Assembly: GCA_021292105.1 (NCBI GenBank)
Contig: JACFYK010000033.1
Span: forward strand, 124,001 to 188,000
DNA: 64,000 nucleotides
Reading direction: 5' to 3'
DNA from: Anadara kagoshimensis
Lineage: Eukaryota > Mollusca > Bivalvia > Arcoida > Arcidae
The notes beneath the pieces were generated by a model, which had not been told where the DNA came from, ran no database searches, and saw nothing but the letters and a program-made list of their open reading frames with translations. The position numbers were made by a program, and so were the translations under genes. Each line of letters starts with the position of its first letter. The first letter of the stretch is position 1. Below, piece after piece: positions 1 through 64,000 of this stretch.

Positions 1-211
1 TGTTTAAATAACTACGAATAAAATATCGGTATTGCCTTTGTTTATCATATTTTGTGATGGGAGATAGACACATTTAAACAGCAAACATGGCAGTTCATTA
101 AGATAAGAGGCATTAAAAAATGTATGAAAATAACCTCAGGAGTATAAATAGGTATTCTTCATTAAATACAGTACTATAAATGGTAAAATGCGTGCAAAGT
201 ATAAATAACAA

Positions 212-1133
212 GATGTGTTTGTGAAACACTATGCCCCCGGCAGCAAAGTTCATCTATGAAGATAAAATCTTTGGTACCAATCAAAAGGTCTCGCCACAAG
301 GAATACACATGCCAAATATGAAAGCCCTAGCTTAAAAGAGACAAAAGTTATGGACAAGGTTAAATTTGCGCAAGGACAGACCAACAAACAAACAAACAAA
401 CAAACAGACAGACCAAAAACAATATACCCCCGATCTTTCGATCGGGGCATAATAATATGAAAACCCTATCTTAAATAAGATTAAAGTTTAGCCAAAAACT
501 GTTATTTTCTTTAAGTAGGTCAAACGTTAAGGTAAAGGTCAGGAGGTAAAGAATTTTGGCACCAAAAGGTCTCGCCACAAGAAATGCACATGCTAAATAT
601 GAAAGCCCTAGCTTAAAGGAGACAAAAAATATGGCCAATGTTAAAGTTGCAGTGTTATTTTCTGTAAGTAAGTCAAAGAACAAGGCCAAGGTCACAACTT
701 TTAATGCCAATCAAAAGGGCTTGCCAGGAGAAATAAATGTACTAGATATGAACGCCATATCTTAAATAAGCTTAAAGCTATGGCCAAAACTATTATTTTC
801 TATAAAGGTCAAGGTGAAGGTCACGAAGTCATATTTTTTGGTATCAATGAAAATGTCATGTCAGAAGAAATACACATGCCAAATATGAAAGCCCTAGCTT
901 AAATAAGGTTAACGCTATGTCCAAAACTATTATTTTCTATAAATAGGTCAAAAGTCAAGGTCAAGGTCAGGACCTCAAATTTTTTGGTACCAATCAAAAG
1001 GTCTCGCCACAACGAATACACATGCCACATATGACAACCCTAGCTTAAATGAGATAAAAATTATGGTCAAGGTTAAAGTTGCAGTGTTATTTTCTCTAAG
1101 TAGGTCAAAGGTCAAGGTCACAACTTTTGATAC
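212..1133. repeat. GGTCA-rich repeat, 143-bp modules (mirror copy)
   Basis: Mirror of 34,770-35,694. A perfect AGGTCAAAGGTCA lies at 1,102-1,114. Confidence 0.85.
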
Positions 1134-1358
1134 TTTTGACAATTTTTAACGGACGTTACACAACATCTCAATTTTTCAAAAATATGTACATGTACATAAT
1201 TGTGTAAAAATGTACATGACAAACGACACATCTTAGTTAGAAAAATGTGTACAGGTTCTAAAACAAGTACATATTTTTATAATGTGTGAATCATTTTTCT
1301 TATCTGTAAGGTTACCTTGTGATTAACCCCGAGAATTAAATTTCCTTAACTCCTGACC

Positions 1359-1714
1359 CATAGGCGTAGGAGCAGGGGTGGACGGGGGCCCCCAATGTCA
1401 AAGGAGGGGGCAGGCACCAGCAATATAATGTGTGAAATTTTGTATCACAGTTATTTATATAATCTTGCCTTGATATTACAGTATTTTAACCTATCAAAAC
1501 GCTGCAAAATACATTGAAAATGCGTCCAGACAGGACTTAGTTTTGAAAATTATCCGGGAGATGCCCCCAAGACCCCTACCTATGCGAGGGGTTTAGCACC
1601 CCTCTCATACTCTCCCCGCATCATGCCTCTGACACGAGGTCGTACCTGCGGCACGACATAGACATAGCTTCAGGCTGCCCCCCCCCCCAATATTAAAACC
1701 GTCCTACGCCTATG
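1359..1714. mobile_element. MITE with 13-bp TIRs (mirror copy)
   Basis: Mirror of 34,190-34,543. Target duplication tgacc at 1,354-1,358 and 1,715-1,719. The C run here is 11 long against 10 in the other arm. Confidence 0.8.
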
Positions 1715-2786
1715 TGACCGACACATCATTACCCAATTCAAAACAATTATCTACCATTATATCTACAGTAATACTCCAAGGCTAGCTTGAGTTTAACACG
1801 CTGTGTGTACCTTAAGGTTTATTACCCAGTTTGTCTATGGGCCTGTTAAAAGTAGTAATAGTATTAGTAGTAGTAGAAATTGTTTATTAACGTGTCACAA
1901 ATCATACACAACCTTTAGATAAATAACACATTTAGCATTATAAAATACTAGTATATGAAATCCTGCCTAAAACATATGAGACACGATAAAAGTGGTGTTC
2001 AATATTTTACATAAAACATTTAGCATTACAAAATGTATGAGTGGAGTGGAGTAATGGTGTTTGACGTCCCTAATCAATGATATTTAACTTATATCGAGAC
2101 GTCGAGACACATTTCTACTACGTCGATATCGTATGGTTGAACTTCACGGAACTGGCAGTCATTATGAATGGTTCCTAGAGAGTTTTGATCCACTGGAACA
2201 TTGTAGTCTTACAGTATGGGTACCTCATACATGATATTTGATAATTTCCGTCTTGTTCCGGTCGAATTTCCGGTGACAGAATTTTCTATCCCACCTCAGC
2301 CTGAGATCGATCTATTTCTCAAACTAGGCTAGTCAGCGATGTGCATGCCCTCGATACGCAGTGAAAAATCCATACGAATTTCTTTTAGTTTTATTTGTTT
2401 ATTATCCAATTCCAAAATAAATGTATGATTTAATATAAAATGGATAGTACAATGCATGCTACGTAGTCAAATTTCGTAGGCAAGTACTGCTTGTGAAAAA
2501 CATGAATAAACAAGACTCTTGTGAAAACCGGATTTTGATAATAGTTCCGACCACGTTCGGCTTTCGCAAATACATATAACGCTTAGATAGCTTCGTGGTA
2601 CCCAATCCAGTTACATTGAATTACTTTAAATAATACGAAAGTTTTGACAAATTTGGCAATTCAACATTTCCCCACGTTTTTGAAAGACTATGGATTGTTC
2701 ATGCCAGTCATGAGGCATTCACCTTTTTATTCGAAAATAGGTGTAAGAGTAATGACACACATACAGTACAGGCCTGTCGAAAGTTT

Positions 2787-3027
2787 AACACTAAGCTAAC
2801 GAAAATAGGTCGAAGCTCGGCTGCCGAGGGGCCGAGATATAGACAGCTAGTGATCGAAAGCTATTTTTTTCTCGGCCTCTCGACAGCTTGAGGCTGTCCA
2901 AAGCTCGGCAGTTTATTTGGCCCCTCGCCAGCCGAGCTAAGCCACTAGCTAACGAGGAGTCGAGAAGCTATCGAGGGGCGAGCAGCTAACGAGTGGTCGA
3001 GCAGTTGGTCCCTCGTTATTTAGTGTT
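2787..3027. mobile_element. CTCG-rich foldback (mirror copy)
   Basis: Mirror of 32,878-33,118. Confidence 0.65.
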
Positions 3028-4404
3028 GGGCGAGTGGTCGAGCTGTTAAATAAATTTAAATAAATGAAGGGTAAAATATAAATATATTGTTTTAGAAGAC
3101 ATATTTTTCACATGTAGTGTGAATAAATGATATTATGAACAAGACTTAATATACACTTGTAGTCCATTTAATTCCGCCGGATTTTTAAGCGAGTTTTAGA
3201 ATAACAAATATACACATTTGTCCCTTTGTTTGGAACTTAAGGAAACTAATAGAAAATAATAATTAAGGAATGACCTACTATAGACCCAAGAACGTGCCAT
3301 TGGAGATCCTGAGTAATTATTTCTAATTCAAATCCCCATCTTTGAAAAATTTTATGTATGCTAGAATTATCATTATGATACCCCAGGTGCACGTGTATAG
3401 CAAGGGGAAGGAGGGAGGGTGGGATGTGGGTTCCATGAATAGATATCAAATTATCGGTACAATTTATATTACACTGAAGTGTGTTACTTAGAACCCATTT
3501 ATACTCCAAATTTGAAACAATTTAGTAATTAAGTTTCAAAACAAACCTGATTTATAAAATCATTGAGCTGCTTTGTTCATTGATAAAAGGATCTACATCC
3601 CAGAAAATCCAAAAGCCAGCCAAACTCAAGTTTACAGAGCTCATGACCCATTTAAACTTTTTTCAGCTATTCATGATGAGAGTTGATGGGAAGCTCAGTC
3701 AGTAGTGAGTCCTGTTAGGTGGATTGTCCCAGGTTTGCAGCTCAATCGTTGGCAGGACTGAGCCTGCCACTAGTATTGGGAAGGTCCCACGTTTTAGTCC
3801 AGGTTTATCCGCTGCATTTGTTCCCTATCCTGTTTTATACACTTCTTATTGATTTCAAGGATAAATCTTACACACAAATCCATGTTGCAGTATTGCAAGT
3901 ACTTCTGATTTGCATTGTACATGTGTACCATAATTTGCACACTTTATAACATTTTTAAATTATGATGACCTTTAGCGTGCTATACTACTTTGATCATTTG
4001 TCCACATACTTGCAGATACACATTGCAGACCAGTCAGTCCATTATACTGATACCTAGCTAACCAGTATAGGCCCACTGCATGGAAATTGGAAAATCAATT
4101 TTAGTCAAATCCACTGCAGTGAGGCAACTTAGGTTTGAAGGTTAACATATTAACCATGTTAACCAGTAGGTCATTGGTGGTTTTGCAGATCGTTTGTCAG
4201 TACCTTTCCAAAGATTGTTAGTTTTTTTCCTGAAACTCCAGTTTCCTCCACCATTTCTGAAATGTCTGTCTTGATATAAAACAAATAGGCTTTACTTGGT
4301 CTTAAAACAAAATTACCCCACTTAGCCATTACCCAAGTAATATGCAGGAGTCGTCATACTCAAAGAACTTTAATTTTGATTGCAAACCTCAGTTGTGAAT
4401 TGGT

Positions 4405-4524
4405 GTCATATACCATTTTTTGAATTTAATCATAAAATACATTCAAAAAATGGTATATGACAATATTGTCATATACCATTTTTTGAATGTATTTTATGAT
4501 TAAATTCAAAAAATGGTATATGAC
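4405..4524. mobile_element. 120-bp nested palindrome (mirror copy)
   Basis: Mirror of 31,381-31,500. The flanks read gaattgg before and ttggcatc after. Confidence 0.85.
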
Positions 4525-5077
4525 ATTGGCATCCAAAATTAGCAAATTTTGGTCATTTGCAAAGAATGCAAAGAGCTGTGGAATATTTCAAAAATTTTGA
4601 ATTTTTTTATTATCTACTGAAATTCACTTGTTTCCAGTGTAAAATCAAGAATTTGCATGCTATATTATTGAGATAAATGGACATAACTCTTGAAAACCAT
4701 TATTCAGAAATCTCAAAAAGTGCTAATGGCATCACAATTGCAAAAATCATGTCATTGCTTTTAGGATACATTAAAATGTGTATTTATGCAGAGTCATACA
4801 GTCAAAGTTGATGAATATTGTTTGTGTAAAATGTATTTATGCATTTTACACAAAGTTTTGCCATGTTTATGCTTTTAAGGATGGAATACACTGTCAGATG
4901 AAAGACAAATTGAAATTTATATTGGATGTGGATACTTTTGCCAGGTACTATGCACATAGAAATGAATGTCTTCAGGAGAGGGCTCAAAAATTTGTTCTGT
5001 TTCAATCTTATCCACCATAACTATTGAATATATATGTGTATTGTTCTGCAATTTCATAATAGCCAGTGATAAGTACA

Positions 5078-5079
<2 letters not shown>

Positions 5080-5136
<57 letters not shown>
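5080..5136. repeat. (AAT)n microsatellite
   Basis: Mirror of 30,764-30,824. It ends in an imperfect unit ('aatatc') not present in the third copy, and accounts for the five-base offset change between 1-8,000 and 56,002-64,000. Confidence 0.98.
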
Positions 5137-5137
<1 letters not shown>

Positions 5138-6199
5138 TCTTGACTTGATGAATTAAATGTAAAACCCCATTTAATCAATGACATATCTTAATTAAGAAGA
5201 TGATGATTAAATAAAACTTATTATTAATTCATCACAAATTAACATTTCCTCAAAATTGCTGACTTGACTGTGTGGATTGTAGGGTTGTTTATTTGGAATG
5301 CATCAACTTCTACCATAATTGATATCAATAAAATACTGATGATGCTAGATTACTCCTTATTCCTTATTAAACAACATTCTTCATATTTTAAACCTCAATT
5401 CACTGAATTCAATTAATATCCATCTACATTTTGATTGTAACACTACAGAATATAAGAATCTGAAACTTAGGCATTTAATGAGCTATTTTGCATATTTTTC
5501 TTTTCATTTACTTCAGTTTGAAAGCACTATTCAACTAGTAGAGATTGCTAGTACTCTGTCACAGATAAGTCCTCAAAAATTATTAATTCAGTTATTCTTA
5601 AGCTTTTTCAGTGAAAATAAATAAACCCTTTGAATATTTACAGTTTTTCTCCACAAAATGTTAAGTAAAAACAAGTATTTAGAACTTCAAGAATGATTGC
5701 AACAGCTTTGACTGGCTTTGGTCTACTCTATAATGTGGAAGGATTCTATCGTGTCTATACACTTGTCATTTTCCTGCTTTTATCGTAAACTTTACGAGGG
5801 TTAATTAGACTCAGGAATGAGAACCTCAACATTTACTTCTGATATTTCAATTTAAAAGTCAAGATATTTTTTCATTTATAACAAGACAGGCAGTTTTGGG
5901 ATGGTGGAATGTAGTAATGGTGTTTTATGCCCTAATCAATATTCTTTCACTTATACCGAGACAGTCAGTTCTGGGATGGTGGAGTAGAGTAATGTTGTTG
6001 TACTCCCCAGTCAAGATTATTTCACTTACATCGATATGGTCAGTTCTGGAATGGTGAAGTGGAGTAATGGTGTTTTATGCCCAGGTCAATATTCTTTCAC
6101 TTATAGGGAGTTTGAAAGTCTATAATATCCATGTCGTACATTTCGTTGAAAATAGTTTAAAATTCTCCACCATGTAATAATCTGTGGGGAATGCAGATT

Positions 6200-7586
6200 A
6201 TTAACCACAACAAGAGGCCCAATAGGGCCTGTAATGCTCAACTGGCAGATTACTTGAATCCAAAATGGCATTTTCTGTAGTTTGCTCATTGTAGTAATGG
6301 CATCCATCCTGAAATACGAGCTGGTTGCCTGGTTCAAACTTTAGTCTACCCCACCTAGGGATCTTCCACACTAAATCTAGTTCCAGTTGGCCAATGGTTT
6401 CAGAGAAGACAATTTTCAAAGAATTGATTAAATATGACACCTCATTTCCATAATTCTTGTAAATTGGGTCAAAAACCCATTACATTTGTTGAATGCGCCA
6501 CAATGGCTATTAAACCGTTTTTACTATTTAAAGTTACGGCGGCCATATTGGATGTCGGACGGGGTCGCCTGATACAGTGGTTTCAGAGGAGAAGATTTTC
6601 AAAGAATTGATTAAATATAACACTTCATTTGCATTATTTGTGAAAAACAGGTAAACGAAACATTTCTCTGAAAAACTTTTTACATATGTTAAATGCCCCG
6701 TTATCTACTTTGTACATTTCAAATTTGAACGAAATTGGTTGAAAATTGGATCCACAATGGCTTTTAAACCGTTTTTACTATTTATAGGAACGGCGGTTAT
6801 CTTGGATGTCGGACGGGGTCGCCTGGTACAAATTTTAGTCTACCCCACCTAGGGACCTTCCACACCATTTTTGGTTCCAGTCGGCCCAGTGTTTTCAGAG
6901 GAGAAGATTTTCAAAGAATTGATTAAAATATAACACCTCATTTGCAATATTAGTGAAAATTTGGTCAACGAAAAATTTCTCGGAAAAAACCCGTTAAATA
7001 TGTTAAATGCCCTGCTATCTTCTTTGTACATTTCGAATTTGAACAAAATCGGTTTAAAATTGGATCCACAATGGCTATTAAACCGTTTTTACTATTTATA
7101 GTAACGGCGACCATCTTGGATATCGGACGGGGTCGCATGGTAAAAACTTTAGTCTACCCCACCTAGGGACCTTCCACACCATATTTGGTTCCAGTTGGCC
7201 CAGTGGTTTCAGAGGAGAAGATTTTCAAAGAATTGATTATTGAATAATTAATGAAAAATTGGGTCAAAGAAAAATTTTTCGGAAAAACCCGTTACACATG
7301 TTGAATGCCCCGCTATCTACTTTGTACATTTCAATTTTGAACAAAAACGGTGAAAAATGAATTAACAATGGCTATTTATGTGTTTTTACTATTTATAGTA
7401 ACAGCGGCCATCTTGGATGTCGGGCGGGGTCGCCTGGTACAAACTTTAATCTATTCAACCTAGGGACTTTCACACCAGAGGAGAAGATTAAAGTTCACGC
7501 ACGGACACACGGACGCACGCACTCACGCACACACGCTTCACCATGCCATAAGCTCAGCTGGCTATAACCAGTTAAGCTAAAAACTA
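6200..7586. repeat. Interspersed repeat, 230-315 bp modules (mirror copy)
   Basis: Mirror of 28,316-29,702, with modules in the opposite orientation ('ggatgtcggacggggtcgcc'). Confidence 0.85.
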
Positions 7587-8485
7587 AAATAAATGTATTC
7601 TTTTTTTCAAATGTTTATTGCCGAAAGTTAACATTTAATTTTTGATATAATTAATAATAACAAAATACAGTTTCTAAATAATGTTGTTATGAGTAAAAAA
7701 TATTCATTAATAATTTTCCCACAATGAATAAATCCATTAAAATATAAATTTCTAATATTTTCTCTATTTTCTTAATACCAAAATCATAAATTTTTTTGAT
7801 AAAACTCACAAAACTCTCCCTTCCCGTCTCTACACATTCTTTTATCAAACTGAACTCCTCCCACTCTCACCCATCACTTTAACCTTATACCAAGTACTAG
7901 CTTTCCAAAAAAGCTTGCCTGACTAATCATTCATTTATAGGATTAATTGAATATATGTTCAATACACGATATTGTTTGCATGTGCAAAGATGTTAGTGGT
8001 GTTTTGGTATTGTAACACATTATTTAATTTTCTTATGTAAAAATGGTTAATTAGGAGATTTTAAAGAGTTAAATCAGGAAGTTAATGTGAAAAAGTAAAA
8101 ATAATGAGAGAATAAGCATCTGAAGACAGTGCTTAAAATGCAATGTATTACACAATTTTTATGCAACCGATCGTAGATCAGGCAAATTAAAATGTGAAAG
8201 ATCAATGAGCATGACATATGTAAATGTTGAGATATATGATACCTCACGCAGATGGTATCTTGTTGAAAACTTGATGTTTGAATTCATATTAAGCGTGAAT
8301 GTTACATAAAGAAAATTTTCATTTGAAAGAGTATGATGTAATAAATATAGTAAACAACAGACAAAAATAATCTGGATGAGGTCTAATGCCATTTAAAACA
8401 AAAATTACTCAATCTAAGAATGGTGTTACTTCATTTGAACACCTAGTGTATACATATAACTGATAATTTTCTGAAACGTCTTTGA

Positions 8486-8797
8486 CCACTATGGTAGCTC
8501 AGTTGATACAGTGCTTTCTACGTATGTGGGAGGTCAGGGTTCAAAGCCAGGCCTGGTCAGAACAAGACTTAAAATGGTATTGACTAAACTCGCCATTTAG
8601 AAATAAAAGTCACGGTGTCCTTCTAAATAGACCTTAAAAACCTTCGCCTCGTTTAACGGTAGGCATGACACACTAAAGAGTCCTCCCTGAGTGCACTGCA
8701 AAGGTAAAAATTTCTGTCAGTTCACCTTTAGCTGGTGAAGTCTCGATATAAGTGAAATATTCTTGCCTGGGATGTAAAATCTCATTCAATCAACCTC
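8486..8797 (+). mobile_element. tRNA-derived SINE with target-site duplication (mirror copy)
   Basis: Mirror of 27,105-27,416. Target duplications are aaacgtctttga (8,474-8,485) and aaacgtcgttga (8,798-8,809). The A box is near 8,492-8,507 and the B box near 8,549-8,560. Confidence 0.85.
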
Positions 8798-9013
8798 AAA
8801 CGTCGTTGAATAACTATCAATAAATTGCTAAATGTAATATTCATTTTTCCATTACCTCTTTGGAAAACGTTAAAACTACTCGGATAGCACTAGTAAAGCC
8901 TAAGTATACTACAAATAAGCATATATTAAACGATCTTATACTACTAATTAAAGCTACTTTTTAAAGAAATATTAGTTACAATAACGAGTAACTAGAAAAC
9001 TCGTCCGATCATT

Positions 9014-9391
9014 CGATTATCATCCCGGCAACCCAATTATGTCACCCGTCATTATGAATATATAAGGGGAGGTTAATTAAACGGCGGCATGCAAATATGG
9101 TGTACTAGAGAGAGTAGCTATACCGCGACAGGTCGAGTTGCGCAGTAATTCAGTTTCTAAAAATATCCCCGACCGCTTGATCCTTGGTGTAGATTTCGAT
9201 TATAATCCCGGCAACCCAATTATATCACCCGTCATTATGAATATATAAGGGGAGGTTAATTAACCGGCGGCATGCAAATATGGTGTACTACACAACATGT
9301 GGAGAGAGTAGCTATACCGCGACAGGTCGAGTTACGCAGTAATACAGTTTCTGAAAATATCCCCGACCGCTTGATCCTTGGTGTAGATTTC
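9014..9391 (+). repeat. Tandem duplication with TATA-like box and octamer (mirror copy)
   Basis: Mirror of 26,511-26,889. Copy one is 9,014-9,196 with the TATA-like box at 9,054-9,067 and the octamer atgcaaat at 9,089-9,096. Copy two is 9,197-9,391. Confidence 0.6.
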
Positions 9392-9643
9392 ACATTTTTT
9401 TTTTCTTCAAAGTTATTTTATGATAAAAAGCAGTTTTTAGGCAAGTACTGACATAAGTTTTCATTAGAATTTAATTAAAACATACAAATCTCCTGATAAA
9501 TGTAACACGTCTGGTCATACCACACATAAACAAAAATGGTCTTTCATACTTAAATTTGACCGTAAAATAGTCATTATACTTTAAAGTGAACGTTATCTTT
9601 TATCTTCAAGCAGATCAAATTCTAACAATATTGACAATATCAG

Positions 9644-9646
<3 letters not shown>

Positions 9647-9700
<54 letters not shown>
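9647..9700. repeat. (AC)n microsatellite
   Basis: AC run, mirror of 26,203-26,255. Confidence 0.98.
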
Positions 9701-10345
9701 TTTGCCTTTCAGTCAGTTCTGAGATGATGTAATCGATTAATGGTGTTAACACCCAAGTCAATATTTTTCTTGTATAGAGATGGTCAGTTCTGGGATGGTG
9801 GAGTGGAGTTTAACTTATTTCAAGACTGTCAGTTCTGGGATGGTGGAGTGGATTACTGGTGTTGTACTCCCCAGTCAATAGTAGCAAGGCGGTTAGTTCT
9901 GGAATGGTGGAGTAATGGTGTTTTACGCCCCAGTCAATATCTTTACAGTTATATCGAGGGGGTCAGTTCTGGGATGGTGGAGTGGAGTAATTGTGTTTTA
10001 TGCCTTGGTCAATATTTCATTTACATTGAAATGGTCAGTTCTCGGATGAGTCAGACCCGGTCGGGTTCGAACCCAAGACTTCCCACTTGCAGTTGTATAG
10101 AGGCAGTCATTTCTGGGATGAGGGAGTAATAAAAATGGTGTTTTAGAACCGTCAAGATTTTTTTCATGAATTCACTTGTCAAGGCAGTCAGTTCTGAGAT
10201 GGTGGAGGAAAACGGAGTACCATAAGAAACTGACAGCGAGCAAACAAATTATGTAGGTAGAGTCATTGTGATCGGTAGAGCGGCGCTATAGATCACTTAG
10301 TCGTCTAAATCCCTCTGAGATAGTGGAGGAAACAGGAGTGCCCTT
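9700..10345. repeat. Tandem SINE-tail modules (mirror copy)
   Basis: Mirror of 25,560-26,200. Plus-strand units start 'cagttctgggatggtggagt'. The B-box-like gggttcgaaccc is at about 10,062-10,073. The units are followed by two 'tggaggaaa(c)aggagt'-type segments at 10,200-10,345. Confidence 0.7.
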
Positions 10346-10639
10346 AGAAAACAACTTGCTTTCAGTAAGCAAATTTAGTTGATGTATCCACGTTGACTAT
10401 GAATAAGAATAGGAAGTATCAGTGACATAATATCGAGACAGTCAGTCATTAATATGTTTAAAAAAAATATGATTTCTTAGCAATTAAGTATTTAAAATTG
10501 TAAAATATATTTGAAAAATAATTGTAGACTGAATTGTAATTCAATTTTTGTACGATTCGGCACAAATGACATGCACGTTATTGCACCTATGGGGATAATA
10601 ATAGGTAAATAAACACGCTCACACAGACGTACTGAATGA

Positions 10640-11489
10640 TTATACTACATCAAAATTGTTTAGAATGATCATCTTGACAAAAGCTTGCTCAAGTTCGTAT
10701 ATTGGCTATGTTGGGTAAAAAATAGGTCACTAGGTCAAATTATATTCAAACCTTGTTAACACTCTTGAAGCCCTAATTTTGGTCTTATTTTCATCAAAAT
10801 TGTTCAGAATGATCCTCTTGACAAAAACTAGCTGAATTTCGTATTTAGGCCATCTTGGTTCAATAAGTAGGTCACTGGGTCAAGTTACAGGAGAACCTTG
10901 TTAACACTCTTGAAGTGTCAATTTTACTCCAATCTTCACTAAAATTGCTCCGAATGGTCCTTTTGACAAAAACTAGCTTCAGTTCGTATATGGGCCATAT
11001 TGGGTCAATAAGTAGGTCACTGGGTCAAATTATAGTTAAACCATGTTAACACTCTTAAAGCTCCAACTTTGGGTTAATCTTCATGAAAATTGTTCAGAAT
11101 GATCCTCTTGAAAAAAGCTAGCACAAGTTCATATATGGACCATGTTGGGTCAATAAGTAGGTCACTGGGTCAAATTATAGTAAAACCTTGTTAACATTCT
11201 TGAACTGCCAGTTTTAGTCTAATCTTCACTAAAACTGCTCAGAATGATCTTCTTGACAAAAGCTAGTTCAAGTTCGTGTATGGGCCATGTTGGGTCAATA
11301 AGTAGGTCACTGGGTCAATTATAGTAAAACCTTGTTAACACTCTTAAAGCGCCAATTGTTGTCCATCAGGATTGTTCATTTCCTATTGAAGAACACTGTT
11401 AGCCTTCTTGATCTAACATTGGTTGAAAATTTTGCTAAATTTAAATGATTCTCAGGTGAGCGTCCAGGGCCTCATGGCCCTCTTGTTTA
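10640..11489. repeat. Interspersed repeat with 145-bp modules (mirror copy)
   Basis: Mirror of 24,413-25,262. Here the modules read 'aataagtaggtcactgggtc' on the plus strand, and the end hairpin is near 11,466-11,481. Confidence 0.85.
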
Positions 11490-12452
11490 ATAACATCAGC
11501 TGTTGTTTTAATAGGTGGTGGTAGTGAATGAGATATTGGAATATTATTTACATCATAATTTATACCAATATTTTTATTTTTATCCGCTATAATAATTTCG
11601 TTATTATAATTTATAATTTTACCAATTCTTAATTTCATATCAGCGGGTGACATATATAAACCAACACCGTAAACAAAATTTACTTTACTACGTGCATGTC
11701 GATTGATAGTTAGAAATTTGAGTTGAAATATCTAGAGGACTATTTATCGCATCAATAATATTTGAAAAAAATTGTTTTTGTGCATCAAAAGCAGTTCCTA
11801 CACCTATTATATTTGTTCTAGCCTGTGCTTGTGAACTTAGAATTGCCCAACAATAAATTCTTATAGATTCATTAATTCGTTCTACACCGGCTTTAGTAAA
11901 CCCATCAGAATTATCAAGAATAAATGTAGTCCATCCATTTAATATTTTTTCTTCAAAAAAAAATAGATAGAAGTTCTTAAAAGTACTACATTAGATTGAC
12001 GTTGTGTCCAAATTGTATTTGGATCTACTTTAAACTCAAACTTCTTTCTTATAATTATTATATACAGGATTCCAATTTTTATTATGTAGAAGACAAACTT
12101 CTAATTCAGCTAATATTCTTCTTGTTTGATAATAAACATGAAATAAAAATAGTGATCCTACTAATCCTTTTGATTTTAAATGATTATTATAATCTACTCC
12201 ACAACCAGTGGTTGCACACCATACAGCAAAATTTAATTGATTTTGCCAAAACATAAAAGTATTTGTTTGAAATCGTTGAGTAATATCATAAGATTTTATA
12301 TTTAATAATAAATATTCATCGAATATATTTTCAAATAAAATATTAAAACTTTCACCATTTGATGAAACAATAATAAATTGTTTTACTATATTTAAATTAA
12401 TTTTTTCTTCAAATTTTGCCGCATATTGTCCTGGTTTAATTAGCTGATTCAT
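11481..12452 (-). pseudogene. Capsid-like protein (fossil, mirror copy)
   Basis: Mirror of 23,449-24,420. The minus-strand open stretches are 12,036-12,452 and 11,441-11,653; the latter runs past the end of the fossil into the adjoining repeat. Confidence 0.55.
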
Positions 12453-12477
12453 TATAAATAATTTTTTTCATTTTTTA

Positions 12478-13022
12478 TTTTATTTTTTAATATAATCAAC
12501 ACTAGCTTTATATATTAATCCACCTACTAAAATAATTAAAACCAATAAATTACTAGCTACCCATCCTAAAACTTTAATACCTGTTGATAATAACGATGAA
12601 ACAACAGAACCGAAAATACCTGGTAATGCTTCTGCTGCTTTTCCTGCTAATCTAGATAATAATTTACTAATATTATTTAATTGTTTTTTTATCCAATTTT
12701 TATCTTTCTTTTTCCCGCCATTACCCGTAATTGTAGTTTTTGGAATTAAAGCTTCTACAATTACATTCCAAAAGCAGTTAAAACACTAAAAATTGTAATT
12801 CCTTGTTCCCTAAATAATGTTTTTATTCTTTCCCCTAATGTTGTATCTTCATTTAATACTTTATCTATTGTTTCTTTAATTCTATTTATTTGAGTACGTG
12901 ATTTTTCTCTTTTAATAGATACTATTTCATTTGAGATACGTCTTTGCTCTTTTAATTTTTCTATTCGTTCATTTATTCTTTCTATTAAGTCACCATCATT
13001 ATTTTCTTTAGTTGCAACAGGG
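12478..13022 (-). pseudogene. Coiled-coil plus membrane protein (fossil, mirror copy)
   Basis: Mirror of 22,880-23,430 on the minus strand, directly upstream of the capsid-like piece at 11,481-12,452. Confidence 0.6.
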
Positions 13023-13027
13023 TTATG

Positions 13028-13432
13028 TGAAGCCTAAACTAGAAAGATCACTTAAAAAGTTTTATGGACACCATCACAATCTTATCGATAAATATGACAT
13101 TTCTGTGTCTGAAATTATTTCAGATATATTTATAGTCACTTAATTTTACACAATGTGTTTTCTCTCACTCGATTTGAGAATTACATGGATGTTGCTGCCT
13201 TCTGCAGCTCCCATGATATTTTACCAAGTTCGTTGTTCATTAATGTCGCACGACGGGTGTTGCTAGCAAAACAGGAGACGCTTACTCTTCCGGAGCACCT
13301 GGTCTCGCCTCCATTAACTGGGGGTTTGTGCGTTTTTTTTTTGAACTGTGCATTGTCTGTTGTTTATTATTTAAGGACTTTTCCTCTTGTTTAATGCTTA
13401 GGACTTTTGTGTTGGTTTAGCCCATTTTATTT
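13028..13432 (+). mobile_element. 5'-truncated LINE, 3' end (mirror copy)
   Basis: Mirror of 22,473-22,873. The end of the coding part is at 13,033-13,143 (plus strand, stop TAA), followed by the 3' untranslated segment and a T-rich end near 13,432. The 79-codon open frame at 13,155-13,394 lies within the untranslated part and is probably not a gene. Confidence 0.5.
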
Positions 13433-14076
13433 TTTTTCTTCTTTTTGTAAAGTTTCTTCTATTTTTGATAATTTAGCTGATTGATGTAAAAATTCTTCTC
13501 TTATAGTAGCCATAGCTTTAATAATACCATCCGTTTCTCTTTAAGTCATATCTGTTTGAATTTCTTTATCATCATTAAGTTTTATTACTTCTTTTACAGC
13601 TGTTTCGGTTACATTAAATTATTATATTTTTCTAATTCATCTAAAATTAATTTAAATTCATTTTGTGATATATTTCCATCTTCTAAAGCTTTTGAAATTA
13701 AATCTTTTATAGTTTTTAACTTTGTGTTAGCAATAGTTTTAATTTCATAATGTTTTTGTGATTGAGATTGGAATTTACGTCTAATAAATTTAATACTAAC
13801 ACCCATACCACCACATATAACTGCTACAATTTCTAATGGAAATAAAACTGGAACTGCTAATCCTACACTAGCCATTATTAAACTAAATGTTATTAATGTA
13901 GAATCCATTCCATCTGTAATATTAATAGCTCTTTTATATTTTTTATATAACGATTTTCTAAAACCTCTTTCTTTAGTTAATAATGTTTCTATTTCCGATA
14001 TTTTTTGTAATCTATAATTATGACCATCTTCCTCTGTAAGAGACGGATAAATACTTGGAGCTGTTGGTTGTTTCAT
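13430..14076 (-). pseudogene. Two-helix membrane protein (fossil, mirror copy)
   Basis: Mirror of 21,825-22,470. The same 155-codon stretch reads on the minus strand from 14,076 to 13,609. Confidence 0.6.
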
Positions 14077-14077
14077 T

Positions 14078-14660
14078 TTTAATTGATAATTTGAAGTAGT
14101 AAAGAAACAACAGTTTTTACTGTTGTTGAATTATTATGTAAACTAACAAAAGTAATAACATCTCCAGCGTTATAATACACTTTATCATTTGATTGTTCAA
14201 AATCTAATTTTTTTTTTCTTCATCAGCTAATAAACTAATTTGAACAAGTAAATCAAAATGTAAACGAAATAAACCTGTATAGCGTGAGGACACGTTTAGT
14301 GTTTCACTAAAATTTCCTTTAATATTATTAAATATTCTAACTCCTACCCAACCATCCGTTTTCTTACCATTTATACTTACACCAATAACTTCAAAATTGT
14401 TCATACAACAAAAACCAGCTTCTTTTCCTCCATTTCCAAAAGAAAATATCTCACCTTCATCTATAGAACCTCTTGATTCAGCGGTTAATAAAACATAATT
14501 ATTGTCTTGTTTATTTTTCTAAAATATTTATTTTATTTTCTATAATATTCATTTTATCTGTATTTTCAATATTTTTTATTTTATTTTCTAAAATATCGAT
14601 TTTATCTATATTTTTAAAAATATTTTTTATTTCTGTAATATCGTGTGTATATTTTCCAAA
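14078..14660 (-). pseudogene. Fibre-like protein (fossil, mirror copy)
   Basis: Mirror of 21,243-21,823. The minus-strand open stretch at 14,204-14,404 carries the head-like 'DGWVGVRIFNN' segment. The coiled-coil stretch is at about 14,515-14,660. It is broken. Confidence 0.5.
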
Positions 14661-14699
14661 AATTAATGATTTTAAGTAGTAAAGAAACAACAGCTCATG

Positions 14700-15075
14700 G
14701 TCCTCTCATTTTTTTTCTTACCCTGAAAAAACTTTTACATGGCTCACAGTCTCCTCATTTACCATTTTTTATAATGGCTCACCCTCTCCTCATAATTTTT
14801 TTTTTACTCCATCCTCATAATTTTTACACCCTTTTTTGAACGTCCTATATTTTGACCTTTTGTGTGACCTTGACCTTTGACCTTGACATTTGACCTTAAG
14901 AAAAGAGTGCCATTTTTATACTCCCTATATTTTAATTTTTTTTTTTTTAAAAAAAACTGTGGGAGCGGATCAATGTTCCTATATACTGACATATCCCACC
15001 AAAAAAGGCGTCTCTTGGGTTAAGTCTCTAACATGCGAATAATTATTAAAGGAATCTTTTAAGTTTGAATCATTT
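14700..15075. repeat. Interspersed repeat inside fossil (mirror copy)
   Basis: Mirror of 20,830-21,205, with the same GGTCA-rich core (here TGACC) and A/T runs. Open frames here are low-complexity shadows. Confidence 0.5.
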
Positions 15076-15083
15076 TTCATTTG

Positions 15084-16465
15084 TTAGTTAAATTGACATT
15101 CCCAAATAGATACATATATAAAACCATCATTTTCTAATTCCTTTTGTCTCTCAATAGTTTTAGTATATACATTGTTAAGATGAAACTTGTTTTTTTCATT
15201 CACACATTGAGGATGTGCAAGAAATTTACATCCTAAAAATTCAAAAACGTTACCTTTATGTTCGTCCTCTACATTAGGAGGAGCATAACCATCACATCTG
15301 TAGTTTTTGTATCTATATTCAGATCTATTACCGGCATGTTGTATTTTAAGATTTGTATCTCTATACATCAAATAATCTAACCAACAAAGTGAAATTTTAG
15401 AATATTGGGGTTTACAACTCATACCATAATTTGGAACTAAAGGTATAGTATATGGTTTTAAAAATAAATGTTTATAAATAGCCATACATGTTGAAGCCAC
15501 TGTACAAAATTTCAATGGATCAATACATTCATTATTGTTATTTTTTGTAATTTCCATAATAAAATTTCTGTATTTCAACATTCTTAATCTTAATAAAGAC
15601 ACACCAGTAATACAATAAGCTATAAGTTCATTTTTTTATGATTGTATACTACATGTTAAGTTTTTGTTCTTCATACCATTCACAAAATCCATTGCGTACA
15701 TCCTCAGTCATAATATTTTTCATCTGGTATATCTCCTACATAATTTTGATTTGTCCAGGTATTGAATAAATGAGGAAAGAAACCTTTGTGTGCTTTAGTT
15801 ATTTCAAACATATCACTAAATTTGCGTAATGGTGTATTTATGTGATTGTAAGAACATATAAATTTCATTGAAATTTAGATACAAAAATCTCAAATATTTT
15901 TCCACCCTTTTAAATAACCTTAGGTAAAATACTATTAGATACTAAATAATTCAAGGTAAATGTAAAATCAAACCTGAACCATTAAGAGCTACAACTGTAT
16001 ACCCTTTGTTTTCTTTCAAAAATAACCATTCACAAAAATCATTTTTAACAGTTGTGTCCATTAAAAATAACTTGACGTATATGTAGAGAACATTCGTTAT
16101 TAATATCAATATCATTTTCACATTCATTGCACATTTTTGGTATAACGGCCAAATTTAAATTCATAAGTGCCCGATTCTTGTACAGTTTCAAAATAAAAAA
16201 ACTATATTTATCTGAATGTTTTGGTAGATCATCTTTCTTCAAAAAACAAATATGGTTTCCAGTAGAATAAGTAGAACAATATGAACAATAAACTTCATTA
16301 CATGCATGTTTGGACAAATCTCTCATTGAACAATTAATCACTTTTTGACATAAAAGTACATAATTTTAATCGATCACAAATACTTTTAGATTATTTCTTG
16401 TGCACGTTGTCGTACGCTCTAACTTGATGTATAATATTCCTTATTTATCGTTGAAAGATATATTG
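15084..16465 (-). pseudogene. Protein-primed DNA polymerase B part (fossil, mirror copy)
   Basis: Mirror twin of the polymerase fragment at 19,440-20,818. The longest open stretch, 172 codons at 15,084-15,602, shows 'NRSEYRY', 'RCDGYAPPN', 'FEFLGCKF' and 'SIWECQF', the block that in Polinton-type enzymes joins the exonuclease to the polymerase domain. A 98-codon stretch at 16,045-16,341 shows the upstream Cys/His clusters. It is broken. Confidence 0.85.
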
Positions 16466-16902
16466 GTAAAAGGTAACACCCTATCATACTGATTTGTATT
16501 TTACCTTCTGATATTATAACACACCTCCTATATGAGTATTTATAAGTATAGGTATGTTTGAAATCTCTATCACAAAATTGCTAATGGAAAGACGACCAGC
16601 AATTATCCCAGCAACCCCTGTAGCATACAACCCCACACCAAAATTTTTGGTTCTTACAGCTTCATTACCTAGGTGTCAACAATGTAGGAAAACATTGCCA
16701 GATTTTATTCAAAAACATTTACAACCCAAAATTTTGACCTGGAATATTCAGGAAGTAATGGCTTGCCATTGCTATCCCTCCTTAGGGGATTATGTTTGGT
16801 TTTTGCTGAAATAAAGTCTTCACCAAAATAGCAAAATTCAGGACCATTTCATTATGGTCCACCTAAACAATCTAAATTAAGTAACCCGTGTCCTGTGTGT
16901 GT

Positions 16903-16948
<46 letters not shown>

Positions 16949-17942
16949 TTCACCAATCAACATGTAGACTCTTTATAATTAGAGTTGATTACATTCACTT
17001 CACTCATATTTTGATACACAAGTCTTTTTATTGAACATTTCTTCACTATAATAACGCAAATTGAACAGAATCCCACAAAGAAAGTTGATATTGTCCCAAT
17101 CAATATAAGAAATACTGTAATAAATTAAAATATTATGAGTTAGATTCATATACATTATCGTGTTCTTAATTGTATTTTTCATCGAATTCAAATTCAAATA
17201 AAAGTCATAATTTTGTGTTTGTACTATTTCGGAATGCAATAACCTCATAGGTATTAAGTAATCATTTCTATCCTGGCACAAACAGTCGGATTGTTTTTTA
17301 ATTCTTGTATATTTATATTTCAAACAAAAATGTAATATTAAGATATAAATATGTAAAACATATTTAAAATAAAAAGTAAAACATATTCAAACATAATGAG
17401 ATTATCTAAGTATTACTTTTAAACTCACAAGTGTTTGAAGACTCAGCCACGGCGTTCGTTCCATTCACCAAATTCTTATCCTTGCTTTATGTTAAATTGT
17501 CTGATGTGTAGTTAAACCTGTAGTTTCAGTCCGTATGTTACTAATTGTTTTACCTCCGTAGACAAAATTGTAGTATTTGTGATTTTTTCTTTTCAGATGA
17601 CTTCTGAGTGTCACTAATTGAAATTGAAAAGGTCATACAAAGTAATTAAATGTTAGTTTTTGATAGAACATTTTACATTCATTTAGCTAACAGAAAAAGT
17701 GAGACATAGAGTTTGTTCCTGGTGTGATGTGAAAAATAAAAAGAGTTTTTAATTTATTGAAATAAGTAGAGATGCGGTTCATTTATGTTTTGTACGTTGT
17801 ATTGTTGTAGGGTTATCTTATTTGTATAAAACTAAAAAAGAACAAACAAAAATTAGAAAAAAAAACAAATATCAAATCAAAAAGCAACTGAGTTGTTACA
17901 TGATCTGGGGTTTAACTCAGATAAACCTGTCAATTTAAATGA
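16466..17942. other. AT-rich stretch with a GT microsatellite and unassigned open frames
   Basis: A (GT)n run lies at 16,899-16,948. Open frames of 86 codons (16,554-16,814, plus) and 107 codons (17,000-17,323, minus) show no family I recognise; the first has 'PRCQQCRKTLPDFIQKHL', the second 'DRNDYLIPMRLLHSEIVQTQ'. Neither has clear splice context. The mirror is 17,961-19,439, where the AC run is at 18,961-19,012. This sequence surrounds the turn point of giant inverted repeat 1. Confidence 0.4.
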
Positions 17943-17960
17943 TTTTCAAATAGAAGAATG
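17943..17960. other. Spacer (loop) of giant inverted repeat 1
   Basis: This 18-nt sequence, ttttcaaatagaagaatg, has no inverted partner. The left arm ends ...ttaaatga and the right arm begins tcatttaa.... It does not resemble a sequencing adapter that I know. A short unpaired spacer is expected at a fold-back or template-switch junction, or as the terminal loop of a hairpin-ended molecule. Confidence 0.9.
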
Positions 17961-18958
17961 TCATTTAAATTGACAGGTTTATCTGAGTTAAACCCCAGAT
18001 CATGTAACAACTCAGTTGCTTTTTGATTTGATATCTTTGTTTTTTTTTCTAATTTTTGTTTGTTCTTTTTTAGTTTTATACAAATAAGATAACCCTACAA
18101 CAATACAACGTACAAAACATAAATGAACCGCATCTCTACTTATTTCAATAAATTAAAAACTCTTTTTATTTTTCACATCACACCAGGAACAAACTCTATG
18201 TCTCACTTTTTCTGTTAGCTAAATGAATGTAAAATGTTCTATCAAAAACTAACATTTAATTACTTTGTATGACCTTTTCAATTTCAATTAGTGACACTCA
18301 GAAGTCATCTGAAAAGAAAAAATCACAAATACTACAATTTTGTCTACGGAGGGTAAAACAATTAGTAACATACGGACTGAAACTACAGGTTTAACTACAC
18401 ATCAGACAATTTAACATAAAGCAAGGATAAGAATTTGGTGAATGGAACGAACGCCGTGGCTGAGTCTTCAAACACTTGTGAGTTTAAAAGTAATACTTAG
18501 ATAATCTCATTATGTTTGAATATGTTTTACTTTTTATTTTTAAATATGTTTTACATATTTATATCTTAATATTACATTTTTGTTTGAAATATAAATATAC
18601 AAGAATTAAAAAACAATCCGACTGTTTGTGCCAGGATAGAAATGATTACTTAATACCTATGAGGTTATTGCATTCCGAAATAGTACAAACACAAAATTAT
18701 GACATTTTATTTGAATTTGAATTCGATGAAAAATACAATTAAGAACACGATAATGTATATGAATCTAACTCATAATATTTTAATTTATTACAGTATTTCT
18801 TATATTGATTGGACAATATCAACTTTCTTTGTGGGGATTCTGTTCAATTTGCGTTATTATAGTGAAGAAATGTTCAATAAAAAGACTTGTGTATCAAAAT
18901 ATGAGTGAAGTGAATGTAATCAACTCTAATTATAAAGAGTCTACATGTTGATGGTGAA

Positions 18959-19013
<55 letters not shown>

Positions 19014-19439
19014 ACACGGGTTACTTAATTTAGATTGTTTAGGTGGACCATAATGAAATGGTCCTGAATTTTGCTATTTTGGTGAAGACTTTATTTCAGC
19101 AAAAACCAAACATAATCCCCTAAGGAGGGATAGCAATGGCAAGCCATTACTTCCTGAATATTCCAGGTCAAAATTTTGGGTTGTAAATGTTTTTGAATAA
19201 AATCTGGCAATGTTTTCCTACATTGTTGACACCTAGGTAATGAAGCTGTAAGAACCAAAAATTTTGGTGTGGGGTTGTATGCTACAGGGGTTGCTGGGAT
19301 AATTGCTGGTCGTCTTTCCATTAGCAATTTTGTGATAGAGATTTCAAACATACCTATACTTATAAATACTCATATAGGAGGTGTGTTATAATATCAGAAG
19401 GTAAAATACAAATCAGTATGATAGGGTGTTACCTTTTAC
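17961..19439. other. AT-rich stretch next to the turn point (mirror copy)
   Basis: Mirror of 16,466-17,942, with an AC microsatellite at 18,961-19,012. The 107-codon frame of the other arm is split here by small indels, which argues against functional constraint or reflects sequencing error. Confidence 0.4.
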
Positions 19440-20818
19440 CAATATATCTTTCAACGATAAATAAGGAATATTATACATCAAGTTAGAGCGTACGACAACG
19501 TGCACAAGAAATAATCTAAAAGTATTTGTGATCGATTAAAATTATGTACTTTTATGTCAAAAAGTGATTAATTGTTCAATGAGAGATTTGTCCAAACATG
19601 CATGTAATGAAGTTTATTGTTCATATTGTTCTACTTATTCTACTGGAAACCATATTTGTTTTTTGAAGAAAGATGATCTACCAAAACATTCAGATAAATA
19701 TAGTTTTTTTATTTTGAAACTGTACAAGAATCGGGCACTTATGAATTTAAATTTGGCCGTTATACCAAAAATGTGCAATGAATGTGAAAATGATATTGAT
19801 ATTAATAACGAATGTTCTCTACATATACGTCAAGTTATTTTTAATGGACACAACTGTTAAAAATGATTTTTGTGAATGGTTATTTTTGAAAGAAAACAAA
19901 GGGTATACAGTTGTAGCTCTTAATGGTTCAGGTTTGATTTTACATTTACCTTGAATTATTTAGTATCTAATAGTATTTTACCTAAGGTTATTTAAAAGGG
20001 TGGAAAAATATTTGAGATTTTTGTATCTAAATTTCAATGAAATTTATATGTTCTTACAATCACATAAATACACCATTACGCAAATTTAGTGATATGTTTG
20101 AAATAACTAAAGCACACAAAGGTTTCTTTCCTCATTTATTCAATACCTGGACAAATCAAAATTATGTAGGAGATATACCAGATGAAAAATATTATGACTG
20201 AGGATGTACGCAATGGATTTTGTGAATGGTATGAAGAACAAAAACTTAACATGTAGTATACAATCATAAAAAAATGAACTTATAGCTTATTGTATTACTG
20301 GTGTGTCTTTATTAAGATTAAGAATGTTGAAATACAGAAATTTTATTATGGAAATTACAAAAAATAACAATAATGAATGTATTGATCCATTGAAATTTTG
20401 TACAGTGGCTTCAACATGTATGGCTATTTATAAACATTTATTTTTAAAACCATATACTATACCTTTAGTTCCAAATTATGGTATGAGTTGTAAACCCCAA
20501 TATTCTAAAATTTCACTTTGTTGGTTAGATTATTTGATGTATAGAGATACAAATCTTAAAATACAACATGCCGGTAATAGATCTGAATATAGATACAAAA
20601 CTACAGATGTGATGGTTATGCTCCTCCTAATGTAGAGGACGAACATAAAGGTAACGTTTTTGAATTTTTAGGATGTAAATTTCTTGCACATCCTCAATGT
20701 GTGAATGAAAAAAACAAGTTTCATCTTAACAATGTATATACTAAAACTATTGAGAGACAAAAGGAATTAGAAAATGATGGTTTTATATATGTATCTATTT
20801 GGGAATGTCAATTTAACT
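19440..20818 (+). pseudogene. Protein-primed DNA polymerase B, N-terminal and exonuclease part (fossil)
   Basis: In the family, this enzyme copies the element's linear DNA from a protein primer. Visible pieces are a Cys/His cluster (CSYC...HIC at 19,618-19,660), a second Cys pair followed by a stretch like 'C-EWLF' and 'NKGYTVVALN', then 'KAHKGFFPHLFNT' and 'NQNYVGDIPDEKYYD'. Further on come 'IQHAGNRSEYRY', 'CDGYAPPNV', 'VFEFLGCKFL' and a C-terminal 'WECQF'. All are hallmarks of Polinton-type polymerases between the exonuclease and the start of the polymerase domain. The polymerase catalytic half is not present here. It is broken, and I treat it as a fossil of the family. Confidence 0.85.
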
Positions 20819-20829
20819 AACAAATGAAA

Positions 20830-21205
20830 AATGATTCAAACTTAAAATTCCTTTAATAATTATTCGCATGTTAGAGACTTAACCCAAGAGACGCCTTTTT
20901 TGGTGGGATATGTCAGTATATAGGAACATTGATCCGCTCCCACAGTTTTTTTTAAAAAAAAAAAAATTAAAATATAGGGAGTATAAAAATGGCACTCTTT
21001 TCTTAAGGTCAAATGTCAAGGTCAAAGGTCAAGGTCACACAAAAGGTCAAAATATAGGACGTTCAAAAAAGGGTGTAAAAATTATGAGGATGGAGTAAAA
21101 AAAAAATTATGAGGAGAGGGTGAGCCATTATAAAAAATGGTAAATGAGGAGACTGTGAGCCATGTAAAAGTTTTTTCAGGGTAAGAAAAAAAATGAGAGG
21201 ACCAT
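20830..21205. repeat. Interspersed repeat inserted between polymerase and fibre pieces
   Basis: This stretch has no virus-like coding signal. It holds a 'gatccgctcccacag' segment, A/T runs, and a GGTCA-rich core (21,004-21,048) of the kind found in the array at 34,770-35,694, including a perfect AGGTCAAAGGTCA at 21,019-21,031. It then has three similar short segments, 'tgaggatggag', 'tgaggagagggtgagcc' and 'tgaggagactgtgagcc'. It is most simply a host repeat lying inside the fossil. The mirror copy is at 14,700-15,075. Confidence 0.5.
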
Positions 21206-21208
21206 GAG

Positions 21209-21228
21209 CTGTTGTTTCTTTACTACTT
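21209..21228 (+). repeat. 20-bp direct repeat, upstream copy
   Basis: ctgttgtttctttactactt occurs here and again at 21,788-21,807. Weaker similarity continues downstream of both copies (aaaatcattaat against caaattatcaat). The second copy is the 3' end of the fibre-like piece, so this one is probably the remnant 3' end of a duplicated fibre gene. Mirror copies lie near 14,094-14,113 and 14,675-14,694. Confidence 0.8.
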
Positions 21229-21242
21229 AAAATCATTAATTT

Positions 21243-21823
21243 TTGGAAAATATACACACGATATTACAGAAATAAAAAATATTTTTAAAAATATAGATAA
21301 AATCGATATTTTAGAAAATAAAATAAAAAATATTGAAAATACAGATAAAATGAATATTATAGAAAATAAAATAAATATTTTAGAAAAATAAACAAGACAA
21401 TAATTATGTTTTATTAACCGCTGAATCAAGAGGTTCTATAGATGAAGGTGAGATATTTTCTTTTGGAAATGGAGGAAAAGAAGCTGGTTTTTGTTGTATG
21501 AACAATTTTGAAGTTATTGGTGTAAGTATAAATGGTAAGAAAACGGATGGTTGGGTAGGAGTTAGAATATTTAATAATATTAAAGGAAATTTTAGTGAAA
21601 CACTAAACGTGTCCTCACGCTATACAGGTTTATTTCGTTTACATTTTGATTTACTTGTTCAAATTAGTTTATTAGCTGATGAAGAAAAAAAAATTAGATT
21701 TTGAACAATCAAATGATAAAGTGTATTATAACGCTGGAGATGTTATTACTTTTGTTAGTTTACATAATAATTCAACAACAGTAAAAACTGTTGTTTCTTT
21801 ACTACTTCAAATTATCAATTAAA
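21243..21823 (+). pseudogene. Fibre-like (coiled-coil stalk plus head) protein, fossil
   Basis: The first 140 bases encode an Asn/Lys/Ile-rich stretch with heptad-spaced Ile and Leu (for example 'IDILENKIKNIE'), as in a trimeric coiled-coil stalk. Next come 'GEIFSFGNGGKEAGFC', an open stretch from 21,498 with 'IGVSINGKKTDGWVGVRIFNN', and later 'YYNAGDVITFVSLHNNST'. The latter resembles the beta-rich head of fibre or TNF-like folds. In adintovirus-like elements, fibre-like genes sit among the capsid genes, as here. The assignment is structural inference. The piece is broken. A 20-bp direct repeat brackets it. Confidence 0.5.
21788..21807 (+). repeat. 20-bp direct repeat, downstream copy
   Basis: Second copy of ctgttgtttctttactactt, 579 bp after the first, at the 3' end of the fibre-like piece and 17 bp before the next open frame. 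Confidence 0.8.
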
Positions 21824-21824
21824 A

Positions 21825-22470
21825 ATGAAACAACCAACAGCTCCAAGTATTTATCCGTCTCTTACAGAGGAAGATGGTCATAATTATAGATTACAAAAAA
21901 TATCGGAAATAGAAACATTATTAACTAAAGAAAGAGGTTTTAGAAAATCGTTATATAAAAAATATAAAAGAGCTATTAATATTACAGATGGAATGGATTC
22001 TACATTAATAACATTTAGTTTAATAATGGCTAGTGTAGGATTAGCAGTTCCAGTTTTATTTCCATTAGAAATTGTAGCAGTTATATGTGGTGGTATGGGT
22101 GTTAGTATTAAATTTATTAGACGTAAATTCCAATCTCAATCACAAAAACATTATGAAATTAAAACTATTGCTAACACAAAGTTAAAAACTATAAAAGATT
22201 TAATTTCAAAAGCTTTAGAAGATGGAAATATATCACAAAATGAATTTAAATTAATTTTAGATGAATTAGAAAAATATAATAATTTAATGTAACCGAAACA
22301 GCTGTAAAAGAAGTAATAAAACTTAATGATGATAAAGAAATTCAAACAGATATGACTTAAAGAGAAACGGATGGTATTATTAAAGCTATGGCTACTATAA
22401 GAGAAGAATTTTTACATCAATCAGCTAAATTATCAAAAATAGAAGAAACTTTACAAAAAGAAGAAAAAAA
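21825..22470 (+). pseudogene. Two-helix membrane protein of the Polinton-like element (fossil)
   Basis: A 155-codon open stretch (21,825-22,292) begins right after the fibre-like piece. Its N-terminal 60 residues are charged and helical. Around residues 58-95 there are two hydrophobic segments ('LITFSLIMASVGLAVPVLF' and 'EIVAVICGGMGV') separated by a short turn, then a basic Lys/Arg/Gln-rich tail and a final helix. Coiled-coil-like coding potential continues to about 22,470. I recall similar small proteins next to Polinton-type polymerases and capsids in cnidarians and molluscs, with no known function. A role in membrane attachment of the particle is only a guess. The following region is interrupted by a LINE fragment. 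Confidence 0.6.
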
Positions 22471-22472
22471 AT

Positions 22473-22873
22473 AAAATGGGCTAAACCAACACAAAAGTCC
22501 TAAGCATTAAACAAGAGGAAAAGTCCTTAAATAATAAACAACAGACAATGCACAGTTCAAAAAAAAAAGCACAAACCCCCAGTTAATGGAGGCGAGACCA
22601 GGTGCTCCGGAAGAGTAAGCGTCTCCTGTTTTGCTAGCAACACCCGTCGTGCGACATTAATGAACAACGAACTTGGTAAAATATCATGGGAGCTGCAGAA
22701 GGCAGCAACATCCATGTAATTCTCAAATCGAGTGAGAGAAAACACATTGTGTAAAATTAAGTGACTATAAATATATCTGAAATAATTTCAGACACAGAAA
22801 TGTCATATTTATCGATAAGATTGTGATGGTGTCCATAAAACTTTTTAAGTGATCTTTCTAGTTTAGGCTTCAC
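22473..22873 (-). mobile_element. 5'-truncated LINE, 3' end, inserted in the fossil
   Basis: On the minus strand this reads as the last 30 or so codons of a reverse-transcriptase ORF ('LERSLKKFYGHHH' followed by 'DKYDISVSEIISDIF'), then a stop, a 3' untranslated part ('ccggagcacctggtctcgcc', 'acgacgggtgttgc') and a T/A-rich tail. I recall this C-terminal 'KFYGRH' ending and the following untranslated segment from bivalve non-LTR retrotransposons. It lies antisense to the surrounding fossil genes, between the two membrane-protein pieces. I see no clear target-site duplication. Confidence 0.5.
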
Positions 22874-22879
22874 ATAACC

Positions 22880-23430
22880 CTGTTGCAACTAAAGAAAATA
22901 ATGATGGTGACTTAATAGAAAGAATAAATGAACGAATAGAAAAATTAAAAGAGCAAAGACGTATCTCAAATGAAATAGTATCTATTAAAAGAGAAAAATC
23001 ACGTACTCAAATAAATAGAATTAAAGAAACAATAGATAAAGTATTAAATGAAGATACAACATTAGGGGAAAGAATAAAAACATTATTTAGGGAACAAGGA
23101 ATTACAATTTTTAGTGTTTTAACTGCTTTTGGAATGTAATTGTAGAAGCTTTAATTCCAAAAACTACAATTACGGGTAATGGCGGGAAAAAGAAAGATAA
23201 AAATTGGATAAAAAAACAATTAAATAATATTAGTAAATTATTATCTAGATTAGCAGGAAAAGCAGCAGAAGCATTACCAGGTATTTTCGGTTCTGTTGTT
23301 TCATCGTTATTATCAACAGGTATTAAAGTTTTAGGATGGGTAGCTAGTAATTTATTGGTTTTAATTATTTTAGTAGGTGGATTAATATATAAAGCTAGTG
23401 TTGATTATATTAAAAAAATAAAATAAAAAA
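22880..23430 (+). pseudogene. Coiled-coil plus Gly/Leu-rich membrane protein of the element (fossil)
   Basis: The first half encodes a highly charged helix rich in Arg, Lys, Glu and Ile ('ERINERIEKLKEQ') leading to 'FREQGITIFSVLTAFGM'. The second half encodes 'TITGNGGKKKDKNWIKKQL', then 'LLSRLAGKAAEALPGIFGS', and ends in a hydrophobic helix, 'LVLIILVGGLIY'. I recall this pairing (REQGIT...LTA.GM, then GG-KKKDK, AGKAAEALPGI, and a C-terminal membrane helix) from many Polinton-like loci of cnidarians and other invertebrates. Its function is unknown; a membrane-active minor capsid role is speculation. It is broken. Confidence 0.6.
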
Positions 23431-23448
23431 TGAAAAAAATTATTTATA

Positions 23449-24420
23449 ATGAATCAGCTAATTAAACCAGGACAATATGCGGCAAAATTTGAAGAAAAAA
23501 TTAATTTAAATATAGTAAAACAATTTATTATTGTTTCATCAAATGGTGAAAGTTTTAATATTTTATTTGAAAATATATTCGATGAATATTTATTATTAAA
23601 TATAAAATCTTATGATATTACTCAACGATTTCAAACAAATACTTTTATGTTTTGGCAAAATCAATTAAATTTTGCTGTATGGTGTGCAACCACTGGTTGT
23701 GGAGTAGATTATAATAATCATTTAAAATCAAAAGGATTAGTAGGATCACTATTTTTATTTCATGTTTATTATCAAACAAGAAGAATATTAGCTGAATTAG
23801 AAGTTTGTCTTCTACATAATAAAAATTGGAATCCTGTATATAATAATTATAAGAAAGAAGTTTGAGTTTAAAGTAGATCCAAATACAATTTGGACACAAC
23901 GTCAATCTAATGTAGTACTTTTAAGAACTTCTATCTATTTTTTTTTGAAGAAAAAATATTAAATGGATGGACTACATTTATTCTTGATAATTCTGATGGG
24001 TTTACTAAAGCCGGTGTAGAACGAATTAATGAATCTATAAGAATTTATTGTTGGGCAATTCTAAGTTCACAAGCACAGGCTAGAACAAATATAATAGGTG
24101 TAGGAACTGCTTTTGATGCACAAAAACAATTTTTTTCAAATATTATTGATGCGATAAATAGTCCTCTAGATATTTCAACTCAAATTTCTAACTATCAATC
24201 GACATGCACGTAGTAAAGTAAATTTTGTTTACGGTGTTGGTTTATATATGTCACCCGCTGATATGAAATTAAGAATTGGTAAAATTATAAATTATAATAA
24301 CGAAATTATTATAGCGGATAAAAATAAAAATATTGGTATAAATTATGATGTAAATAATATTCCAATATCTCATTCACTACCACCACCTATTAAAACAACA
24401 GCTGATGTTATTAAACAAGA
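23449..24420 (+). pseudogene. Capsid-like protein of the Polinton-like element (fossil)
   Basis: A 138-codon open stretch (23,449-23,865) carries 'FAVWCATTGCGVDYNNHL', 'KGLVGSLFLFHVYYQTRRIL' and an N-terminal 'LIKPGQYAAKFEEKI'. Downstream coding signal shows 'GWTTFILDNSDGFTKAGVER', 'RIYCWAILSSQAQARTNI', 'GTAFDAQKQF' and 'DAINSPLDI'. The last open stretch (24,248 on) starts 'MSPADMKLRIGKI'. I recall this set as a conserved long protein beside Polinton-type polymerases in invertebrates and take it to be the main shell protein. That role is inference. It is broken, and its 3' end merges with a host repeat at about 24,413. Confidence 0.55.
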
Positions 24421-25262
24421 GGGCCATGAGGCCCTGGACGCTCACCTGAGAATCATTTAAATTTAGCAAAATTTTCAACCAATGTTAGATCAAGAAGGCT
24501 AACAGTGTTCTTCAATAGGAAATGAACAATCCTGATGGACAACAATTGGCGCTTTAAGAGTGTTAACAAGGTTTTACTATAATTGACCCAGTGACCTACT
24601 TATTGACCCAACATGGCCCATACACGAACTTGAACTAGCTTTTGTCAAGAAGATCATTCTGAGCAGTTTTAGTGAAGATTAGACTAAAACTGGCAGTTCA
24701 AGAATGTTAACAAGGTTTTACTATAATTTGACCCAGTGACCTACTTATTGACCCAACATGGTCCATATATGAACTTGTGCTAGCTTTTTTCAAGAGGATC
24801 ATTCTGAACAATTTTCATGAAGATTAACCCAAAGTTGGAGCTTTAAGAGTGTTAACATGGTTTAACTATAATTTGACCCAGTGACCTACTTATTGACCCA
24901 ATATGGCCCATATACGAACTGAAGCTAGTTTTTGTCAAAAGGACCATTCGGAGCAATTTTAGTGAAGATTGGAGTAAAATTGACACTTCAAGAGTGTTAA
25001 CAAGGTTCTCCTGTAACTTGACCCAGTGACCTACTTATTGAACCAAGATGGCCTAAATACGAAATTCAGCTAGTTTTTGTCAAGAGGATCATTCTGAACA
25101 ATTTTGATGAAAATAAGACCAAAATTAGGGCTTCAAGAGTGTTAACAAGGTTTGAATATAATTTGACCTAGTGACCTATTTTTTACCCAACATAGCCAAT
25201 ATACGAACTTGAGCAAGCTTTTGTCAAGATGATCATTCTAAACAATTTTGATGTAGTATAAT
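24413..25262. repeat. Bivalve interspersed repeat with five 145-bp tandem modules
   Basis: It begins with the hairpin agggccatgaggccct (24,420-24,435) and 'gctcacctgag', a bivalve repeat start I recognise. Then come modules marked by gacccagtgacctacttatt at 24,585, 24,730, 24,875, 25,020 and 25,165, an exact spacing of 145 bp each time. Each module contains 'agtgttaacaaggtt', 'gtcaagaggatcattctgaa' and 'tgaagatta'. Module sequences have diverged by several percent, yet the period is unchanged. No coding signal. The mirror copy is at 10,640-11,489. Confidence 0.85.
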
Positions 25263-25559
25263 CATTCAGTACGTCTGTGTGAGCGTGTTTATTTACCTAT
25301 TATTATCCCCATAGGTGCAATAACGTGCATGTCATTTGTGCCGAATCGTACAAAAATTGAATTACAATTCAGTCTACAATTATTTTTCAAATATATTTTA
25401 CAATTTTAAATACTTAATTGCTAAGAAATCATATTTTTTTTAAACATATTAATGACTGACTGTCTCGATATTATGTCACTGATACTTCCTATTCTTATTC
25501 ATAGTCAACGTGGATACATCAACTAAATTTGCTTACTGAAAGCAAGTTGTTTTCTAAGG

Positions 25560-26199
25560 GCACTCCTGTTTCCTCCACTATCTCAGAGGGATTTAGACGA
25601 CTAAGTGATCTATAGCGCCGCTCTACCGATCACAATGACTCTACCTACATAATTTGTTTGCTCGCTGTCAGTTTCTTATGGTACTCCGTTTTCCTCCACC
25701 ATCTCAGAACTGACTGCCTTGACAAGTGAATTCATGAAAAAAATCTTGACGGTTCTAAAACACCATTTTTTTACTCCCTCATCCCAGAAATGACTGCCTC
25801 TATACAACTGCAAGTGGGAAGTCTTGGGTTCGAACCCGACCGGGTCTGACTCATCCGAGAACTGACCATTTCAATGTAAATGAAATATTGACCAAGGCAT
25901 AAAACACAATTACTCCACTCCACCATCCCAGAACTGACCCCCTCGATATAACTGTAAAGATATTGACTGGGGCGTAAAACACCATTACTCCACCATTCCA
26001 GAACTAACCGCCTTGCTACTATTGACTGGGGAGTACAACACCAGTAATCCACTCCACCATCCCAGAACTGACAGTCTTGAAATAAGTTAAACTCCACTCC
26101 ACCATCCCAGAACTGACCATCTCTATACAAGAAAAATATTGACTTGGGTGTTAACACCATTAATCGATTACATCATCTCAGAACTGACTGAAAGGCAAA

Positions 26200-26200
<1 letters not shown>
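25560..26200. repeat. Tandem SINE-tail modules (45-79 bp) with a B-box-like palindrome
   Basis: Repeated units contain 'actccaccatcccagaactg', a short variable link (often 'tctcgatataagtgaaat') and 'attgactggggcgtaaaaca'. In the mirror copy the unit starts are spaced 71, 45, 63, 70, 73, 73 and 79 bp. The palindrome gggttcgaaccc, which matches a tRNA B box, lies at 25,827-25,838. The same unit forms the tail of the SINE at 27,105-27,416, so this is probably an expanded SINE tail. Two 'tttcctccac(t/c)atctcag' segments precede it. The 129-codon open frame on the minus strand is a shadow. Confidence 0.7.

Positions 26201-26202
<2 letters not shown>

Positions 26203-26255
<53 letters not shown>
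26203..26255. repeat. (GT)n microsatellite
   Basis: Uninterrupted GT dinucleotide run of about 26 units. The mirror AC run is at 9,647-9,700; a few bases differ in length between the arms. Confidence 0.98.
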
Positions 26256-26257
<2 letters not shown>

Positions 26258-26510
26258 CTGATTATTGTCAATATTGTTAGAATTTGATCTGCTTGAAGAT
26301 AAAAGATAACGTTCACTTTAAAGTATAATGACTATTTTACGGTCAAATTTAAGTATGAAAGACCATTTTTGTTTATGTGTGGTATGACCAGACGTGTTAC
26401 ATTTATCAGGAGATTTGTATGTTTTAATTAAATTCTAATGAAAACTTATGTCAGTACTTGCCTAAAAACTGCTTTTTATCATAAAATAACTTTGAAGAAA
26501 AAAAAAATGT

Positions 26511-26889
26511 GAAATCTACACCAAGGATCAAGCGGTCGGGGATATTTTCAGAAACTGTATTACTGCGTAACTCGACCTGTCGCGGTATAGCTACTCTCTC
26601 CACATGTTGTGTAGTACACCATATTTGCATGCCGCCGGTTAATTAACCTCCCCTTATATATTCATAATGACGGGTGATATAATTGGGTTGCCGGGATTAT
26701 AATCGAAATCTACACCAAGGATCAAGCGGTCGGGGATATTTTTAGAAACTGAATTACTGCGCAACTCGACCTGTCGCGGTATAGCTACTCTCTCTAGTAC
26801 ACCATATTTGCATGCCGCCGTTTAATTAACCTCCCCTTATATATTCATAATGACGGGTGACATAATTGGGTTGCCGGGATGATAATCGA
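26511..26889 (-). repeat. Tandem duplication (about 195 + 183 bp) with TATA-like box and octamer
   Basis: Two head-to-tail copies meet at about 26,706. On the minus strand each reads cccggcaacccaattat, then a TATA-like atgaatatataagg, then atgcaaat about 25 bases further, then 'gctataccgcgacaggtcga' and 'ccgaccgcttgatccttgg'. One copy has 12 extra bases (acacaacatgtg). An octamer plus a TATA box suggests a promoter of a small RNA or histone-like unit, but I recognise no RNA downstream. Mirror copy at 9,014-9,391. Confidence 0.6.
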
Positions 26890-27104
26890 ATGATCGGACG
26901 AGTTTTCTAGTTACTCGTTATTGTAACTAATATTTCTTTAAAAAGTAGCTTTAATTAGTAGTATAAGATCGTTTAATATATGCTTATTTGTAGTATACTT
27001 AGGCTTTACTAGTGCTATCCGAGTAGTTTTAACGTTTTCCAAAGAGGTAATGGAAAAATGAATATTACATTTAGCAATTTATTGATAGTTATTCAACGAC
27101 GTTT

Positions 27105-27416
27105 GAGGTTGATTGAATGAGATTTTACATCCCAGGCAAGAATATTTCACTTATATCGAGACTTCACCAGCTAAAGGTGAACTGACAGAAATTTTTACCT
27201 TTGCAGTGCACTCAGGGAGGACTCTTTAGTGTGTCATGCCTACCGTTAAACGAGGCGAAGGTTTTTAAGGTCTATTTAGAAGGACACCGTGACTTTTATT
27301 TCTAAATGGCGAGTTTAGTCAATACCATTTTAAGTCTTGTTCTGACCAGGCCTGGCTTTGAACCCTGACCTCCCACATACGTAGAAAGCACTGTATCAAC
27401 TGAGCTACCATAGTGG
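27105..27416 (-). mobile_element. tRNA-derived SINE with 12-bp target-site duplication
   Basis: On the minus strand it starts with a tRNA-like head. The A box is in 'atggtagctcagttgat' and the B box is 'gggttcaaagcc', about 50 bases apart. A 180-base body follows ('cctcgtttaacggtaggcat', 'gagtgcactgcaaagg'), then the tail 'ctcgatataagtgaaatatt' and an end 'cattcaatcaac'. It is flanked by tcaacgacgttt (27,093-27,104) and tcaaagacgttt (27,417-27,428), which agree at 11 of 12 positions. Complete ends and a recognisable duplication mean an intact, moderately old insertion. SINEs encode no protein and depend on LINE enzymes. Confidence 0.85.
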
Positions 27417-27429
27417 TCAAAGACGTTTC

Positions 27430-28315
27430 AGAAAATTATCAGTTATATGTATACACTAGGTGTTCAAATGAAGTAACACCATTCTTAGATTGAGTAATTT
27501 TTGTTTTAAATGGCATTAGACCTCATCCAGATTATTTTTGTCTGTTGTTTACTATATTTATTACATCATACTCTTTCAAATGAAAATTTTCTTTATGTAA
27601 CATTCACGCTTAATATGAATTCAAACATCAAGTTTTCAACAAGATACCATCTGCGTGAGGTATCATATATCTCAACATTTACATATGTCATGCTCATTGA
27701 TCTTTCACATTTTAATTTGCCTGATCTACGATCGGTTGCATAAAAATTGTGTAATACATTGCATTTTAAGCACTGTCTTCAGATGCTTATTCTCTCATTA
27801 TTTTTACTTTTTCACATTAACTTCCTGATTTAACTCTTTAAAATCTCCTAATTAACCATTTTTACATAAGAAAATTAAATAATGTGTTACAATACCAAAA
27901 CACCACTAACATCTTTGCACATGCAAACAATATCGTGTATTGAACATATATTCAATTAATCCTATAAATGAATGATTAGTCAGGCAAGCTTTTTTGGAAA
28001 GCTAGTACTTGGTATAAGGTTAAAGTGATGGGTGAGAGTGGGAGGAGTTCAGTTTGATAAAAGAATGTGTAGAGACGGGAAGGGAGAGTTTTGTGAGTTT
28101 TATCAAAAAAATTTATGATTTTGGTATTAAGAAAATAGAGAAAATATTAGAAATTTATATTTTAATGGATTTATTCATTGTGGGAAAATTATTAATGAAT
28201 ATTTTTTACTCATAACAACATTATTTAGAAACTGTATTTTGTTATTATTAATTATATCAAAAATTAAATGTTAACTTTCGGCAATAAACATTTGAAAAAA
28301 AGAATACATTTATTT
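27430..28315. other. AT-rich stretch without recognisable feature
   Basis: I see no repeat structure, RNA or convincing gene here. The 77-codon plus-strand open frame at 27,510-27,743 has no family I recognise, no splice context and ordinary AT-rich composition. The mirror is 7,590-8,473 and the same holds there. Confidence 0.5.
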
Positions 28316-29702
28316 TAGTTTTTAGCTTAACTGGTTATAGCCAGCTGAGCTTATGGCATGGTGAAGCGTGTGTGCGTGAGTGCGTGCGTCCGTGTGTCCG
28401 TGCGTGAACTTTAATCTTCTCCTCTGGTGTGAAAGTCCCTAGGTTGAATAGATTAAAGTTTGTACCAGGCGACCCCGCCCGACATCCAAGATGGCCGCTG
28501 TTACTATAAATAGTAAAAACACATAAATAGCCATTGTTAATTCATTTTTCACCGTTTTTGTTCAAAATTGAAATGTACAAAGTAGATAGCGGGGCATTCA
28601 ACATGTGTAACGGGTTTTTCCGAAAAATTTTTCTTTGACCCAATTTTTCATTAATTATTCAATAATCAATTCTTTGAAAATCTTCTCCTCTGAAACCACT
28701 GGGCCAACTGGAACCAAATATGGTGTGGAAGGTCCCTAGGTGGGGTAGACTAAAGTTTTTACCATGCGACCCCGTCCGATATCCAAGATGGTCGCCGTTA
28801 CTATAAATAGTAAAAACGGTTTAATAGCCATTGTGGATCCAATTTTAAACCGATTTTGTTCAAATTCGAAATGTACAAAGAAGATAGCAGGGCATTTAAC
28901 ATATTTAACGGGTTTTTTCCGAGAAATTTTTCGTTGACCAAATTTTCACTAATATTGCAAATGAGGTGTTATATTTTAATCAATTCTTTGAAAATCTTCT
29001 CCTCTGAAAACACTGGGCCGACTGGAACCAAAAATGGTGTGGAAGGTCCCTAGGTGGGGTAGACTAAAATTTGTACCAGGCGACCCCGTCCGACATCCAA
29101 GATAACCGCCGTTCCTATAAATAGTAAAAACGGTTTAAAAGCCATTGTGGATCCAATTTTCAACCAATTTCGTTCAAATTTGAAATGTACAAAGTAGATA
29201 ACGGGGCATTTAACATATGTAAAAAGTTTTTCAGAGAAATGTTTCGTTTACCTGTTTTTCACAAATAATGCAAATGAAGTGTTATATTTAATCAATTCTT
29301 TGAAAATCTTCTCCTCTGAAACCACTGTATCAGGCGACCCCGTCCGACATCCAATATGGCCGCCGTAACTTTAAATAGTAAAAACGGTTTAATAGCCATT
29401 GTGGCGCATTCAACAAATGTAATGGGTTTTTGACCCAATTTACAAGAATTATGGAAATGAGGTGTCATATTTAATCAATTCTTTGAAAATTGTCTTCTCT
29501 GAAACCATTGGCCAACTGGAACTAGATTTAGTGTGGAAGATCCCTAGGTGGGGTAGACTAAAGTTTGAACCAGGCAACCAGCTCGTATTTCAGGATGGAT
29601 GCCATTACTACAATGAGCAAACTACAGAAAATGCCATTTTGGATTCAAGTAATCTGCCAGTTGAGCATTACAGGCCCTATTGGGCCTCTTGTTGTGGTTA
29701 AT
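28316..29702. repeat. Bivalve interspersed repeat, four to five modules of 230-315 bp
   Basis: Modules share 'gaccccgtccgacatccaag', 'atagtaaaaacggtttaata', 'gccattgtggatcc', 'gaaatgtacaaagtagatag', 'aatcaattctttgaaaatct' and 'ggtccctaggtggggtagac'. The marker gacccc lies at 28,471, 28,768, 29,082 and 29,336, and a decayed copy begins near 29,569. The left end holds a paired 'tagcttaactggtt...gagcttatgg' hairpin and a GT/GC-rich 'gtgcgtgcgtccgtgtgtcc' tract. Open frames inside are shadows. I recognise this as a common bivalve repeat. Confidence 0.85.
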
Positions 29703-29799
29703 AATCTGCATTCCCCACAGATTATTACATGGTGGAGAATTTTAAACTATTTTCAACGAAATGTACGACATGGATATTATAGACTTTCAAACTCCCTAT

Positions 29800-30015
29800 A
29801 AGTGAAAGAATATTGACCTGGGCATAAAACACCATTACTCCACTTCACCATTCCAGAACTGACCATATCGATGTAAGTGAAATAATCTTGACTGGGAGTA
29901 CAACAACATTACTCTACTCCACCATCCCAGAACTGACTGTCTCGGTATAAGTGAAAGAATATTGATTAGGCATAAAACACCATTACTACATTCCACCATC
30001 CCAAAACTGCCTGTC
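29800..30015. repeat. Three SINE-tail modules, 75-bp spacing
   Basis: Three units containing 'caccattccagaactgacc' or close variants, linked by 'gtataagtgaaagaatattg'. Starts in the mirror copy at 5,891, 5,966 and 6,041 are spaced exactly 75 bp. Same family as 25,560-26,200. Copies at 5,885-6,102 and 61,881-62,098. Confidence 0.7.
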
Positions 30016-30761
30016 TTGTTATAAATGAAAAAATATCTTGACTTTTAAATTGAAATATCAGAAGTAAATGTTGAGGTTCTCATTCCTGAGTCTAATTAAC
30101 CCTCGTAAAGTTTACGATAAAAGCAGGAAAATGACAAGTGTATAGACACGATAGAATCCTTCCACATTATAGAGTAGACCAAAGCCAGTCAAAGCTGTTG
30201 CAATCATTCTTGAAGTTCTAAATACTTGTTTTTACTTAACATTTTGTGGAGAAAAACTGTAAATATTCAAAGGGTTTATTTATTTTCACTGAAAAAGCTT
30301 AAGAATAACTGAATTAATAATTTTTGAGGACTTATCTGTGACAGAGTACTAGCAATCTCTACTAGTTGAATAGTGCTTTCAAACTGAAGTAAATGAAAAG
30401 AAAAATATGCAAAATAGCTCATTAAATGCCTAAGTTTCAGATTCTTATATTCTGTAGTGTTACAATCAAAATGTAGATGGATATTAATTGAATTCAGTGA
30501 ATTGAGGTTTAAAATATGAAGAATGTTGTTTAATAAGGAATAAGGAGTAATCTAGCATCATCAGTATTTTATTGATATCAATTATGGTAGAAGTTGATGC
30601 ATTCCAAATAAACAACCCTACAATCCACACAGTCAAGTCAGCAATTTTGAGGAAATGTTAATTTGTGATGAATTAATAATAAGTTTTATTTAATCATCAT
30701 CTTCTTAATTAAGATATGTCATTGATTAAATGGGGTTTTACATTTAATTCATCAAGTCAAG

Positions 30762-30763
<2 letters not shown>
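30016..30763. other. AT-rich stretch without recognisable feature
   Basis: Nothing identifiable beyond AT-rich sequence. The copies at 5,137-5,884 and 61,135-61,880 are equally empty. Confidence 0.5.

Positions 30764-30824
<61 letters not shown>
30764..30824. repeat. (TTA)n microsatellite
   Basis: About 20 TTA units. The three copies in the window differ in length: 5,080-5,136, 30,764-30,824 and 61,080-61,134. Open frames reading poly-Asn across it are not genes. Confidence 0.98.
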
Positions 30825-30826
<2 letters not shown>

Positions 30827-30829
30827 TGT

Positions 30830-31380
30830 ACTTATCACTGGCTATTATGAAATTGCAGAACAATACACATATATATTCAATAGTTATGGTGGATAAGATT
30901 GAAACAGAACAAATTTTTGAGCCCTCTCCTGAAGACATTCATTTCTATGTGCATAGTACCTGGCAAAAGTATCCACATCCAATATAAATTTCAATTTGTC
31001 TTTCATCTGACAGTGTATTCCATCCTTAAAAGCATAAACATGGCAAAACTTTGTGTAAAATGCATAAATACATTTTACACAAACAATATTCATCAACTTT
31101 GACTGTATGACTCTGCATAAATACACATTTTAATGTATCCTAAAAGCAATGACATGATTTTTTGCAATTGTGATGCCATTAGCACTTTTTGAGATTTCTG
31201 AATAATGGTTTTCAAGAGTTATGTCCATTTATCTCAATAATATAGCATGCAAATTCTTGATTTTACACTGGAAACAAGTGAATTTCAGTAGATAATAAAA
31301 AAATTCAAAATTTTTGAAATATTCCACAGCTCTTTGCATTCTTTGCAAATGACCAAAATTTGCTAATTTTGGATGCCAAT
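30830..31380. other. AT-rich stretch with unrecognised overlapping open frames
   Basis: Open frames of 67 and 80 codons overlap on opposite strands at 30,884-31,126 and contain a short inverted pair (tgtgtaaaatgcataaat / catttacacaaac-type). Neither shows a family motif. The pair is more consistent with a decayed foldback than a gene. Copies at 4,525-5,079 and 60,526-61,079. Confidence 0.4.
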
Positions 31381-31500
31381 GTCATATACCATTTTTTGAA
31401 TTTAATCATAAAATACATTCAAAAAATGGTATATGACAATATTGTCATATACCATTTTTTGAATGTATTTTATGATTAAATTCAAAAAATGGTATATGAC
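31381..31500. mobile_element. Perfect 120-bp nested palindrome (foldback MITE-like)
   Basis: The 120 bases are a perfect palindrome centred on aatatt. Each 57-base half is itself a hairpin: gtcatataccattttttga, a 15-17 base centre (ttaatcataaaatac), then the inverted end. The 21-bp end motif therefore occurs four times in alternating orientation. If the element is taken as tgtcatat...atatgaca, the flanks in the plus-oriented copy are ttgg on both sides, a possible 4-bp target duplication. It looks like an inverted dimer of a 57-bp MITE. Copies at 4,405-4,524 and 60,406-60,525. Confidence 0.85.
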
Positions 31501-32877
31501 ACCAATTCACAACTGAGGTTTGCAATCAAAATTAAAGTTCTTTGAGTATGACGACTCCTGCATATTACTTGGGTAATGGCTAAGTGGGGTAATTTTGTTT
31601 TAAGACCAAGTAAAGCCTATTTGTTTTATATCAAGACAGACATTTCAGAAATGGTGGAGGAAACTGGAGTTTCAGGAAAAAAACTAACAATCTTTGGAAA
31701 GGTACTGACAAACGATCTGCAAAACCACCAATGACCTACTGGTTAACATGGTTAATATGTTAACCTTCAAACCTAAGTTGCCTCACTGCAGTGGATTTGA
31801 CTAAAATTGATTTTCCAATTTCCATGCAGTGGGCCTATACTGGTTAGCTAGGTATCAGTATAATGGACTGACTGGTCTGCAATGTGTATCTGCAAGTATG
31901 TGGACAAATGATCAAAGTAGTATAGCACGCTAAAGGTCATCATAATTTAAAAATGTTATAAAGTGTGCAAATTATGGTACACATGTACAATGCAAATCAG
32001 AAGTACTTGCAATACTGCAACATGGATTTGTGTGTAAGATTTATCCTTGAAATCAATAAGAAGTGTATAAAACAGGATAGGGAACAAATGCAGCGGATAA
32101 ACCTGGACTAAAACGTGGGACCTTCCCAATACTAGTGGCAGGCTCAGTCCTGCCAACGATTGAGCTGCAAACCTGGGACAATCCACCTAACAGGACTCAC
32201 TACTGACTGAGCTTCCCATCAACTCTCATCATGAATAGCTGAAAAAAGTTTTAAATGGGTCATGAGCTCTGTAAACTTGAGTTTGGCTGGCTTTTGGATT
32301 TTCTGGGATGTAGATCCTTTTATCAATGAACAAAGCAGCTCAATGATTTTATAAATCAGGTTTGTTTTGAAACTTAATTACTAAATTGTTTCAAATTTGG
32401 AGTATAAATGGGTTCTAAGTAACACACTTCAGTGTAATATAAATTGTACCGATAATTTGATATCTATTCATGGAACCCACATCCCACCCTCCCTCCTTCC
32501 CCTTGCTATACACGTGCACCTGGGGTATCATAATGATAATTCTAGCATACATAAAATTTTTCAAAGATGGGGATTTGAATTAGAAATAATTACTCAGGAT
32601 CTCCAATGGCACGTTCTTGGGTCTATAGTAGGTCATTCCTTAATTATTATTTTCTATTAGTTTCCTTAAGTTCCAAACAAAGGGACAAATGTGTATATTT
32701 GTTATTCTAAAACTCGCTTAAAAATCCGGCGGAATTAAATGGACTACAAGTGTATATTAAGTCTTGTTCATAATATCATTTATTCACACTACATGTGAAA
32801 ATATGTCTTCTAAAACAATATATTTATATTTTACCCTTCATTTATTTAAATTTATTTAACAGCTCGACCACTCGCCC
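31501..32877. other. Repeat-poor AT-rich stretch; one unassigned open frame
   Basis: Apart from the tRNA-like segment at 32,100-32,195 and a 'gaaatggtggaggaaactgg' segment near 31,650 (also found in the SINE-tail clusters), I see nothing. The 87-codon plus-strand open frame at 32,397-32,660 begins with ATG and shows 'NLISIHGTHIPP', 'HVHLGYHNDNSS' and 'QRWGFELEIITQD', with no family I recognise. It could be a decayed exon. Copies at 3,028-4,404 and 59,029-60,405. Confidence 0.35.
32100..32195 (-). repeat. Possible decayed tRNA-like SINE head
   Basis: On the minus strand the order 'gcagctcaatcgttggcag', 'gagcctgccactagtattgg', 'aaggtcccacgttttagtcc' resembles a decayed tRNA: an A-box-like start and a weak B box. 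No body or tail is recognisable. The 76-codon open frame over it is a shadow. Copies at 3,712-3,806 and 59,713-59,807. Confidence 0.3.
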
Positions 32878-33118
32878 AACACTAAATAACGAGGGACCAA
32901 CTGCTCGACCACTCGTTAGCTGCTCGCCCCTCGATAGCTTCTCGACTCCTCGTTAGCTAGTGGCTTAGCTCGGCTGGCGAGGGGCCAAATAAACTGCCGA
33001 GCTTTGGACAGCCTCAAGCTGTCGAGAGGCCGAGAAAAAAATAGCTTTCGATCACTAGCTGTCTATATCTCGGCCCCTCGGCAGCCGAGCTTCGACCTAT
33101 TTTCGTTAGCTTAGTGTT
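32878..33118. mobile_element. CTCG-rich foldback element
   Basis: It is bounded by inverted 'aacactaa.taacga' ends. Inside, agctcggctggcgaggggcc (32,968-32,988) is the inverted partner, with one mismatch, of ggcccctcggcagccgagct (about 33,071-33,090). Shorter 'gctcgaccactcg', 'cgttagctgctcg' and 'cctcgttagct' units repeat between. It is much more GC-rich than its surroundings. No open frame. This is the layout of a foldback or MITE-type element. Copies at 2,787-3,027 and 58,788-59,028. Confidence 0.65.
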
Positions 33119-34189
33119 AAACTTTCGACAGGCCTGTACTGTATGTGTGTCATTACTCTTACACCTATTTTCGAATAAAAAGGTGAATGCCTCATGACTG
33201 GCATGAACAATCCATAGTCTTTCAAAAACGTGGGGAAATGTTGAATTGCCAAATTTGTCAAAACTTTCGTATTATTTAAAGTAATTCAATGTAACTGGAT
33301 TGGGTACCACGAAGCTATCTAAGCGTTATATGTATTTGCGAAAGCCGAACGTGGTCGGAACTATTATCAAAATCCGGTTTTCACAAGAGTCTTGTTTATT
33401 CATGTTTTTCACAAGCAGTACTTGCCTACGAAATTTGACTACGTAGCATGCATTGTACTATCCATTTTATATTAAATCATACATTTATTTTGGAATTGGA
33501 TAATAAACAAATAAAACTAAAGAAATTCGTATGGATTTTTCACTGCGTATCGAGGGCATGCACATCGCTGACTAGCCTAGTTTGAGAAATAGATCGATCT
33601 CAGGCTGAGGTGGGATAGAAAATTCTGTCACCGGAAATTCGACCGGAACAAGACGGAAATTATCAAATATCATGTATGAGGTACCCATACTGTAAGACTA
33701 CAATGTTCCAGTGGATCAAAACTCTCTAGGAACCATTCATAATGACTGCCAGTTCCGTGAAGTTCAACCATACGATATCGACGTAGTAGAAATGTGTCTC
33801 GACGTCTCGATATAAGTTAAATATCATTGATTAGGGACGTCAAACACCATTACTCCACTCCACTCATACATTTTGTAATGCTAAATGTTTTATGTAAAAT
33901 ATTGAACACCACTTTTATCGTGTCTCATATGTTTTAGGCAGGATTTCATATACTAGTATTTTATAATGCTAAATGTGTTATTTATCTAAAGGTTGTGTAT
34001 GATTTGTGACACGTTAATAAACAATTTCTACTACTACTAATACTATTACTACTTTTAACAGGCCCATAGACAAACTGGGTAATAAACCTTAAGGTACACA
34101 CAGCGTGTTAAACTCAAGCTAGCCTTGGAGTATTACTGTAGATATAATGGTAGATAATTGTTTTGAATTGGGTAATGATGTGTCGGTCA
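33119..34189. other. Non-coding stretch with one SINE-tail module
   Basis: A lone tail module ('tctcgatataagttaaatat', 'caccattactccactccac') lies at about 33,805-33,862, and an imperfect CTA trinucleotide run near 34,028-34,051. The rest has no recognisable feature. Copies at 1,720-2,786 and 57,721-58,787. Confidence 0.5.
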
Positions 34190-34543
34190 CATAGGCGTAG
34201 GACGGTTTTAATATTGGGGGGGGGGCAGCCTGAAGCTATGTCTATGTCGTGCCGCAGGTACGACCTCGTGTCAGAGGCATGATGCGGGGAGAGTATGAGA
34301 GGGGTGCTAAACCCCTCGCATAGGTAGGGGTCTTGGGGCATCTCCCGGATAATTTTCAAAACTAAGTCCTGTCTGGACGCATTTTCAATGTATTTTGCAG
34401 CGTTTTGATAGGTTAAAATACTGTAATATCAAGGCAAGATTATATAAATAACTGTGATACAAAATTTCACACATTATATTGCTGGTGCCTGCCCCCTCCT
34501 TTGACATTGGGGGCCCCCGTCCACCCCTGCTCCTACGCCTATG
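34190..34543. mobile_element. Short DNA transposon (MITE) with 13-bp TIRs and 5-bp target duplication
   Basis: Perfect 13-bp terminal inverted repeats, cataggcgtagga at 34,190-34,202 and its inverse at 34,531-34,543, bound 354 bases with no coding potential and a run of ten G. It is flanked on each side by the same 5 bases (tgacc in the plus-oriented copy, immediately outside the TIRs). This is direct evidence of cut-and-paste insertion by a transposase supplied elsewhere. I recall 'cataggcgtagga' ends from other invertebrate genomes but cannot name the superfamily. The 81-codon minus-strand open frame across its edge is a shadow. Confidence 0.8.
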
Positions 34544-34769
34544 GGTCAGGAGTTAAGGAAATTTAATTCTCGGGGTTAATCACAAGGTAACCTTACAGAT
34601 AAGAAAAATGATTCACACATTATAAAAATATGTACTTGTTTTAGAACCTGTACACATTTTTCTAACTAAGATGTGTCGTTTGTCATGTACATTTTTACAC
34701 AATTATGTACATGTACATATTTTTGAAAAATTGAGATGTTGTGTAACGTCCGTTAAAAATTGTCAAAAG

Positions 34770-35694
34770 TATCAAAAGTTGTGACCTTGACCTTTGACCT
34801 ACTTAGAGAAAATAACACTGCAACTTTAACCTTGACCATAATTTTTATCTCATTTAAGCTAGGGTTGTCATATGTGGCATGTGTATTCGTTGTGGCGAGA
34901 CCTTTTGATTGGTACCAAAAAATTTGAGGTCCTGACCTTGACCTTGACTTTTGACCTATTTATAGAAAATAATAGTTTTGGACATAGCGTTAACCTTATT
35001 TAAGCTAGGGCTTTCATATTTGGCATGTGTATTTCTTCTGACATGACATTTTCATTGATACCAAAAAATATGACTTCGTGACCTTCACCTTGACCTTTAT
35101 AGAAAATAATAGTTTTGGCCATAGCTTTAAGCTTATTTAAGATATGGCGTTCATATCTAGTACATTTATTTCTCCTGGCAAGCCCTTTTGATTGGCATTA
35201 AAAGTTGTGACCTTGGCCTTGTTCTTTGACTTACTTACAGAAAATAACACTGCAACTTTAACATTGGCCATATTTTTTGTCTCCTTTAAGCTAGGGCTTT
35301 CATATTTAGCATGTGCATTTCTTGTGGCGAGACCTTTTGGTGCCAAAATTCTTTACCTCCTGACCTTTACCTTAACGTTTGACCTACTTAAAGAAAATAA
35401 CAGTTTTTGGCTAAACTTTAATCTTATTTAAGATAGGGTTTTCATATTATTATGCCCCGATCGAAAGATCGGGGGTATATTGTTTTTGGTCTGTCTGTTT
35501 GTTTGTTTGTTTGTTTGTTGGTCTGTCCTTGCGCAAATTTAACCTTGTCCATAACTTTTGTCTCTTTTAAGCTAGGGCTTTCATATTTGGCATGTGTATT
35601 CCTTGTGGCGAGACCTTTTGATTGGTACCAAAGATTTTATCTTCATAGATGAACTTTGCTGCCGGGGGCATAGTGTTTCACAAACACATCTTGT
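34770..35694. repeat. GGTCA-rich bivalve repeat, six modules of about 143 bp
   Basis: Modules run 'gaccttgacctttgacctac', 'aaaataacactgcaacttta', 'ttaagctagggctttcatat', 'ttggcatgtgtatt' and 'gtggcgagaccttttgattg'. The marker aagctaggg or a variant lies at 34,856, 35,002, 35,139, 35,288, 35,430 and 35,569, spacings of 137-149 bp. The right part has a perfect hairpin ccccgatcgaaagatcgggg (35,455-35,474), a (GTTT)n run and the end 'gctgccgggggcatagtgtt'. I recognise these as a common bivalve element. The modules supply many TGACCT/AGGTCA half-sites. Open frames of 66-79 codons inside are shadows. Confidence 0.85.
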
Positions 35695-36097
35695 TATTTA
35701 TACTTTGCACGCATTTTACCATTTATAGTACTGTATTTAATGAAGAATACCTATTTATACTCCTGAGGTTATTTTCATACATTTTTAATGCCTCTTATCT
35801 TAATGAACTGCCATGTTTGCTGTTTAAATGTGTCTATCTCCCATCACAAAATATGATAAACAAAGGCAATACCGATATTTTATTCGTAGTTATTTAAACA
35901 ACATTTCTTTCTATTAATGCAATTTTATTAACCTCATTCGGGTTCTATATAATATGTTCATATAATATTTTACTGTTTTGGACAATAAAACTCAAAATAT
36001 TTGTTCATCTACTTCATAGACTCTTGTACATCTTTAGATATTTTACCTATTTTGGTATATTAGGGACATGTTCCCTTTTAACACCTTATGAAATTAG

Positions 36098-36257
36098 GAG
36101 ATAACTGTCATGTATTTGAAGAGTTCCGACCGTAAAACGTGGATTTTACGGTCGCAAATTGAGGTCTACCAGGTAACCGGAATTTGCGACCGTAAAACGT
36201 GGATTTTAAAATCCACGTTTTACGGTCGGAACTCTTCAAATACAAGACGGTTATCTC
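36098..36257. mobile_element. Foldback element of 160 bp with nested inverted repeats
   Basis: About 50 bases at the left end (gagataactgtcatgtattt, then gaagagttccgaccgtaaaa) are inverted at the right end with few mismatches. Inside, acggtcgcaaatt and aatttgcgaccgt form a second hairpin around 'gaggtctaccaggtaaccgg'. The motif cgaccgtaaaacgtggat is present in both orientations. No coding potential. No clear target duplication. Mirror copy 55,645-55,804. Confidence 0.8.
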
Positions 36258-36529
36258 TATTCTAATGCAAAATCGACTTAATTGTACACAACATTGTAAA
36301 TAATAACGGAACTTCCAGCAGCAAGTGTTACAATCTATATTTAGTGAGACGCGTCACTCAGATACTGCAAATAGGACGGAATCGTTACGCTAAAACATAG
36401 TCCTGTATAAAATAGAAAAAATACCCATTCAAACTGTTGAGTTTCATAAAACTAAACAATTGTCAAAACAACTGATAACATTACAATATTTTGCTTTATC
36501 GATTTCATCGATCTCTGACATTTTTGTTA

Positions 36530-36697
36530 TGTAAACAAAAAAGCGTTAAAATTGGTTCAGGGGTTTCAGAGGAGATAGCCAAAATGTGAAAAGTTTACAG
36601 ACGGACAGACTGACTGACTGACTGACAGACTGACGGACGACGGACGCTGAGTGATGGCAAAAGCTCACATGGCCTTTAGGCCAGGTGAGCTAAAAAG
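36530..36697. repeat. Bivalve repeat end with agctcacctggcc hairpin
   Basis: It contains 'ttcagaggagatagcc', a run of ctgactgactgactgac-type units, 'gacggacgacggacgctgag' and the terminal hairpin agctcacatggcctttaggc / caggtgagct. I recognise this as the end of a very common bivalve interspersed repeat. The mirror is 55,206-55,372. Confidence 0.8.
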
Positions 36698-37777
36698 ATA
36701 ATATAAAATCAGCCTAAACTAGCTACCGACTGCAGATCATGATGCAAAATCTTAAATCAAATGCCCGAACGTGGCACTGACTTCAAGTCGTTCACACAAG
36801 TAGACATTTTTACTTAGTTATTTATAACTGTTCAACGTTTAGTGCTAGGTAAATAAATAAATAAAACCAAGGACATTTCAAATTAAAATTATTTTACAGT
36901 TTATTATCATGGTTTAAATGGTAAAAATATATCGTTATTATTATTTCTTGTAATTTTCAATCTATGAGAGCACGTTTCAAAGGTTATTTATTTATTTATT
37001 TATTTATCTATTTATTTTTTTAGTATTTATAAGTACATCTTGGATTGAATGTCACCAGTGACATTTAATGCATATTATACGTATTATATGTGGCTGATGT
37101 GACTAAGTAACAAGTGAAAAACCGTTGTATTTTTAATTGAAAATCAAATGCTGCAAGTACATTCATACATACCGTTTAAAAGGATTCTTCTGACTAGAAA
37201 AATTTGCATTATTAGGCAATCAATTCATCCTAGTAAAGATTTAAAGTTTTAAGTACAAAACTGACATTTTGCGTGATATCGCAATAGCATACTGTTTTTC
37301 GTACATCCTAAATGATACACTATTATTTATTTATTTATTTATATGATATAAAAAAGGGTAGAAATGAAAGAAGAAAAAAGACTATTAGAATATAATGACC
37401 GTTGTAAAATGTCATGATTATTATTTCAAAAATTAAATAATTTTGTTATAATACCCGTCGCCAGTACTAGTTATCATCTGTTCATACTTATTTCAACTCC
37501 CATTTTTTTAACATAATTATCTTTTCACAATCATTTCATTAATATGGAATACTAAATTCAAGACAACATCAAACAATTGAGATAGTATATTACCAGGTAT
37601 CATGAAGTCACTGTAAACGACACATGTAAATCAATTGATTTACACGAGAAAAGGTGTTGATTAAAGATATCGGTCTTAGCCAAAGGAATGTGTTATTAAC
37701 ATAATTTTTGTCCAGGTGAAATAATGATAATCTCTTAATTATCAGCAGGTGTCAATCGGATGTAAATTCTACTTCAA
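36698..37777. other. AT-rich stretch with two TTTA microsatellites
   Basis: Tetranucleotide (TTTA)n runs lie at about 36,985-37,015 and 37,323-37,341. I see no gene or element otherwise. Mirror 54,125-55,205. Confidence 0.6.
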
Positions 37778-38165
37778 TTTTCAATTTCAATATCTTTATT
37801 GCATTAAGCATACAAATGCTTTTTGCCACAAATAATGTTACATAACTGGTGGCAACAATAATATATAAATTACAAAATACTTCATCAAATGATTTTACCT
37901 TGAATAATAAAAGAATGTACAGTCAGTCAAGTATTATAGTATTGAAGGTAAATGATATTCTGCAGGGTCATGTTACTCCTGTGACATCACACCATGGGGT
38001 CCCCAAAACTGACCTTTTCGATTTTGATTAACCGGAAGTGTATTAAAAAAATACCAATATCTTCCTTATTTCTGCATCAATTTTTATAAATTTTCGGTTA
38101 TATTTAAGTACGAGGAATAAAATATGTGAAAATGAAAAATCGTTACAGGTACCCTTTAACAGAAA
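37778..38165 (-). mobile_element. Possible LINE 3' end remnant
   Basis: On the minus strand the sequence ends with 'gtatgcttaatgcaataaag', giving an AATAAA signal followed by an ATTGAA-type tail (attgaaattgaaaattgaag). This is the usual form of several LINE 3' ends. The region upstream, to about 38,165, has 'cagttttggggaccccatgg' and 'ggagtaacatgaccctgcag' and no coding signal I recognise. In the mirror copy (53,740-54,128, plus strand) AATAAA is at 54,102-54,107. Confidence 0.4.
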
Positions 38166-38369
38166 TTACTTCACATAAAAATTCCCCGATGACCTTTAAC
38201 TTGTAACGTTTAAGTGTTTTAATAAACACATATAAACCTCCTCTATTATCTAAACCAACTTCTCTAGCTACAATAAATGTTGAAATGCATGTTCATTATT
38301 ATTTTTTTTTTAACTTGTAAAAAGAAATATATATTTCCTATTATAAGCCCTCGGATGACGCAACTAAAT

Positions 38370-39330
38370 TTACAATATTGTCATGTTATTCAACACAACC
38401 AGGTGGACTATCATCAGGCAATTGTCTCAAATAACATTTAGTGTATTCAACATAACCAGGTTGACTATCATTATGCAATTATCTCAAATAACATTTAGTA
38501 TACAAACAAAAAAACCCAAATTTACAATATTGTCATGTTATATAACATAACCAGATAGACTATCACCATGCAATTATCTCAAATAACATTTAGTGTATTA
38601 CATAACCAGGTTGACAATCATCATGCAATTGTCTCAAATTACATTTAGTATACACAATAATAAAATATTGAAATGTACAATATTGTATTGTTATTCAACA
38701 TAACCAGGTGGACTTTCACCATGCAATTATCTCGAATGACATTTAGTATACAAAACAAAAAAAATACCCAAATTTACAATATTGTCATGTTATTCAACAT
38801 AATCAGGTGGACTATCACCATGCAATTATCTCAAATAACATTTAGTGTTTTCAACATAACCAGGTTGACTATCATCATACAATTGTCTCAAATTACATTT
38901 AGTATACACATGCAATTGTTTCAAATTACATTTAGTATACACAATGATAAAATATCGAAATTTACAATATTGTCATGTAATTCAACATAATCAGGTGGAC
39001 TATCACCATGCAATTATCTCAAATAACATTTAGTGTATTCAACATAACCAGGTTGACTATCATCATGCAATTGTCTCAAATTACATTTAGTATACACAAT
39101 GATTAAATATCAGAATTTACAATATTTTAATGTTATTCAACATAACCAGGTGGACTATCACCATGCAATTATCTCAAATAACATTTAGGATACAAAACAA
39201 AACAAAAAAACCGCAAATTTACAATATTGTCATGTTATTCAACATAATCAGGTGGACTATAACAATATTGTAAATTTGGGTTTTTTTTGTTTTGTATACT
39301 AAATGTTATTTGAGATAATTGCATGGTGAT
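38370..39330. repeat. Two-module tandem array (57 and about 95-101 bp) with inverted end
   Basis: The marker aaccaggt(g/t)gac (or aatcaggtggac) recurs at 38,397, 38,454, 38,549, 38,605, 38,702, 38,803, 38,860, 38,992, 39,049, 39,146 and 39,247. Spacings mostly alternate between 56-57 and 95-101. Short modules carry 'ggttgactatcatcatgcaa'; long modules add 'acaaaacaaaaaaaccc' and 'aatttacaatattgtcatgt'. From about 39,258 the last module turns round ('aacaatattgtaaatttggg' ... 'gagataattgcatggtga'), so the array ends in a foldback. Open frames across it are shadows. Mirror 52,572-53,540. Confidence 0.85.
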
Positions 39331-39890
39331 TCACGTTACATAATATTTGCATTAGAATTCCTGTTTTACATGCATGTTTAGATAATATCTACCAACAATT
39401 TATATATCTTTTACTCTGTAATTAATTTTTTTTTAATTTGCCATGAAGACATGAACTGCTAAACACCAATCATAAACCATTTTTTTAACAGTTAAAACCT
39501 TGATGACCGATTAATTGTTGATTCATTTACGTGTATTTACAATAATGTACAAATGTTTATCTAAATTATTATTTTTAAAACTTAAATCATTATTTTCAAA
39601 TACCAAATTCAAACAAATGCGCAATGATACATTTCCTGCTCCACTCGGTATTGCAGTTTTCAGAACTATATACACTTTAACAGTTCATCGAAAAAAATAA
39701 TGTCTTTCTGTGACAAGATTCACATATTAATAGAATAGTAATTAGATTGCTAATAATTATATGTCTGTCTGACATATTAGACAGTAAGATAAGCAAGTTG
39801 CACACAGATTAACACCGTTAATGGCAAATGTTTCAGATACTCTCCGTTTTAAGATATCTATAATATGCTGACTATAACTCCCTGTTAAAT
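39331..39890. other. AT-rich stretch without recognisable feature
   Basis: Lies 3' of the possible terminal exon at 39,891-40,201 (minus strand) and may hold its 3' untranslated region. I did not find a convincing polyadenylation signal close to the stop. Mirror 52,010-52,571. Confidence 0.4.
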
Positions 39891-40201
39891 TTAAAAATGT
39901 TTTTCTCTGATTGGATCAGAGCAGATTATGTAATCAAAGTCTGCCCAATCGACTAAAATATTGATTATCCAATGATCAATGTCAATAAAGGCACTTTTAC
40001 CAACCTCCGTTGGGTTCTGCCTTATATGTTCATATAATTTTGTGCTGTGATGCACAATGTAGCTTACATCTTTCGAGCTATTTTCGAGAAATTTGTTAGC
40101 ATCCTCATCCGTTTTAAAGAAGTATGAATTCAGGATATGTTGTGGGATATGTTTGTGGTATTTTTCGGGAACATGATCTTTTATCTGTCCTTTCTGAAAA
40201 C
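39891..40201 (-). CDS. Possible terminal exon of an unknown host gene
   Basis: 103 codons end in TAA. The 5' edge is a good splice acceptor ('aatttatgatttcag' then gttttcag), so the ATG just upstream is probably intronic. The protein is soluble-looking and acidic/basic mixed: 'HVPEKYHKHIPQHILNSYFF', 'KTDEDANKFLENSS', 'HHSTKLYEHIRQNPTEV' and 'DIDHWIINILVDWADFDYII'. I recognise no family. The first base completes a codon left by the candidate exon at 43,805-43,841 (G + GT), so the two are phase-compatible. Between them lies the 34-bp repeat array. This exon could still be a chance open frame, but its amino-acid make-up is more protein-like than that of the surrounding shadows. Confidence 0.45.
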
Positions 40202-40484
40202 CTGAAATCATAAATTACAAAAATACGTAAATATAAGATACATTGGTAGGCATGCACCACTTAAAAATTATGGAAAGTAATAAAGTAGTATTTGCTTGTT
40301 CAAAGAACTTTAGATGTTTAAAGTAAAGATATTATAACGAACAAAATGGTTTAGTATAAATTTTATCAATTTTATTTTTAATCAAGTAATTTTTCAGAAC
40401 TAATTATTGATCGTATAAAATTGCTAAAAAATATATATATCTTGAGGTGTTTTTATATTACACTGCCGCCATACAATGTTCACA

Positions 40485-42200
40485 AAAATGTCAAAGAGGA
40501 CTTAAGAAAGAGAATATGACACTGGAACTGCCAGAGAATTTTTTACTGTTGACAATGGAACAGTAAGTGGAAAATGTGACTGCTGATACTGGAACTGTAA
40601 ACAGAAAATGTGACTGCCGATACTGGAACTGTAAACAGAAAATGTGACTGCTGATACTGGAACTGTAATATGAAATGTCACTGTTGACAGTGGAAATGTA
40701 AGTGGAAAATGTGACACTGGAACTGTTAGAAAAAATGTGACTGTTAACAATTGAACTGTTAGTGGAATATGTTACTGCTGACACTCGAAATTTAATTGAA
40801 GATTTGATTGCTGACACTGAAGCTGTATGAAAGAAACATTTGAAAGCTTGCACTGGAACTGTAAATATGAGACTGTTAACACTGAAACTGTAAGAAGAAA
40901 ATGTTACCGCTGACACTGAAACTGGAAACAGAAAACATATACATGCTGGCATTGGGACTGTAAGAAGTAACCATGTGACTGTTGACACTGGACCTGTAAG
41001 TAGAAAATGTGACTGCTCTCACTGGTCATACAAGATGAACATGTGACTGCTGACATTAGAACCTTTAGTAGAAAATATGACTGCTGACAATGAAACTGTA
41101 AAAAGATGACTGCTGACACTCGCAACTTTGGGGCGAAAATATGTTTGCTAACACTGGAGCTGTAAGAAGTAAACATATGACTGCTGACACTGGACCTATA
41201 AGTAGAAAATGGGACTGCTGACACTAAACCTGTAAGTAAACATGGGACTGCTGTTGACACTGGGACTGTAAGTAAAAATGTAAATGCCGACACTGGAACC
41301 GTAAGAGGAAAATATGTGACTGCTGGTACTCGAAGCTTTGAGTGGAAAATGTGTTTGCTGACACTAGAGCTGTAAGATTTAAACATGTAACTGCTGATTC
41401 CAGACCTATAAGTAATAAGCAGCAAATGTGACTGCTCACACTAAAACTATAAGACAATAATGTGACCTCTGACATTGAAACTGAAAAAAAACCGAAATAT
41501 TTGTGCTGACACTGGAACTGTAAGTAAAAATGTGATTGTTGGCACTAGAACTGTCAAAAGGAAAGAAAATAGATTGCTGACATTCCAACAATAAAAAATA
41601 TGACTGCTAACACCAGAACTGTAATTATAAATGCGACTGTAGACACTGCAACTGTAATTTGAAAATGTGAGTGCTGACACTGAAATTGTAAGAAAAAGTA
41701 TGTGACTGCTGGCATTCAGAATTGTAAGTAGAACATGTGACTGCTAACACTGCAGCAATATACAAACACAGGCACTTCTGGATCTGTAAGAAGCAAATGT
41801 ATGACTACTGACACTGGACCTGTAAGTAGAAATGACTGTTGACATTAGAACTATAAAAGTAAATGTAACTGTAAACGTTGACACTGCAACTGTAAATAGA
41901 AAATGTGAATGCTGATACTGAAACTAAGTGGAAATATAGGAATGCTGACACTGGAACTGTAAGAAGAAAATATTTGAGTGTTGGCACTCGGAATGGTAGT
42001 TAGAACATGTGACTGCTGACACTCGGAACTCTGAGTGGAAAATGTGTTTGCTAGCACTTAGGCTGCAAAAGTAAACGTATGACTGCTGACACTGGACCTA
42101 TAAGTCGAAAATGTGACTGCAAACACTAGAACTATAAGAAAAAATTGGACTGCTGACACTGAAACCTTAAGGAGAAAATGTAACTGCTGAAACTAAAAGT
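40485..42200. repeat. 34-bp tandem repeat array, block 1 (about 50 units)
   Basis: The unit is tgtgactgctgacactggaa + ctgtaagtagaaaa, 34 bp. Units vary by substitutions and small indels, more in this block than in block 2. The block starts after the flank 'aaaatgtcaaagaggactta'. On the minus strand each good unit contains ttttctacttacag, a splice-acceptor consensus, and on the plus strand ctgtaagt, which contains the donor GTAAGT. The unit has no stop codon in many minus-strand frames, which creates open frames up to 173 codons that I do not regard as genes. Mirror 49,697-51,415. Confidence 0.9.
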
Positions 42201-42289
42201 CTAAGAAGAAAACATTGGATCGCCACAACAATATAAAAACCAAAAATGTTCTAATTTTACAATACGGCCATCAAATGTATTTAAACATT

Positions 42290-43375
42290 TAATTCAAAAA
42301 TGTCAAAGGGGGCATAAGAAAGTAAATATGACTGTTGACATTGGACCTGTAAATGAGAAATGTGACCGCTGACACTGCAACTTTAGGCAGAAAATGTGGC
42401 CGCTGACAATGGAACTGTAAGCGGAAACTGTGATTGATGACACTGGAACTTAAGAGAGAAAATGTGACTGTTGACATTGGAACTGTAAGTAGAAAATGTG
42501 TCCGTTGACACAGGAACTGTAAATAGAAAACTTTACTGCTGACACTAGAACTGTAAGTAGTGACTATTGACACTCCAACTATAAGTAGAAAATGTGACTG
42601 CTGACATTGGACCTTTAATTAGAAAATGTGACTGTTGACACTGGAAATGTAAGTAGAAAATGTTAAAACTAACACTGAAACTGTAAGTAGAAAATGTGAC
42701 TGCTGACACTGGACCTGTAAGTAGAAAATGTGACTGTTGGCACTGGAACTTTAAATAGAAAATGTAACTGCTGACACTAAAACTGTAAGTAGAAAATGTG
42801 ACTGTTGACACTGGAACTGTAAATAAAAAATGTTACTGCGGACACTAGAACTGCAAGTTGAAAATGTGACTGCTGACACTGGAACAGTAAATAGAAATGT
42901 TACTGCTGACACTGGAACTGTAAATAGAAAATGTTACTGCTGACACTAAAACTGTAAGTAGAAAATGTGACTGTTGACACTGGAACAGTAAATAGAAAAT
43001 GTGACTGTTGACACTGGAACTGTAAATAAAAAATGTTACTGCGGACACTAGAACTGCAAGTTGAAAATGTGACTGCTGACACTGGAACAGTAAATAGAAA
43101 ATGTGACTGCTGACACTGGAACAGTAAATAGAAAATGTTACTGCTGACACTAGAACTGTAAGTAGAAAATGTGACTGTTGACACTGGAACTTAAGTAGAG
43201 AATGTGACTGTTGACACTGAAACTGTAAGTAGAAAATGTGACTGCTGACACTGGAACTCTAAGTAGAAAATGTGCCTGCTGGCACCTGAAATGTAAGGAG
43301 AAAATACGCCAGAAGAAGAAAATTTTACAGCTGACAGTGGAACATGTAAAAGTAAAATGTGATAGCTGACACCGG
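42290..43375. repeat. 34-bp tandem repeat array, block 2 (about 32 units)
   Basis: Same unit as block 1, better conserved; consecutive units at 42,621, 42,655 and 42,689 are exactly 34 bp apart. The block begins after the flank 'aaaatgtcaaagggggcata', nearly the same as the flank of block 1, so the whole array was duplicated or inserted twice. About 90 bases of unrelated sequence separate the blocks. A sub-block at about 42,785-42,905 recurs at 42,966-43,105. Mirror 48,520-49,606. Confidence 0.9.
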
Positions 43376-43493
43376 TTGTTCAATTTTGAAACAAAGAGTC
43401 TTTGACTAATATTTAAAGATTATATTACATGCTGTAACAATTCAACAAAACTAAAATATTATCGCATGTTTAAAAATAATTTTTATTTCTCAG

Positions 43494-43788
43494 AATATTT
43501 AAATATTGTAACAGAAACCAAGTATTGAATGTCACTAGCAAAATTGTGTATTGCTGTACGCAGTTAGAAGAAGTAAAAGTAGATATGATGGTAACTCTTT
43601 GTCTAAAAGAATGTATGCAAGTACTTGAAGATGAATACAACTTTGTTATGGTTTGTTCCATCTATAGGGATATAAAAATAAAATATTTAGATAATTATAT
43701 TTGCCATTGGCCAAATGTTAATAAATTCTCTCTTCTTATGTGGGGTAATTTAAGTAAAAGAAAACTGGTCAGATTTGCAAAATGTTAA
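43494..43788 (+). CDS. Possible terminal exon of a second unknown host gene
   Basis: A pyrimidine-rich acceptor (tttttatttctcag, ending at 43,493) opens a frame of about 97 codons to a TAA at 43,786-43,788. It encodes a Cys-containing helical segment ('KIVYCCTQLEEVKVDMM', 'CLKECMQVLEDEYNFVMVCS') and ends 'NKFSLLMWGNLSKRKLVRF'. I recognise no family. It lies on the strand opposite to, and about 17 bp from, the small exon candidate at 43,805-43,841. The two gene models would be convergent and overlapping, and one may be false. Mirror 48,108-48,402 on the minus strand. Confidence 0.35.
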
Positions 43789-43804
43789 TCAGGAGATACG
43801 TTAC

Positions 43805-43841
43805 CAGAATCTACATTCTTTTCTTCTTTTTCTTGTGGTGT
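43805..43841 (-). CDS. Possible small exon, phase-compatible with 39,891-40,201
   Basis: The acceptor 'aaatatttgtattttacag' is followed by coding for TPQEKEEKNVDS and one extra base, then a GT (gtaacg) donor. Joined in phase with the terminal exon, the extra G plus GT would give Gly. Without splicing the same frame reads on for a few residues to a TAA at 43,785-43,787, so it may instead be a last exon. The short charged stretch has no family. Mirror 48,055-48,091. Confidence 0.3.
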
Positions 43842-44640
43842 CTGTAAAATACAAATATTTTAAAAGATAATGCCCACTTGTGAAAAACAAAAAACTAATC
43901 AAGCATAATAATTCGGATAAAATTATTTTTCATATTTTAGATATACCTTTATAAAAAGAGGCCCAATGGTATGTGCTTACATATTTCATTTCGCCATAGT
44001 TTGTTTTAGTGTGAATTATATGAAGAACTTTTAAAACAATATTTTATTCGTTGCAGTTGATAATGTATTTTCCAAGCAAGTTTTTGTAGACTTGATTTTT
44101 AAGTTTTACTGCATTTTAACCTGGTAAAGTTTTTGGTGTAAGCTGTATTCACCTATTCTTTTAAATTTAAATCAAATTTAATACTTATAAATTTGTTTAT
44201 AACCGGTCTGTTCATGATTGTCCCTATTTCATAAAACAGATATTCATGGTTGTCCCTATCAGTATATAATCCACTATCAAAACAAACAATTATAGTCTGT
44301 TTTAAATTTAGGTACAGAATTTCACCTGGTGTTACAATATCTATCCCTATTTTTTATGTTGGATATTTGTTAAGAAAAAAAAAACCCAAATGTTTATTGA
44401 ATATTAAGGGTTTTTTTAATTTCATAATTATTGTTATAAAAAAATTTTAGGTTTTTTTTAACTAATAAAAATAAAATAATTCATAATAAAATATTAATAT
44501 AAAAAAATTGATTGTTTATTTTATTTATTCATTATTTCAAGAAACAAGGAAAAAATAAGATAAAAAGTATACTAGTTCATTTTTTCAACAAAAATTTAAC
44601 GTACACAAGCAAAAAATTGTAAAAGGAATACCATGCCAGG

Positions 44641-44832
44641 TTGTATTGCGTATTTGCGATATGTTGTGAGATATTGCAGAGGCACTGTAGAGGAACAGAT
44701 GATGAACCCAGTTTGATCCTAATCAAATTTTACTTGCATCAACATAACCACCCAGTATCCAACCACGATATAAATGCTGCAGTTTTTCTTGGAAGCATTA
44801 AGGAATGTTGTAGAGATGAAGTAAACCATTAA
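44641..44832 (+). pseudogene. Open frame with FAR1/FLYWCH-like 'HNHPVS' motif, doubtful
   Basis: 63 codons, with 'LIKFYLHQHNHPVS' near the middle. An H-x-HPVS end is typical of the zinc-finger region that precedes MULE-type transposases (FAR1/FLYWCH-like). Upstream Cys residues ('CVFAICCEILQRHC') are not in the usual arrangement. It sits inside the 1.45-kb TIR segment, which would suit a transposase remnant, but the match is a short motif only and could be chance. Mirror 47,061-47,252. Confidence 0.25.
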
Positions 44833-44850
44833 CATCTATGTATGAAGAAG

Positions 44851-44909
44851 AGTGAGTGAGTGATACATTGTTTTAAGCCGCATCAGCAATATTGCAGCTA
44901 TTCGCGGCT
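44851..44909 (+). repeat. Mollusc SINE-like core segment
   Basis: agtgagtgagtgatacattg followed by 'ttttaagccgcatcagcaat' and 'attgcagctattcgcggc' closely resembles a core I recall from many mollusc SINEs ('gtgagtgagt ... gccgcactcagcaatattccagctat'). Only the core is recognisable. Mirror 46,984-47,042. Confidence 0.65.
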
Positions 44910-45658
44910 AGACAAAGTAAAAAAACAATAGTATAAAAAAAACACAAGCTAGTAAAATTTAAAAACTAAAAATAAGAATATATAAATTTGGAAGAAATAA
45001 ATATTACGTAACTGATTAAAAAAACAGCTTTATCACAGACAATTACTAAAACCTGGATTATATGATAAAAATTATATTTTATTAAATAAATCAATTTCCC
45101 GAAGGAAGTTTAAAATCTGATGTCCACTGACATTGTTAAAAAGATCTTGCATCGATGAATAAAAAGTACAGATTCGAACTCAACACCATAAATGTAATGG
45201 ACTACACTGATGCTGTATCACAAATTTTGAAACATCAATTAGGGATTAATTAAGTGACAGTGTCTATAATAGAGGAGTTTGTGATCATTGAATATTTTAA
45301 ACTTGTGTTAAATATGGTATTAACTTAGGGTACGTTATTATGTTTCTTTTTCCTTTTTGTAATTTTTGTGTACTGTAAGTTAATTTATTTATTTATGGTG
45401 TGCTTGTGACTTAAATGTGGTATGAGCTTAGCATATGCTTTTATGCTTTTCCTTTTTGTAATTTTTGTGTATTGTTTTATTCATTTATTTATTTAGATGA
45501 TTTGTGTCTGTTATTACCTTGTTTTCTGAAACAAACTATAACCCAAGCTGGACTTCACTTCTATTGTTTTCATATTTTCAAAAATTCATTATTGTCCCTA
45601 TTTTTTAACATATTTTCCTAACATTTACCTGGATTTTTAATATAGGGACAATCATGAA

Positions 45659-45924
45659 TAAACCTTATAACCATGTACATGTATATGAAAACATGGTCTC
45701 TATTTTTTCTCAATCATTAACAATTAAAATGAAATTCAAGTCAGTATAAAATTTAAACACTTAAATTAAGTCTAACAATTTTATTAATTATAAAATAGGT
45801 GAGCTATGATGTCTTCTGACAACTCTTGTTTCAAAATTAAGTAAGTCCAGTTTTTTTTATTTAATAAATAATAAATGTTAAATAAACACACACACACATA
45901 CACACCACCTGATAAAGATATTAT
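45659..45924. other. AT-rich arm end beside the second turn point
   Basis: No gene. It contains a (CA)n-type stretch at 45,887-45,904 just before the spacer. Mirror 45,963-46,231. Confidence 0.5.
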
Positions 45925-45962
45925 CGTAGTGTTTGATAAAATTGCTATGGTTTTTTTACGAA
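45925..45962. other. Spacer (loop) of giant inverted repeat 2
   Basis: This 38-nt unpaired spacer lies between ...ctgataaagatattat and ataatatctttatcag.... It contains a run of seven T. It is unlike the spacer at 17,943-17,960 in length and sequence, so the two turn points were not formed by one common terminal sequence. Confidence 0.9.
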
Positions 45963-46231
45963 ATAATATCTTTATCAGGTGTGTGTGTATGTGTGTGTGT
46001 GTTTATTTAACATTTATTATTTATTAAATATAAAAAAACTGGACTTACTTAATTTTGAAACAAGAGTTGTCAGAAGACATCATAGCTCACCTATTTTATA
46101 ATTAATAAAATTGTTAGACTTAATTTAAGTGTTTAAATTTTATACTGACTTGAATTTCATTTTAATTGTTAATGATATTGAGAAAAAATAGAGACCATGT
46201 TTTCATATACATGTACATGGTTATAAGGTTT

Positions 46232-47685
46232 ATTCATGATTGTCCCTATATTAAAAATCCAGGTAAATGTTAGGAAAATATGTTAAAAAATAGGGACAAT
46301 AATGAATTTTTGAAAATATGAAAACAATAGAAGTGAAGTCCAGCTTGGGTTATAGTTTGTTTCAGAAAACAAGGTAATAACAGACACAAATCATCTAAAT
46401 AAATAAATGAATAAAACAATACACAAAAATTACAAAAAGGAAAAAGCATAAAAGCATATGCTAAGCTCATACCACATTTAAGTCACAAGCACACCATAAA
46501 TAAATAAATTAACTTACAGTACACAAAAATTACAAAAAGGAAAAAGAAACATAATAACGTACCCTAAGTTAATACCATATTTAACACAAGTTTAAAATAT
46601 TCAATGATCACAAACTCCTCTATTATAGACACTGTCACTTAATTAATCCCTAATTGATGTTTCAAAATTTGTGATACAGCATCAGTGTAGTCCATTACAT
46701 TTATGGTGTTGAGTTCGAATCTGTACTTTTTATTCATCGATGCAAGATCTTTTTAACAATGTCAGTGGACATCAGATTTTAAACTTCCTTCGGGAAATTG
46801 ATTTATTTAATAAAATATAATTTTTATCATATAATCCAGGTTTTAGTAATTGTCTGTGATAAAGCTGTTTTTTTAATCAGTTACGTAATATTTATTTCTT
46901 CCAAATTTATATATTCTTATTTTTAGTTTTTAAATTTTACTAGCTTGTGTTTTTTTTATACTATTGTATTTTTTACTTTGTCTAGCCGCGAATAGCTGCA
47001 ATATTGCTGATGCGGCTTAAAACAATGTATCACTCACTCACTCTTCTTCATACATAGATGTTAATGGTTTACTTCATCTCTACAACATTCCTTAATGCTT
47101 CCAAGAAAAACTGCAGCATTTATATCGTGGTTGGATACTGGGTGGTTATGTTGATGCAAGTAAAATTTGATTAGGATCAAACTGGGTTCATCATCTGTTC
47201 CTCTACAGTGCCTCTGCAATATCTCACAACATATCGCAAATACGCAATACAACCTGGCATGGTATTCCTTTTACAATTTTTTGCTTGTGTACGTTAAATT
47301 TTTGTTGAAAAAATGAACTAGTATACTTTTTATCTTATTTTTTCCTTGTTTCTTGAAATAATGAATAAATAAAATAAACAAATCAATTTTTTTATATTAA
47401 TATTTTTATTATGAATTATTTTATTTTTATTAGTTAAAAAAAACCTAAAATTTTTTTATAACAATAATTATGAAATTAAAAAAACCCTTAATATTCAATA
47501 AACATTTTGGGTTTTTTTTTTCTTAACAAATATCCAACATAAAAAATAGGGATAGATATTGTAACACCAGGTGAAATTCTGTACCTAAATTTAAAACAGA
47601 CTATAATTGTTTGTTTTGATAGTGGATTATATACTGATAGGGACAACCATGAATATCTGTTTTATGAAATAGGGACAATCATGAA
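46232..47685. mobile_element. 1.45-kb segment with 17-bp TIRs (mirror copy)
   Basis: Mirror of 44,211-45,658. TIRs at 46,232-46,248 and 47,669-47,685. Confidence 0.5.
46984..47042 (-). repeat. Mollusc SINE-like core segment (mirror copy)
   Basis: Mirror of 44,851-44,909. Confidence 0.65.
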
Positions 47686-48054
47686 CAGACCGGTTATAAA
47701 CAAATTTATAAGTATTAAATTTGATTTAAATTTAAAAGAATAGGTGAATACAGCTTACACCAAAAACTTTACCAGGTTAAAATGCAGTAAAACTTAAAAA
47801 TCAAGTCTACAAAAACTTGCTTGGAAAATACATTATCAACTGCAACGAATAAAATATTGTTTTAAAAGTTCTTCATATAATTCACACTAAAACAAACTAT
47901 GGCGAAATGAAATATGTAAGCACATACCATTGGGCCTCTTTTTATAAAGGTATATCTAAAATATGAAAAATAATTTTATCCGAATTATTATGCTTGATTA
48001 GTTTTTTGTTTTTCACAAGTGGGCATTATCTTTTAAAATATTTGTATTTTACAG

Positions 48055-48091
48055 ACACCACAAGAAAAAGAAGAAAAGAATGTAGATTCTG
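48055..48091 (+). CDS. Possible small exon (mirror copy)
   Basis: Mirror of 43,805-43,841. Acceptor AG at 48,053-48,054, candidate donor GT at 48,092-48,093, alternative in-frame stop TAA at 48,109-48,111. Confidence 0.3.
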
Positions 48092-48107
48092 GTAACGTAT
48101 CTCCTGA

Positions 48108-48402
48108 TTAACATTTTGCAAATCTGACCAGTTTTCTTTTACTTAAATTACCCCACATAAGAAGAGAGAATTTATTAACATTTGGCCAATGGCAAATATA
48201 ATTATCTAAATATTTTATTTTTATATCCCTATAGATGGAACAAACCATAACAAAGTTGTATTCATCTTCAAGTACTTGCATACATTCTTTTAGACAAAGA
48301 GTTACCATCATATCTACTTTTACTTCTTCTAACTGCGTACAGCAATACACAATTTTGCTAGTGACATTCAATACTTGGTTTCTGTTACAATATTTAAATA
48401 TT
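48108..48402 (-). CDS. Possible terminal exon of a second unknown host gene (mirror copy)
   Basis: Mirror of 43,494-43,788. Confidence 0.35.
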
Positions 48403-48519
48403 CTGAGAAATAAAAATTATTTTTAAACATGCGATAATATTTTAGTTTTGTTGAATTGTTACAGCATGTAATATAATCTTTAAATATTAGTCAAAGACTC
48501 TTTGTTTCAAAATTGAACA

Positions 48520-49606
48520 ACCGGTGTCAGCTATCACATTTTACTTTTACATGTTCCACTGTCAGCTGTAAAATTTTCTTCTTCTGGCGTATTTTCTCCT
48601 TACATTTCAGGTGCCAGCAGGCACATTTTCTACTTAGAGTTCCAGTGTCAGCAGTCACATTTTCTACTTACAGTTTCAGTGTCAACAGTCACATTCTCTA
48701 CTTAAGTTCCAGTGTCAACAGTCACATTTTCTACTTACAGTTCTAGTGTCAGCAGTAACATTTTCTATTTACTGTTCCAGTGTCAGCAGTCACATTTTCT
48801 ATTTACTGTTCCAGTGTCAGCAGTCACATTTTCAACTTGCAGTTCTAGTGTCCGCAGTAACATTTTTTATTTACAGTTCCAGTGTCAACAGTCACATTTT
48901 CTATTTACTGTTCCAGTGTCAACAGTCACATTTTCTACTTACAGTTTTAGTGTCAGCAGTAACATTTTCTATTTACAGTTCCAGTGTCAGCAGTAACATT
49001 TTCTATTTACTGTTCCAGTGTCAGCAGTCACATTTTCAACTTGCAGTTCTAGTGTCCGCAGTAACATTTTTTATTTACAGTTCCAGTGTCAACAGTCACA
49101 TTTTCTACTTACAGTTTTAGTGTCAGCAGTTACATTTTCTATTTAAAGTTCCAGTGCCAACAGTCACATTTTCTACTTACAGGTCCAGTGTCAGCAGTCA
49201 CATTTTCTACTTACAGTTTCAGTGTTAGTTTTAACATTTTCTACTTACATTTCCAGTGTCAACAGTCACATTTTCTAATTAAAGGTCCAATGTCAGCAGT
49301 CACATTTTCTACTTATAGTTGGAGTGTCAATAGTCACTACTTACAGTTCTAGTGTCAGCAGTAAAGTTTTCTATTTACAGTTCCTGTGTCAACGGACACA
49401 TTTTCTACTTACAGTTCCAATGTCAACAGTCACATTTTCTCTCTTAAGTTCCAGTGTCATCAATCACAGTTTCCGCTTACAGTTCCATTGTCAGCGGCCA
49501 CATTTTCTGCCTAAAGTTGCAGTGTCAGCGGTCACATTTCTCATTTACAGGTCCAATGTCAACAGTCATATTTACTTTCTTATGCCCCCTTTGACATTTT
49601 TGAATT
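48520..49606. repeat. 34-bp tandem repeat array, block 2 (mirror copy)
   Basis: Mirror of 42,290-43,375. The number of units is the same as in the other arm; only single-base indels differ. Confidence 0.9.
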
Positions 49607-49696
49607 AAATGTTTAAATACATTTGATGGCCGTATTGTAAAATTAGAACATTTTTGGTTTTTATATTGTTGTGGCGATCCAATGTTTTCTTCTTAG

Positions 49697-51415
49697 ACTT
49701 TTAGTTTCAGCAGTTACATTTTCTCCTTAAGGTTTCAGTGTCAGCAGTCCAATTTTTTCTTATAGTTCTAGTGTTTGCAGTCACATTTTCGACTTATAGG
49801 TCCAGTGTCAGCAGTCATACGTTTACTTTTGCAGCCTAAGTGCTAGCAAACACATTTTCCACTCAGAGTTCCGAGTGTCAGCAGTCACATGTTCTAACTA
49901 CCATTCCGAGTGCAAACACTCAAATATTTTCTTCTTACAGTTCCAGTGTCAGCATTCCTATATTTCCACTTAGTTTCAGTATCAGCATTCACATTTTCTA
50001 TTTACAGTTGCAGTGTCAACGTTTACAGTTACATTTACTTTTATAGTTCTAATGTCAACAGTCATTTCTACTTACAGGTCCAGTGTCAGTAGTCATACAT
50101 TTGCTTCTTACAGATCCAGAAGTGCCTGTGTTTGTATATTGCTGCAGTGTTAGCAGTCACATGTTCTACTTACAATTCTGAATGCCAGCAGTCACATACT
50201 TTTTCTTACAATTTCAGTGTCAGCACTCACATTTTCAAATTACAGTTGCAGTGTCTACAGTCGCATTTATAATTACAGTTCTGGTGTTAGCAGTCATATT
50301 TTTTTATTGTTGGAATGTCAGCAATCTTATTTTCTTTCCTTTTGACAGTTCTAGTGCCAACAATCACATTTTTACTTACAGTTCCAGTGTCAGCACAAAT
50401 ATTTCGGTTTTTTTTTCAGTTTCAATGTCAGAGGTCACATTATTGTCTTATAGTTTTAGTGTGAGCAGTCACATTTGCTGCTTATTACTTATAGGTCTGG
50501 AATCAGCAGTTACATGTTTAAATCTTACAGCTCTAGTGTCAGCAAACACATTTTCCACTCAAAGCTTCGAGTACCAGCAGTCACATATTTTCCTCTTACG
50601 GTTCCAGTGTCGGCATTTACATTTTTACTTACAGTCCCAGTGTCAACAGCAGTCCCATGTTTACTTACAGGTTTAGTGTCAGCAGTCCCATTTTCTACTT
50701 ATAGGTCCAGTGTCAGCAGTCATATGTTTACTTCTTACAGCTCCAGTGTTAGCAAACATATTTTCGCCCCAAAGTTGCGAGTGTCAGCAGTCATCTTTTT
50801 ACAGTTTCATTGTCAGCAGTCATATTTTCTACTAAAGGTTCTAATGTCAGCAGTCACATGTTCATCTTGTATGACCAGTGAGAGCAGTCACATTTTCTAC
50901 TTACAGGTCCAGTGTCAACAGTCACATGGTTACTTCTTACAGTCCCAATGCCAGCATGTATATGTTTTCTGTTTCCAGTTTCAGTGTCAGCGGTAACATT
51001 TTCTTCTTACAGTTTCAGTGTTAACAGTCTCATATTTACAGTTCCAGTGCAAGCTTTCAAATGTTTCTTTCATACAGCTTCAGTGTCAGCAATCAAATCT
51101 TCAATTAAATTTCGAGTGTCAGCAGTAACATATTCCACTAACAGTTCAATTGTTAACAGTCACATTTTTTCTAACAGTTCCAGTGTCACATTTTCCACTT
51201 ACATTTCCACTGTCAACAGTGACATTTCATATTACAGTTCCAGTATCAGCAGTCACATTTTCTGTTTACAGTTCCAGTATCGGCAGTCACATTTTCTGTT
51301 TACAGTTCCAGTATCAGCAGTCACATTTTCCACTTACTGTTCCATTGTCAACAGTAAAAAATTCTCTGGCAGTTCCAGTGTCATATTCTCTTTCTTAAGT
51401 CCTCTTTGACATTTT
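49697..51415. repeat. 34-bp tandem repeat array, block 1 (mirror copy)
   Basis: Mirror of 40,485-42,200. Confidence 0.9.
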
Positions 51416-51698
51416 TGTGAACATTGTATGGCGGCAGTGTAATATAAAAACACCTCAAGATATATATATTTTTTAGCAATTTTATACGATCAATAATTAG
51501 TTCTGAAAAATTACTTGATTAAAAATAAAATTGATAAAATTTATACTAAACCATTTTGTTCGTTATAATATCTTTACTTTAAACATCTAAAGTTCTTTGA
51601 ACAAGCAAATACTACTTTATTACTTTCCATAATTTTTAAGTGGTGCATGCCTACCAATGTATCTTATATTTACGTATTTTTGTAATTTATGATTTCAG

Positions 51699-52009
51699 GT
51701 TTTCAGAAAGGACAGATAAAAGATCATGTTCCCGAAAAATACCACAAACATATCCCACAACATATCCTGAATTCATACTTCTTTAAAACGGATGAGGATG
51801 CTAACAAATTTCTCGAAAATAGCTCGAAAGATGTAAGCTACATTGTGCATCACAGCACAAAATTATATGAACATATAAGGCAGAACCCAACGGAGGTTGG
51901 TAAAAGTGCCTTTATTGACATTGATCATTGGATAATCAATATTTTAGTCGATTGGGCAGACTTTGATTACATAATCTGCTCTGATCCAATCAGAGAAAAA
52001 CATTTTTAA
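51699..52009 (+). CDS. Possible terminal exon of an unknown host gene (mirror copy)
   Basis: Mirror of 39,891-40,201 on the plus strand, identical in the encoded sequence. Acceptor AG at 51,697-51,698. Confidence 0.45.
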
Positions 52010-52571
52010 ATTTAACAGGGAGTTATAGTCAGCATATTATAGATATCTTAAAACGGAGAGTATCTGAAACATTTGCCATTAACGGTGTTAATCTGTGTGC
52101 AACTTGCTTATCTTACTGTCTAATATGTCAGACAGACATATAATTATTAGCAATCTAATTACTATTCTATTAATATGTGAATCTTGTCACAGAAAGACAT
52201 TATTTTTTTCGATGAACTGTTAAAGTGTATATAGTTCTGAAAACTGCAATACCGAGTGGAGCAGGAAATGTATCATTGCGCATTTTGTTTGAATTTGGTA
52301 TTTGAAAATAATGATTTAAGTTTTAAAAATAATAATTTAGATAAACATTTGTACATTATTGTAAATACACGTAAATGAATCAACAATTAATCGGTCATCA
52401 AGGTTTTAACTGTTAAAAAAATGGTTTATGATTGGTGTTTAGCAGTTCATGTCTTCATGGCAAATTAAAAAAAAAATTAATTACAGAGTAAAAGATATAT
52501 AAATTGTTGGTAGATATTATCTAAACATGCATGTAAAACAGGAATTCTAATGCAAATATTATGTAACGTGA

Positions 52572-53540
52572 ATCACCATGCAATTATCTCAAATAACATT
52601 TAGTATACAAAAAAAAAAAACCCAAATTTACAATATTGTTATAGTCCACCTGATTATGTTGAATAACATGACAATATTGTAAATTTGCGGTTTTTTTGTT
52701 TTGTTTTGTATCCTAAATGTTATTTGAGATAATTGCATGGTGATAGTCCACCTGGTTATGTTGAATAACATTAAAATATTGTAAATTCTGATATTTAATC
52801 ATTGTGTATACTAAATGTAATTTGAGACAATTGCATGATGATAGTCAACCTGGTTATGTTGAATACACTAAATGTTATTTGAGATAATTGCATGGTGATA
52901 GTCCACCTGATTATGTTGAATTACATGACAATATTGTAAATTTCGATATTTTATCATTGTGTATACTAAATGTAATTTGAAACAATTGCATGTGTATACT
53001 AAATGTAATTTGAGACAATTGTATGATGATAGTCAACCTGGTTATGTTGAAAACACTAAATGTTATTTGAGATAATTGCATGGTGATAGTCCACCTGATT
53101 ATGTTGAATAACATGACAATATTGTAAATTTGGGTATTTTTTTTGTTTTGTATACTAAATGTCATTCGAGATAATTGCATGGTGAAAGTCCACCTGGTTA
53201 TGTTGAATAACAATACAATATTGTACATTTCAATATTTTATTATTGTGTATACTAAATGTAATTTGAGACAATTGCATGATGATTGTCAACCTGGTTATG
53301 TAATACACTAAATGTTATTTGAGATAATTGCATGGTGATAGTCTATCTGGTTATGTTATATAACATGACAATATTGTAAATTTGGGTTTTTTTGTTTTGT
53401 ATACTAAATGTTATTTGAGATAATTGCATAATGATAGTCAACCTGGTTATGTTGAATACACTAAATGTTATTTGAGACAATTGCCTGATGATAGTCCACC
53501 TGGTTGTGTTGAATAACATGACAATATTGTAAATTTAGTT
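52572..53540. repeat. Two-module tandem array with inverted end (mirror copy)
   Basis: Mirror of 38,370-39,330. Confidence 0.85.
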
Positions 53541-53739
53541 GCGTCATCCGAGGGCTTATAATAGGAAATATATATTTCTTTTTACAAGTTAAAAAAAAAT
53601 AATAATGAACATGCATTTCAACATTTATTGTAGCTAGAGAAGTTGGTTTAGATAATAGAGGAGGTTTATATGTGTTTATTAAAACACTTAAACGTTACAA
53701 GTTAAAGGTCATCGGGGAATTTTTATGTGAAGTAATTTC

Positions 53740-54128
53740 TGTTAAAGGGTACCTGTAACGATTTTTCATTTTCACATATTTTATTCCTCGTACTTAAATA
53801 TAACCGAAAATTTTATAAAAATTGATGCAGAAATAAGGAAGATATTGGTATTTTTTTAATACACTTCCGGTTAATCAAAATCGAAAAGGTCAGTTTTGGG
53901 GACCCCATGGTGTGATGTCACAGGAGTAACATGACCCTGCAGAATATCATTTACCTTCAATACTATAATACTTGACTGACTGTACATTCTTTTATTATTC
54001 AAGGTAAAATCATTTGATGAAGTATTTTGTAATTTATATATTATTGTTGCCACCAGTTATGTAACATTATTTGTGGCAAAAAGCATTTGTATGCTTAATG
54101 CAATAAAGATATTGAAATTGAAAATTGA
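53740..54128 (+). mobile_element. Possible LINE 3' end remnant (mirror copy)
   Basis: Mirror of 37,778-38,165, ending in AATAAA (54,102-54,107) and an ATTGAA-type tail. Confidence 0.4.
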
Positions 54129-55205
54129 AGTAGAATTTACATCCGATTGACACCTGCTGATAATTAAGAGATTATCATTATTTCACCTGGACAAAAATTA
54201 TGTTAATAACACATTCCTTTGGCTAAGACCGATATCTTTAATCAACACCTTTTCTCGTGTAAATCAATTGATTTACATGTGTCGTTTACAGTGACTTCAT
54301 GATACCTGGTAATATACTATCTCAATTGTTTGATGTTGTCTTGAATTTAGTATTCCATATTAATGAAATGATTGTGAAAAGATAATTATGTTAAAAAAAT
54401 GGGAGTTGAAATAAGTATGAACAGATGATAACTAGTACTGGCGACGGGTATTATAACAAAATTATTTAATTTTTGAAATAATAATCATGACATTTTACAA
54501 CGGTCATTATATTCTAATAGTCTTTTTTCTTCTTTCATTTCTACCCTTTTTTATATCATATAAATAAATAAATAAATAATAGTGTATCATTTAGGATGTA
54601 CGAAAAACAGTATGCTATTGCGATATCACGCAAAATGTCAGTTTTGTACTTAAAACTTTAAATCTTTACTAGGATGAATTGATTGCCTAATAATGCAAAT
54701 TTTTCTAGTCAGAAGAATCCTTTTAAACGGTATGTATGAATGTACTTGCAGCATTTGATTTTCAATTAAAAATACAACGGTTTTTCACTTGTTACTTAGT
54801 CACATCAGCCACATATAATACGTATAATATGCATTAAATGTCACTGGTGACATTCAATCCAAGATGTACTTATAAATACTAAAAAAATAAATAGATAAAT
54901 AAATAAATAAATAAATAACCTTTGAAACGTGCTCTCATAGATTGAAAATTACAAGAAATAATAATAACGATATATTTTTACCATTTAAACCATGATAATA
55001 AACTGTAAAATAATTTTAATTTGAAATGTCCTTGGTTTTATTTATTTATTTACCTAGCACTAAACGTTGAACAGTTATAAATAACTAAGTAAAAATGTCT
55101 ACTTGTGTGAACGACTTGAAGTCAGTGCCACGTTCGGGCATTTGATTTAAGATTTTGCATCATGATCTGCAGTCGGTAGCTAGTTTAGGCTGATTTTATA
55201 TTATC

Positions 55206-55372
55206 TTTTTAGCTCACCTGGCCTAAAGGCCATGTGAGCTTTTGCCATCACTCAGCGTCCGTCGTCCGTCAGTCTGTCAGTCAGTCAGTCAGTCTGTCCG
55301 TCTGTAAACTTTTCACATTTTGGCTATCTCCTCTGAAACCCCTGAACCAATTTTAACGCTTTTTTGTTTACA
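55206..55372. repeat. Bivalve repeat end with hairpin (mirror copy)
   Basis: Mirror of 36,530-36,697. Confidence 0.8.
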
Positions 55373-55644
55373 TAACAAAAATGTCAGAGATCGATGAAAT
55401 CGATAAAGCAAAATATTGTAATGTTATCAGTTGTTTTGACAATTGTTTAGTTTTATGAAACTCAACAGTTTGAATGGGTATTTTTTCTATTTTATACAGG
55501 ACTATGTTTTAGCGTAACGATTCCGTCCTATTTGCAGTATCTGAGTGACGCGTCTCACTAAATATAGATTGTAACACTTGCTGCTGGAAGTTCCGTTATT
55601 ATTTACAATGTTGTGTACAATTAAGTCGATTTTGCATTAGAATA

Positions 55645-55804
55645 GAGATAACCGTCTTGTATTTGAAGAGTTCCGACCGTAAAACGTGGATTTTAAAATC
55701 CACGTTTTACGGTCGCAAATTCCGGTTACCTGGTAGACCTCAATTTGCGACCGTAAAATCCACGTTTTACGGTCGGAACTCTTCAAATACATGACAGTTA
55801 TCTC
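55645..55804. mobile_element. Foldback element of 160 bp (mirror copy)
   Basis: Mirror of 36,098-36,257. Confidence 0.8.
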
Positions 55805-56212
55805 CTAATTTCATAAGGTGTTAAAAGGGAACATGTCCCTAATATACCAAAATAGGTAAAATATCTAAAGATGTACAAGAGTCTATGAAGTAGATGAACA
55901 AATATTTTGAGTTTTATTGTCCAAAACAGTAAAATATTATATGAACATATTATATAGAACCCGAATGAGGTTAATAAAATTGCATTAATAGAAAGAAATG
56001 TTGTTTAAATAACTACGAATAAAATATCGGTATTGCCTTTGTTTATCATATTTTGTGATGGGAGATAGACACATTTAAACAGCAAACATGGCAGTTCATT
56101 AAGATAAGAGGCATTAAAAAATGTATGAAAATAACCTCAGGAGTATAAATAGGTATTCTTCATTAAATACAGTACTATAAATGGTAAAATGCGTGCAAAG
56201 TATAAATAACAA

Positions 56213-57134
56213 GATGTGTTTGTGAAACACTATGCCCCCGGCAGCAAAGTTCATCTATGAAGATAAAATCTTTGGTACCAATCAAAAGGTCTCGCCACAA
56301 GGAATACACATGCCAAATATGAAAGCCCTAGCTTAAAAGAGACAAAAGTTATGGACAAGGTTAAATTTGCGCAAGGACAGACCAACAAACAAACAAACAA
56401 ACAAACAGACAGACCAAAAACAATATACCCCCGATCTTTCGATCGGGGCATAATAATATGAAAACCCTATCTTAAATAAGATTAAAGTTTAGCCAAAAAC
56501 TGTTATTTTCTTTAAGTAGGTCAAACGTTAAGGTAAAGGTCAGGAGGTAAAGAATTTTGGCACCAAAAGGTCTCGCCACAAGAAATGCACATGCTAAATA
56601 TGAAAGCCCTAGCTTAAAGGAGACAAAAAATATGGCCAATGTTAAAGTTGCAGTGTTATTTTCTGTAAGTAAGTCAAAGAACAAGGCCAAGGTCACAACT
56701 TTTAATGCCAATCAAAAGGGCTTGCCAGGAGAAATAAATGTACTAGATATGAACGCCATATCTTAAATAAGCTTAAAGCTATGGCCAAAACTATTATTTT
56801 CTATAAAGGTCAAGGTGAAGGTCACGAAGTCATATTTTTTGGTATCAATGAAAATGTCATGTCAGAAGAAATACACATGCCAAATATGAAAGCCCTAGCT
56901 TAAATAAGGTTAACGCTATGTCCAAAACTATTATTTTCTATAAATAGGTCAAAAGTCAAGGTCAAGGTCAGGACCTCAAATTTTTTGGTACCAATCAAAA
57001 GGTCTCGCCACAACGAATACACATGCCACATATGACAACCCTAGCTTAAATGAGATAAAAATTATGGTCAAGGTTAAAGTTGCAGTGTTATTTTCTCTAA
57101 GTAGGTCAAAGGTCAAGGTCACAACTTTTGATAC
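56213..57134. repeat. GGTCA-rich repeat, 143-bp modules (third copy)
   Basis: Direct copy of 212-1,133 at offset 56,001. Confidence 0.85.
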
Positions 57135-57359
57135 TTTTGACAATTTTTAACGGACGTTACACAACATCTCAATTTTTCAAAAATATGTACATGTACATAA
57201 TTGTGTAAAAATGTACATGACAAACGACACATCTTAGTTAGAAAAATGTGTACAGGTTCTAAAACAAGTACATATTTTTATAATGTGTGAATCATTTTTC
57301 TTATCTGTAAGGTTACCTTGTGATTAACCCCGAGAATTAAATTTCCTTAACTCCTGACC

Positions 57360-57715
57360 CATAGGCGTAGGAGCAGGGGTGGACGGGGGCCCCCAATGTC
57401 AAAGGAGGGGGCAGGCACCAGCAATATAATGTGTGAAATTTTGTATCACAGTTATTTATATAATCTTGCCTTGATATTACAGTATTTTAACCTATCAAAA
57501 CGCTGCAAAATACATTGAAAATGCGTCCAGACAGGACTTAGTTTTGAAAATTATCCGGGAGATGCCCCCAAGACCCCTACCTATGCGAGGGGTTTAGCAC
57601 CCCTCTCATACTCTCCCCGCATCATGCCTCTGACACGAGGTCGTACCTGCGGCACGACATAGACATAGCTTCAGGCTGCCCCCCCCCCCAATATTAAAAC
57701 CGTCCTACGCCTATG
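57360..57715. mobile_element. MITE with 13-bp TIRs (third copy)
   Basis: Direct copy of 1,359-1,714 at offset 56,001, again with an 11-base C run. Confidence 0.8.
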
Positions 57716-58787
57716 TGACCGACACATCATTACCCAATTCAAAACAATTATCTACCATTATATCTACAGTAATACTCCAAGGCTAGCTTGAGTTTAACAC
57801 GCTGTGTGTACCTTAAGGTTTATTACCCAGTTTGTCTATGGGCCTGTTAAAAGTAGTAATAGTATTAGTAGTAGTAGAAATTGTTTATTAACGTGTCACA
57901 AATCATACACAACCTTTAGATAAATAACACATTTAGCATTATAAAATACTAGTATATGAAATCCTGCCTAAAACATATGAGACACGATAAAAGTGGTGTT
58001 CAATATTTTACATAAAACATTTAGCATTACAAAATGTATGAGTGGAGTGGAGTAATGGTGTTTGACGTCCCTAATCAATGATATTTAACTTATATCGAGA
58101 CGTCGAGACACATTTCTACTACGTCGATATCGTATGGTTGAACTTCACGGAACTGGCAGTCATTATGAATGGTTCCTAGAGAGTTTTGATCCACTGGAAC
58201 ATTGTAGTCTTACAGTATGGGTACCTCATACATGATATTTGATAATTTCCGTCTTGTTCCGGTCGAATTTCCGGTGACAGAATTTTCTATCCCACCTCAG
58301 CCTGAGATCGATCTATTTCTCAAACTAGGCTAGTCAGCGATGTGCATGCCCTCGATACGCAGTGAAAAATCCATACGAATTTCTTTTAGTTTTATTTGTT
58401 TATTATCCAATTCCAAAATAAATGTATGATTTAATATAAAATGGATAGTACAATGCATGCTACGTAGTCAAATTTCGTAGGCAAGTACTGCTTGTGAAAA
58501 ACATGAATAAACAAGACTCTTGTGAAAACCGGATTTTGATAATAGTTCCGACCACGTTCGGCTTTCGCAAATACATATAACGCTTAGATAGCTTCGTGGT
58601 ACCCAATCCAGTTACATTGAATTACTTTAAATAATACGAAAGTTTTGACAAATTTGGCAATTCAACATTTCCCCACGTTTTTGAAAGACTATGGATTGTT
58701 CATGCCAGTCATGAGGCATTCACCTTTTTATTCGAAAATAGGTGTAAGAGTAATGACACACATACAGTACAGGCCTGTCGAAAGTTT

Positions 58788-59028
58788 AACACTAAGCTAA
58801 CGAAAATAGGTCGAAGCTCGGCTGCCGAGGGGCCGAGATATAGACAGCTAGTGATCGAAAGCTATTTTTTTCTCGGCCTCTCGACAGCTTGAGGCTGTCC
58901 AAAGCTCGGCAGTTTATTTGGCCCCTCGCCAGCCGAGCTAAGCCACTAGCTAACGAGGAGTCGAGAAGCTATCGAGGGGCGAGCAGCTAACGAGTGGTCG
59001 AGCAGTTGGTCCCTCGTTATTTAGTGTT
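58788..59028. mobile_element. CTCG-rich foldback (third copy)
   Basis: Direct copy of 2,787-3,027. Confidence 0.65.
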
Positions 59029-60405
59029 GGGCGAGTGGTCGAGCTGTTAAATAAATTTAAATAAATGAAGGGTAAAATATAAATATATTGTTTTAGAAGA
59101 CATATTTTTCACATGTAGTGTGAATAAATGATATTATGAACAAGACTTAATATACACTTGTAGTCCATTTAATTCCGCCGGATTTTTAAGCGAGTTTTAG
59201 AATAACAAATATACACATTTGTCCCTTTGTTTGGAACTTAAGGAAACTAATAGAAAATAATAATTAAGGAATGACCTACTATAGACCCAAGAACGTGCCA
59301 TTGGAGATCCTGAGTAATTATTTCTAATTCAAATCCCCATCTTTGAAAAATTTTATGTATGCTAGAATTATCATTATGATACCCCAGGTGCACGTGTATA
59401 GCAAGGGGAAGGAGGGAGGGTGGGATGTGGGTTCCATGAATAGATATCAAATTATCGGTACAATTTATATTACACTGAAGTGTGTTACTTAGAACCCATT
59501 TATACTCCAAATTTGAAACAATTTAGTAATTAAGTTTCAAAACAAACCTGATTTATAAAATCATTGAGCTGCTTTGTTCATTGATAAAAGGATCTACATC
59601 CCAGAAAATCCAAAAGCCAGCCAAACTCAAGTTTACAGAGCTCATGACCCATTTAAACTTTTTTCAGCTATTCATGATGAGAGTTGATGGGAAGCTCAGT
59701 CAGTAGTGAGTCCTGTTAGGTGGATTGTCCCAGGTTTGCAGCTCAATCGTTGGCAGGACTGAGCCTGCCACTAGTATTGGGAAGGTCCCACGTTTTAGTC
59801 CAGGTTTATCCGCTGCATTTGTTCCCTATCCTGTTTTATACACTTCTTATTGATTTCAAGGATAAATCTTACACACAAATCCATGTTGCAGTATTGCAAG
59901 TACTTCTGATTTGCATTGTACATGTGTACCATAATTTGCACACTTTATAACATTTTTAAATTATGATGACCTTTAGCGTGCTATACTACTTTGATCATTT
60001 GTCCACATACTTGCAGATACACATTGCAGACCAGTCAGTCCATTATACTGATACCTAGCTAACCAGTATAGGCCCACTGCATGGAAATTGGAAAATCAAT
60101 TTTAGTCAAATCCACTGCAGTGAGGCAACTTAGGTTTGAAGGTTAACATATTAACCATGTTAACCAGTAGGTCATTGGTGGTTTTGCAGATCGTTTGTCA
60201 GTACCTTTCCAAAGATTGTTAGTTTTTTTCCTGAAACTCCAGTTTCCTCCACCATTTCTGAAATGTCTGTCTTGATATAAAACAAATAGGCTTTACTTGG
60301 TCTTAAAACAAAATTACCCCACTTAGCCATTACCCAAGTAATATGCAGGAGTCGTCATACTCAAAGAACTTTAATTTTGATTGCAAACCTCAGTTGTGAA
60401 TTGGT

Positions 60406-60525
60406 GTCATATACCATTTTTTGAATTTAATCATAAAATACATTCAAAAAATGGTATATGACAATATTGTCATATACCATTTTTTGAATGTATTTTATGA
60501 TTAAATTCAAAAAATGGTATATGAC
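60406..60525. mobile_element. 120-bp nested palindrome (third copy)
   Basis: Direct copy of 4,405-4,524 at offset 56,001. Confidence 0.85.
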
Positions 60526-61078
60526 ATTGGCATCCAAAATTAGCAAATTTTGGTCATTTGCAAAGAATGCAAAGAGCTGTGGAATATTTCAAAAATTTTG
60601 AATTTTTTTATTATCTACTGAAATTCACTTGTTTCCAGTGTAAAATCAAGAATTTGCATGCTATATTATTGAGATAAATGGACATAACTCTTGAAAACCA
60701 TTATTCAGAAATCTCAAAAAGTGCTAATGGCATCACAATTGCAAAAATCATGTCATTGCTTTTAGGATACATTAAAATGTGTATTTATGCAGAGTCATAC
60801 AGTCAAAGTTGATGAATATTGTTTGTGTAAAATGTATTTATGCATTTTACACAAAGTTTTGCCATGTTTATGCTTTTAAGGATGGAATACACTGTCAGAT
60901 GAAAGACAAATTGAAATTTATATTGGATGTGGATACTTTTGCCAGGTACTATGCACATAGAAATGAATGTCTTCAGGAGAGGGCTCAAAAATTTGTTCTG
61001 TTTCAATCTTATCCACCATAACTATTGAATATATATGTGTATTGTTCTGCAATTTCATAATAGCCAGTGATAAGTACA

Positions 61079-61079
<1 letters not shown>

Positions 61080-61134
<55 letters not shown>
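61080..61134. repeat. (AAT)n microsatellite, third copy
   Basis: Third copy of the AAT run; the shortest of the three. Confidence 0.98.
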
Positions 61135-62195
61135 CTTGACTTGATGAATTAAATGTAAAACCCCATTTAATCAATGACATATCTTAATTAAGAAGATGAT
61201 GATTAAATAAAACTTATTATTAATTCATCACAAATTAACATTTCCTCAAAATTGCTGACTTGACTGTGTGGATTGTAGGGTTGTTTATTTGGAATGCATC
61301 AACTTCTACCATAATTGATATCAATAAAATACTGATGATGCTAGATTACTCCTTATTCCTTATTAAACAACATTCTTCATATTTTAAACCTCAATTCACT
61401 GAATTCAATTAATATCCATCTACATTTTGATTGTAACACTACAGAATATAAGAATCTGAAACTTAGGCATTTAATGAGCTATTTTGCATATTTTTCTTTT
61501 CATTTACTTCAGTTTGAAAGCACTATTCAACTAGTAGAGATTGCTAGTACTCTGTCACAGATAAGTCCTCAAAAATTATTAATTCAGTTATTCTTAAGCT
61601 TTTTCAGTGAAAATAAATAAACCCTTTGAATATTTACAGTTTTTCTCCACAAAATGTTAAGTAAAAACAAGTATTTAGAACTTCAAGAATGATTGCAACA
61701 GCTTTGACTGGCTTTGGTCTACTCTATAATGTGGAAGGATTCTATCGTGTCTATACACTTGTCATTTTCCTGCTTTTATCGTAAACTTTACGAGGGTTAA
61801 TTAGACTCAGGAATGAGAACCTCAACATTTACTTCTGATATTTCAATTTAAAAGTCAAGATATTTTTTCATTTATAACAAGACAGGCAGTTTTGGGATGG
61901 TGGAATGTAGTAATGGTGTTTTATGCCCTAATCAATATTCTTTCACTTATACCGAGACAGTCAGTTCTGGGATGGTGGAGTAGAGTAATGTTGTTGTACT
62001 CCCCAGTCAAGATTATTTCACTTACATCGATATGGTCAGTTCTGGAATGGTGAAGTGGAGTAATGGTGTTTTATGCCCAGGTCAATATTCTTTCACTTAT
62101 AGGGAGTTTGAAAGTCTATAATATCCATGTCGTACATTTCGTTGAAAATAGTTTAAAATTCTCCACCATGTAATAATCTGTGGGGAATGCAGATT

Positions 62196-63582
62196 ATTAA
62201 CCACAACAAGAGGCCCAATAGGGCCTGTAATGCTCAACTGGCAGATTACTTGAATCCAAAATGGCATTTTCTGTAGTTTGCTCATTGTAGTAATGGCATC
62301 CATCCTGAAATACGAGCTGGTTGCCTGGTTCAAACTTTAGTCTACCCCACCTAGGGATCTTCCACACTAAATCTAGTTCCAGTTGGCCAATGGTTTCAGA
62401 GAAGACAATTTTCAAAGAATTGATTAAATATGACACCTCATTTCCATAATTCTTGTAAATTGGGTCAAAAACCCATTACATTTGTTGAATGCGCCACAAT
62501 GGCTATTAAACCGTTTTTACTATTTAAAGTTACGGCGGCCATATTGGATGTCGGACGGGGTCGCCTGATACAGTGGTTTCAGAGGAGAAGATTTTCAAAG
62601 AATTGATTAAATATAACACTTCATTTGCATTATTTGTGAAAAACAGGTAAACGAAACATTTCTCTGAAAAACTTTTTACATATGTTAAATGCCCCGTTAT
62701 CTACTTTGTACATTTCAAATTTGAACGAAATTGGTTGAAAATTGGATCCACAATGGCTTTTAAACCGTTTTTACTATTTATAGGAACGGCGGTTATCTTG
62801 GATGTCGGACGGGGTCGCCTGGTACAAATTTTAGTCTACCCCACCTAGGGACCTTCCACACCATTTTTGGTTCCAGTCGGCCCAGTGTTTTCAGAGGAGA
62901 AGATTTTCAAAGAATTGATTAAAATATAACACCTCATTTGCAATATTAGTGAAAATTTGGTCAACGAAAAATTTCTCGGAAAAAACCCGTTAAATATGTT
63001 AAATGCCCTGCTATCTTCTTTGTACATTTCGAATTTGAACAAAATCGGTTTAAAATTGGATCCACAATGGCTATTAAACCGTTTTTACTATTTATAGTAA
63101 CGGCGACCATCTTGGATATCGGACGGGGTCGCATGGTAAAAACTTTAGTCTACCCCACCTAGGGACCTTCCACACCATATTTGGTTCCAGTTGGCCCAGT
63201 GGTTTCAGAGGAGAAGATTTTCAAAGAATTGATTATTGAATAATTAATGAAAAATTGGGTCAAAGAAAAATTTTTCGGAAAAACCCGTTACACATGTTGA
63301 ATGCCCCGCTATCTACTTTGTACATTTCAATTTTGAACAAAAACGGTGAAAAATGAATTAACAATGGCTATTTATGTGTTTTTACTATTTATAGTAACAG
63401 CGGCCATCTTGGATGTCGGGCGGGGTCGCCTGGTACAAACTTTAATCTATTCAACCTAGGGACTTTCACACCAGAGGAGAAGATTAAAGTTCACGCACGG
63501 ACACACGGACGCACGCACTCACGCACACACGCTTCACCATGCCATAAGCTCAGCTGGCTATAACCAGTTAAGCTAAAAACTA
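62196..63582. repeat. Interspersed repeat, 230-315 bp modules (third copy)
   Basis: Direct repeat of 6,200-7,586 at offset 55,996. Confidence 0.85.
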
Positions 63583-64000
63583 AAATAAATGTATTCTTTT
63601 TTTCAAATGTTTATTGCCGAAAGTTAACATTTAATTTTTGATATAATTAATAATAACAAAATACAGTTTCTAAATAATGTTGTTATGAGTAAAAAATATT
63701 CATTAATAATTTTCCCACAATGAATAAATCCATTAAAATATAAATTTCTAATATTTTCTCTATTTTCTTAATACCAAAATCATAAATTTTTTTGATAAAA
63801 CTCACAAAACTCTCCCTTCCCGTCTCTACACATTCTTTTATCAAACTGAACTCCTCCCACTCTCACCCATCACTTTAACCTTATACCAAGTACTAGCTTT
63901 CCAAAAAAGCTTGCCTGACTAATCATTCATTTATAGGATTAATTGAATATATGTTCAATACACGATATTGTTTGCATGTGCAAAGATGTTAGTGGTGTTT

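Follow-up and report, generated by a model that had tools for sequence, protein, structure and literature searches.

Organisation of the window

The window, by which we mean the whole 64,000-nt stretch of DNA analysed here, has the arrangement U'-loop-U-loop-U', in which a central unit, U, is flanked on both sides by partial copies of its reverse complement, U'. BLAST of the window against itself returned two overlapping inverted matches on the minus strand, 1-35900 and 27898-64000, and one direct repeat on the plus strand, in which 1-8004 recurs at 56002-64000. Together with the innermost base pairs at each turn, these matches bear out the anatomy proposed in the first-pass annotation, as well as its claim that the first ~8 kb returns in direct orientation 56,001 bases on. 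The features are as follows:

1..17942, minus strand: left U', partial; matches 17961 to ~35900 of U as its reverse complement, with no substitution but 26 indels in 17,941 bases
17943..17960, no strand: turn 1, an 18-nt spacer; stem extendable into the spacer with bulges; unlike the SMRTbell adapter
17961..45924, plus strand: U, the repeat-rich central unit of 27,964 nt, placed by self-BLAST and innermost pairs
45925..45962, no strand: turn 2, a 38-nt spacer; CGTA/TACG at its edges lengthen the stem with a 2-nt bulge
45963..64000, minus strand: right U', partial; reverse complement of U from ~27898 to 45924, from which it departs by 28 indels and 1 substitution in 18,027 bases of U
1..8004, plus strand: first copy of the direct repeat (part of U'); over 8,004 aligned columns the two copies differ only in the length of an (ATT)n tract, by 5 bases
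56002..64000, plus strand: second copy of the direct repeat, placed by self-BLAST and alignment
19540..24460, plus strand, with a mirror copy in U': decayed element bearing PolB-like fragments, delimited by eye on the ORF cluster

Base-by-base alignment gave 99.8% identity across ~18 kb in each arm pair, a match far above chance. When each palindrome was matched as a whole against itself by BLAST, the left one showed 3 mismatches and 56 gap openings and the right one 18 and 62, counts that include the loops, count every arm twice and rest on gap costs different from those of the per-arm alignment. Neither copy of U' is complete (17,942 and 18,038 nt). The length sum offered previously, 27,964 + 38 + 27,981 + 18 = 56,001, is correct as arithmetic, but its 27,981-nt U' is obtained only by joining the two partial copies via the period.

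At turn 1 the innermost pair is 17942/17961, with an exact stem of 74 bp closing the 18-nt loop, while at turn 2 the innermost pair is 45924/45963, with an exact stem of 19 bp closing the 38-nt loop. DNA folding with bulges allowed carried the stems into both loops. The 18 and 38 nt may therefore overstate the real spacers, and base-calling errors at the turn may have inflated their aligned lengths.

In the alignment, the shift between the direct copies is 56,001 as far as the (ATT)n array at ~5,132 and 55,996 thereafter; calculated from the two palindrome centres it is 55,984, with the remainder coming from net indels. Since two reflections always yield a translation, the 56,001-nt shift provides no evidence beyond the two palindromes themselves. 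Each turn is present once in the window, and the period would put the start of the next turn 1 at 73,944, outside it. The shift does not show that a molecule was read round more than once, and the earlier suggestion of a hairpin-capped strand read in this way is unnecessary because two fold-back junctions with a common U give the identical sequence, shift included.

The centre of U lies at 31,942.5 and that of the window at 32,000.5, an offset of 58 bases. By simple arithmetic such centring has a chance of ~0.4%, assuming arbitrary window placement and a unit centre every 28 kb. The source record may itself be symmetric about U.

Content of the central unit

U contains a (CA)26 array, a 145-bp tandem array, a 34-bp minisatellite and other short tandems. 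The minisatellite, at 40517-43305, comprises ~82 units with 68% matches, and its minus strand is open in several stretches of up to 178 aa; these long ORFs are probably spurious. A perfect palindrome of 122 bases at 31380-31501 is perhaps a small transposable element. No tRNA genes were found in the window, and no Rfam family matched at gathering score within 17940-45990.

The decayed element contains two DNA_pol_B_2 fragments, at 20031-20198 (E 0.0027) and 20270-20632 (E 0.0056), which are collinear in the profile and both under the Pfam cut-off. The polymerase looks broken, since the fragments belong to two different ORFs. Further short ORFs of the element (173 aa at 21771-22292, 103 aa at 23115-23426 and 143 aa at 23434-23865) had no Pfam match above cut-off. 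In all, none of the 16 distinct proteins scanned (sets of 10 and 8), which represent part of the ORFs of U, reached a curated Pfam cut-off, and the 8 proteins compared with PHROGs matched unnamed families at best (E 0.0051). Searching viral contigs with three pieces of the element gave 0, 20 and 6 pattern matches, none of which tblastn confirmed as a relative; single-protein queries of this kind catch close relatives only.

The PolB-like element would be an old insertion in the host chromosome and not the engine of a replicon. The first-pass annotation had taken this polymerase-bearing element as a ground for considering a real hairpin molecule. Because it appears broken and occupies ~5 of 28 kb, it offers no particular grounds for expecting a replicon with hairpin caps.

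Differences between the copies

Merging the two arm pairs, with each of the 9 single-base indels common to both entered once, left 46 rows of differences; entering the shared microsatellite once as well gives 45 distinct differences, of which 1 is a substitution. Between arms there is ~1 difference per 620-690 bases. The rate for the two U' copies is 1 per 8 kb, their sole difference across 8,004 columns being an (ATT)n array. In the 8 kb that is present three times, all single-base indels between U and U' (9/9) are common to both U' copies, so the differences track orientation, not copy. Copies that had existed for long would have gained substitutions unless homogenised.

The indels also show a strand preference. 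The longer homopolymer run was the pyrimidine on the plus strand in 24 of the 33 events that could be scored (two-sided p=0.0135; 13 of the 46 rows were unscorable), the longer-run base being T in 19, A in 6, C in 5 and G in 3, with 9/33 events in the opposite direction. The bias is modest and suggests strand-specific base-calling. Exactly the same indels in same-orientation copies, combined with this pyrimidine bias, would be explained by systematic base-calling error in a consensus drawn mostly from one read direction per copy. A mapper can, however, sort the reads of a true palindrome by strand, so strand bias alone is no proof against a real palindrome. The single substitution and the orientation-linked differences fit sequencing error between arms of one haplotype, although a very young real palindrome might differ as little.

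The differences are also unevenly placed, with 12/45 lying within 1 kb of a turn. Because the turn-flanking kilobases are AT-rich (jointly 26% GC vs 32% for U), homopolymer runs were used as a control: 159/1978 runs of at least 3 bases (p=1.7e-4) and 33/283 runs of at least 5 (p=0.0045) lie within the same distance. Against uniform placement, p was 0.005 or less at each of four widths from 500 to 2000 bases, a test that used slightly incorrect bounds for U (17962-45943) and thereby counted 11/45 differences within 1 kb, where 3.2 were expected. Among 11 hand-picked differences outside homopolymers, 6 fell within 1.1 kb of these bounds, with 0.9 expected. In 2-kb blocks, there were 8 differences at turn 1, and 3 and 2 in the AT-rich internal blocks over 19961-23960. 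Clustering also occurs away from the turns, as the internal block 37961-39960 holds 6. The greater density of differences at the turns suggests that these are spanned by few reads, though poor base-calling right after a fold-back can have physical causes.

Origin of the inverted copies

We consider a fold-back read or assembly artefact of long-read sequencing to be the best explanation, with a probability of about 85%. The starting point would be one ordinary 28-kb piece of repeat-rich genome, of which a strand and then its complement would be read out at two turn points, ~17,952 and 45,944; the assembler would then link the two fold-back junctions via their common part, U, giving U'-U-U'. Such fold-backs could arise during library preparation, when a 3' end snaps back and is extended or when the strands at a duplex end are joined. 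Several observations support the first-pass annotation in making an artefact its leading reading: substitutions are limited to 1 of the 45 differences, both U' copies carry identical indels, and differences cluster at the turns. Though short of proof, these patterns and the strand bias suit strand-specific base-calling error at weakly supported fold-back junctions better than biological divergence, and favour such junctions over a genuine 56-kb molecule.

The window also resembles published artefacts. According to PMC12870357, fold-backs make up ~0.55-0.6% of Oxford Nanopore genomic reads, with virtually none in the PacBio HiFi set examined; library preparation is the suspected source, and flagged reads with >11 bases at the turn are typically fewer than half. 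In that paper a fold-back is defined by a second part that is the reverse complement of the first and a turn within 200 bases. The window shows both, as a strand runs almost perfectly into its own complement and the turn takes up far less than this distance. Unlike them, it has two turns in one polished sequence, with spacers of 18 and 38 nt as aligned, so an assembler must presumably have walked both. After whole-genome amplification, according to PMC13265396, palindromic reads occur, often with several inversions, and impair assembly; in three table rows they account for 34-38% of matched mitochondrial reads. The window shares with the multiple displacement amplification chimeras of PMC1855051 and PMC13265396 inverted joins inside one molecule, and with reads of the latter multiple inversions. 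The inverted joins in PMC1855051 are described with an intervening deletion.

Besides the modest strand bias and the clustering away from the turns, further points weigh against an artefact. First, the consensus quality implies more than one raw read, and assemblers would seldom keep a single chance fold-back. Second, two distinct fold-backs on one 28-kb unit require amplification or lax assembly. Third, a very young or gene-converted real palindrome would likewise be without substitutions.

If adapters had gone undetected in PacBio subreads, we infer that one polymerase read would yield U'-U-U'. Neither turn region resembled the SMRTbell adapter in local scoring: turn 1 reached a best score of 10 and turn 2 one of 8, both below the background maximum of 15 from 300 random 200-base stretches. 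The adapter, at 45 nt, would also not fit into spacers of 18 and 38 nt. Missed adapters were rejected on these loop sequences and are, in our estimate, extremely unlikely.

The end kilobases of U gave weak matches of 11-26 bases to each other, the best being 26 bases at 85% (E 0.007); no long inverted or terminal repeats were found between them, and no tandem TTAGGG or CCCTAA was found within the window. Weakly alike ends without tandem TTAGGG are as expected if the break points are arbitrary. A recent inverted duplication, chromosomal or extrachromosomal, could form via fold-back at broken ends as an inverted-dimer circle or linear palindrome, of the breakage-fusion-bridge or Leishmania type. 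The order U'-U-U' with short spacers would be the expected product of repeated fold-back repair, and 0-1 substitutions fit a recent event. This origin is nevertheless unlikely, given differences that track orientation and gather at the turns, the lack of a long inverted repeat between the end kilobases of U, and the instability to be expected in vivo when arms of 28 kb are separated by 18 and 38 nt. Leishmania is known to form linear amplicons that contain inverted duplications (PMC4256157). As in the window, a unit is present in both orientations; those amplicons arise at repeated genome sequences, whereas none was found here between the end kilobases of U.

Hairpin-telomere replicons are found in Borrelia, N15-type phages and poxviruses, and a strand closed at both ends reads U-loop-U'-loop. 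Protelomerase ends have loops of a few nt. The window shares the U-loop-U'-loop readout of such replicons, and a natural linear dumbbell, closed covalently by a hairpin at each end and read along its one continuous strand, would account for one non-palindromic spacer per turn and, with all reads coming from one strand with fixed loops, for orientation-linked errors too. We nevertheless regard such a molecule as highly improbable. Unlike in these replicons, no intact replication gene was recognised among the 16 ORFs scanned; U is repeat-rich with a broken PolB-like element, and 0/16 distinct ORFs, a part of those in U, reached Pfam cut-off. The end kilobases carry no terminal repeats, the spacers are longer than protelomerase loops, and with each turn present once no repeated circuit is demonstrated. 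Reads of a dumbbell should also cross the turns equally well, so the lost agreement there is unexpected, unless base-calling suffers after a turn. As a 30-base pattern, turn 1 had no match in viral contigs, and no dumbbell-like or inverted molecule was described in the titles and abstract openings of the mollusc-directed papers retrieved. That a 28-kb piece of a repeat-rich, eukaryote-like genome was folded back at both ends within the organism and copied as a dumbbell or a 56-kb inverted-dimer circle is scarcely more probable.

The pattern in the sequence is confirmed and a biological dumbbell is unsupported; the feature is most likely an artefact of sequencing and assembly and not real biology. 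If so, it is a warning on giant false palindromes in assemblies, and suggests signs by which they might be recognised without reads, namely same-orientation copies that share indels and differences heaped at the turns. A real feature of this kind would represent an unusual extrachromosomal or inverted form of DNA in an apparent eukaryote.
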